Source: Prunella strophiata (taxonomy: Eukaryota > Chordata > Aves > Passeriformes > Prunellidae). From it: a DNA stretch of 64,000 nucleotides. Below, one piece after another: positions 1 through 64,000 of this stretch; position 1 is the first letter of the stretch; every line of letters starts with the position of its first letter. Location of the stretch: assembly GCA_036583965.1 (NCBI GenBank), contig JAZBQD010000007.1, forward strand, positions 558,001 through 622,000, written 5' to 3'. The translations under genes were made by a program, and so were the position numbers. The notes beneath the pieces were generated by a model. The model ran no database searches. It was not told the origin of the DNA and was given only the letters and a program-made list of their open reading frames with translations.

Positions 1-2
1 AC

Positions 3-2942
<2,940 letters not shown>

Positions 2943-4641
2943 ATGGAGGCCTGGGTGCGCTTCAGCGCCCAGAGCCAGGCCCGGGAGCGCCTCCTCAGGT
3001 GCAGCCTCGGCTCCCCGGGCCCCGCGGGCTGTCACGGGGGGCCCGGGAGATTCGGAGGGGGGGGTTACGGAGAGCCCGGGGAAGGGGGTCACGGAAGCCT
3101 CGGAATCTGAGGAGTGGGATCACGGGGGTCCCAAAATTCCGGGGCGGCGGGTGCGCCGTCACGGATGCCTTAGAGCCCAGAGAAGGGGGATCCGAGGCCC
3201 CGGGGTGATGTCTCCAGTGCTCCGTGCCCCCCCTGACTCCCCCGTTGTCCCCAGGGCCGCCCAATACGCCTGTACCTTGGCCGGGGCCGCGCTGAGCCGC
3301 GCCGGGAACGGCTCCGGGGGCAGCTCCGGGACCCTGAGCCGCCTGCAGCACCTGGAGGCTCATCTGAGCCTGGGCCGCAAGCGTGAGTGGGTTGAGGGGG
3401 GAATCAGGGCGGGTTTGAGGGGGGATTTTGGGGTCTGCACACCCTTGGTGACCCCCTGGTGTCCCCTCCTGCAGTGCTGCGTTTGGGGGGGTTCAGGGCA
3501 GTTTTGAGGGGGGATTCTGGGGTCCCCACACCCGCAGTGACCCCCCTGGTGTCCCCTCCTGCAGTGCTGCGTCTGGGGGGCTCGGCCGAGGCCCTGGGCG
3601 GGGCCCAGCGCTCGCTGCACCTGCCCGACCCCGTCCTGCGCTTCTGCCTCACCCTGTCCCACCTGAACCGGGCTCTTTTCCTGGCCTGTGACAACGTCCT
3701 GTGGGCAGGGAAAACTGGGGTCCTGCCCGGCCTTGCCATGGAGAAGTGGAGCCAGAGGTCCTTCAGGTGAGCAAGGAGAGGTGTCTGAAATTGGTGAGGG
3801 ACTCATGGAAGGAAGGTTGGAAAAGCCTCCTCAGGTTTGCTGGGTGAGCAGGGCAGGAAGGTCAGATTGCCAAGGGAGAGCAGGGAACGGGATTCCTGAG
3901 GGAGAGCAGAGAATGGGGTTCCCCTGGGGAGAATGAGGACTGGAATTCCTAAGGGAGGACAGGGAGTGGAAGTACTGAAGGAGAGTAGGCAATGAGCTCC
4001 CCAAGAGAAGGCAGGGAATGAAGTTCGTTGGGGGAGAGCAAGTGGTGAATTTCCAAAAGAGGTCAGGGAACAGGCTTTTTGAGGGAGACTGGGCAATGGA
4101 ATTCCTAAGTGAGGGCAGGGAATGGAATCCCCATGGGAGAGCATGTTCCTGTGGCTGAACATGACTTTTCCATTCCCCCAGGCATTTCTGTGGCTGTTGG
4201 GAGTGGCAAAAGGCTTCTGCTGCCACTGTCTCCCTGTTCTCCCTGTTTTCCTGCTCCCTGTTTTTCCCAGGTATTTACCTGTTTGCCCTGGTGGTGAACC
4301 TCAGCAGGGATGCCTACGAGATCCGCCTGCTGCTGGAGCGTGCCCAGGCTGCCAGGAAACGTGGCAAGAGCCCAGAAAACAGACCCCAGCTGCAGGCTGA
4401 GGGCAGGATCCAGCACCTCCGGCTCCAGCTGCAGCTCCAGCTGCAGCTCCTGCTGCAGGTGCTGAGGGACAACCCCCCTCTGCTGCTGGACCTGCTGAGG
4501 AATGCCTGCGACCTGGTGATCCCCCTGGAGAAGCTGGGCTTGTGCAGGAGCAGCCCTGGGATTGTGGGGTTCTGTGGGCTCACCTCCTCCGTGCTCTCCA
4601 TCATCACCATCCTCCACCCCTGGCTCAAACTGAAGCCGTAG
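2943..4641 (+). CDS. PEX11B: PEX11B, peroxisomal membrane protein 11 beta (one apparent frame break)
   Basis: Four exons: 2943-2998, 3255-3382, 3565-3766 and 4271-4641. The start gives [19 protein letters not shown], near-identical to mammalian PEX11B; later come [27 protein letters not shown] and, in exon 4, [14 protein letters not shown] and [19 protein letters not shown] before the stop at 4641. PEX11 proteins sit in the peroxisomal membrane and drive elongation and division; the amphipathic N-terminal region and a C-terminal hydrophobic segment are visible. Exons 1-3 are phase-consistent, but exon 4 is 371 bp where 370 is needed: GTATTTACC near 4271-4279 has one T too many to reach [11 protein letters not shown] infer an assembly error rather than a null allele, because the frame downstream is perfectly conserved. 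Expected length is about 251 aa (human about 259). Confidence 0.93.
3384..3580 (+). repeat. 90-bp tandem duplication spanning the PEX11B exon 3 acceptor
   Basis: The block ending tcccctcctgcagTGCTGCG occurs twice, at 3461-3481 and 3551-3571, exactly 90 bp apart. The second copy is the functional acceptor plus the first bases of exon 3 (LRLGGS). The first is an intronic decoy acceptor followed by about 16 nt of exon-like sequence. The intervening ttgaggggggatt segment is duplicated too. Confidence 0.85.
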
Positions 4642-7600
4642 TTATCCTTGGGATTTTGGGGGTTTATCCCAGGGGCTGGGACACCTCTGGAGCTTATGGA
4701 ATGGCTTATGGCTCGTGCCATTCCCATCATTCCTGACTCTTTGGAGCCACAAGGATACAGCATTGGATCCCACCAGGACATCAGCTCCCAAAATGCATTT
4801 CTTCCCATTGACTTTTCCAGCAGTTTTAGGGGTTCAACATTCCCACTTTCTGTCTGGGAAGCACCTTTCACATGAAGCCAGCTAATGGGGAATATTTGGG
4901 GCTGGAAAATGTGGATTGCTGGGGGCTTCTCATGGTTTTTGCGGGGGTGAAGCCATGGGGTTGGGATGATTCTGGTGCCACATAGTGTATCCAACTCCAA
5001 ATTGTTTGAACAATTTTCCTGCCTTGTAAGAAATCTGAGTGCAGGGAGAGGGGAATGGGAAGAATGGGTGTCAGGGATAAATCCATGGTTTTGGGGGAAT
5101 TTAGGCAGGAATTTGCCCTCCTGAACCTTCCATGAAAGCCCAGGGGAAGGAAGTGACCAGAGGACTTACACCAAGCTGGGGGATCACCCCCAGCATTCCC
5201 ATATGGATTTCCTTCCTTTGGAGAACACAGAGAGGACTCGGCATCCTGCGTTTCCCAGCAGATCCACCTCCCTTCCTTTGCCCAGAGCTGTACAGATCCA
5301 CCCTAGCTGCACTTCCCTTCCCAGCTGTCCTGTTCAGTGGTGTTACTTGGGAAGAATCAGTGTGGCTGGCTCTGCTGGGATTCCCTGGACCCGGTATTCC
5401 TGGCCCTGCTGCCTCACTGAATTCCCTTTTCCCCTAGATTCTGTCACACTGGATTGTGGATAGTCCCAAGCCAGCTCTGATGTCTGTTACTATGTCTATT
5501 ACACAGTAGGAACTGGGAATTACTAAATTCCAGAGGCAGATTGTCCTTGGATCTGTCCCTGGGAGAGCAAGAATATCCTCTTGAAGGTTTTTTGGGAGCT
5601 CCATACTGAAACACCGCCCACTCCTGGGTCTATCTGGGCTGTGCCAAAGGCTTTTTCCTGGGAAAACCAGGCATTGGAGGCTTTGGAGCAGTGTATATCC
5701 TGGTGGGAATTGGGATGGGTGGGAAGCATTCCAGGGGATCCCCACAGTGTCAGTGTAATTAATTAATAATTTAATTATTAAAGTGCAGTGGCCTCCAGTC
5801 CCCTTGTCCTGGGATCCTGGGAAATGCAGGACACTGGGATGGGCTGGGAATACTGGGCTGAGGGCACTGGCACCATCTGGGAATCCCACAATCACAGAAT
5901 ATCCCGAGCTGGAAGGTTCCCACTGCGAGCACTGAGTCCAGCTCCTGGCCCTGCACAGACACCACAACAATCCCACCCTGTGCTTGAGAGCATTGTCCAA
6001 ATGCTCCTGGAGCTCTTGGGGCCGTGCCTGTTCCCTTGGGAGCTTGTTCAGTGCCCAGTCCCTCTGGGGGAAGAACCTTTTTCTGATACTGACCTAAACC
6101 TCCCCTGGCCCAGCTCCAGCTGTTCCTTCAGGTCCTGTCCCTGGTCACAGGGAGCACAGATCGGAGCTGCAGATACCCAAGGTTTCCCCTCAGTCTCCTC
6201 CAGGCTGAATAAACTCAAGTGCCCTCAGCTGCTCTTTGTGTGGCCCATCCAGACCCTTCCCCATCCTTTGGATATCCTCCTTTGGATACTGCCCAGCGAT
6301 TTAATGTCTTTTTTATGTTGTGGTGCCCAAAACTGCTCCCAGGATTGGGGGTGAGGCTGCCCCAGCCTAGAGCAGAGTGGGTAAATGCCCTCTCAATCCC
6401 TGCCCGGTGCCCCCCAGGACATGGATGTCCCTCCTGGCTGCCAGGGCACTGCTGGCTCAGACCTGTCTGGTTGCTGACCAGCACCCCTAGGGCCCTTCCT
6501 GCAGCTGCTCTCCAGCACCTCATGTCTCATCTGTCCATACATCCAAGGTTGCCCCATCCCAGGTGCAGGCATGCTGGACTGGGAGCACTGGGATGGGCTG
6601 GGGGCACTGGGCTGCGACCCTCCCGTTGTTTCACAGGACTTTGGAGAACCCTTGGACCTGGGGAGGGGGGTTCCTGGGAAGGAACCTGCTTTTCCTGGGA
6701 AGGTTTTCCATTTTCCTGGGGCGAAGGGGATACTCAGTCCCTTCCCTGTCCCATCCCATTCCCATCCTGTCTCTCTGGCATTGCCTTTCCTGCCCCGGCT
6801 GAGCCTGGACCAAATTCCTGCACCCCAGGGACTGCCCCGGGGAGGTTTGGGTGGGGGGTGGGGTGTCAGGTGCGGTAGAGGGATTTTGGAGGGGGGGGTT
6901 GGGTTGTCCAGTGGCGTTTGGGCATTGGGAAAGAGAAAATCTGGAGTGGGAGGACACTCCCCTTGTGCCTCAGTTTCCCCTGTGACCCGGGGGGGCCCTA
7001 CCTGGGTGGGACTGTCTGTGGCCACAGCTGGAGCTGCACAGTTGCTGTTTGTCTGTTTTTCTCCTCATTCCTTTTTTTTTTTTTTTTCCCCGAAAATTCC
7101 AGCCCATTCCACAGCCGCTGGCAGCACAAGCTTTCCTCTGTCCTAAATTGCAGAGTTTGAATTTTTTCCTGTTTTTTTTATTTTCCCAAACCCACTCAAA
7201 GGCTCAGCCCGGGAGGTGGCAGTGTCACCCGGAGGACGTGGCAACCCAAAATCCACCTAAATCCACACAAAATTCACCCAAGCCCAAACCAAATCCCACC
7301 CAGAAGCCAGCGGGGACCCCCAAAACCCCTTTTTCCAACTCCCCTCCTGACGGTCCCCACAGGGAAGATGCAGGTGTCACTGCCATCACTGTGTGGCTTG
7401 GTCCTTGGGGGAGATGCACACTTTTCCCACCCCATTTTTCCAGAAAAAGTGGAAAAATCCCCCTCCTCCAGTGCCCCCCAAGCACCTGGCACCCCCCACA
7501 AAATCCTGCACCCACCTCCTCCCTTCTTCCCACTCCCCTTTTTCCTATGTTTGCACCACTTCGCTTGTTTTTTTCCCCGAACTCTTTGCCCCCCCCCCCC

Positions 7601-7747
7601 ATCCCTCCAAAACCACATTTATTTTTAGCAGCCAATTGAAGATGAAGGAGGAGGGAAAATATACTGAAAAAAGAGGAAAGAAAAAAGGGAAAAAAACGGA
7701 TTTTTTCCTGGTTGGAGTCAAAGTCACCTTTGAGCTGCAGCGCTGCG
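4642..7747. other. PEX11B 3' UTR and intergenic region before ITGA10
   Basis: No conserved coding exon is visible. The left part is presumably PEX11B 3' UTR; an ATTAAA at about 5777 is the best polyadenylation signal I see. A CR1 LINE relic occupies about 5887-6575. The right part becomes GC-rich with C and T homopolymers (for example at 7073-7087 and 7589-7600) leading into the ITGA10 start. The open frames here show no family resemblance. Confidence 0.6.
5887..6575 (-). mobile_element. CR1 LINE relic (reverse orientation)
   Basis: The plus strand begins cacaatcacagaatatccc and continues with diagnostic CR1 antisense phrases: ctccaggctgaataaactc, ttttatgttgtggtgccca, ccaggattgggggtgaggct and ttgctgaccagcacccctag. 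This order is the reverse complement of an avian CR1 3' half, so the element lies on the minus strand with its 3' end near 5887. It is degraded, with no intact reverse-transcriptase frame. It supports a bird, or at least sauropsid, origin. Confidence 0.8.
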
Positions 7748-8138
7748 ATGTGGGGTGTGGAGAACCGGGGGGTGCTCCTGGCGCTGTTCCTGCTCCCAGG
7801 TAACACCCTGCCCTCCCCAAATCCCCTGGTTTTGGGCAATTTCGGGGTGTTTTGGGGCTATTGGAGGAGGTGGGGTGCGGAGTCAGGTATTCATTAATCC
7901 GAGTGCAGCCACGCGTGGTTCTCTCTCTCTCTGAATGTCTGGGGTGGGGGGGGAGGGAAGTGGGATAAAACCGGCCAGGTTTGGTCATTGCCCCAGCCCA
8001 ATGTATTTCGGAATTTCGGAGCTTTTTTGGAGGGAGAAGACACCTAAATCTGTTTGGATTTGGGGCAGGGTGAAGATGGGAAGGGGAACCTGTAAGAGGA
8101 ACTAAACCCCGTCTTCAATGGAAAATCTCTCTCTCTCT

Positions 8139-8174
<36 letters not shown>

Positions 8175-11100
8175 CAAAAAAGAACATTTCCACCCCCCGG
8201 TCCTGCCCCCGGGATGAGGGGGGGCGCAGGTTCACCCCCCCGCCTGTGGGGTCTCCTCACACTCCCCGCCTCAGAGGGAACTGAGACACATGGGCAGCAC
8301 TGGGACTTAATTTGGGTGGCAGGGATGTGTTTGGGGTGCTGGAGGTTCTCCGTGGGGTGCCCCCCCTCTTCCCCGCAGCTTTCTCCTCCCCACCGGGGTG
8401 CCGGGCACCCCAGTCCTCCTCCTGGATGCCACTGGATGTGTGCGGGGTGCCCTCCCCACCTCAGGACCCTCCATTACCTCCCCAGGGCTCTGTGAGGGAT
8501 TCAACATCGACGTGGAGCATTCGAGGGTCTTTCAGGGGTCCCCCGAGTCCCAGTTTGGTTACCGGGTGCTGCAGTGGGGGGACGATGGGGACAAGTGGTG
8601 AGTGATCCCCGGGGGGAACCGGGGGAGACGGGAGAGAAGGGGAAACTGAGGCAGGAAAGGGGAGATTGAGGTGGGGAGAGGGGGAAGGGGAATGGGGGAA
8701 AAGGAAACCGAAAGAGGGAGGGGGGAAATGAGGTTGGTAAGGGGAAAAATGAGGTAGAAAAGGGGAAACTGAGGTAGGAAGGGGGGCAGTGAAGTGGGAA
8801 AGGGGCAGCTGAGGAGGGGAAGAGGGAAACAGAGGGTGGGTGGGGGAAACTGACTCAGAAAAGGGGAGAAGGGAGGGGGAAACTGAGGTGGGAAGCCAAA
8901 ACTCAGATGGGAAGAGGGGGATGTGAGTTTGGGAAAGAGAAACTTAGGCAGGGAGGGGGGAGGTTGACGTTGGGAAACATCGAAGGGCAGGGGCCAGAGC
9001 AGCAGGAGGCTGTGGCCGGATGGCTGGACAGACAGACAGACAGACTGGAAGCAGCCTCTGTGCCACAGCGTGGGTGGTACAGCCTGGCACAGTGCCCCCA
9101 AAAACGTGGCTGGCCATGTTGGAGCAGGCAGGGAGGAGTGGTGACATCTCCGATGTCCCTTGTGTGTCCCCCCCCAGGCTGCTGGTGGGGGCCCCGTGGG
9201 ATGGGAATGGCCAAGGTGACATCTACAAGTGCAACGTGGGACTCCAAAACTCTTCCTGTGCCAAGGCCAACCTCGGTACTGAGGGGGGTGGCTGTGACTG
9301 GTGAGGGAGGCCTGGAGGGCCCCACAGAGCTCACCCTGCTTCTGTCCCTGTGGCCTCAAGGGGCCGCAGCTCCGTGGCTCCGCAGCAGTGCCGGACACCT
9401 CGGGATGACGCTGATAGACTCCAAGGATGGGGGATTCGTGGTAAGCAGAGCCTCCACAGAGGAAAACTGAGGCGTGGTAGGGGATGGGGAGAGGGAGATG
9501 GATGTCACCCACTGTTGTGTCCTCATGTCACCCTCATGTCAAGGCGTGCGCCCCGCTTTGGTCCCAGGAATGTGGCACCTCCATGTTCAGCTCCGGCCGC
9601 TGCGTCCAGCTCAACGAGGAGCTCCAGCTCATGGGCACCATTGCACCCACAGCACAGCGTGAGTGGGGTGGCACCTACTGGGACCTACTGGGATGTGCCA
9701 CCCCTGGTGTCACCATGTCTCCTGCCAGGTTGTTCTACCTTCATGGACATCATCCTGGTTCTGGATGGCTCCAACAGCATCTACCCCTGGGAGGAGGTGC
9801 AGGCGTTCCTCGGGAACATCCTGGGACGCTTCTTCATCGGCCCTGGGCAGACCCAGGTGAGGGTGGGGCACCTTGGCCACCATGGTGTCCCCCAGGCTGG
9901 GATGGTGTCCCCAGGGCAAGGTCTCCAGGGCAATGCCATTGTCCCTTGGGGTGATGTCATTGTCCCTGGGGTGATGCCATTGTCCCTGGGGTGATATCAT
10001 TGTCCCTGGGGTGTTGCCACCCCTGTGGAGATGCTGCCCCAGGGTGATGTTTATGTCCCCAGGACTATGCCAGCTTGAGATGGTTTTGGAGGGGCCAAAG
10101 GTGCCCTTTTCCAGGGATTGGGGTTCCCGTGGGATTTGGGGGAGCTCCCTTTTGATTTTGGGGGTCCCTGGCTCAGGTTTCCCCCTGTTTCAGGTGAGGG
10201 GGCTTCTGTACAGGGAGCGGTTGGTGCAGGAGCAGGTGCTGGGGCAGCATCCTGGGGATTTGAGGGGTCCCCGTGGATTTGGGGATCCCCTGTGGATTTA
10301 AGGAGTCCCTGTGGGTTTGGGGATTCCCTGTGGGTTTGAGGGATGTCCCTGTGGGTTTGGGGCTCCCTCTGGCTCTGACTGTCCCTGTTGCAGGTGGGGG
10401 TGCTGCAGTACGGGGAGCGGCTGGTGCAGGAGTGGGCGCTGGGGCAGCACCCCACAGCCCAGAGCCTGCTCGAGGCTGCACGGAACCTGACACGGCAGGA
10501 GGGCAGGGAGACCAGGACAGCCATGGCCATCAGGGAGGCATGGTGGGCTCTGGGATGGGAATGTGAGTGGGCTTGGGAATGGGGGCAGAATTGGGGATGG
10601 GATTGGTGTCAGAATTGAGATCACGATTGGGATTGGGAGAGGGAGTGGGGCTGGGATTGGGATCAGAATTGGGACTAGGGTCTAGGTTGGGATGAGGATT
10701 TGAATAAGGATTGGGTTTGGAACTGGTATCAGGTATGGGATCAAGTCAGGATTTGGATTGGGGTTGGGGTTGGGACTGGGATCAGGATCAGGACTGGGGA
10801 GCAGGGTTGAGGGTGGGGCTGAGCAGGGGTTCATTCTCCAGCCACCCTCCCACAGCACCGAGTCCTTCAGCCCGGCGCGGGGCGGGCGCCCGGGGGCCGC
10901 GCGGCTGCTGCTGGTGGTGACGGACGGCGAGTCCCACGACGGGGACGAGCTGCCCGCGGCGCTGGCCGAGTGCGACCGCCACAACGTCACCCGCTACGCC
11001 ATCGCCGTGAGCCCCCTGCCCGCCACCCCCACCCCTGCCCTGAGCCCTGGGGGGATGGGATCCTCCTGCTGAGCCCTGTCCCTTCCTCAGGTGCTGGGGC

Positions 11101-14100
11101 ATTACCTGCGGCGGCAGCAGGATCCCGAGGATTTCATCCGCGAGATCAAGTTCATCGCCAGCGACCCTGATGAGAAGTATTTCTTCAATGTCACAGATGA
11201 GGCTGCCCTCAATGATATCGTGGATGCTCTGGGAGATCGGATCTTCAGCCTGGAAGGTGATGGTTTGAGGCTGGGATCCCGGGAAGGGCTGGGAATTCCA
11301 GCTGGAAGTACAGCTAGAGGAACAGAGTCTCCTTCCTCCCCTGGTCAGGCACTCATGGGGACAACGAGAGTGCCTTCGAGCTGGAGATGTCCCAGATTGG
11401 CTTTTCCATCCACCACCTCGAGGTGATACCACCGGAAAAATAAGTTATTTTCCATGAAAGGTGGAAAATAACTCTCAGCCCATCTCAGCCCTGCTGAGTG
11501 TCCTGGGATGGGAGAGTGATATTGGTGGGGGTTGGGGACACTGAGGCATTGTGGTATCCCCCCTGGTTGACATGTCCCACCCATCCTGGCAGGATGGGAT
11601 CCTCTTTGGAATGGTCGGAGCCTATGACTGGGAGGGGGGTGTGCTGGAGGAGAGCCAGCGTGGGCGCATTGTTCCACCCCGGGAAGCATTTCAGGAGGAA
11701 TTCCCGCTGGAGCTGAAGAACCATGCGGCGTATCTGGGTATGGGGGGTCCCGAGGGATGAGGGGGAACCAGGTGTACTCCACATCCTTGAGATTTGAGGT
11801 GAATCAGGGATATTCCATGTCCTGGAGATCAGGGGTGAAGTGGGGATACTCTGTGGAATGGGTATTTGGGATCCTTGGTGATAGAGAAATGCTCCATGTC
11901 CCAGGGATGCTCCATGAAATGGATATTTGGGGTGTCCTAGGGATACTCCATACTCCAGGGATGCTCCAGACCTGGATATTTAGGATGCCCCAGGAACACT
12001 GCCCTGTCTCCTCAGGGCTGTCCCTCCCTCTGACCCTGCTCTTCCCCCCCCAGGCTACTCGGTGTCCTCGCTGCAGCTCCCGGGGGGGCAGCGCCTGTTG
12101 GTGGCTGGTGCCCCCCGATTCCAGCACAGGGGCAAGGTTGTCCTCTTCCAGCTGGACCCCACAGGGACTGTGACAGTGGCCCAGGCACTAATGGGGGACC
12201 AGGTGAGGGGCAGCAGGGGGCCTTGAGGGCCTTGGCGGGGGAGTTTGGGCCCCCTACCCCCCCCTCAGCCTCACAGCCCCTTGCACCCCCAGATCGGCTC
12301 CTACTTCGGCAGCGAGGTCTTGGCCCTGGACGTGGAGGGAGATGGGGACAGCGAGCTGCTGCTGGTGGCCGCGCCCACCTACCTGGGGGGCCAGAGCAGG
12401 GAGACGGGGAGGGTCTATGTGTACCGGGTGGGGCAGGTGAGAGGGCAGGGGTGGGACTGGGGGTGTCGGGCTGTGGGGTAGCTGTACGGTGTGGGGCAGG
12501 GGGCAGGGGACTGGAAGGATCAGGGGGATGCAGAGGGATTGAGGGAATTTGAGGGGATCGGGGGAACACATTGGGATTGAGGGGGTGCCTGTCTCGTGGG
12601 GGTACCGAGGCCCCCCCCCCCGCACCTCCCAGGACCGCCTGAGCCCCGCGGGGTCGCTGCACCCCGAGCCGAGGCCGCAGGATTCCAGGTTCGGCTCCGC
12701 CCTGGGCGCGGTGCCCAACCTGAGCCAGGACGGGCTGGCCGGAGCCGTGGTGGGGGCTCCGCTGGAGGACGGGCACCGCGGGGCTCTCTACGTGTTCCAC
12801 ATCGCCCCGGTCACCCTCCTGCCCCAGTACAAGCAGGTGAGATGGCGCTGGGTGCGCTGGGAGGGGCTGGGTGCCACGGTTGCGGTGAGTGAGCACAGCC
12901 CTGTACGAGCCACTGGCGATACCAAAACTCTCCCCAGCGCATCGAGGCGGCGGCGCTGGGGTGGAGCCTCCGTTATTTCGGGATCAGCGTGGACGGACGG
13001 CTGGACATGGACGGGGACGGGCTGGTGGACGTGGCCGTGGGGGCGCAGGGGGCGGCCGTGGTGCTGAGGTGAGTAGGGGTCGGGGGTCGGGGACAGGGAC
13101 GCCCCGGCCACAGGGATACCCCGGGAATAGGGACATGAATGACAGAGAGACCCCGGGAATTGTGACATGTGGGTCATGGGGACATTCGGGAGAAAGGGAC
13201 TCCGTGCCTCAGTTTCCTCTTGTAAGAACCTGCTCCCGGGATCCTCCCAGGGCTCTCCATGCCTCAGCTTCCCCTGTGACAGGACCCAGGGCAGGGTGTC
13301 CCTGTCCCCACGTGATCCCGCTGAGATCCCGGCTGTGCCCGTGTCCCGCAGATCCCGCCGGATCGTCCGGGTGGCCGCGGCGGTGTCGGTGGAGCCGGCG
13401 GCCGTCAGCGTCACGCGGCGGAACTGCCGGCGCGGCGGCTCCGGCGCTGTCTGCCTCCGCGCTCGCGTCTGCTTCCGTGCCGAGACGCGCTCACGGGGCC
13501 CCACGGACATGGATATTGGTGAGTGTGGACTGCAGGGATCCTTGGAGCATCCTTGGAGCATCCCTGGCTGGGACTGGAGCATCCCAGAAGCATCCCAAAG
13601 GCTCCTGGAGCATCGCTGGCTGTCTCCAGAGAATTCCAGACTGGGATCCTTAGAGAACCTGGGTGTCCCTGGAACATTCCTGGAGTGTCCCAAGGTATCC
13701 TGGAGAATTCCTGAAACATGTCTGGAGCATCCTGAGGGACCTGGATCATCACAGGGAGGATTACAATGTCCCTGGAGCCTCCCAAGAGCATCCCATGGGC
13801 ATACCCTTAATCTTTCCAGAGCATATATTTGGTGGATCCTGGAATCTCCCAGGGGCATCCTGCAGTGTCTCTTGAATATCAACAGAGCACCCATATCACT
13901 GAAGCATGCCACAACATCCTGGAGCCTCTGAGGCTTCCCTGGAGCCTCACTGGTGCAACCCAGCGTGCCCCTGGAGCATCCCTGCCCTTCCCTGGAAGGT
14001 GCTCCTGCTGGAGCAGCCCCTCCTGCAGGTGTCCTGGTCCCTGACCCACTCCCTCTCCCGCAGATCTCTGGTACAACGTGTCCCTGGAGGAGCAGCTCCT

Positions 14101-17100
14101 GGGATCCCGAGCTGCCTTCGACTCAGGTGCCCGCCAGCTGCTCCAGCGCCGGATCGAGCTCCCACTGGGCAGGCAGAGCTGCACCCGCGTCCCCTTCCAC
14201 GTCCTGGTCAGCCCCAGGGCTCCTCCCACCCCCATCCCTGGGCTCTGACCGGGGTGAGGCTGATGGGAACCCCTGGTTCTGCAGGACACCTCGGATTACC
14301 TGCGGCCCCTCAGCCTCAGCCTCAGCTGGGCCCTGGATGCAGCTGCAAGGTCGGTGCTGGATGAGGCGTCTCCCACCACCATCCGCAAACTGGTGTGTAC
14401 TGGGAGGGGTGTATTGGACAGTGGGATCAGCCCCGGGCACCGGGATCAGCCCTGGCTCCTTCCAGATCCCGTTTTTCAAGGATTGCGGCGACGACGAAGA
14501 GTGTGTTACCGACTTAGTGCTCAAGGCCACGACGGACATCGTGGGCTCCAGGTACCCCTGGCATCCCCTCAGTGTCCTCATGGTGTCCCTGAGATCCCAG
14601 GAGCCCCCTGTGACCCTCCTGGCCTCCAGGCAGAGCCCCCACATCCTGCGGAAGGGCAGGAGGCGGATGCTGGTGGAGGTGGAGCTGGAGAACCGGGAGG
14701 AGAATGCCTACAACGCTAGCCTGTGGCTGCACCTGCCTGGGAACCTCCACTTCTCCAGCCTTGTGCTCCAGGTACAGTCTGGGGGGAGCTCAAATCCCTG
14801 AGGAGCCCCTCCAAACTCTCCCACCAAATCCCTGAGGAGCCCCTCCAAACTCTCCCACCAAATCCCTGAGGAGCCCCTCCAAACTCTCCCACCAAATCCC
14901 TGAGGAGCCCCTCCAAACTCTCCCACCAGGGTGAAGATGGAGACTCAGGTCTTTGGAGAACCTCTGGGTCATTCTTGTCCCAACCCATTCCAGGTGGGAT
15001 GGGTTGGAGTCTGTTGGGTCCCCAAACCCATTTCAAGGGGGACAGGGGGGTCCATGGTGTCCCCAACCTCTCCCAGGTCTGAGCTGGGGGTCCACTGTGT
15101 TCCCAGCCTATTCCATGTGGGACGTGGGGGTCCATCGTGTCCCCAACTCCTCCCAGGTGGGAGATTGTGTTCCATTGGCCCCCCAGTATTCTCCTGTGGG
15201 GGTCCATTGCTGCCACCTCCCAGTGTCCCAAGCCCCCCAGCTCCATGTCCTCGTGGTGTCCCCCTGGCAGGACCCCAGCTCGGTGAAGTTGGAGTGCTCA
15301 GCCCTGGGCGGGCACTGCTGGCGCTGCAGCGTGGGCTACCCCATCTTCCGCTCACAGGCCAAGGTAGGACCCCTGATACCCCCCCATGAGCCTCTTGGGA
15401 TCCCCCAAACCCCCACCACACCCCTCTGAGCCTCCCCCCCCCCCCCCCCAGGTGTCCTTCACCCTGGAGCTGGAGTTCAGCTGCTCCGTCCTTCTGGACC
15501 ACGCTGAAGTCACGCTCCAGGCCACCAGGTAGGGGTGTGGCTGAGCCCTCGGGGTTTGGGCATGGGTGGAGTCTGGGGACACTCCTGAGTGTCCCCCCTG
15601 TCTAGTGACAGCACTGAGGTGACACCACAGGACAACGTGGTCAAGCTTTCTGTCCCCATCCGTTATGAGATCAACCTGTTCCTGTCCAGGTGAGGCTGGG
15701 AGAACATGAAGCAGAGTGGGGGGATCATGGAGGGGGACACACATGATGGATGTGACCCTCCTGTGTGTCCCCCAGCAACACCAACCTGCAGCGCTATGAG
15801 GTTCATCCCCTTGGCACCTTCACCCACAGCTCTGGCCCTGAATTCACCACCACGCTCAAGGTGAGATGGTGAGAGCCTGGGGAGCAGGGCCTGGGGGAGC
15901 CCTGGCTCATGGTGCCCCCATCCAGGTGCAGAATTTGGGGTGCTACCCCACCCAAAACATCACCCTGCACATGGCCCTGCCAGCGCTGGGCCACCAGCAG
16001 GCCACCATCCTGTCTGTCATCCGTGTCCTGGCTGAAAATGTGAGTGTTGGGGACACTTAGGGGGTCTCTGGGAGGTCCCTGTGCCCTCCATTTGAACAAC
16101 CTGTCCCCCTCCCCAGGCCACCTGCGTGCTGCAGCCCCCCCAGGAGGGGGCACGGGTGGTCCTGGTGCCCCCCGAGGATCTGCTGCACACAGACAGGCTG
16201 GTAGTTATCGTTGTGCCCACCCTGCCCACTCCCCCCCCCCCCCCCCCCCCCCCCGCCCCGAGGATTTGGAGGGTTCAGGGGGGATCTCTACCACTCCACC
16301 CCCAAATTTTTGCCCCCCAGGACTGTTCCAACACCTGGTGCCAGGAGCTGAGCTGCCGCTTGGGGAGGCTGGAGCGTGGCGGGGGAGTCTCTGTCCAGCT
16401 CCTGCGCACCCTTCACGAGAGCTTCTTCAGCAGAGTGAGTGAAGGGGAGCACGTGGGGAATTAGGAAGCCCCCCATTCCAGGGAGGATCCTGGGTGGAGG
16501 CACACATGGCTCAGAACCCCCCTTTTCCCATGTGCAGGTGAAATTCCGGAGCATGAGGATAGTCAGCAGTGTCTGGCTGGCAGTCACAGGGGGTGTGCTG
16601 GTGCTGGAGGAGGGGGCACAGCGCAGGGAGGTAGGACCCCCATGCCCAATTCCCCGTTTCCCCCTTCATCCTTGTTTCCCTCCCCAAATTCCCTGTTCTC
16701 CCTCAATGCCTGTTGTACCCCCCAATCCGTTTCCCCTCTAATCGTTGCTTTTCCTTCCAAATTCCTTCTTTCCACCCAAGTCACTTTTCCCCCCCAAATT
16801 CTCTGATTTCCCCCATCCCCAGTTTTCCTCCCCAGATTCCCCATTTCCCCTCCCCTTATTCCTGGTTTTCTCCCCCAAATTCTCTTTCCTCTCTCCAATC
16901 CCTGTTCCTGCAGCTGGTGCTGGAAGTGCTCCAGGGAAGGCGGGTGCCCGTGTCCCTGTGGATCCTGGGGGGCAGTGCCCTGGGGGGGATTCTACTCCTG
17001 GCACTGCTCAGCCTCGGCCTCTGGAGGGTGAGGGGGTCATGATGTCACCTTGGGGAGGGTTGAGATGCCACGGGGATGGGGGGGGGGAGGGGTAGGCTTG

Positions 17101-17306
17101 GGAGGGTCACGTTGTCACCCTGGGGGAGGGTCATAATGTCATCTTGAGAGGGTCATGATGTCATCCCGAGTGGGAGGTGTCAATTTCCCCCCTCCCTGAG
17201 GGAAGGCATTTCCACCCCCCAAACCCTCCTCTTCCCCCTTTGCCCCCAGATGGGATTCTTCTCCCACCGGAAGCCTTCCCCGGAGGAGGAGGAGGAGGAG
17301 CACTGA
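7748..17306 (+). CDS. ITGA10: ITGA10, integrin alpha-10 (collagen-binding alpha subunit), complete
   Basis: Thirty exons with GT-AG ends and unbroken phase: 7748-7799, 8486-8597, 9178-9275, 9361-9440, 9544-9658, 9729-9856, 10394-10542, 10856-11006, 11091-11256, 11349-11422, 11593-11737, 12054-12202, 12293-12436, 12633-12836, 12938-13068, 13352-13518, 14064-14206, 14285-14392, 14466-14551, 14630-14771, 15271-15363, 15452-15528, 15606-15689, 15776-15860, 15926-16039, 16117-16200, 16321-16434, 16538-16630, 16914-17027, 17250-17306. They give 1152 aa (human about 1167). A signal peptide (ALFLLPG) and beta-propeller ([17 protein letters not shown]) come first. The inserted I domain at ~160-370 has the MIDAS DGSNS and TDGESHDG. 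Cation-binding FG-GAP loops ([19 protein letters not shown]) follow, then a leg region, one membrane helix (~1107-1134) and a short acidic tail with GFF. It pairs with beta-1 integrin as a collagen receptor in cartilage. PEX11B adjacency supports ITGA10 over ITGA11. Confidence 0.96.
8600..8960 (+). repeat. Purine-rich degenerate minisatellite in ITGA10 intron 2
   Basis: Irregular tandem copies of about 20-25 bp of the type ggggaaactgaggtaggaag fill most of this intron. The plus strand is almost free of pyrimidines apart from the recurring 'actgag', giving strong strand asymmetry. Confidence 0.7.
10190..10255 (+). pseudogene. Ghost copy of the ITGA10 exon 7 start, with acceptor
   Basis: Exactly 200 bp upstream of exon 7 (10394), a copy of its acceptor and first ~58 nt appears after the tttcag ending at 10193. 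It reads [20 protein letters not shown] against the real [20 protein letters not shown]. It diverges beyond this and lacks a convincing donor, so it is a partial exon duplication. Confidence 0.8.
13520..13920 (+). repeat. Degenerate 'ctggagcatcc' repeat in ITGA10 intron 16
   Basis: Short motifs such as ctggagcatcc, ttggagcatcc and cagagcatcc recur irregularly with variable spacing. The period is too diffuse to define, and no exon sequence is included. Confidence 0.5.
14786..14930 (+). repeat. 34-bp minisatellite in ITGA10 intron 20
   Basis: Four near-perfect copies of a 34-bp unit starting caaatccctgaggagcccct and ending ctctcccac lie just after the exon 20 donor. Copies are practically identical, so the array is young or homogenised. 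No exon bases are included. Confidence 0.9.
16226..16258 (+). repeat. Poly-C tract in ITGA10 intron 26
   Basis: A run of roughly 25 C residues sits just after the exon 26 donor in a 120-bp intron. A similar run of about 17 C precedes the exon 22 acceptor at 15434-15449. Such runs are prone to sequencing error, but they do not disturb the coding phase here. Confidence 0.85.
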
Positions 17307-17505
17307 GGTGGCAGCTCTGCTGCAGGAGGTCATCCTGGAACCTCCCTCCCGGGACACATTCCAGGGCCATCCTAGGACTCAGGACTCCTGGGCTGGCGGA
17401 GGGATGAGCAGGCGATTCTGGAGCCCTGAGGGTGGAGCCAGAGGATCTGGGGGAACATCTGGAAGTGGGAAAAGTGGGAATGACCTGGAATGGAGCAGCT
17501 CCAGC

Positions 17506-17511
17506 AATAAA
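17506..17511 (+). terminator. ITGA10 polyadenylation signal AATAAA
   Basis: The hexamer AATAAA lies 200 bp after the ITGA10 stop, within cagcaataaagctctggcc and followed by tgtgg/tgt-rich sequence, typical of a cleavage region. This gives ITGA10 a short 3' UTR. Confidence 0.8.
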
Positions 17512-17539
17512 GCTCTGGCCTGTGGTACTGAACTGTGTC

Positions 17540-18085
17540 CTGCATCCCTGTGCATGCAGATGATCTGGGAGCAGGAATGCTTCTTGATTCAGGGAAAAAC
17601 CTCTGGAGTGATCTCAAGTACAACACAGAGGGATGGGGAAGATCCAAATCCCAGCCTCCAGTGGCTCTGAATTTAAATCCAGGTCAAATCCAGCACCACA
17701 GGGAAGGAATTCCTGATTTCCAGCAGGATGTGGAAGCAGAAATCCCCATCAGGGGAGCTGGACGTGCTGGGTAACAGAGAAAAGTACTGGGATAAAGCCC
17801 AGGATCTGGCTGGATTTTCCCAGTCTCTGTGGATCCACAGGACTGGGGTGTCCCTGTGTCCAGGATGGCTTCCAGCAGAGCAGAAAGGGAGGACAGGGAC
17901 AATGTGTCCCAACAGAGCAGGATATCCTCCCTAGGAGACAAATGCTGCAAATCAGGGTTTTCCTTCCCCAAAAGCTTTTTCCAAGCTCATTTCTATCCTG
18001 TCCCCCCCCGCCCCAGGAGTACTCCAGCTCCTGCCTCCCTTTCCCAGCTCCAAGGATGACTTGGGAGTGGGAATTCATTGAGAAA
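17540..18085. other. Spacer between the convergent ITGA10 and RNF115 3' ends
   Basis: About 550 bp separate the two opposing polyadenylation signals. I see no conserved coding exon and no clear repeat. In human, ANKRD35, PIAS3 and NUDT17 lie in this interval; none is recognisable here. Confidence 0.6.
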
Positions 18086-18089
18086 GGCC

Positions 18090-18095
18090 TTTATT
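18090..18095 (-). terminator. RNF115 polyadenylation signal AATAAA (minus strand)
   Basis: Plus-strand TTTATT at 18090-18095 reads AATAAA on the minus strand, about 950 bp after the RNF115 stop codon. The 3' UTR (about 18080-19046) holds no other recognisable feature. Confidence 0.65.
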
Positions 18096-19046
18096 GGACG
18101 GAAGAGCAAAGAAAATCAGGAATTAAATACATATGAATGTGGAGCCACTGAGCCCAAGGGATTTGGGAATGTCCCCTTCCCATGAAGGATGGGGGTCACA
18201 ACCCTAGGGCAGTCAGTAGATATACCACAAGTGTAACTCCCAGGATTCAGACCTGGAAAAAAAGTCACAGAAATGGGAAAAAATTCTCAAAACAACCAAA
18301 TAATCAGCAAAAATAAAGAGTTTCCTTAAGTTATGGGGAGGGTGGGGGGATTCCCAAGAGAGTGGTCCATAATTCCCACCTGGAATGACTCGTGGGGGCA
18401 AAGAGAGATTTGGACACACCTGGGGCCACAGGCATGTGGAAAAGGGTCAGAAAAACCCGAATCAACCCCAAAAATAGTCCAGGATGAGAGAAAATCCTGC
18501 TCAGCGCATTCCTGATTACCACAGCATTCCCAGAGCTTTTCCACTACCATGGGGACTCCTGAAGGTCAGACCCCCCCTAAGGAAGGGCTCCAGACCTTTC
18601 CTTCTTCCACCTGCCATGATTTTGTAGACCCCAAGGATTCCATCCAGAATGGGGCAATAAAATCTCTAGTAGATACAATTCCTATCTCCTGGAGGGCAGG
18701 AAGATCCCAAAAATCCCTTTTTTATCCCAACCTTTTTCCAGAGAAGGCGATGAGGGACTTGAAACCCCTCTTTGGACTGGGCCCCACTGGAAAAAAACCT
18801 TTTCTGATACAAAATGAAATCAAATCACTCCCAAAATTCTGAATTTAGGACTAACGAGGCAATTCCATGGAGCGGAAGGATAAATTCCTGGGAGAAGAGC
18901 GCTTGGTGCTGTAATCTCACAGGGTGGGCCCCCTAATTCCTGCTACTCTGGGGGGGTTTGTTGGAATTCCCAGACAATGTACACCTTGGTTGGGGATGCT
19001 CTGGCCTCCGGAACTCTCTGGAGTGCTCCAGAACCTTTCAGAAGGG

Positions 19047-22000
19047 TCAGAAAGTCCATCTCTCCTGCACTGGGCTGTCAGAAGCATCAGGATTTGGGAT
19101 TTGCCGGGTGGAATCTTCCCCCTTTAGGCTCTTCCTGCAGACTGGACACGTGTCATGCTGTGGGGAACACAGAGTTTTATCCTGGGGGATTATCCCATGG
19201 GATACATGGGTTTGCTGGGATCTTACCAGCTCCAGCCAGGGCACGATGCAGCTGCTGTGGAAGACGTGGTTGCAGGGAAGCTGCCGGACCTGCTCTGCCA
19301 CAGCGTAATCCTCCTTGCACACTGGGCATTCCAGCCCTGTGTCTGTGGAAAACATGGAATGGCAGGTGAGGGGGACAGGAATAAAGGCTCTGGTATTTGG
19401 GAGTCACTTGTGCAGTGTCTGCTGGGAATGGGGTGTGTAAGAACCAAAGGGATCCCACCAGGAACAGGAGCTCTGGGATTTACAGGTCGTTTGTGTCTGT
19501 GATAGAGCATCCAGGGATCAAAGACTTCCTGCCAGATACAAGCCAGGATCCATCCATCCACACAAAATCCTGTGGGATGGAGCATCCAGGGAACAAAGAA
19601 TTCCTGCTGGGAACATGACCTCTGAGCTCCACCAGCTGGGATCCATCTATCCACACACAACCCCAGGGAATATATGGAATTCCTGGTGTTCCATGTACAT
19701 CACCATTAACAAACAAAAATCAAAGGATGTTTGGATGCCTGCCACAACTTCCTGGCCTGGAATATGGGTTAAAAATCCCAATGCCAGGTGTCAAAAGCCA
19801 TGGGCTGAAATCCCACTCCCTCTCCTCCTGTTCCAAGCTCATGATGCTGACATGTACACCACCAGGAGCTGAGCTCCTCGGGCGATCCCAGGGATCCCTT
19901 CCAACTTGGATATTCCAAGATTTAATGATTCCTAGCCTGCTTGGGCTCTGTGAGTTCAGACCCATGGAATTCCTGCTAGTCCTTGGCTTCCCGGAGGAGG
20001 ACAGAGGGGTGTGTAAAACCACAGGATAAAAATATCCTACATAGAACTGTCTGGTTTAACCATAATGGAGAAGTAGGATTCTGGTAATGGAGCAGCTGGG
20101 AGGGGGAGAGATCCTTGGGGTGAAAAATTAATGGGATTTTTAATTGCAAAACCAGGATTGTTTTGAGACACCCCCCAGGCCCCTGCTGGCAGTTTTCTAT
20201 GACATTTCCAGAGCAGAGTATGTTGAAAGCTAGTTTGAAAGGGAAGGGATGAGTTGAGAGCACAAACAGGGTTCCGGGATGGGAAAATCATTATGGGGAT
20301 GAGAAGAGTCAGAACAGCACATTCTAGGACTCCCCAAACACTCTGAAGAATGGTGCAGCTCCAAAATTCCTGGGAGAACTGAACACCAGAGCTGGCAGCA
20401 GCAAAGCCTGTGAGCTGACAGTTTCCAGCCCAATTCCACAGGGAACAAAGTGGTAATGGGGGAGCTCAGGATTACAAGCACCAGGATCCAAGTGCCATCA
20501 AATTCGGGTATGGAGTCACCCACCGACTTGCTCCTGCGTCACCGGCACTGTTGGGAGTGATGAGATCTTCTCCTTGTCTGCTGGTGGTGGTCCTGTGTTT
20601 TCCAGCTGTCCCAGGAGCTGTGGAGAGGAAAGAGTTTCGTGCTCAGGAGCGGGGATCTACCACTGGATCTGCCCCTGGCAAAGGTGCCCCTCACCTGAGT
20701 GACAATGGCATCGAGGCCGCTCTGTCCCCACGCGTAATCCCCAGGGCTGGAGTGCAGCATCCCGCTCCTGCCAATGGGAGAGTCCAGGAATTCCCCCCGC
20801 TCCCAAACCAGCCCCTAGGTGCTGGGTTATTGGTAGTTACTGGTGGGATCTGGGCTACTCACCAGGAGAAGGGATGTTGGGAGCCAGGAACAGCTGAGTT
20901 GGCAAAAAACCCAGCAAAGATCTGCTGGATTATTCTGAAAAATGAGGCATGCGAAGGGAAAACATGGGAAGAACAAGTTAAATAAGTAAATAAATGGTGG
21001 AAGAAAAGATGGGCAGGAGAACCAGGAATTCCTGCTCTATGGATGCCTGGCTGCATGGCTCATGACCATGAAAATCCCTGGATAAAGTTCCAAAACAGAG
21101 AGAGACAGCAGGAAGTAATTAGGAATACAAGCTCATCCCAGGGAGGGAGAAGTGGGAATGACTCGAGTTCCAACAGAAGAGTTGTTACTGGGACAGGGAA
21201 AACCAGGGAAAAACATGGAAATAACAAGCTAAATAAATAAATAAACAAACAGTGGCAGAAGAAATAATCAGTAAAACAGGGAATCCCTTCCCCGTGGATA
21301 CAGGCCTTACAGTTGGAAATTTCCTGGGTAAAGCTCCAAAATAGAGGGAGAGCATAAAGGAATTAGGGATGGGAACTCATCCTGGGACGTGAATGCTGAG
21401 AATGCCCTGTGTTCCAGGCAGCAGGACAGGGAAAACGACTCAGAATTGTGCTGATGGGGCTGACAGAAAGTGCCAGGATCCCATTTCCCCAGGTTTTCTC
21501 CCTAAATCTCCTGGTTTCCCCAGAGAAGACGCTCACCCCTCGATGGCAGGCGAGCAATCCAGGTGGGAGCTGCCGCAGAACCGGTACCTCCGAGGCATCG
21601 GAAAATGCCCTGTGCTCCAGGCAGCAGGACAAGCAAAACGAATCAGAATTGTGCAAAACAACTCAGAATTGTGCTGCCAGGAAGTGCCAGGATGCCCATT
21701 TCCCCAGTTTTCTCCCCAAATCTCCTGGTTTCACACTCACCCCTCGATGGCGGGCGAGCGGTCCGGGCGGGAGCTGCCGCGGGACCGGTACCTCCGAGGC
21801 ATCGGCAGCCTTGGGGGGCGACTGGGCCCCCAGAGCTCAGCTGGGGGACCCCTCTCCACATCCCGGCCCTCTGGATCCAGGGAGCTGCTGCTGCTCAGGA
21901 ATGGCCGGAAATCTGGGAAGAATACTGTGTGATCCAAGTGGTCCCAAAGCTGTGGAGAGGAGGAAGATGGGAGACATGATCCCCACTCAGCTCCGGAGCT

Positions 22001-25000
22001 CATCCCAGCAGGAATGCAGAGGCAGCAGAGTCCACTTCACTGGAGCATATTCCCATAGTTTTCATGGATCCCAGGAAAAAAAGTCTGGCAAAAAGGCTTA
22101 ATTATAGCCCAAGTGAATCCAGAGCTGCTGCAACACCCCCAGTGCAACTTCCCACTCCACATGGATCCCAATAAATCTGGAAGCTGTGAGGTTGGTCTCT
22201 CCCACTCTCCAAGGGCTGGAATTTGAGAAGGAAAAATGCTGGACACTCCCAAATCCATGGGATCACTCAGGGGCCTTACAGCTGTGGGGAGGACATGGAT
22301 GTTCAAGGACAGAAGAATGGCATTCATATCTCTGTGGTGTCCAGAAGTCTCCCCAGGAGCATTCCCAATGTGTTGCCCAATCCTGTGCCACTCATACTGC
22401 AGGTCTGTGGGATCTGTCCATGTGGACAATGCCATTCCTTGCCCCTGCATTGGATCCTGTGGTGCTAAATCCCACCTGCTCCCTGATTTACCCAATTTCC
22501 CTCCCATAGCCTCTCAGAGGGTAATCGGGGGATGACCCATGGATCCTCCTTGCTACACTACTCCAGGAGTGCAGGAAAACCCCCAGGAATTCAGAGCCAG
22601 AGCTTGGAGACCCCGCAGAGACCTTCTCCCACAGATCCATTTGGATTAAGGAATAAAAACCAATGTATAAACATTCCCTGTTCTCCTGCTGCTCTGATGG
22701 GAGCTTTGCCTGCAGCTACACCCTGGGGAGATCTTCCAACTATTATTAATCTCCAAATCCAGTTTAATTTATGGAGCTCAAAGCTCCCTAGGCGGGAAGG
22801 CAGGATCAGGATCTCCCTGAAACTCAGGAATTTCTGGGATACAAACTGATTTCCAAGCAGTAATTTGGACAAATGGACCCAGAGGAAGAGGGGAAAGGAC
22901 CCAGCTGAATGCCTGGAGCATGGAAGCAAGCAGGAAGGATCCATATTAGGAACAGACTGGAATTTTGATTATTTGGTGACCCCATTTCTGGCTTAGGATT
23001 GAGTGGATTTCCTACAAGTTTGGACTTCAAAATGGATAGATTTTGGAAAATCTGGGAGTAGGGGGAGACAGTAAATACCTCCTCGCCTTGCTGAGCACCC
23101 CCACACAAATCTCAGGATCTGCAAGCACCAGGGCAAAGCTCTTCCCTGGATCCTCTTTTTCCTGTTGAGTCCATCCCTGGCGGGCCCCAATGCCAATTTT
23201 CAGTCCCCTGAAAACTCCCCCAAATCCTGAAAACTCTCAGGAAAAGGAGCTGCTGGGGAAGACGCCATAGGAAAACAGGAAAAGCAGGAAAACTCACCTC
23301 TGTGAATTGCGAGGAGGGGCTGTCATCCAGGGCATTGCTGTCAAAAAAACTGGGAAAAAGAGGAGAGTGAGGGCAGGGCCCATTCCCAAAATCCCCCTGT
23401 GCTTCCTAAGTCCTCCCTTTGTTTCCTGAAATCTCCCCAGAAGGGGTAAAAAAAAAAAAAAAGACCAAAAATTTTAAAAAAAAATTAGTAAAAAGAATTT
23501 TTTTTTCCCCTAAATACTAAAAAGGCTAAGAAAAAAATCAAAAAGGGCAAAAAAACCCCCAAAATCCCCAAAAGAGTAAATACCAAAAAAGAGTAAAAAT
23601 ATCAAGAAGACTAAAAAACATTTTTCTTTTGCAAAAAAAAAAAAAAAAAAAAGGTGGGGAAACACCAAAAAATAGCAAAAATAGCATTTTTCACACTAAA
23701 TCTCCTTGTTACTTGATCCATTGTGTCTCCACATGCCTGGACATTGGATATCCCTGGATTCTCTGGTACCTGGAATCATCAGTGACTTCCTCTATGAAGC
23801 CAGACTCACAGCGGGGGCAGGTATATTCCTGGGAAGACAGAAGGGAGTGGGGATTAGACACAAAATGTTTGAAATTCTAAAGAAAAATCCCCTTTCAGGA
23901 TGATTACTGATGCTAGTTCCCAAGCAGCTCATAACAACACCACAAAATCTGAATCCCATGGAATTTAGGCACCAGCGAGCAAAAGAGCCGCTGGCGGGAA
24001 CCGCAGAGGCACAGAACAAAATTCCTTCCAAGAAGAAAAATTTTCCCTGTTCCCATTCCCAGAGTTTTGTCACAGGGCTGCAGATGGGCTTTGATTAGGA
24101 GAAAATCATGAAAAAAACAGAAAGACTCCACAGAGCCTCCCTCATAGATCTTCCTCTCCAGATTCCATCCCACAGTCAGAGCCTTCCCAAGTCCTACACT
24201 TTGAGCACCGATTTTTGTGAGATCTCCATTCAGAACCAATCCCCCTGAATGAGAACATTCTTCCCTTCACCCATGCTTCCCAGATCCCTGAAAATCCTGC
24301 ATCCTTTTCCACAACACATGGACTGTTCCCCACACTTTTGGTGTACATTTTGTGGGAACTCCATCCAAATCCAAATCCTGGATCAGACCATCACCAGCAG
24401 CAGGTGGGATGCTGATGCATTCCTGGAAGCTTTGGAATATTTTTTCTGTTGGAGTCCAAACTCTCAGCTTCCCACCCAGTAGCTGGAGAGTGATAAAAAT
24501 GGCATTTGGGATAAATAGCTCAGGAGGGACAGAAAAGGGAAACGGGAACAGACGGTGTGTGGGATCCTGCAGAGCCTTGGAATCAGCTCCCTGCTTTCCC
24601 TGGGATGTTTAGGGATGCAGTGGATGATCCTGGAGGCTAGTGGGTGCTCACATTCTGGGATCTAATTCCCTAAGTGGGGTCCAGACATGGCAAAAAGAAA
24701 AACAGATTTTCCAAGGAATCTGGTGGCATACCATGGCTCTGACTCCCCTCCAGCCTTGTGGTCTGTGATTCCCAGAAGGAAAACAAACCAGAATCCCACC
24801 AGGAGCATTTGCTTTGCACTCATGTAATTCCTGAGGCAGCTGGAGCTGTGTGGCATCCCCGTCCAGCCTGAACTTGATCCCAAATCTGGGCTGAAAAGCT
24901 GGATCAGGTGGATTTCCAGGTGATCCCCACCCAAAAATTATGGAAAGATACAAATGGAATTCCAAAGAAAAGTGTGTAGGACAAATGGGACCATGCAGAA

Positions 25001-26308
25001 GTTTTCCTCAGCTCTTGCTCCATCCACCAGCTCCTCCATAGCTCTAATCCCAACTTGAATTTCCTCTTTTCCCTTGTCTCCAGTCAGAATAACTCAGCTT
25101 CTCCATCCTAGCACTGGATTGACACGTTGTGGAATTCCATATCCCTCCTGCCATCCCCACATTCCTTACTTGGAAAGCAAGGGAAAAAATATCTTCCTGG
25201 CACCTCCAAGGCTCCACTTCTCAATCCACAGGGATTTTCATGTGGCAAGACCCTCCTTAAATCATGTGATTGGGGAAGAGCTATAAAGTCTCCTTAGAAA
25301 GACTCCGGATGACTTCCTGGAGGATTGGGATTCTCTAACCCAACATCTCCACCTCTGGTGTTGGGAGGTGCAGAGGAAGTTCTGCTTGGCAATGCTTCCT
25401 TTTCCATGTCCTCATCCCTAATCCCTCTCATGGCCCAAATCAGGGAATTTTGGGCCAAAAAGGTGTTTTGGGTTGGGATTCTCCAAGGACAAATCCACGG
25501 GGAGCAGTTCCCACTGGGGTCCATGGGCAGAGCCACAGGACCATGTGCCCTCACTGCCAGGAATCTGGGGGGTTCCTGAAAGGGGAACTGGAGCAAGAGC
25601 CAGAAGGATCCCAGGAAACGAACTTTCATGTCTTTCCCTGGTGCTTCCCCAGAGCAGGGCTGGAGTTTTCCTCCCAGGATAAACAAGGAAGGAGATGGAG
25701 GCTCCAGAAAAGCCCAGTTTTTGGGGATGGAAGAGTTGGAGCGAGAGCTGGACAATGTTTCCTTTTAAAAAGTGGTTTTGGGAATGCTGAAGAGAAAAAT
25801 GGATCCTTCAGCATGGGATGGACGTGGGTTAAAGAAAAAATTGGGATGCTCCCAGTTCCAAGGAATAAGAATAATTTAGGAGTAGATGGACAATTCCCAC
25901 CCCGTCGGACGAGCAGACGCTGCAAAGGCTGCTCATGGAGCGGGATGGAAATGAAATTATCCGCTTCCACGAGGAACAGGAGATTCCTCCAGTCCCTTTC
26001 CAGTCTGAGAACTGGGATTGGGGGGGCGGGGGGGGGGGGCTATCACCTGTTCCATGTGGGAACAACTTCGGGGGGTGGAGGTCACCCCTTCCTTAGGGGG
26101 CTTAGGGAGCGACTGGGGATCACCCTTGCCCCTGTACCCCCGGCGATCCTCGCCCCAGCCCTCCCCGCCCAGGGCTCACCGGCAGCTCGGGGCTCCCCCT
26201 CTCCGGCCCTCCCCGCCCGGGGCTCACCGGCAGCTTGGGGCTGACCTCGCCCTTGCAGCTGTGGCAAAAGAACCGGTGCTGCTGCACCGCCGCCGCCGCC
26301 TCCGCCAT
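19047..26308 (-). CDS. RNF115: RNF115 (BCA2), RING-H2 E3 ubiquitin ligase, complete
   Basis: Nine coding exons on the minus strand with consistent phase: 26228-26308, 23770-23828, 23298-23349, 21741-21949, 20863-20934, 20695-20767, 20524-20617, 19227-19342 and 19047-19157. They give 288 aa (human about 304). The start [20 protein letters not shown] and [15 protein letters not shown] form the N-terminal CXXC...CXXC zinc finger, which binds ubiquitin. The middle has [12 protein letters not shown] and the arginine/serine-rich [19 protein letters not shown]. The C-terminal RING-H2 reads [21 protein letters not shown] and CPVCRKSL, keeping all C3H2C3 ligands. The protein ends ERWTF as in mammals. 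RNF115 ubiquitinates cargo in endocytic and receptor trafficking. Exon 8 gives DTGLECPVC, as in RNF115 rather than RNF126. It is head-to-head with POLR3C, as in human. Confidence 0.95.
19490..19670. repeat. ~110-bp tandem duplication in RNF115 intron 7
   Basis: The segment with gagcatccaggga, aagacttcctgcc and aggatccatccatccacac is followed by a diverged second copy (gagcatccagggaacaaaga... gggatccatctatccacac). No exon sequence is included. Confidence 0.6.
20950..21805 (-). repeat. ~200-bp tandem repeat spanning the RNF115 exon 4 donor
   Basis: Diverged ~200-220-bp units run through intron 4. The two nearest exon 4 are clearest. The real exon end at about 21741-21802 ([19 protein letters not shown] plus its gtgagt donor) is copied at about 21540-21602 with several substitutions, including its own gtgagc donor. 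Units farther away keep only intronic parts such as catcccagggagggagaa and ttccaacagaag. Confidence 0.8.
26173..26242 (-). repeat. 48-bp tandem duplication spanning the RNF115 exon 1 donor
   Basis: The plus-strand motif ggctcaccggcagct occurs at 26221 (the true exon 1 end plus donor) and at 26173, 48 bp away, where it is an intronic copy of the last ~10 exon bases plus a GTGAGC donor. This is the smallest, two-copy example of the junction-spanning repeats in this window. Confidence 0.85.
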
Positions 26309-26815
26309 CTTCCCTCACAGCCGGCGCTGCTGTCAGTCCTCCCAGGGCAGCGAGCGCGGCCCAGAGAGGGCCCGCGCTTCCGGCGAGTTTGTCTGCTCCG
26401 CGCCGAGTCTGGAAAGCACGGCTGAGCGGGATAGAGCGGCCCCGCGGGGCGGGCAGCGGAGTGGCGCCTCCTGGTGTGAGCCTCCCGATGGGGAACCGGG
26501 TGGCGGCAGCGGAAGTGGCGCGACAAGAAGTGGACGCAGGACGGGACCGTTGTCATGGCGGCGGGAGCAGGCTAGGCCAGGCCTGGTGGTGAGAGCGGAG
26601 GGGGCACCGGGACCCCTGACGGGGCGGGGAGGGTCTCACTCGTGGGAAAACGGGGAAAACCTCACCTGGGGGAACACGGGGACCCCTGGGACAGGGCTGA
26701 TCCTCCCCCGGGAGGGGATCCAGGACCTCTGCAACAGGGTCAGCCTCTGTCCCCTCTCTCTCCACCCAGCTGTTCTTTCCTCCCGTTCCGTTTCTGGGAT
26801 TCCGGAGCCGCCGAG
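26309..26815. promoter_or_regulatory. Bidirectional CpG promoter RNF115 / POLR3C, with POLR3C 5' UTR exon
   Basis: Head-to-head start codons 507 bp apart lie in GC-rich, CpG-dense DNA. A likely noncoding first exon of POLR3C ends near 26587 at a gtgaga donor (ggcctggtg|gtgagagcgg). It splices to the acceptor ctctccacccag ending at 26769, with the ATG at 26816. No TATA box is seen. Confidence 0.7.
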
Positions 26816-28677
26816 ATGACTCAGGCGGAGCTACGGCTCTGCTCCCTCCTGCTCCAGGAGCACTTCGGGGAGATCGTGGAGAAAGTCGGGAATTCGCTGC
26901 TCCGGACGGGACCGCGGCCGCTGCGGCTCCTGGTGGGGGACACGGGGCTGCTCCCGGATCAGGTACGGAATGGGAGGGATCCAGGAGGAAATTTTTGGGA
27001 GGAAAACCTGGAGGAGGGAATTTTTAATTAAGTAAATCAGGAGTGGAAGGTCCGTGTGTCTCTGAAAAACTAATTTGGGAAGAAGGAGGGACACTAATGC
27101 TCTGTAGAAAGCAAAGGCAGGAATAGAGTCCAGGAGCGGGGACAGATTGGTGGGAAAACCTGGCGAAGAACAAGGAATTTTTAATAAATCAGGAAGGAAG
27201 ATTTTAGTGGAGGAGGTGGCTTGTATTTCCCTGAAAAACTAATCTTTGAAAGAGCAGGGTAATTCTGATTCTCCCTAGGGAAACTGAGATCTGGGCAGGG
27301 AGGGAACACCCAGGAAGAATGGGGCTATTACCATTAAAAGGTGGAGTCCAACCCTCCTCTGCTCTGTCCCCCAGGTGAAGAAGGCCCTTTGTGTCCTCAT
27401 CCAGCACAACCTGGTGCGCTACGAGGCGCAGCCCCGGGGCTTTGTGGAGTACGAGGCCCGGAGCGAGCGCATCCTGCGCATCCTGCGCTACCCCCGCTAC
27501 ATCTACACGGCCAAGACGCTCTACGGGGACCCTGGGGAGCTGCTGGTGGAGGAGCTCCTGCTCCACGGGCACCTTCCCATGAGCTGTGCTGTTGCCAGGG
27601 TGGCTGATCGCCTCACTGAAACCATGGAAGGTGAGAAGGAAGCTCTTCCCTCAAAAAAATGGGATCTGAGTGTGGGTTTAGTTGGTGAATGGGACCAGAG
27701 GCACTGTAGGCTGTTCACAGCCAGGCTGTAGTGGTGGCCATGGTGTCACTGTGCACTCCTGAGCCTCAGGAACATCCAGGATCTGGTCTTGGACAGGCTA
27801 ATGGAGAACATGGAGGGTGGGAAGCTTCTTAAAAAGCAGGGATTTGGGTTTGTGAATGTGGTCCCAAAGGGTCTGTGGGGTGCTCGTGGTCGTGGCAGTG
27901 AGGACAGCATGACCACATTCTCCAAGCCTCAGGAACATCCCAGATCCATCCACTGTGTCTCTCCTCCCACCTAGATGGGAAAACCATGGATTACACAGAA
28001 GTGTCCAGCACCTTTGTACGCCTGGCAGATACCCACTTCATCCAGAGGTGCCCCACAGCCCCAGAGAACCCCCAGAGCACCAAGGGACCCCAAGCCCCTG
28101 CCCCTGCCCTGGCCATTGCCGAGAAGGACATGTACCTTGTGCCTCAGTTCAGCCTCGTCGGTGAGAGCCCCTGGGATCTTGGGGTTTGGGGGGCTTCAGG
28201 CAGCACTGAGCCACGTGTGGAGGCCACAGTGATGGGTTTGGTGGGAAAGAATGTCTTGGGTTGACAGGGAAGGGGAAGCGGAGACGCTCGTGCGACGAGG
28301 AAGAGGAGGGGGAGCACAAGGCCAAGAGGAAGAAGCAGGAGGGAGGAAGCTCAGAGGTACTGGGAATGCTGAGGTGGTGGTGCCCTACTCTGGCCTGGGT
28401 CCATATCCATTCCCAAATATGTTCTGGGGAAACTAGGTGGTCCGACAAAAAATGTCGTCATTTTTTGTGGCTCTTTTTCCTCATTTTTCTGGCTCCCATC
28501 CCTCAGTTTTGTGTCCCTGTTCCTTAGTTTCCTGCCCCTTTTCCCCTCACTTTTTGTTCTTGTCCCCCCAAGACTCCCCCAGACGATGGCATTTACTGGC
28601 AAGTCAACCAGGAGCGTTTTCATCAGCACTTCCGTGACCAGGCTCTGGTCAGTGCTGTGGCCAGCCGCATGGACCAG
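26816..28677 (+). CDS. POLR3C: POLR3C (RPC3/RPC62), RNA polymerase III subunit, N-terminal exons only
   Basis: Five coding exons: 26816-26962, 27375-27630, 27975-28160, 28268-28356 and 28573-28677, all in phase (261 codons). The protein starts MTQAELRLCSLLLQEHFGEI, then VKKALCVLIQHNLVRYEA, RILRYPRYIYTAKTLYGD, ADRLTETMEDGKTMDYTEVS, FVRLADTHFIQRCP and GKGKRRRSCDEEEEGEHKAK, ending WQVNQERFHQHFRDQALVS and RMDQ. These match human RPC62 from residue 1. The subunit has extended winged-helix domains and, with RPC6 and RPC7, recruits Pol III to promoters. The acidic/basic insertion is the usual nuclear linker. The rest of the ~530-residue protein would follow in the gap at 28715; the next contig starts with another gene. 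So the gene is truncated by assembly, not by mutation. Confidence 0.95.
27598..27960 (+). repeat. ~190-bp duplication spanning the POLR3C exon 3 donor
   Basis: The exon 3 end (gatcgcctcactgaaaccat, ggaag|gtgag) and its following intron to cctcaggaacatccaggatc recur in diverged form from about 27790 (gacaggctaatggagaacat, ggagggtggg) to cctcaggaacatcccagatc at about 27950. The copy reads DRLMENMEGG against the real DRLTETMEG. It is an old two-copy example. Confidence 0.7.
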
Positions 28678-28714
28678 GTCTGTGGCTCCCACTTCCATCC
28701 ATTCCCACTCTGGA

Positions 28715-29214
28715 NNNNNNNNNNNNNNNNNNNNNNNNNNNNNNNNNNNNNNNNNNNNNNNNNNNNNNNNNNNNNNNNNNNNNNNNNNNNNNNNNNNNNN
28801 NNNNNNNNNNNNNNNNNNNNNNNNNNNNNNNNNNNNNNNNNNNNNNNNNNNNNNNNNNNNNNNNNNNNNNNNNNNNNNNNNNNNNNNNNNNNNNNNNNNN
28901 NNNNNNNNNNNNNNNNNNNNNNNNNNNNNNNNNNNNNNNNNNNNNNNNNNNNNNNNNNNNNNNNNNNNNNNNNNNNNNNNNNNNNNNNNNNNNNNNNNNN
29001 NNNNNNNNNNNNNNNNNNNNNNNNNNNNNNNNNNNNNNNNNNNNNNNNNNNNNNNNNNNNNNNNNNNNNNNNNNNNNNNNNNNNNNNNNNNNNNNNNNNN
29101 NNNNNNNNNNNNNNNNNNNNNNNNNNNNNNNNNNNNNNNNNNNNNNNNNNNNNNNNNNNNNNNNNNNNNNNNNNNNNNNNNNNNNNNNNNNNNNNNNNNN
29201 NNNNNNNNNNNNNN
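28715..29214. other. Assembly gap (500 N placeholder)
   Basis: Exactly 500 N, so a gap of unknown true size. POLR3C exons 3' of 28677 and all upstream PI4KB exons are missing at this join, so at least several kb must be absent, or the contigs are not true neighbours. Confidence 0.98.
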
Positions 29215-29888
29215 AATGGGATTTGATGGGGTTTGAATGGGATTGATGGGGTTTGAATGGGATTTGATGGGGTTTGAATGGGATTTGATGGGGTTTGAAT
29301 GGGATTTGATGGGGTTTGAATGGGATTTGATGGGGTTTGAATGGGATTTGATGGGGTTTGAATGGGATTTGATGGGGTTTGAATGGAACTTGAGAGGGTT
29401 TTTATGGGATTTGATGGGGTTTGAATGGGATTTGATGGGGTTTGAATGGGATTTGATGGGGTTTGAATGGGATTTGATGGGGTTTGAATGGGATTTGATG
29501 GGGTTTGAATGGGATTGATGGGGTTTGAATGGGATTGATGGGGTTTGAATGGGATTTGATGGGGTTTGAATGGGATTTGATGGGGTTTGAATGGGATTTG
29601 ATGGGGTTTGAATGGGATTGATGGGGTTTGAATGGGATTTGATGGGGTTTGAATGGGATTTGATGGGGTTTGAATGGGATTGATGGGGTTTGAATGGGAT
29701 TTGATGGGGTTTGAATGGGATTTGATGGGGTTTGAATGGGATTTGATGGGGTTTGAATGGGATTTGATGGGGTTTGAATGGGATTGATGGGGTTTGAATG
29801 GGATTTGATGGGGTTTGAATGGGATTGATGGGGTTTGAATGGGATTTGATGGGGTTTGAATGGGATTGATGGGGTTTGAATGGGATTT
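29215..29888 (+). repeat. 21-bp minisatellite in a PI4KB intron
   Basis: About 32 copies of gggatttgatggggtttgaa(t), 20-21 bp, with few variants (loss of one T; one degenerate unit near 29385). The array starts directly at the gap edge, so it probably caused the assembly break. Confidence 0.95.
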
Positions 29889-30310
29889 TATGGGATTTGG
29901 TGGTGTTTTAGGGGATTCCGGGAAGTGTGCTCAAATGCTCCGCTGAGGCCATTCCCAAGGGATTCCCAAAAAATTCCCAATCCCTGAGAGATTCCCAAAA
30001 AAAATCCCTGGCTTTTTGGGGGGTTTTATGGGATTTTGTGGTGTTTTTATGGGATTCCGGGTGCTCAAATGGCTCCAGGTGAGGCCATTCCCAAGGGATT
30101 CCCAAAAAATTCCCAATCCCTGAGAGATTCCCAAAAAAAATCCCTGGCTTTTTGGGGGGTTTTATGGGATTTTGTGGTGTTTTTATGGGATTTTGTGGTG
30201 TTTTTATGGGATCCGGGTGCTCAAATGGCTCCAGGTGAGGCCATTCCCAAGGGATTCCCAAAAAATTCCCAATCCCTGAGAGATTCCCAAAAAAAATCCC
30301 TGGCTTTTTG
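29889..30310 (+). repeat. ~120-160-bp repeat carrying a ghost PI4KB exon end
   Basis: Three units share gaggccattcccaagggatt, the run aaaaaattcccaatccctga and ccctggctttttggggggtt. Two carry ccgggtgctcaaatggctcc followed by ag|gtgagg, at about 30057-30082 and 30212-30240; the first (29916-29950) is degenerate. Translated, ttc cgg gtg ctc aaa tgg ctc cag is FRVLKWLQ. This closely resembles FQVLKQLQ, which ends the PI4KB exon just upstream of SIWEQ in human. The parent exon is in the gap. Confidence 0.7.
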
Positions 30311-30545
30311 GGGGGTTTTATGGGATTTTGTGGTGTTTTTATGGGATTTTGTGGTGTTTTTATGGGATTTTGTGGTGTTTTTATGGGATTTTGTGGTGTT
30401 TTTATGGGATTTTGTGGTGTTTTTATGGGATTTTGTGGTGTTTTTATGGGATTTTGTGGTGTTTTTATGGGATTTTGTGGTGTTTTTATGGGATTTTGTG
30501 GTGTTTTTATGGGATTTTGTGGTGTTTTTATGGGATTTTAACAGG
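30310..30545 (+). repeat. 21-bp minisatellite in the same PI4KB intron
   Basis: About 11 near-identical copies of tttttatgggattttgtggt(g). Single copies of the same motif occur inside the larger units on the left, so this array expanded from their edge. Confidence 0.95.
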
Positions 30546-30664
30546 ATTTCTGTAATTTCATGCCATTTAACCCCATTTCAATTAGATTTGCTGGGATTTT
30601 AACAGGATTTCTTTAATTTCCCATCATGTTAACCCCATTTCAATGAGATTTGCTGGGATTTTAA

Positions 30665-37315
<6,651 letters not shown>

Positions 37316-38612
37316 AATTCCACGAGCCCCCACACAGGGGGGAAGAAAAAACAACAACAACAACAACAAAATTTCCCTGGAAAAAATTCCCGGAAAAAAA
37401 CAACAACAACAACAAAAAAAATATTTCCCCCCATCCCCCCCAAGGAAGAAACGGGAGAATTCCAAAGTTCCCGTTTTTGTTCCCTTCCCAAAAGCGACCT
37501 CGGGTTTGGGGTCTGGGGTTTGGCTGCTCCCCAGGCCTGGACTCTGCTGCAGAGATGGGACAGAATTCCATGAAAAAGCCGGGAAGAGCGGCGGGAAGAG
37601 CGGGAAGGGAGGAAATCCCCATGGGAGTGGGGTGGGAATGGGGGCAGCTCCCCCTTTCCTCTGCTTGGAATTCCCTGGGATTCACCCCCAGCCCCATGGA
37701 ATGGGAAGGGGGAGGGGTCTCCTGAAGGTTGGGAATCCCAAAATCCCGAAATTCCCGGAATTCCCAGCCCTGTGGGGTCCTTCCCTCTCCTGGGACACCC
37801 GGGGATGGCTGGGGGGGATTCCGGGTGGGATTCCCTCCAGGTAGAATTCCAGCTGAAATTCCCAGGTGGAATTTCCAGGTGGGATTCCCCCTATTCCAGG
37901 AATTCGGGGCTGGGCCTCCCCTCCCCCCTTTCCCGGGTAATTCCAGCCGGGAATTCGGGGCTGGAATGTCGGACATGGGGGGGGGGTGGTTTGGGGGCCT
38001 TGACCCCGATCCCAAATCCCAAATCAGGGAGGATCCGGAGCTTCCCAGGGAAGGAAAATTTCCTGGAATTTCACCTTGGAGTGTCCCCAATGTCCCCCTC
38101 ATGTCCCCTCTGTGTCCCCCTCCTTGTCCCTGTGTCCCCTCATGTCCCTCTCCCCCAGTGTCCCCCCACATCCCCTCCATGTCCCTGTGTCCCCTTGGTG
38201 TCCCCAATGTCCCCCCTGCCCCTCAATATCCCTTTATCTCAGTGTCCCCCCCCGTGTCCCTTCAATGTCCTCCTTTTTTTTTTTTTTTTTCATTTTTAGC
38301 ATTAAAAAAACCCCAAAATTTGGATTTTCAACCCCCCGGGGAGGAGGGAGGGGGCTCTGGGGACACTGGGAGGGGACAGAGGGACACAGAGGGGACCCCA
38401 ACCCTTCCCAAGCCCCTTTTTTGGGGGGCAGGACCAAAACTCGGGGATGCAGCCGGAGCCCTCAGCCCCTCCCCCCCTCCCCATTCCCATTCCCGGGAGC
38501 TTTTCCTGGGAAAAGCGAAATCCCGGGAGGAGCCGAGGCCGGGCACAGAGGGTGAAACCACTGGAGTTTAATGGAATCGATTCCTACAGAATAAAGAATT
38601 CCTGAGAGCCTC
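37316..38612 (+). other. PI4KB 3' UTR with AATAAA at 38590
   Basis: Noncoding sequence after the PI4KB stop: CAA-repeat clusters at 37345-37420, a G-rich middle, then a tgtcccc-rich stretch (38080-38270) and a poly-T of about 19. AATAAA at 38590-38595 (cagaataaagaattcc) is the likely polyadenylation signal. No other gene is visible. Confidence 0.6.
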
Positions 38613-38639
38613 TCGAGCCCGCGGCTTTCCATCAGCACA

Positions 38640-38965
38640 TCCCCCAGATCCCCAAAACTCCCAGAATTCCAGGGGAATGTTCTCAAAATTCCAGGAGTCC
38701 AACCCCAAAATTCTAGGGACATATTCCCCAAAATTCCAGGGGAACATTCCCCAAAATTCCAGGAGTCCAACCCCAAAATTTCAGGGACACATTCCCCAAA
38801 ATTCCAGGGGAACATTCCCCAAAATTCTAGGAGTCCAACCCCAGCATTTCAGGGACACATTCCCCAAAATTCCAGGGCAGCAACCCTAAAATTCCAGGAA
38901 CACATTCCCCAAAATTCCAGGAGTCCAACCCCAACATTTCAGGGACACATTCCCGAAATTCCAGC
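38640..38965. repeat. Tandem repeat between the PI4KB and ZNF687 3' ends
   Basis: Alternating units built from attccccaaaattccagg and gagtccaaccccaaaattc recur with a ~60-bp higher-order period over about 300 bp. Confidence 0.8.
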
Positions 38966-40704
38966 CCCTCCCTCCCTTCACCCCAAATCTAGCTCAAGGC
39001 ACTGAAATGCTGGAAAACCGTGGGTCCAAAGCCATAGTTCCATAGTTTTTTTTTTTTTTTTGGGAATTTTTTCCTTCTAAATCTCGTAGAAACTTTAATT
39101 TCTTCTCTATATTTACATCTGGCCCGGGGGATTTTTGGGAATGGCCGATTCCACCTGATTTTTCCCAGTTTTTTCCAACCCTTTTTCCATCCATCCACCT
39201 GCAGGGGAAAGGGGAGGGAAAATTTCCCCTCATTCCTGCTTGGAAAAAGTCAGAAAAACCAGGAATAAAAAGCCCAAAAGAAAAAAAAAAAAAAATCAAC
39301 CCCAAAGCAGCTTCTGCCATCCCGAAAAACACAAAAAAAGGGGAAAAAAACCTTGGAAAACCAAACCAAATCCCAGAAGGAGCACAGCAGTTGTTGGGAT
39401 TCGTGGATTTTAGTGTATGATACAACTTTACAGGGACAGGGGAAGGTTATCCACAGGGAATTCTGGGAATAGTGGAGTCTGGAGGGGCTTTTCCAGAGGA
39501 TTTTTGGGGGATTGGAAGCAGGAAAGGTCCTGGATCCTGAGGGGAAGAAGGAGCTGGAAAAAAGCTGGAAAAAGGCTGGAAAAGCCACCAGACCTCATCC
39601 TCAGCCTGGAATTCAAGAGTTTTCCCACTTTTCCTTCAGGAAAAGGGTCCTGGCTGGGATTTGAGGGATCCCTTCCCAATCCTGTTTTTTTTTTTTGGGT
39701 CGTTATTCCTTTGCCAAAGGAAAAATCTTCTCTTTTCCTCCTTTTTTCCAGATTTTTTCCTCCTCCTGTTCCCTTGGGAATGTCCAGCCCAGTGTCTGAG
39801 TGTCCTTCCCAGGGACCTCTGGAATTCCAGGGCTCTGGAATCGCCTCCTTCCCAACAAAACACACCAGGAACATTTCCCAAATGTGAAAAAAATATCCAG
39901 GAAAAACAAACAAAAGCCAAAAAATAGAAAAAAAGGTGGATTTTGCTGGAAAAGCTTCCCCAGCCCCGTCTGGATCCGGGAATTTCTGGGAAGAGCCCAT
40001 GGGGTCCCAGAAATTCCAAATCCCCCCAAAATCCAACATTCCTGGGTGATTCCCAGTGGGATTTGGGATCATCCCAATCCCAATCCCATTCCCAACTTTC
40101 CCTTGGACACCGGGAAGGGCTCTGGGGGTGTTTTATGTACACGGCGCCGATTCCCGGCCTTGGAGCCAATCCTGGAATTCTGAGATTCCTGGGAATGCTC
40201 AGTTCTCCTCAGATCTGATCCTGGAACTCCTGGAATGCTGAGATTCCTGGGAATGCTCAGTTCTCCTCAGATCTGATCCTGGAACTCCTGGAATGCTGAG
40301 ATTCCTGGGAATGCTCAGTTCTCCTCAGATCTGATCCTGGAACTCCTGGAATGCTGAGATTCCTGGGAATGCTCAGTTGTCCTTGGGGCTGATCCCAGAA
40401 TTCCAGGAATGCTGCAATTGCCAGGACAATCCCAGAATCTCAGGAATTCCAGGATTCCCAGGAAGGCTCAGTTCTGCTGGGATGAAGCCAATCCCAGAAT
40501 CTCAGGAATTCCAGGAGGGCTCAGTTCTCCTCGGCTCCCTGCCGGGCTCGGATGAAGCCAATCCCAGAATCCCAGAATTCCAGGATTCCCAGGAAGGCTC
40601 AGTTCTGCTGGGATGAAGCCAATCCCAGGATTCCCAGGAATGCTCAGTTCTGCTGGGATGAAGCCAATCCCAGAATCCAAGAATTCCAGGATTCCCAGGA
40701 GGGC
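38966..40704 (-). other. ZNF687 3' UTR region (minus)
   Basis: No conserved coding exon is seen between the ZNF687 stop (40705) and the PI4KB side. Possible minus-strand ATTAAA signals are at about 39092 and 38566, and neither is decisive. The part nearest the stop is a tandem repeat (see 40185-40745). Confidence 0.5.
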
Positions 40705-40745
40705 TCAGTTCTCCTCGGCTCCCTGCCGGGCTCGGATGAAGGCCA
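40185..40745 (-). repeat. Tandem repeats that include the ZNF687 stop-codon region
   Basis: At 40703-40742 the real coding end ([11 protein letters not shown] plus TGA) reads, on the plus strand, gctcagttctcctcggctcc, ctgccgggctcggatgaag. An apparently identical ~40-bp copy is at 40518-40557. Shorter copies with ggatgaagccaatcccag lie at about 40480, 40609 and 40656. Farther out, four 58-60-bp units carry gctcagttctcctcagatct (40199-40380). Confidence 0.85.
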
Positions 40746-43700
40746 TTCCATGGGTCCGGAAATGCGTCTTGAGGTTGAGCTGACTCTCGAAGCCCCTCCC
40801 GCACACTTTGCACTCCAGCTTCCCCTCGGACCCGCCGGAATTCCCGTCGTTGTTCCCTTGGGAAGCGCTTCCCGAGGAATCCTCGGGCTCGGCTCCCTTC
40901 TTCTTCTTGTGGGAGATGAAGCGGTGGCGGTTCAGGGAGATCTGGGAGGTGAAGCAGAGGCCGCACTCCCGGCACTGCTGGGAATTCCCGTCCGTGCGGT
41001 GCTGCGGGATGTGGGCCTGGAATTCCGCCCGGCTCCCCGCCAGGAAGCCGCACTTGCGGCAGCGGAACGGGGCCTTGGCCCCGCAGGGTTTGGGGTTCTT
41101 GGCAGGGGGGGTGGTGCTGTCGGGCTCCTCGCTGCAGGAGTCGTCCGAGGAGAGCTTCCGCTTGCGGCCGGGCGCCTGGAAAAGAGGGAAAATTGGGAAT
41201 TCCCAGCGAGGTCTGGGGGGGCAATTCCCAGCAAGGAGCTCCTGGGAAATCCCTTGGGAAGTGGGGCAGCTCCCAGAAGGAATTCTGGGGTGAGGAGCTT
41301 CCGATCCTGCCACAAACGCTGAAATTCCCAGGAAACCCCAGGAAATTCCATGATAAACCCCACCTGGGGAGTCCCGGATCCAAAACCTTCCCACTTGGAT
41401 AAACTTTAGCGCTGAGATTTGTGGGTTCCCAGCAGGAATTCCAGGATAAAACCCCCCCCAGTCCTGCCCCAGACCCCTAAAATTCCCAGGAAACCCCAGG
41501 AAATTCCGGATAAACCCCACCTGGGCAGTCCCAGATCCAAAACCTCCCCACCTGGATAAATTTTACCGCTGAGATTTGTGGGTTCCCAGCAGGAATTCCA
41601 GAACAAATTCCCCTCCCAGTCCTGCCCCAGACCCCTGAAATTCCCAGGAAACCCCAGGAAATTCCGGATAATCCCCACCTGGGCAGTCCCGGATCCAAAA
41701 CCTCCCCACTTGGATAAATTTTAGCACTGAGATTTGTGGGTTCCCAGCAGGAATTCCAGGATAAACCCCCTCCCAGTCCTGCCACAACCACTGAAATTCC
41801 CAGGAAACCCCAGGAAATGCTGGAATTCCAGGATAATCCCACCTGGGCAGGGCCAGCAGGGCCGTGGGCGATGACGACCTCCTGGCTGCGGGCGGGATCC
41901 GTGACTTTGATCCCGTGCCGCACCTGGATGTGCTTCTCCAGGATCAGGCGGCTGCTGAAGGTTCTCTTCCCCTCCGTGCAGTACCTGGCAATGGAGCAGC
42001 CCGGTTTTCCTGGGAATTCTGTCACTGGAATTCCCAAATTCCAACCCCAAATGGGACTGGGGGTGATGCAAACCCTGGAGTCCTTCCTGATCCCTCTTTT
42101 CCCTCCTCATTCCTGGAATTTCAATTTCCATACTGGGCAGAGCAGGTGGGAATTAAACCCTGACTCCTTGGGAATTAAACCCTGACTCCTTGGGAATTAA
42201 ACCTGGACTCCTTGGGAATGAAACCCTGATTTTCCTGGAAATTAAACCCTGATTTTCCTAGGAATGAAACCCTGATTTCCCTGGGAATGAAACCCTGATT
42301 TCCCTGGGAATTAAACCCTGATTTCCTGGGAACTAAACCCTGATTCTTTGGGAACTAAACCCTGATTCTTTGGGAACTAAACCCTGATTTCCCTGGGAAT
42401 TAAACCCTGATTCCCTGGGAATTAAACCCTGATTCCCTGGAAATTAAACCCTGATTCTTTGGGAACTAAACCCTGATTCCCTGGGAATTAAACCCTGATT
42501 TTCCTGGGAATTAAACCCTGATTCTTTGGGAACTAAACCCTGATTCTTTGGGAACTAAACCCTGATTCTTTGGGAACTAAACCCTGATTTCCCTGGGAAT
42601 TAAACCTGATTTCCCTGGGAATTAAACCCTGATTCCCTGGGAATTAAACCTGATTTCCCTGGGAATGAAACCCTGATTCCCTGGGAATTAAACCCTGATT
42701 CCCTGGGAATTAAACCTGATTTCCCTGGGAATTAAACCTGATTTCCCTGGGAACTAAACCCTGATTCTTTGGGAACTAAACCCTGATTCTTTGGGAATTA
42801 AACCCCGATTCCCTGGGAATTAAACCCTGATTCTTTGGGAACTAAACCCTGATTCCCTGGGAATTAAACCCTGATTCCCTGGGAATTAAACCTGATTTCC
42901 CTGGGAATTAAACCCTGATTCTTTGGGAACTAAACCCTGATTCCCTGGGAATTAAACCCTGATTCCCTGGGAATGAAACCCTGATTCCCTGGGAACTAAA
43001 CCCTGATTCCCTGGGAATTAAACCTGATTTCCCTGGGAATTAAACCTGATTTCCCTGGGAATGAAACCCTGATTCCCTGGGAATTAAACCTGATTTCCCT
43101 GGGAACTAAACCCTGATTCCCTGGGAATTAAACCCTGATTTCCTGGGAATTAAACCTGATTTCCCTGGGAATTAAACCCTGATTCCCTGGGAACTAAACC
43201 CTGATTCCCTGGGAATTAAACCCTGATTCTTTGGGAACTAAACCCTGATTCTTTGGGAACTAAACCCTGATTCTTTGGGAACTAAACCCTGATTCCCTGG
43301 GAATTAAACCCTGATTCCCTGGGAATTAAACCTGATTTCCCTGGGAACTAAACCCTGATTCCCTGGGAATTAAACCCTGATTTCCTGGGAATTAAACCTG
43401 ATTTCCCTGGGAATTAAACCTGATTTCCCTGGGAATTAAACCTGATTTCCCTGGGAATTAAACCCTGATTCTTTGGGAACTAAACCCTGATTCCCTGGGA
43501 ATTAAACCCTGATTTCCCTGGGAACTAAACCCTGATTCCCTGGGAATTAAACCCTGATTCTTTGGGAATTAAACCCTGATTTCCCTGGGAATGAAACCCT
43601 GATTTCCTTGGGAATTAAACCCTGATTTCCCTGGGAATTAAACCCTGATTTCCCTGGGAACTAAACCCTGATTCCCTCGGAATTAAACCCTGATTTCCCT

Positions 43701-46700
43701 GGGAACTAAACCCTGATTCCCTGGGAATTAAACCCTGATTTCCTGGGAATTAAACCTGATTTCCCTGGGAATTAAACCCTGATTCCCTGGGAATTAAACC
43801 CTGATTCCCTGGGAATTAAACCCTGATTTCCCTGGGAATGAAACCCTGATTCCCTGGGAATTAAACCCTGATTCCCTGGGAACTAAACCCTGATTCCCTG
43901 GGAATTAAACCCTGATTCCCAAAAATAATTCAGATTCCCAAATCCTCCCACTGCCATGATCCAGGAGCTGGGATTCCCACTCCAGCTGCAGGAACTCCAT
44001 TTCCCCTCATATCCCACCCAGAATTATCCCCAAAATCCTCAACCCTGATGGGATTTTCCCCCAGGAGCTCCCCAGGGCTGACCTTGCCGTGCTCCCTCTT
44101 CATGTGCGCCACGTACTCGTCGCGCTCGGGGAACCAGGAGTGGCAGACGCCGCAGGTCCAGCCGCTGCCCTTGGATTTGCTCCCGGATTTCCGCTGGAAG
44201 CGGCTCCGCTTGGCCTTGCGCAGCTCGGGGGAGCTCGGGGGCTCGTCCTCCTCCGTGGAGCTCGAGGAATCCTCGGAGTTCTTGGACACCGGAGTCTCCA
44301 GAGGCTCCGGCTTGGGCGTCAGCAGGGCCGAGGATTTCTTGGAAGAGTCGTCCTTGGATTTCTGGGGCTGGTGGGTGTTCTGGGAAAGGCAGGTTTGGGA
44401 ATTTCAGGAGGGAATTGTGGATGTGGAGGGACATTCCCTGGTGTGCCAGGCAGGATCCAGGGATGGGAATCCATGGAAAAACCTGGGGCAGGGTCCAGGA
44501 TTTATCCCAAAGAAACCAGGACAGGGAATCCTGGAATGGCTTGGGGTGGAAAAGATCCTTAAACCCCACCCAGACCATTGCTCCCATTTCCCTCCACTCC
44601 CCATCCAATTGGGGCATGGAATTTTGGCTTTTTCGGTTGGAATTCCATCATTTTCAGCAGGAATTCCTCCATTCCCAGCTGTAATTTTGCCATCCCTAGC
44701 TGGAATGGTGCCTGACCTTGAGGTGCTCCAGCATGGTGCTCTTCTGGACCCTGAGCACTCCCCACTCAATTTCCCCCAACTTGAAATTTCGTTTCTGGCT
44801 GGAATTTCACTGGTTTTGGCCGGAATTTTGCAGTTTTCGGCCGGAATTTTGGCTGGAATTTTGGCATTCCCAGCTGGAATTCTGCCTGGGGCAGTGCCTG
44901 ACCTTGAGCTGCTCGAGCATGGTGCTTTTCTGGACCCTGAGCACTCCCCACTCCGCCACCCAATTTCCCCCAACTTGAAATTTCGTTTCTGGCTGGAATT
45001 CCATTGGTTTTGGCCGGAACTTTGCCGTTTTCGGCCGGAATTTTTGCCGTTTTCAGCCAGAATTTTGCCAGTTTTGGCTGGAATTTTGGCATTCCCAGCT
45101 GGAATTCTGGCTGGGGCAGTGCCTGACCTTGAGGTGCTCGAGCATGGTGCGTTTCTGGGCGAAGAGCAGCGGGCACTGCGGGCAGCGGAAGACGCTGACG
45201 CGCTGCGGCAGCAGGTGCTGATCGAAATGCGACGAGAGCAGCGGCTTGTGCGTGAACACCGTGTCACACATGGCACACTTGTAAATCATCCTGGGGAAAA
45301 ACAAGGGAAAATGGGAAAAATGGGATGGGGGAGATGGGAGAGGGAGGGGAAAGGGAAGGAAAAAGGAGGGAAAAGAGAGAAATAAAGGAAGGAAAAAGGG
45401 AAAAGAAAAGGAGGGAATAACAGAGAAACAAGGGAAGGATAAAGGAGGAAAAGGGAAGGGAAAAGAAATGGGAAAGAAGAGGAAAAACAGAGAAAAGAGA
45501 GGGGAAGAAGAAGGAAAAAATAAGAGAAAAGGGATGGAAAAAGTGAGGTGGGAGTTGAGCTCATCCCACCCACAGAGGAGGTTCTTCCAATCATGGAATA
45601 ATCCCAGTTCTCCCAATCCTGGAATCGCTCAGGCAGAAAAAGCCCTCTGGGACCACCACTATCCAACATTCCCAAGTGCCACATACAGAAATTTTCCAGC
45701 CAATTCCACCACCAGCTCCCTTCCCACAGCAAAACATTCCCAAATCTCCCATCCCAACCTTTTTTGGGATGAACCCCAGCCCGCTCCCCTGGATCCTGGG
45801 CATTAAAAGGAACTGGGAATTGGGGAAGAAGTGGGAATTTTTCCAGGGACACTCACTTGGATTGCTGGTTGCTGAAGCCAGGGTGCTGTGTGTAGACGTG
45901 GGCGTGGGCGCTGGGGGCGGATTTGAAGGCCATGGGGCAGATGGGACACTTGTGGAAAACCTCGCAGTGGGAACTCTGGATGTGGGATTTGATGGAATTG
46001 ACGCCGCCGAACACCACGGAGCAGCTGGGACACCTGGAAAATTCCCAATGGAGACTGGGATCCAAAGCAGTTCTGGGGATTCCCAATGGAGACTGGGATC
46101 CAAAGCAGTTCTGGGAATTCCCAACTGGAACCAGGATCCCTAACAAGTTCTGGGAGAATCCCATCAAGGATCAGGATCCCAAACAAGTTCTGGGAAAACT
46201 CCCAACTGAAACCAGGATCCCAAACAAGGATTCCCAGAATTTCTGGGATTCCCTGACTCCATACCTGTAGCCCCCCACTGTGGGAGGAGTCCTTGAAGGT
46301 GGGACTCCAGCTTGGCCAGCAGGAAATTCCCACCTCATTCCACAGGCAAACTCCAACAAATTTTGGACCTTTCTATGGACAACGCATCCATTTCCAAACC
46401 TTTCCATGGCCCCACCACCCTTCCCAATGCCCTCCTCCAGAATTCCTGGGATCCCCTGGCTCTCACCTGTAGCCCACCCTGCGGGAGAAGTGCAGGCAGG
46501 AGTCCTTGAGGTGGGACTCGAAGTTGGCCAGCAGGAAGTTGCCGCCGCACTCGGGGCAGACGTGGGGCGGGCGGCTGCGGTGCATGCGCTGGTGCGCGCT
46601 GAAGCTGCAGCGGTTCGACAGGATCATGGGGCACGCCGAGCACACCTGCAAAACCCACAGCTCACCTGGAATTCCAGCCCCTGGGGCTCCAGGGTCCCAA

Positions 46701-49234
46701 CCCCTCTGGGGAGAATTCTGACAGAAATCAGGATGGGAAACAGCTCCGGGAAAATTCCATCAAGGAACGGGTCTGAAATGGTTCTGGGATCTTGGAGAGT
46801 TCCCAGCTGGGATTGGGATCCCAGAGTTCTGGGAGAATTCCAACTGAAACCAGGATCCCAAAGAGTTCTGGGAGAATTCCAACTGAAACCAGGATCCCAA
46901 AGAGTTCTGTGAGAATTCCAGCAGGGATCGGGATTGATGGGAGGGAATGAATGGATCCATGGATCCAAGGCTGGATGTTCTTGCTGTTCTCCCACCTTCT
47001 CCCACCATCTTTCCAACATCTCCCACTGCTTTCAAACCACCCTCCCACTTCTCCACCACCTTCCCATCATCTCCTACCACATCCCACTGCCCTCTCACCA
47101 CTTTCTACCACCTCCCACCACCATCTCCCACCCTCCCCGCTCTCACCGTGCTGCTGCTGCTGGTGGCCACCCCGACCTGCTGGAAATGCGCCGCCAGCCC
47201 GGCCTTGTCCTTGCACTGCTCCTTGCACTCCAGGCACCTGAAGCAGCTGTAGCTGCTCTGCTCTGAGCCCAGGGGCAGCACCGGCAGCTCCTGCGCCGCG
47301 CTCCCGCCCTCCTGGGCCACCTTCCCGGCCGGCAGCGCCAGCGACACCAGGGGGGTGATGTCGGGCTGGCCGATCATCTGCTCCAGGGCGATGGGCCGCA
47401 TCACCAGGTGCGAGCACTGCATCACCAGCCCCTTGTCCTTGTGCTCGCGGGCGTGCAGCAGCAGGCTGCACTTGTTGAAGAACACCAGGCGCTTGGTGCA
47501 GTGGTTGCAGGTGACCTCGATGCGCATGCTGCGCCGGTCGTAGTGCCGCGCCAGGCTCTTCTCCAGCGCGAAGGCGTCGCCGCACTCCAGGCAGCGGTAG
47601 CCCGAGGGCGGCAGGGCCAGGCTGGACTCGGCCGGGGGGCTCAGGTTGGGTTTGTAGGTGGGCAGCAGGTTCTTGCTGTTGAGGATCTTGTTGAAGGCCT
47701 CCACCAGGCTGGACTGGCTGCGGGAGATGACGGTGCCGGCCACACTGGGCGCGGCTTTGGGCAGCGCCGCGCCGCCGTTGGCCTTGGCGCTGCCGTTGGT
47801 CCTGCCGTCCCCCTTGGGGAGCGGCTGTGGCACCAGGTTCAGGATGTTCTTAGCCACGGACTTCCCGGTTTTTCCCGGGAGAACCACGGATTTCTGCTGG
47901 GCCACGCTGGCGGCGATGAGCATGGCGCTGCTGGCGCTCTGGATGGTGGCCACGGGCAGCACCGTCCCCTTCAGCTTCGTGCCATTGCCCAGCTGCACGC
48001 TGACAATTTTCGGCCCTTCTGTGTTTTTCAGAGGGCTGGAGAGCTCCGATTTCTCCTTGGCTGTCGCCTCCGTGGCGATGCTGGTGGGACATTCCAAGGG
48101 TTCCTGGGAATTCTGCTCACTTGGGAATCTTGGCGGAGGGTGGCTCCGAGTCTGAGGACACCCTGGTGACCGTCCTGGTGATGCTGCCACAGGAGGTTTT
48201 GATGGTTTTGATGCGCACCTTGAGCGGCCGCGAGGAGCTGGAGGACGGCGAGTTGGTGCTTTCCTCCTCCTCCTCCTCGCCGCTGGAAATGCTTGGAGGG
48301 CTCCCCATGGATTTCCCCAGCATCTCCCGCTCCTTCCTTCAGGGAGAGCTGCTTGGGGGAAGGTGGGATGGGAATTCCCGGGGAGGAGAAGGGCTCCCGA
48401 GGGCTCCCGGGCGAGTGTTTGAGCTCGGCTGCGCTGCTGGCGCCGCCGTCCAGCGCCGCCGGCTCCGCTCCCGGCCACGCCGCCACGGGAGAATCCTCGG
48501 CGGAGTAGCGGACGGTGACGGACTTGAGGTGATCCAGCACCAGCCCCTTGGGGCTGCAGCCCCTGCCCGGAGCCTCCTCGGAGTCTGATTCCTCCTTCTT
48601 GATGCAGGCGATGGGATGGGCTCTGTCGCCGGCCGCTCCCGCCCGGAAAGGCGCCGGGAAAGCCGGATCCAGGCTCTCCGTGGCTTCTCCCAGGGGCTCC
48701 TTGCAATCCATGGACGGGGTGGGGGACGCAGCCAGCGAGGGCACGGCCAGGGACTTCTCCTTGGCTTTGCATTCCCGGGATCTGTCGAATCAGATTGGCG
48801 CCGTCCTCGTTGGGATCGGGGCTGAAGTGCGAGAACAAATCCAGAGCCTTGGAGTTCTTCTCCTTGCCCCAGCACTCCCCGTTGGAAGAGGCCTCCACCC
48901 CGCGGGCGCTGGGCGACCTGGGCACCTCGGGGGCCCCGAAGCCGTTCTGCAGCAGCCTGGGGGCCAGCCCGTGCCCATCCTTGCCACCCCGGGCCTCCAG
49001 GCTCTCCAGCTGCTCGGGGCACACGGTGTTCTTGACGATGACGCTGACGGCCGAGATGTCGGGGTGGGGCAGGACGTGCTCCGGGGCCGCGGCGGCGCCC
49101 GGCTCCCCCGGCAGCTGCTTGCCGTGGGCCTCGGGCTCCTCGTGGTGGGAGTGGATGGCCTCGTTGGCGTCGATGTCGGGGATGTCGAAGGCGGCCAAGA
49201 GGTCGTCGAAATCCGGGGTTTTCATGTCCCCCAT
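40705..49234 (-). CDS. ZNF687: ZNF687, C2H2 zinc-finger co-regulator (frame breaks, one exon missing)
   Basis: Minus-strand exons: 47147-49234, 46467-46645, 45857-46033, 45128-45290, 44083-44379, 41843-41984 and 40705-41175. The start [20 protein letters not shown] matches mammalian ZNF687. So do [36 protein letters not shown], the fingers [72 protein letters not shown] and [18 protein letters not shown], and the end [16 protein letters not shown]687 works with ZMYND8 and ZNF592 in a chromatin-bound complex; human mutation causes Paget disease. In the big first exon the frame shifts three times (near 48790, 48333 and 48120), each fixed by removing one base from a short run, for a net 695 codons. 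Between 44083 and 41984 the exon for CRLCERSF and its following finger is missing; only a 22-bp minisatellite is there. Downstream phase (3n+1) needs that exon. I favour assembly errors over pseudogenisation. Confidence 0.95.
41340..41850 (-). repeat. ~160-bp tandem repeat reaching the ZNF687 penultimate-exon donor
   Basis: Three to four units share gctgagatttgtgggttccc, agcaggaattcca and ccaggaaaccccaggaaatt. Each ends with the minus-strand motif CTGCCCAG|GTGGGG (copies at about 41676, 41517 and, weaker, 41359). This copies the true donor CTGCCCAG|GTGGGA at 41843. Only ~8-10 exon bases are included. Confidence 0.8.
42135..43925. repeat. 22-bp minisatellite replacing an expected ZNF687 exon
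   Basis: About 80 copies of ccctgattccctgggaatta(aa) and close variants (ctttgggaactaaa, cctgatttccctgggaat) fill 1.8 kb between two ZNF687 exons. Variants alternate in higher-order blocks, for example around 42530 and 43240. No zinc-finger exon is hidden in it. Confidence 0.95.
44560..45160 (-). repeat. Tandem repeat copying the ZNF687 exon end EHLK and its donor
   Basis: The true exon end and donor lie at 45121-45157 (minus: TMLEHLK|gtcagg). Diverged copies occur at about 44709-44745 ([10 protein letters not shown]) and 44894-44935 ([10 protein letters not shown]), each with a gtcagg donor. Spacing is about 190-220 bp, filled with ttttggctggaattttggca-type units. Confidence 0.85.
46025..46205. 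repeat. ~48-bp tandem repeat upstream of a ZNF687 exon acceptor
   Basis: Units of attcccaatggagactggga tccaaagcagttctggg type repeat three to four times. They include pyrimidine-tract-like sequence on the minus strand but no exon bases. Confidence 0.75.
46255..46545 (-). repeat. ~200-bp duplication spanning a ZNF687 zinc-finger exon donor
   Basis: The exon end at 46461-46540 (acctgtagcccaccctgcgg ... gccagcaggaagttgcc) has a diverged copy at 46263-46335 (acctgtagccccccactgtg ... gccagcaggaaattcc). The copy includes the shared ggagtccttga and ggtgggactc blocks. It contains ~70 nt of exon and a GTATGG donor. Confidence 0.85.
46735..46935. repeat. 39-bp tandem repeat in a ZNF687 intron
   Basis: Three to four copies of gggagaattccaactgaaac plus caggatcccaaagagttct lie between the exons at 46645 and 47147. 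No exon bases are included. Confidence 0.85.
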
Positions 49235-50629
49235 GGCTGGGAATTGGGGGGAAAAGGGTTGAGGGTGGGGGGAAAATCCCAGGTTTCCACCCCGATAAAC
49301 CCCAGGGAATCCTGATGTCCCGCAGCCTTTCCCATTCCCATTCCCCTCCACCCCAAACACCTCCTCTCCATCCCAGAAATTCCTAAAAATCCCCTTCCCC
49401 CCCCCAGCCCTGCTGCAGACCCATCCCCTAAATTCCCAGAACTGCCGGGAAAGCCTCGGGATCCGAGCCCATCCCGGCGATTCCGGCCCCATCCCGGCTC
49501 AACCCCAGCCCTGTTCCCGACCTGGAGCCGGGCCCAGGATCTGTCACATCCCGGGGACAACAATTCCCCGTTAACCCCCGGAATTCCAGCACTTCCAGCA
49601 GGCCTGGAAAGCTCCAAGCACTTTTGGTTTTTTTAGGGGAAAAATTCCTTTCATGACAAGGGGTTTTGATCTCAGTTTTCCAGCTTGGAAAACGGGGAAA
49701 GAACTGTGGATCCAACCCCAATTCCAGCCCCAAATTCCCTCTGGATCTGAGACATCTGGAAAATCCCCAAGCAGGTGGGATTCCATTCATTTTCCCTCTG
49801 GAATGTGCCTCGGGAGAGGCCTTTTCCTTCCCAAATCCCCCTTTTCCTGCCCTTTTATCCCACGGAAAGCCTCCCCAGGTAAGGAATGAATCCTTTGGAA
49901 ATTCCTTTGGGAATTGTTCTCCAGGGGGAAATTGGGCTCTTTGTCCTCTCCCATTCACATCCAAATCCTTGGGAATGGCCGGGATGGATCCCGGATTTCC
50001 CCACCCCAACTCCTTCCTCCCTGATCCCAATCCCAGCTTCTTTTTGGGAATAACCCAGGCCCGGAAAATCCTAGAGGAGATATTTGGGATCAGGAGCGGG
50101 GTTTGGAAAATCCTTCCCGGCTCAGTTTGCTGTGGAAAAGGAGGCGGGGAAAGCAGGACAGCCACAAACAGGGAGGGATTATCCCAAGATTCCACCTGTG
50201 GCAAATCCCGGTTCCCAAACTGATCCCAAACTCCCCATCCTCATCCCAAATCCCCGATCCCAAACCCCCCATCCCGGCGCTGCTGCCTCATCCCAAGGGA
50301 TCCGTGCGGGATTAAATTCCCGGGATTTGGAGGGAATTAATTCCCGACCATCTGCCGGCCCCGCAGCCTGGCCGCGATCCCGACAATCCCAAAGGAAAAG
50401 GGAACGGCTGCAGCTCCGGCAGGAGGGCTTTGGATTCCCGATTTTCCCAGGATTCCCACAAGGATTGGAAGGATCCGGGCAGGGATTCCGTGGGATTTTG
50501 GGGTTTTCCCAAATATCCAGGATCCCATGGCCCCCATCCCGATCTCAAGCTTCCAATCCCAAATTCCCCATCCCGGTACCAAACTCCCAATCCCAAACTC
50601 CCCATTCCCATCCCAAACTCCTCACACTG

Positions 50630-50990
50630 ATCCCAAAGTCCCCAAAATTCCAGGATGGAGGGGATGACCGTGACCCCTCAAAATCCCAGGATTTGGGATG
50701 GGAAAGGACTGACCGTGACCCCCCAAAATTTCAGGATGGGGGGGATGATCCTGATCCCCACAAATCCCGGGATTTTTTTGTGGGAAGACGTGAACATGAC
50801 GCCTCCAAATCCCGGGATTTGGAATGAGAAAGGACTGACCGTGACCCCCCAAATCCCGGGATTTTTCTGTCGCAAGGAGTGACCGTGACCCTCCAAAATT
50901 CCAGGGATGGGGGGGTGACCATGACGCCCCAAATCCCGGGATTTTCCGAGGGAAGAGGTGACGCTGCCCCCTCCAAATCCCGGGATTTCG
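50630..50990. repeat. ~60-bp tandem repeat in ZNF687 intron 1
   Basis: Five to six diverged units carry gaccgtgaccccccaaatcc and the palindrome-like aaatcccgggattt. Units differ in the g-rich segment between these blocks. Confidence 0.8.
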
Positions 50991-51088
50991 GGGGCCGGGC
51001 CCCCTCAGGCCGCGCTTCCCGCCCAGGCCTCGCCCCCCCCTCAGGCCTTGACCCCCTCAGGCCGCTCCCGCCCCTCAGGCCCCGCTAC

Positions 51089-51315
51089 CTGGAGCTGCGC
51101 ACGGGGGGCGCTCCCCGCTGCCGGTTCCAGAGGCTGCTGCCGGTTCTCGGTGCCGGTTCCCGATCCCAATTCCCGATCCCAATCCCGATCCCGGTTCCCG
51201 ATCCCGGTCCCGCTCGGGCCCCTCAGCGGCGCCGCTTCCCCTCCGCCACTTCCTGCTTGGCCCCCCCGCCCCGCCGGCCGCTCGCGCCGCGCGTTCCCGC
51301 CCCCATCGCGCTTTC
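51089..51315 (-). promoter_or_regulatory. ZNF687 CpG-island promoter and noncoding first exon
   Basis: The ZNF687 start codon is two bases after an acceptor (cccag at 49237), so the 5' UTR must begin upstream. The best candidate donor is gcgcagctccag|gtagcg at 51089/51088 in CpG-dense DNA rich in GC boxes and ggttcccgatccc repeats. The first exon would extend to about 51250-51300. Confidence 0.6.
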
Positions 51316-52022
51316 CCATTGGCTGTACAGCCCGTCACTCATCAAAACCCGCATTCTGATTGGATCGTTCCGCTGTCAGTCAATGCTGAACGCGGCCGTC
51401 CGCACTCCCTATTGGCTGAGCGGGAGCCGCCCCACACCGGGCGTGTTGATTGGGAAGCGCGGGTGTCATTCAACCAGCAAAAGCCCCGCCCACCGCGATA
51501 TTCTCGCTTCCTATTGGTTTCCAGCGCTGGCGCATCTGGCTGCCGATTGGTTGAAAACGCTATCAATTAACCCCCCCCACCTGATCTCGCTTTTCATTGG
51601 TCAGCCTGCGCTGTTTATCAAGCGCGAGTTCCGGCCGCTATTGGCCTGAGGGAGCGTCCATGGCGGCAGCTCCCAGCCGGCGGCTCCTATTGGGCGCGGG
51701 ATTTGTCCCTCAGCACCACAAGCCGCCCACCCCGGGCCCGGAATGGCTTCACTTCCCTCCTCCCATTCGCTGCCAGCGCTGTCACTCACGGAGGAGTCTG
51801 ATGGGAAGTCCTGCCCACGTCCTCCCGCTGTGCGATGCCATTGGTGGATTGTGCTGTCACTCTGTCTTCTCGCTCTCCAATTGGCTGGAACGCCCAAAAG
51901 CCCGCCAAGCCAATTTCGCCGCTCATTGGTCCGCAGAGCTGCCACTCACATTTAACCCCGCCTTTCCCCCATCTTATTGGCCATTTGAATGACAACATTC
52001 GCTCCTCCCGTCCGTTGATTGG
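51316..52022. promoter_or_regulatory. Array of about 14 CCAAT boxes (ATTGG) upstream of ZNF687
   Basis: Exact ATTGG (CCAAT on the minus strand) occurs at about 51318, 51359, 51411, 51449, 51513, 51546, 51596, 51640, 51689, 51840, 51880, 51925, 51976 and 52018. Spacing is mostly 33-64 bp, and many read ATTGGCTG or ATTGGTC. Between them recur gtcactca-like motifs (about 51333, 51781, 51856). CCAAT is the NF-Y site. The array runs into the gap, so it may be longer. It looks like a very degenerate ~45-bp tandem repeat. Confidence 0.85.
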
Positions 52023-52025
52023 CTG

Positions 52026-52525
52026 NNNNNNNNNNNNNNNNNNNNNNNNNNNNNNNNNNNNNNNNNNNNNNNNNNNNNNNNNNNNNNNNNNNNNNNNNNN
52101 NNNNNNNNNNNNNNNNNNNNNNNNNNNNNNNNNNNNNNNNNNNNNNNNNNNNNNNNNNNNNNNNNNNNNNNNNNNNNNNNNNNNNNNNNNNNNNNNNNNN
52201 NNNNNNNNNNNNNNNNNNNNNNNNNNNNNNNNNNNNNNNNNNNNNNNNNNNNNNNNNNNNNNNNNNNNNNNNNNNNNNNNNNNNNNNNNNNNNNNNNNNN
52301 NNNNNNNNNNNNNNNNNNNNNNNNNNNNNNNNNNNNNNNNNNNNNNNNNNNNNNNNNNNNNNNNNNNNNNNNNNNNNNNNNNNNNNNNNNNNNNNNNNNN
52401 NNNNNNNNNNNNNNNNNNNNNNNNNNNNNNNNNNNNNNNNNNNNNNNNNNNNNNNNNNNNNNNNNNNNNNNNNNNNNNNNNNNNNNNNNNNNNNNNNNNN
52501 NNNNNNNNNNNNNNNNNNNNNNNNN
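52026..52525. other. Assembly gap (500 N placeholder)
   Basis: Exactly 500 N. The left edge is the CCAAT array, the right edge an A-rich start of the next contig. True size and true adjacency are unknown. Confidence 0.98.
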
Positions 52526-54100
52526 AAAAAAACCAGGAAAAAATTGGGATTAGGGATGGGATCTGGAATGGAATTCAAGAGGAGGAGCAGTCGAGGGCTC
52601 AAAATCAGGGGAAATTGGGAAAAATGGGGAAAAATTGGATTAAGGATGGGATTTGGGGTGGAATTCAAGAGGAGGAGTAGTGGAGGGGCTGCAGGACTCA
52701 ATGATGGTGAGAAACAGGAAAAAATTTGGATTAGGAATGGGATTCAAGGGGAGAAACCCAGGATACACCTGAAGGGAAGATGGGTGATGTGAATTTTTTT
52801 CCCTGTTGAGAATTTTTCCCTGTTAATTTCAGATTTTTCCTTGTTAATTTTAAGGATTTGCTTTATCCCTTTATTTTTCCAACTGCCAAAGAAAGGAGGG
52901 GAAAAAACCCTCAGGAATTCTCCCTAAATATTCCAAGTGAGTCAAACCTAGGTCACCTCCCAGATACCACTTCTTCTTTTTTTCCCTCTTTTTTTCCTCT
53001 TTTTTTCCACATTCTTCTCCAAGAAATCCCAGATGCCCAAATCCTGATCAAAGTCTGGCAGTTTGGCTCCATTCCCCCATTCCCAGCCCTCCAAATCCCA
53101 CATTCCTGACATTTTTGTGGCTCTTAGATCCCAAAAATCCCATGAGAACTGAGAAAAAAATCCCTGATGCTCCCATTTCTCAATGAATCCCCAAAAAATG
53201 GGGGTAGGAAATTTGGGATTCCACACTTCCCTACAATTCCCATCCCTGTTTTTCCACATATCCCAGATTTTCCTCTTCTATCCCAATCCCAGATCCTCTC
53301 ATGGCTCCAACCCAAAAATTCCAGGGATCCCCTCTCTTCCCAAAGTGTTCAGCTCATCCCAAAAAAACACATCCAAAGCTTTTCCCTCTTCCCAGAAATG
53401 CCACAGGATTCCAATGCCTGGAGCAATCCCACAATCCTGGAATTCCCTCCTGCCATGGATCACATTCCGTACACAAATTCCCACTTTTTGAGGTTTTTCC
53501 AAGTTTTTGGGTTTTTTTTTCCCCAAAGGTTGGGAAATAAACTGGGAAAAGGCAGGGGGAAAAAAAAGCAGGAAAAAAATCAAAAAGCAGGAATCCACAT
53601 TCCCACCTGGATCCCAAGGGCAGCTCCTGGGCTGATCCAAGCATGGACCCTGAACTGTGGGATCATAAATTATCCGGGAAATCCGGAGCAGGGATCACCC
53701 AGGAACTCAGGGGCAGAAATCACCCAGGAATTCCTGGAGCAGAAATCACCCCGAATTTCAGGAGCAGGGATCATCCAGGAATTCCTGAAATCCCATCCAG
53801 AATTCCAAGGAAGAAATCAGGGACTGTTTTCAGCAGATCCACACCAGGAACGACTCCAAAACCTCAAAAACTCTTCCAGCACCGGGAAAAAGAAAGTTGG
53901 AAAAATCTCCTTTTCCACCCAGTTATTCCCTCCCGGATTCCAGTGAAGCGCAGGGAATAAAAAGGGAGGGATTAAACATAATTATTTCTCATTATTCAAC
54001 TTCCCACCAACTCCAGCCGAAGTTTTCAAGGGACAACATTCCCCAGGGGATGAGTGACCCCCGCCAATTTTACGCAATCCATGGAATTTTAGAGGGGATT
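52526..54100. other. Noncoding stretch, candidate intron of a minus-strand gene
   Basis: No conserved exon is seen. It has a two-copy tandem repeat at 52540-52690 (ggaattcaagaggaggag) and a ~33-bp, four-copy repeat at 53680-53795 (gcagaaatcacccaggaatt). If the CpG promoter on its right drives a minus-strand gene, this is that gene's first large intron. Confidence 0.5.
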
Positions 54101-54880
54101 TTGGGCAATTCCAAAGCTCCCAGAGGCACCAGATGGCCCCGGGAGGGAGGAGGGAGAGGGGGGAGGAAGGCTTGGCAAATCCTCCCGAGGAAAAGCGGCT
54201 GGAAAAGGCTCTGGAAGGGGAATTGCGCCACTTCCCCCGCGGGGAGCGGGGCTTTGGCAGCAATTCCCGGGGAAAGGAGGAGGAAAAGGATTTGGGAGAG
54301 GTACCTGGAGCGATCCCATCCCGCGAGGCTCCGCTCGGCGAGCCCGGCCCTGCGGCCGGCGCGGGCGGCTCATCCCGGGCACCGGCGGCTGCTGCGGGGA
54401 AAGGCGGAAAAACACCAAAAAATCAGCACCGAATCCTCCGCGGGGAAAAGGCCATTTCCTGGCCAGCTCCTGCGCCACGAAGCGCTGGCGAGGCCGCGGG
54501 GGAACCAGGAGGAGGAGGAGGGAGGAGGGAGGAGGAGGAGGCGAGGCCGGACACGGAGCGGCCGCGGAACCGCCGGGGGGACCGGGCTGAGGAGGCCGCG
54601 GGGGGGCCGGCGAGGGTGCGGCGGGGCCGGGCTCACCTCGGGGGAGCGGGGAGGAGCGGGGCCGCGGGGAGAGCAGCGGAGGGGTCGGAAGGGGCCGGTG
54701 GAGCGCGGCCGGGGGAGCGGGGCCGGTGGAAGCGGGGCCGGTGGAGCGGGGCCGGTCGGAGCCTCCCCAGGCCCGGCCCGGCGCCGCCTCACGGGGCTGA
54801 GGGGCCGCCGCGCCACAGCGCCCCCTGGCGGGCCGGCGGCGCGGGGGAAAGGGGCGGGGCCTGTTACCGGGGGGCTGTTG
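54100..54880 (-). promoter_or_regulatory. CpG-island promoter with candidate 5' exons (possibly PI4KB)
   Basis: A very GC-rich island. On the minus strand a first exon could end at 54637 (cccccgag|gtgagc). A second, 54305-54391, has acceptor tttccccgcag and donor ctccag|gtacct. The second contains an ATG at 54373 open to its end (MSRPRRPQGR...), which I do not recognise. In human, the gene whose 5' end faces the RFX5 3' end is PI4KB on the same strand. So these are candidate PI4KB 5' UTR exons, by position only. Confidence 0.5.
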
Positions 54881-55083
54881 GGGGCGTGGTTTATGTACTT
54901 ATATAGATATGTGGGCGTGGTTTATATACTAATATGGGCAGTGGGGCGTGGTCTGCGTGTGGAATAGAGGCGTGGCTCACAGCGCCAATGGGCGTGGTCT
55001 GCATACCGGATGCGGAAATGGGCGTGGTTTATGTACATATATGGTTAAAAGGGCGTGGTTACCCGTGTTGTTTGTGGGCGTGG
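54881..55083 (+). promoter_or_regulatory. Array of eight GGGCGTGG boxes at ~30-bp spacing
   Basis: GGGCGTGG (one copy AGGCGTGG) starts at 54883, 54913, 54944, 54968, 54990, 55020, 55051 and 55076. Spacers are AT-rich (tttatgtacttatatagat, tttatgtacatatatgg). The box is a typical Sp/KLF binding site (CCACGCCC on the other strand). Spacings of 22-31 bp suggest a decayed ~30-bp minisatellite. Confidence 0.85.
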
Positions 55084-55235
55084 TCTCGGTACGGAACAAG
55101 CCCAAGGCGCCCCGCGGGTTCCGCGTTAACGAAAATCGGCGATTTTGGGGGAAAATCGCCTCGGATGTCGCTGTCACCACCCGCAGGAGTGGGATGGGTT
55201 GTGTCTCCCCTTGTCAGTGTCCTCTTCCACTGCGC

Positions 55236-55375
55236 CGTGTCCCCTTCCCACTCCCAGTGTCCCCTTCCCAGTGCCAATGTCCCCTCCCCACTTCCAATGT
55301 CCCCTTCCCATTCCCAGTGTCCCCTTCCCAGTGCCAATGTCCCCTCCCCACTTCCAATGTCCCCTTCCCAGTGCC
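55236..55375 (-). repeat. Degenerate 20-bp minisatellite related to the array at 62938
   Basis: About seven units such as cccagtgtccccttcccatt and ccaatgtcccctccccactt. This is the reverse complement of the ggacactgggagtggggagg unit found at the right end of the window, so related arrays flank the RFX5 3' region in opposite orientation. Confidence 0.8.
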
Positions 55376-55439
55376 CGCGCTCACAGACACGACAGCCGCA
55401 CTGCAGTGACTGGTTTTTACTGGTTTTTACTGGTGTGAC

Positions 55440-58400
55440 GCAGGGGACCCCATCCCTGTGCCCGCCCTCGTGTGTCCCTCGTGGTGCCCCGAGCAGGGCT
55501 GTCCCTGTGTGTCCCCCAGGGGGGACCCGGCCTGGCTGTGCTCCTGCTGTGCCAGCGCCTCCGGTGCCACCCTGGTGCCCGTCCTGCCATCCCTGATGAC
55601 ACTGACACGGACGGGAGTGACAGGCCTGGAGGGCATGGTGGCACTGCCAGGCCTGTCCTCAAGGGTGGCACTGCCCCTGGACGGGCAGTCCCTGACAGGG
55701 ATGGTGGCACTGCCACTGGTTGGTGTGTCCGTGATGGGGGGACTGCCGGTGACGTGCCTGTCCCCAGGGGTGGCACTGCCCCTGGATGGGCACTCCCTGA
55801 CAGGGATGGTGGCACTGCCACCCACAGACCTGGCCTCAGCATGGACGGTGGCACTGTCCCTGGATGGGCAGTCCCTGTCAGGGACGGTGGCACTGCCCCT
55901 GGACGGGCACTCCCTGACAGGGATGGTGGCACTGCCACAGGCCAGCGCGTCCCCGAGGGAGAGGATGGCACAGCTGGGCACCCTCGACTCCACGATGGTG
56001 GCAGTGACCCTGGGGATGGAGTCCCCAACGAGGACGGTGGCACTGACAAAGACGGGCGTGTCCACGATGGTGACAGTGCCCCTGCACAGGCTGGTCCTGA
56101 CGGGCACGGTGACACTGCCCAGGACCCTCCTGTCCATCACGGTGCCACTGAGAGTGACCAGCGCGTCCACGATGGTGGCAGTGCCCCTGGATGGGCAGTC
56201 CCTGATGGGGACGGTGGCACTGCCAGCCACCGTGCTCTCCCCAGCAGTGCCACTGCCCCAGAATGGGCTGTCACTAGCAGGGATGGTGGCACTGCTGGTG
56301 ACAGGTGTGTCCACGAGGGTGGCAGTGCCCCTGGACAGGCTGTCCCTGATGGGGATGGTGGCACTGCCAGAGACTGGCCTGTCCCCAAGAGTGCCACCAT
56401 CCCTGGAGGGGCAGTCCCTGCCAGGAGGGGTGCCACTGTCAGTGACCAGCCTGTCCCCAACGGTGCCACTACCACTGACTGGTCTGTCATCAGCAAGGAC
56501 AGTGGCACTGCCAGAGACTGGCACTGTCCCTGACCGTGCCACTGCCCCCAGCTGGGCTGTCCCTGGCAGGGACAGTGGCACTGCTCCTGCCCGGCCTGTC
56601 CCCAGTGCCAGGGGCCCTGGGTGACCTGTCCCTGACAGGGATGGTGGCACTGTCCCTGACCAGCCTGACTCCACTGCCACTGGCCCTGGGTGACCTGTCC
56701 CTGACGGGGATGGTGGCACTGCTCCTGCCTGGCCTGTCCCCAGTGCTGGCACTGCCCTTGCCTGGCCTGTCCCCACTGCCACTGTCTCTGGGTGACCTGT
56801 CCCTGACAGGGATGGTGGAAGTGGCCCTGCCTGGCCTGTCCCCAGTGGTGGCACTGCCCCTGCCTGCCTGGTCCCCAGCTGGCACTGGCCCTGGATGAGC
56901 TGTCCCTGACAGGGATGGTGGCACTGCCCCTGACTGGCCTGTCCCCAGTGGTGGCACTGGCCCTGAACGAGCTGTCCTTGCCAGGGATGGTGGCACTGCC
57001 CCTGACTGGCCTGTCCCCAGTGGTGCCACTGGCCCTGGATGAGCTGTCCCTGACAGGGATGGTGGCACTGCCAGACACTGGCTTGTCCCTGATGGGGACA
57101 GTGGCACTGCCCCTGCCTGGCCTGTCCCCAGTGCTGGCACTGGCCCTGGATGAGCTGTCCCTGACAGGGACAGTGGCACTGCCCCTAACTGGCCTGTCCC
57201 CAGTGGTGGCACTGGCCCTGAACGAGCTGTCCTTGCCAGGGATGGTGGCACTGCCCCTGACTGGCCTGTCCCCAGTGGTGCCACTGGCCCTGGGTGAGCT
57301 GTCCTTGACAGGGACGGTGGCACTGCCCCTGCCTGGCCTGTCCCCAGTGCTGGCACTGGCCCTGGATGAGCTGTCCCTGACAGGGACAGTGGCACTGCCA
57401 CCAGCTGGGCTGTCCCTGATGGGGACAGTGGCACTGCCCCTGCCTGGCCTGTCCCCAGTGGTGGCACTGCCCCTGCCTGGCCTGTCCCCAGTGCTGGCAC
57501 TGGCCCTGGATGAGCTGTCCCTGACAGGGACAGTGGCACTCCTGGTGACTGGCCTGTCCCCAGTGGTGGCACTGCCCCTGACTGGCCTGTCCCCAGTGCT
57601 GGCACTGCCCCTGCCTGGCCTGTCCCCACTGCCACTGTCTCTGGGCGACCTGTCCCTGATGGGGACGGTGGCACTGCCCCTGACTGGCCTGTCCCCATGG
57701 TGGCACTGCCCCTGCCTGGCCTGTCCCCAGTGGTGGCACTGGCCCTGAACGAGCTGTCCTTGCCAGGGATGGTGGCACTGCCCCTGACTGGCCTGTCCCC
57801 AGTGGTGCCACTGCCCCTGACTGGCCTGTCCCCAGTGCTGGCACTGGCCCTGGATGAGCTGTCCCTGACAGGGACAGTGGCACTGCCCCTGACTGGCCTG
57901 TCCCCAGTGGTGGCACTGCCCCTGCCTGGCCTGTCCCCAGTGCTGGCACTGGCCCTGGATGAGCTGTCCCTGACAGGGATGGTGGCACTGCTCCTGCCTG
58001 GCCTGTCCCCAGTGGTGGCACTGCCCCTGGATGAGCTGTCCCTGACAGGGACAGTGGCACTGCCACCAGCTGGGCTGTCCCTGACAGGGACAGTGGCACT
58101 CCTGGTGACTGGCCTGTCCCCAGTGCTGGCACTGGCCCTGGATGAGCTTGTCCCTGACAGGGATGGTGGCACTGCCCCTGACTGGCCTGTCCCCAGTGCT
58201 GGCACTGGCCCTGGATGAGCTGTCCCTGACAGGGATGGTGGCACTCCTGGTGACTGGCCTGTCCCCAGTGGTGCCACTGTCCTGGGATGAGCTGTCCCTG
58301 ACAGGGATGGTGGCACTGCCCCTGACTGGCCTGTCCCCAGTGGTGGCACTGCCCCTGGATGAGCTGTCCCTAACAGGGATGGTGGCACTGCCCCTGCCTG

Positions 58401-61400
58401 GCCTGTCCCCAGTGCTGGCACTGGCCCTGGATGAGCTTGTCCCTGACAGGGACAGTGGCACTGCCACCAGCTGGGCTGTCCCTGATGGGAATGGTGGCAC
58501 TCCTGGTGACTGGCCTGTCCCCAGTGGTGCCACTGCCCCTAGATGAGCTGTCCCTGACAGGGACACTGGCACTGCCCCTGACTGGCCTGTCCCCAGTGGT
58601 GGCAAAAACAAACTGCCCTGGATGAGCTGTCCCTGATGGGGACAGTGGCACTGCCCCTGCCTGGCCTGTCCCCAGTGCTGGCACTGGCCCTGGATGAGCT
58701 GTCCCTGACAGGGACAGTGGCACTGCCACTAACTGGCCTGTCCCCAGTGCTGGCACTGCCCCTGCCCAGCCTGTCCCCACTGCCACTGTCTCTGGGTGAC
58801 CTGTCCCTGATGGGGATGGTGGCACTGCCCCTGACTGGCCTGTCCCCAGTGGTGGCACTGTCCCTGCCCAGCCTGTCCCCAGTGGTGGCACTGCTCCTGG
58901 AGGAGCTGTCCCTGACAGGGATGGTGGCACTGCCAGTCACTGCTCTGTCCCCAGTGCCACTGCCCCTGGGTGAGCTGTCCCTGACAGGGACAGTGGCACT
59001 GCCCCTGGATGAGCTGTCCCTGACAGGGACAGTGGCACTGCTAGAGACTGGGTTGTCCCTGACAGGGATGGTGGCACTGCTCCTGCCTGGCCTGTCCCCA
59101 GTGGTGGCACTACTCCTGGATGAGCTGTCCCTGACAGGGACAGTGGCACTGCCACCAGCTGGGCTGTCCCTAACAGGGACAGTGGCACTCCTGGTGACTG
59201 GCCTGTCCCCAGCAGTGCCACTGGCCCTGGATGAGCCATTCTTGACAGGCATGGTGGCACTGCCACTGGACAAGCTGTCCCTGGCAGGGATGGTGGCACT
59301 GCCACTGACCAGCCTGTCCCTGACAGGGATGGTGGCACTCCTGGTGACTGGCCTGTCCCCAGTGGTGCCACTGTCCTGGGATGAGCTGTCCCTGACAGGG
59401 ATGGTGGCACTGCCACTGACCAGCCTGTCCCTGACAGGGACAGTGGCACTCCTGGTGACTGGCCTGTCCCCAGTGGTGGCACTGCCCCTGGATGAGCTGT
59501 CCCTAACAGGGATGGTGGCACTGCCAGTGACTGGCTTTTCCTTGCCAAGGACAGTGGCACTGCCACCAGCTGGGCTGTCCCTGATGGGAATGGTGGCACT
59601 CCTGGTGACTGGCCTGTCCCCAATAGTGCCACTGCCCCTAGATGAGCTGTCCCTGACAGGGACACTGGCACTGCCAATGACCAGCTTGTCCCCAGTGGTG
59701 GCACTGCCCTGGATGAGCTGGCCTTGACAGGGCCAGTGGCACTGCCACCAGCTGGGCTGTCCCTGACAGGGACGGTGGCACTCCTGGTGACCGGCCTGTC
59801 CCCAGCAGTGCCACTGTCCCTGTGTGAGCTGTCCTGCCTGGGGACAGTGGCACTGCCCCGGGATGAGCTGTCCCTGACAGGGATGGTGGCACTGACAGTG
59901 ACAGGCTTGTCCTTGACAGGGACAGTGGCACTGCCACCAGCTGGGCTGTCCCTGACAGGGATGGTGGCACTGCCCCTGGATGAGCTGTCCCTGACAGGGA
60001 CAGTGGCACTCCTGGTGACTGGCCTGTCCCCAGTGGTGGCACTGCCCCTGGATGAGCTGTCCCTGACAGGGATGGTGGCACTGCCCCTGGATGAGCTGTC
60101 CCTGACAGGGACAGTGGCACTGCCACCAGCTGGGCTGCCCCTGACAGGGACAGTGGCACTCCTGGTGACCGGCCTGTCCCCAGTGGTGCCACTGGCCTGG
60201 GATGCACTGTCCTTGATGGGGACAGTGGCACTGCCACCAGCTGGGCTGTCCCTAACGGTGCCACTGCCCCTGACCGGCCTGTCCTGAGTGGTGGCACTAA
60301 TCCTGGATGGACTGTCCTTGACAGGGATGGTGGCACTGCCACCAGCTGTGGGGACAGTGGCACTTCTAGTAACCGGCCTGTCCCCAGTGCCACTGGCACT
60401 GGAGGGGCTGTCCCTGACAGGGATGGTGGCACTGCCAGTGTCCAGCTTGTCCCCAACAGTGCCACTGGCCCTGGAGGGGCTGTCCTGCCTGGGGACAGTG
60501 GCACTGTCCCAGGATGGGCTGTCCCTGACAGGGATGGTGGCACTGCCCCTGGATGAGCTGTCCCTGACAGGGATGGTGGCACTGCCCCTGGATGAGCTGG
60601 CCTTGACAGGGCCAGTGGCACTGCCACCAGCTGGGCTGTCCCTGATGGGAATGGTGGCACTCCTGGTGACTGGCCTGTCCCCAGCAGTGCCATTGTCCCT
60701 GGGTGAGCTGTCCTGCCTGGGGACAGTGGCACTGTCCCAGGATGGGCTGTCCCTGACAGGGATGGTGGCACTGCCAGTGTCCAGCCTGTCCCCAGTGGTG
60801 GCACCACTCCTGGATGGACTGGCCTTGACAGGGACAGTGGCACTGCCACCAGCTGGGCTGTCCCTGATGGGAATGGTGGCACTCCTGGTGACTGGCCTGT
60901 CCCCAGCAGTGCCATTGTCCCTGGGTGAGCTGTTCTTGACAGGGCTGGTGGCACTGCCCTGGGATGGGCTGTCCCCACTGGTGGCACTGCCAGTGTCCAG
61001 CCTGTCCTCCATGGTGGCACTGCCCCTGGATGAGCTGTCCTTAACAGGGACAGTGGCACTGCCAGCAACTGGCCTGTCCTCAGTGGTGGCACTGCCACTG
61101 ACCAGTGTGTCCCCTGTGTCACTGCCCCTGGCTGGGCTGTCCTCAACAGGGGTGGTGGCAGTGCCAGTGTCCAGCTTGTCCCCAATGTCACTGGCCATGG
61201 GTGAGCTGTCCCTGACAGGGATGGTGGCACTGTCAATGTCTGGCTTGTCCTTCACAGGGACAGTGGCACTGCCACCACCAGGAGAGCCACCACTTGGGAC
61301 ACTGGCACTGCCACTGACCAGGCTGTCCCCAACGGGGACAGTGGCACTGCCACTGACCGAGCTGTCCTCAAGAGGGACAGTGGCACTGCCACCAGCTGGG

Positions 61401-62035
61401 CTGTCCCTGATGGGAATGGTGGCACTGCCACTGACCGGGCTGTCCCCAACGGGGACAGTGGCACTGCCATTGACCAAGCTGTCACTAAGGGGGACACTGG
61501 CACTGCCACTGACTGAGTTGTCCCCAAGGAGGACACTGGCACTGCCACTGACTGGGCTGTCACTAAGGGGGACAGTAGCACTGCCATTGACCGAGCTGTC
61601 CTCAAGAGGGACAGTGGCACTGTCACTGACTGAGTTGTCCCCAAGAGGGACAGTGGCACTGCCACTAACTGAGCTGTCCTCAAGAGGGACAGTGGCACTG
61701 CAATTGACTGGGCTGTCACTAAGGGGGACACTTGCAGTGCCATTCACTGGGCTGTCACTAAGGGGGACACTTGCAGTGCCATTCACTGGGCTGTCACTAA
61801 GGACGACAGTGGCACTGCCATTGACCAAGCTGTCCCCAAGAGGGACACTGACACTGTCACTGACTGAGCTATCCCCAAGGGTGACAGTGGCACTGCCATT
61901 GACCGAGCTGTCACTAGGGGGGACAGTGGCACTGCCATTGACTGAGCTGTCCCCAAGGGCGACAGTGGCACTGCCATTGACCAGGTTGTCACTAGGGAGG
62001 ACAGTGGCACTGTCACCGACCAGGCCATCCCCATC
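55440..62035. repeat. 6.6-kb minisatellite with 39-bp and 33-bp units, downstream of RFX5
   Basis: Units alternate between a 39-bp type (ctgtccctgacagggatggt, ggcactgcc, with gatgag or accagctggg variants) and a 33-bp type (ggcctgtccccagtggtggc, actgcccctgact). Because nearly all units are multiples of three and lack stops, long open frames appear in several frames on both strands. Units differ more at both ends (below 56550 and above 61000). It begins about 54 bp after the RFX5 stop codon. Confidence 0.95.
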
Positions 62036-62088
62036 AGCCACCATGTAAATGTAAACCTCAATGATGTACAACAACATATAAGCAGCAC

Positions 62089-62902
62089 CTAAAGGCCACA
62101 CACCTGTCCCAATCCGTGAAAGGTGGAAATGCCACCCCCGGGTGACCCCCGTGGGGGCGAATCCCCTCCCTCCTCCCCCTTGGGGACCTCCGTGTCCTCG
62201 GGTGACACCGCCGCGTCCTCGGGCCTCTTGCGGGGCCTCCCGCGCCTCCTCTTGTGCGCGGCGCCATCGCTGCCACCCTCCAGGGGACGCTTGGTGGCCC
62301 TGGCGCGCTGTCCCTCGCCGTCCCCTCCCGCGCGGGCGCCGCCGCCCGGGGGTCTCGGCCGCGGGGACCCCCAAAAGGGGAAGCAGAAAGTAGTTGAGCA
62401 AGGGGATGGAAGATGAGGGGGAATAAGAAGAAAAGAGGAGACGATGCAGCCACGGCGACAGCGCCGGCACAAGGGCAGAGGACCGCGACCACCTTCACGG
62501 TGCCAACAGAGGGACGCCAAGTCAGATTGGGCACCAGCAAGGGGGGCGCCGGGCGCCGCGGGGCGGCCGCGGGGCACGGGGGCAGCTCCGGGGACGGGAT
62601 GCGGGGCAGCAGCAGCGCAGGCCGCGCCACCAGCGCCGTCACCTGCGGGATGCTGGCCGGCCGCGCTTCGGCTCCGCGGCTTATTCTTCTCCGGCCGCGG
62701 CGGCGCGGGGACTTTGGGGACAGCGTCCTTCTTGGCCTGGGGCGAGGGAGGTGGCATCGGGGCTGGGGTCACCTCGGAGGGTCACCGCCCTGGCTCGGGG
62801 AGAGGGGTCTCACCTGCTCCTGGCTGCTGTCCGAGGGGTCCAGGCCGTTCTTTTTGGGGGCTGCGGGGGGGCGAGGGTCCTGGGGGGGCTTGTCCGTGTT
62901 TT
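62089..62902 (-). CDS. RFX5: RFX5, MHC class II regulatory factor, C-terminal exons (frame breaks)
   Basis: Two minus-strand exons: 62814-62902 (NTDKPPQDPR ... KKNGLDPSDSSQEQ) and the last exon 62089-62736 (AKKDAVPKVPAPPRPEKNKP ...). Diagnostic matches to vertebrate RFX5 are IPQVTALVARPALLLPRIP (human LQVNALVARLPLLLPRAP), GTVKVVAV and the AT-hook-like KRRRGRPRKRPED (human KRKRGRPRKK). RFX5 binds the X box of MHC class II promoters with RFXAP and RFXANK; the DNA-binding domain lies upstream, off the window. The last exon is not in one frame: the first part, the VTALVAR part and the GRPRK part need at least two shifts. The first is repaired by removing one G in gcggccggcc near 62660. IPLLNYFLLP in the third frame may match human VPIINMILP. 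I infer sequence errors in GC-rich DNA. The tail is much shorter than human. Confidence 0.85.
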
Positions 62903-62937
62903 CTGTGGGAGGAGGGGACGTGACCGGGGTGGCAGGG

Positions 62938-64000
62938 GACACTGGGAGTGGGGAGGGGACACTGGGAGTGGGAAAGGGACACTGGGAGTGGGGAGGGGAC
63001 ACTGGGAGTGGGGAGGGGACACTGGGAGTGGGGAGGGGACACTGGGAGTGGGGAGGGGACACTGGGAGTGGGGAGGGGACACTGGGAGTGGGGAGGGGAC
63101 ACTGGGAGTGGGGAGGGGACACTGGGAGTGGGGAGGGGACACTGGGAGTGGGGAGGGGACACTGGGAGTGGGGAGGGGACACTGGGAGTGGGGAGGGGAC
63201 ACTGGGAGTGGGGAGGGGACACTGGGAGTGGGGAGGGGACACTGGGAGTGGGGAGGGGACACTGGGAGTGGGGAGGGGACACTGGGAGTGGGGAGGGGAC
63301 ACTGGGAGTGGGGAGGGGACACTGGGAGTGGGGAGGGGACACTGGGAGTGGGGAGGGGACACTGGGAGTGGGGAGGGGACACTGGGAGTGGGGAGGGGAC
63401 ACTGGGAGTGGGGAGGGGACACTGGGAGTGGGGAGGGGACACTGGGAGTGGGGAGGGGACACTGGGAGTGGGGAGGGGACACTGGGAGTGGGGAGGGGAC
63501 ACTGGGAGTGGGGAGGGGACACTGGGAGTGGGGAGGGGACACTGGGAGTGGGGAGGGGACACTGGGAGTGGGGAGGGGACACTGGGAGTGGGGAGGGGAC
63601 ACTGGGAGTGGGGAGGGGACACTGGGAGTGGGGAGGGGACACTGGGAGTGGGGAGGGGACACTGGGAGTGGGGAGGGGACACTGGGAGTGGGGAGGGGAC
63701 ACTGGGAGTGGGGAGGGGACACTGGGAGTGGGGAGGGGACACTGGGAGTGGGGAGGGGACACTGGGAGTGGGGAGGGGACACTGGGAGTGGGGAGGGGAC
63801 ACTGGGAGTGGGGAGGGGACACTGGGAGTGGGGAGGGGACACTGGGAGTGGGGAGGGGACACTGGGAGTGGGGAGGGGACACTGGGAGTGGGGAGGGGAC
63901 ACTGGGAGTGGGGAGGGGACACTGGGAGTGGGGAGGGGACACTGGGAGTGGGGAGGGGACACTGGGAGTGGGGAGGGGACACTGGGAGTGGGGAGGGGAC
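62938..64000 (-). repeat. Pure 20-bp minisatellite in an RFX5 intron, continuing past the window
   Basis: About 53 copies of ggacactgggagtggggagg with almost no variation (one variant near 62970, gtgggaaagg). It ends ~35 bp before the acceptor of the exon at 62902. Open frames in it (386-397 codons) are repeat artefacts. Confidence 0.97.

What the first reader, a model, noticed from the sequence alone, without database searches (positions are those of the whole stretch)
2943..49234. Tandem repeats repeatedly seeded at exon boundaries: 12 cases in six genes
Seen directly: introns or UTR beside a true boundary hold extra copies of that exon end together with its splice site or stop. Donor type: RNF115 exon 1 (26173 vs 26221) and exon 4 (21540 vs 21741), POLR3C exon 3 (27790 vs 27601), PI4KB FxVLKxLQ (copies 30057, 30212) and VKD-R (about 60 copies from 30991), ZNF687 EHLK (44709, 44894 vs 45121), ZNF687 GYR (46263 vs 46461), ZNF687 penultimate exon (41517, 41676 vs 41843). 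Acceptor type: PEX11B exon 3, ITGA10 exon 7, PI4KB last exon. Terminal type: ZNF687 stop codon. Unit sizes run from 48 to ~220 bp and copies from 2 to ~60, with all grades of divergence. Inference: tandem duplication across exon edges is a recurrent birth route for minisatellites here, and it seeds introns with decoy splice sites. I know no general description of such a series, though single minisatellites across exon-intron borders are known.
Basis: partly seen in the sequence, partly recalled or inferred. Interest (0 to 1): 0.88.

Follow-up and report, generated by a model that had tools for sequence, protein, structure and literature searches.

The report
Songbird exon edges copied into introns
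In a songbird genome, the ends of several gene exons, splice signals included, have been copied in tandem into the neighbouring introns, once about sixty times over; the copying is real, but the same thing was described in chicken in early 2026 as 'exon stuttering', so this is a further case and not a new kind of event.

Summary
Of the 12 cases, 9 are clear tandem copies spanning a true exon edge or stop codon, 1 mostly abuts the edge, 1 has no parent exon in the window, and 1 (POLR3C) is weak. ITGA10, RNF115 and ZNF687 relatives point to a songbird. The phenomenon is in print as 'exon stuttering', found mainly on chicken dot chromosomes (Hron et al. 2026, PMC12954441). Their screen, rerun here, flags 5 of 53 introns: 65 proximal hits (61 in one PI4KB intron), 0 distal, none at threshold in 20 shuffles. 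Whether exon edges are hot spots stays open. By position, junctions lie in duplicated tracts less often than matched intronic points (7 of 110 against 16.7 expected). By family, edge-spanning ones are 0.9 to 3.2 times the expectation, depending on null and cut-off; slower decay of the exon copy could explain an excess. The two introns with the longest exon-flanked arrays each lack a conserved exon (PI4KB catalytic loop, ZNF687 zinc finger). Assembly loss is likeliest; real exon loss is not excluded. No decoy site is shown to be spliced.

The parts
2943..4641 (+). PEX11B, 4 coding exons
   Evidence: tblastn of recalled human protein; splice sites; Pfam PEX11
3396..3580 (+). 89-90-bp tandem duplication over the PEX11B exon 3 acceptor; decoy acceptor first base 3475, true 3565
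   Evidence: decoy use would add 30 codons in frame without a stop
8486..17306 (+). ITGA10, 29 exons read as one open frame of 1134 residues (signal-peptide exon not placed)
10159..10452 (+). 200-bp duplication over an ITGA10 acceptor; decoy 10194, true 10394
   Evidence: recalled weight-matrix score 8.5 for the decoy, 4.6 for the true site
21486..21805 (-). 204-bp duplication over the RNF115 exon 4 donor; true 21741, decoy 21537
   Evidence: decoy use meets stops
26155..26242 (-). 48-bp duplication over the RNF115 exon 1 donor; true 26228, decoy 26180 with an identical donor nonamer
   Evidence: decoy use would add 16 codons in frame
23298..23349 (-). RNF115 exon 3 (diverged from human, found by reading)
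   Evidence: matching residues in songbird RNF115
27599..27824 (+). POLR3C exon end and a weak intronic look-alike
   Evidence: 26 of 40 identical; score 22; not flagged
29882..30368 (+). 136/156-bp repeat whose unit reads [F/I]xVLKxLQ then GTGAGG, like the end of the PI4KB exon before 30725
   Evidence: parent exon not found in the window
30725..30990 (+). PI4KB exon ending VKD-R, parent of the array
30991..35038 (+). array of 57-163-bp units (58 bp commonest), 61 copies of the exon end
35039..36096 (+). 10-bp array (TCCCAGGGGG), about 103 copies, filling the rest of the intron
36602..37146 (+). tract of about 82-bp units over the acceptor of the last PI4KB exon (first base 37134)
40427..40750 (-). 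duplications over the ZNF687 stop codon into the 3' UTR
41305..41856 (-). 158-bp intronic repeat abutting the donor of the penultimate ZNF687 exon (41843)
42147..43920 (-). 22-bp array, about 80 copies, in the ZNF687 intron that lacks a conserved zinc-finger exon
44678..45158 (-). duplications over the ZNF687 EHLK donor; true 45128, copies 44903 and 44717
46234..46552 (-). duplication over the ZNF687 GYR donor; true 46467, copy 46265

Best explanation
This is exon stuttering in a songbird. Local tandem duplication is frequent in the introns of this gene cluster. Some duplications straddle an exon edge. The exon stays intact because splicing can go on using the original site next to the coding frame, and the extra copy is left as intron or UTR. 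Copies then spread or shrink by slippage or unequal exchange, most strongly in PI4KB. Shown: the copies, their positions, open parent exons, and an intact GT or AG at the copied sites examined. Inferred: slippage or template switching during replication or repair as the cause, and selection letting edge-spanning copies persist while copies inside exons are removed. Not shown: any effect on splicing.
For: The published exon-stuttering screen flags 5 of 53 introns with 65 proximal hits at threshold (61 in the PI4KB intron) and 0 distal hits, none at threshold in 20 shuffles. 9 clear edge-spanning cases. CDS interior is nearly free of duplicated tracts (1.6% of points) against 40.8% of intronic points. 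The 9 introns I class as hosts are longer than the other 44 (medians 748 and 183 bp) and more TRF-covered (0.44 and 0.00), the latter in part because the copies themselves count. Unit lengths in the PI4KB array are irregular (57-163 bp) near the exon and almost all 57-58 bp in the far part, which fits expansion by exchange between copies (inference).
Against: Hron et al. tie the phenomenon mainly to dot chromosomes. The chromosome here is unknown, and the median TRF cover of the 53 introns is 0, below the 7-93% they give for dot chromosomes. Intron-length variation between individuals, one of their three main features, cannot be seen in one assembly. Several cases (RNF115 exon 1, PEX11B, PI4KB last exon, ZNF687 penultimate, POLR3C) are not flagged at their cut-off, and by their measure only 3 of the 5 flagged introns have the exon part reaching the border. 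The stop-codon copies lie in a UTR, outside their intron-only definition.
Confidence: 0.85

Rival explanations
1. Exon boundaries are mutational hot spots, so duplications start there more often than elsewhere.
For: Gapped families, 115 boundaries: 10 of 20 span a boundary against 5.7-5.8 pooled (P=0.03-0.04), 6.6-6.8 within genes (P=0.07-0.08), 4.1-4.2 if the exon part may be at most 70 nt (P=0.003-0.004); at score 60 or more 10 of 15 against 4.3, 4.6 and 3.1 (P=0.002, 0.002, 0.0001) (earlier list of boundaries). Ungapped: 8 of 23 against 3.4 when at most 60 CDS bases may be covered (0 of 150 draws reached 8), 7 of 20 against 2.2 for families up to 800 bp (P=0.013), and 8 of 23 against 4.4 +/- 1.7 with the minimum lag as unit.
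Against: Free placement expects 8.9 of 23. Junctions lie in duplicated tracts less often than matched intronic points: 7 against 16.7 +/- 3.5; 7 against 21.3 and 6 against 13.1 at two other cut-offs. The exon copy is held by selection, so edge-spanning pairs stay recognisable longer (inference, not modelled).
Confidence: 0.3
2. The arrays are largely assembly artefacts (false duplication or mis-joined repeats).
For: Two conserved exons are absent from the introns with the largest exon-flanked arrays. Frame breaks in the ZNF687 first coding exon and in PEX11B. Two 500-N gaps.
Against: Copies show several grades of divergence, which false duplication does not give. Hron et al. state that raw nanopore reads confirmed the general structure in chicken PHF8. 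Exact copy numbers here may still be wrong.
Confidence: 0.12
3. The repeated donors have a job, for example as decoys that hold U1 or slow splicing of the PI4KB intron.
For: All 61 exon-end sites scored (true exon included) keep GTAATT. [quoted passage not shown]
Against: Recent copying alone explains intact donors. No RNA data. Use of the first PI4KB decoy meets a stop at once.
Confidence: 0.04

Closest known systems
Exon stuttering / sequence stuttering (Hron et al. 2026, Genome Biol Evol, PMC12954441; abstract, sections 7, 9 and 16 in full, passages elsewhere)
   Same: Edge of a coding exon with its donor or acceptor copied in tandem into the adjacent intron; exon intact; local; tens to hundreds of bp; imperfect tandems; same screen passed by 5 introns.
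   Different: Songbird, not chicken; chromosome unknown and introns less repeat-filled by median; one array of 61 copies against their range 1-44; also a stop-codon/3' UTR case, outside their intron-only definition.
Interferon-induced minisatellite with multiple splice donor sites (Nucleic Acids Res 1995;23:1854; title seen in a reference list; paper not held; that the gene is 6-16/IFI6 is recalled)
   Same: By its title, a minisatellite that supplies several donor sites.
   Different: There the sites serve a transcript by title; here use is unknown.
[quoted passage not shown] Gao and Lynch 2009, citation only)
   Same: Tandem duplication crossing an intron-exon boundary carries splice signals along.
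   Different: There a new intron arises; here the copies lie inside an existing intron or UTR and no new intron is seen.

Membership tests
Exon stuttering (Hron et al. [quoted passage not shown]
   (the stop-codon case lies in a UTR)
Exon stuttering (Hron et al. 2026) | blastn-short hit of 20 nt or more, bit score 42.1 or more, in a proximal intron, above shuffled control | tested here: met
   5 of 53 introns, 65 of 66 proximal hits; 0 distal; 0 at threshold in 20 shuffles. Five other claimed cases are not flagged
Exon stuttering (Hron et al. 2026) | Source exon part reaches within 1 base of the exon border (their >90% of cases) | tested here: inconclusive
   3 of 5 introns at 0 nt (RNF115 exon 4, PI4KB, ZNF687 EHLK); 14 nt in ITGA10 and 31 nt in ZNF687 GYR, where the hit breaks early; gapped alignment of these two spans the border
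Exon stuttering (Hron et al. 2026) | Parent exon and reading frame intact | tested here: met
   the parent exons read open; ITGA10 open for 1134 residues. Other exons are absent in PI4KB and ZNF687, and frame breaks lie in the ZNF687 first coding exon and between PEX11B exons 3 and 4
Exon stuttering (Hron et al. 2026) | Mostly on dot chromosomes with repeat-filled introns (190 of 236 introns) | tested here: inconclusive
   chromosome unknown; median TRF cover of introns 0, 35.7% of intron bases
Exon stuttering (Hron et al. 2026) | Intron length varies between individuals | not testable with these tools
   one assembly only
Donor-providing minisatellite (IFI6 type) | Repeat units used as splice donors in transcripts | not testable with these tools
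   no RNA data; no exon 1 decoy insert among 120 listed RNF115 relatives by pattern scan
Intron gain by tandem duplication | A new intron at a position without one before | tested here: not met
   the copies lie in existing introns or UTR; no exon of the parent genes is split by them in the models read

The most novel reading that the evidence does not exclude
Stuttering can remove exons. The PI4KB catalytic-loop exon and the ZNF687 zinc-finger exon are really gone or displaced in this lineage, taken out while arrays grew in the same introns, so that stuttering would be a step from intact gene to the gene loss seen on the smallest avian chromosomes. The best-scoring ZNF687 relative (a Prunella himalayana model) also lacks the same exon.
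Probability: 0.07. Interest if true: 0.8.

Novelty: new member of a known kind. Interest (0 to 1): 0.37.

Why it matters
It extends exon stuttering from chicken to a songbird, to a 61-copy array and to a stop codon. It gives a concrete, still undecided test of whether exon edges are hot spots, and it warns that conserved exons next to such arrays can be absent from an assembly and then be mistaken for gene damage.

Tried and rejected
Rejected: POLR3C as a firm case. Not used for significance: whose queries overlapped their own targets; replaced (its printed alignments of true copies are used for identities). flags 14 of 113 junctions as spanning with 0 of 100 controls; I count the 9 that score 58 or more and the ZNF687 penultimate donor (43) as borderline, not the other 4, the two visible of which score 30. 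Minimum-lag units understate unit length (24 bp for the PI4KB array), so searches used the lag of strong hits. RNF115 exon 3 first looked missing and was then found by reading. Searches used 113 boundaries without RNF115 exon 3; redone with 115. In one search the ZNF687 GYR and penultimate decoys were placed a few bases off (right positions); the stop met after GYR lies directly behind the true donor and is not affected. One search fetched five ITGA10 relatives that I did not analyse further. Own-genome search did not complete.

Literature: searches answered. Among the 15 papers listed only PMC12954441 holds 'sequence stuttering' or 'exon stuttering'; a paper with just one of the four terms would not be listed. 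The gene list of that paper is in supplements that I could not open, so I do not know whether chicken genes of this block are on it; PI4KB, ZNF687, ITGA10 and PEX11B are not in its main text.

Full report
What the window is. Reading frames and tblastn identify LIX1L (-), PEX11B (+), ITGA10 (+), RNF115 (-), POLR3C (+, cut by a gap), the C-terminal part of PI4KB (+) and ZNF687 (-). The human queries were recalled from memory, so names were checked otherwise: PI4KB and POLR3C against solved structures, Pfam for ITGA10 (N-terminal 571 residues), RNF115, PEX11B, LIX1L and part of ZNF687, and protein searches for ITGA10, RNF115 and ZNF687. The best ITGA10 relatives are songbirds (Aphelocoma 91%, Pseudopodoces 90%); non-passerine birds among the 120 listed lie at about 60-76%. 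The best RNF115 relative is a sparrow (95%; galliforms 77-84%). So the window is most probably songbird DNA, species unknown. I defined 60 exons and 53 introns. ITGA10 reads open through 29 exons for 1134 residues, which supports the splice sites used.

The observation. Nine of the twelve cases are clear; one is borderline, one has no parent exon in the window, one is weak. The strongest is PI4KB. Its exon ends ...[15 protein letters not shown], and 61 intronic copies of that end follow. GATAG|GTAATTAA occurs 62 times in the window, true exon included, and all 61 sites scored, the true exon among them, keep GTAATT. The unit is irregular (57-163 bp, with nested TAATTAATGAGT repeats) near the exon and almost all 57-58 bp in the far part.

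Is it more than chance, and is it special to exon edges? The copies are far beyond chance: 2318 lag segments of score 22 or more against a mean of 8.5 in two resampled copies. But introns here are full of tandem duplications. With 115 boundaries, 4 of 55 donors, 3 of 55 acceptors and 1 of 5 stops lie inside a duplicated tract, against 40.8% of intronic points, 17.2% outside the giant arrays, and 1.6% of CDS interior (score 22, margin 8). Points matched by gene and distance, giant arrays left out, would give 16.7 +/- 3.5 hits where 7 are seen; two other cut-offs give 21.3 for 7 and 13.1 for 6. So by position the boundaries are depleted, as they must be if copies reaching into exons are often removed.

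By family the result depends on the null. Ungapped: 8 of 23 families span a boundary; 8.9 expected under free placement, 3.4 if placements may cover at most 60 CDS bases (0 of 150 draws reached 8), 6.8 and 2.2 against 7 of 20 for families up to 800 bp, 4.4 +/- 1.7 when only intronic or one-boundary duplications are allowed and the minimum lag is the unit. Gapped, 115 boundaries: 10 of 20 against 5.7-5.8 pooled (P=0.03-0.04) or 6.6-6.8 within genes (P=0.07-0.08), 4.1-4.2 if the exon part is at most 70 nt (P=0.003-0.004); at score 60 or more 10 of 15 against 4.3 (P=0.002), 4.6 (P=0.002) or 3.1 (P=0.0001). So among duplications that a gene can bear, edge-spanning ones are over-represented here, 1.5 to 3-fold. 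Selection freezes the exon copy, so an edge-spanning pair stays detectable, and at a high score, longer than an intronic pair; the cases were also picked beforehand. I think this bias is the more likely cause, but I did not model it, and hot spots are not excluded.

What it is. [quoted passage not shown] I reran their screen on this window: 5 of 53 introns pass (ITGA10, RNF115 exon 4, PI4KB, ZNF687 GYR at exactly 42.1 bits, ZNF687 EHLK), with 65 of 66 proximal hits at threshold, 61 of them in PI4KB, 0 distal hits, and none at threshold in 20 shuffles. Their figure for dot-chromosome introns is 3.4%; this window was chosen for its cases, so the rates are not comparable. The window falls under this description. 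The dot-chromosome criterion is open: median TRF cover of introns is 0, though 35.7% of intron bases are covered. [quoted passage not shown] that this gene block lies on chicken chr25 is my recollection.

How it may work. Shown: tandem copies with exon edge and splice site; parent sites in frame. Inferred: replication slippage, template switching or repair creates a first tandem copy; exchange between copies expands it. The PI4KB array carries a perfect 26-nt palindrome, ATTAATGAGTTAATTAACTCATTAAT, 10 times in the array and nowhere else in the window; a hairpin there could promote slippage, which is a guess. Hron et al. likewise say that they can only speculate, and name repair under replication stress and meiotic events.

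What the decoys would do. On simple recalled weight matrices, decoys equal the true site in RNF115 exon 1, ZNF687 EHLK, PI4KB VKD-R (first two copies scored) and PEX11B, are about equal in the last PI4KB exon (9.3, 9.3, 9.9 against 9.8), weaker in RNF115 exon 4 (3.6 against 5.2), and stronger in ITGA10 (8.5 against 4.6). Use would add 16 codons in frame in RNF115 exon 1 and 30 in PEX11B; two of the last-exon PI4KB decoys would also extend in frame. It would meet a stop in RNF115 exon 4, ZNF687 EHLK, ZNF687 GYR, PI4KB VKD-R and ITGA10. A pattern scan of the 120 listed RNF115 relatives found no exon 1 decoy insert; 6 of the 22 printed N-termini, all passerine, instead lack VSPKLP, as use of a donor 18 nt upstream would give. 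There are no RNA data.

Missing exons. Joined PI4KB exons align to human PI4KB up to VKD and again from the VMGGLDGD exon, leaving out about 40 residues with the catalytic loop; they were not found in the six frames of the window by motif or tblastn. In ZNF687 the segment SVKKFPCHLC...VYPCR has the same length, 38, in 105 of the 108 relatives that hold both flanking anchors (12 of the 120 listed lacked an anchor); it was not found in the window. Both absences fall in the introns with the longest arrays that have exons on both sides. The Prunella himalayana model, best by score, also lacks the ZNF687 exon and reads intron instead; that piece matches the window at 81% over 37 residues. Assembly loss in hard repeats is likeliest, twice over; real loss is the novel case.

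Verdict. A sound and striking observation, well read in its anatomy, unproven on boundary preference and mistaken on novelty. New cases of a recently described phenomenon.

Noticed in passing
30991-36129: The PI4KB exon with the catalytic loop (about 40 residues) is absent; the interval is filled by two arrays.
   Followed up: partly
41985-44082: A conserved ZNF687 zinc-finger exon (38 residues) is absent from the intron with the 22-bp array; the Prunella himalayana protein model lacks it too.
   Followed up: partly
30991-35038: Perfect 26-nt palindrome ATTAATGAGTTAATTAACTCATTAAT, 10 copies in the PI4KB array and none elsewhere in the window.
   Followed up: no
48060-48860 and 3755-4280: The ZNF687 first coding exon changes frame several times, and PEX11B breaks frame by one base between exons 3 and 4: possibly base-call indels.
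   Followed up: partly
26228-26246: RNF115 exon 1 has a second GTGAGCCCC donor 18 nt upstream of the main one; 6 of 22 printed relative N-termini lack VSPKLP and so may use it.
   Followed up: partly
28715-29214 and 52026-52525: Two 500-N gaps; the first cuts POLR3C, and the 5' part of PI4KB is not in the window.
   Followed up: no
52526-64000: Many tandem arrays, no clear gene read by eye in the listed frames.
   Followed up: no
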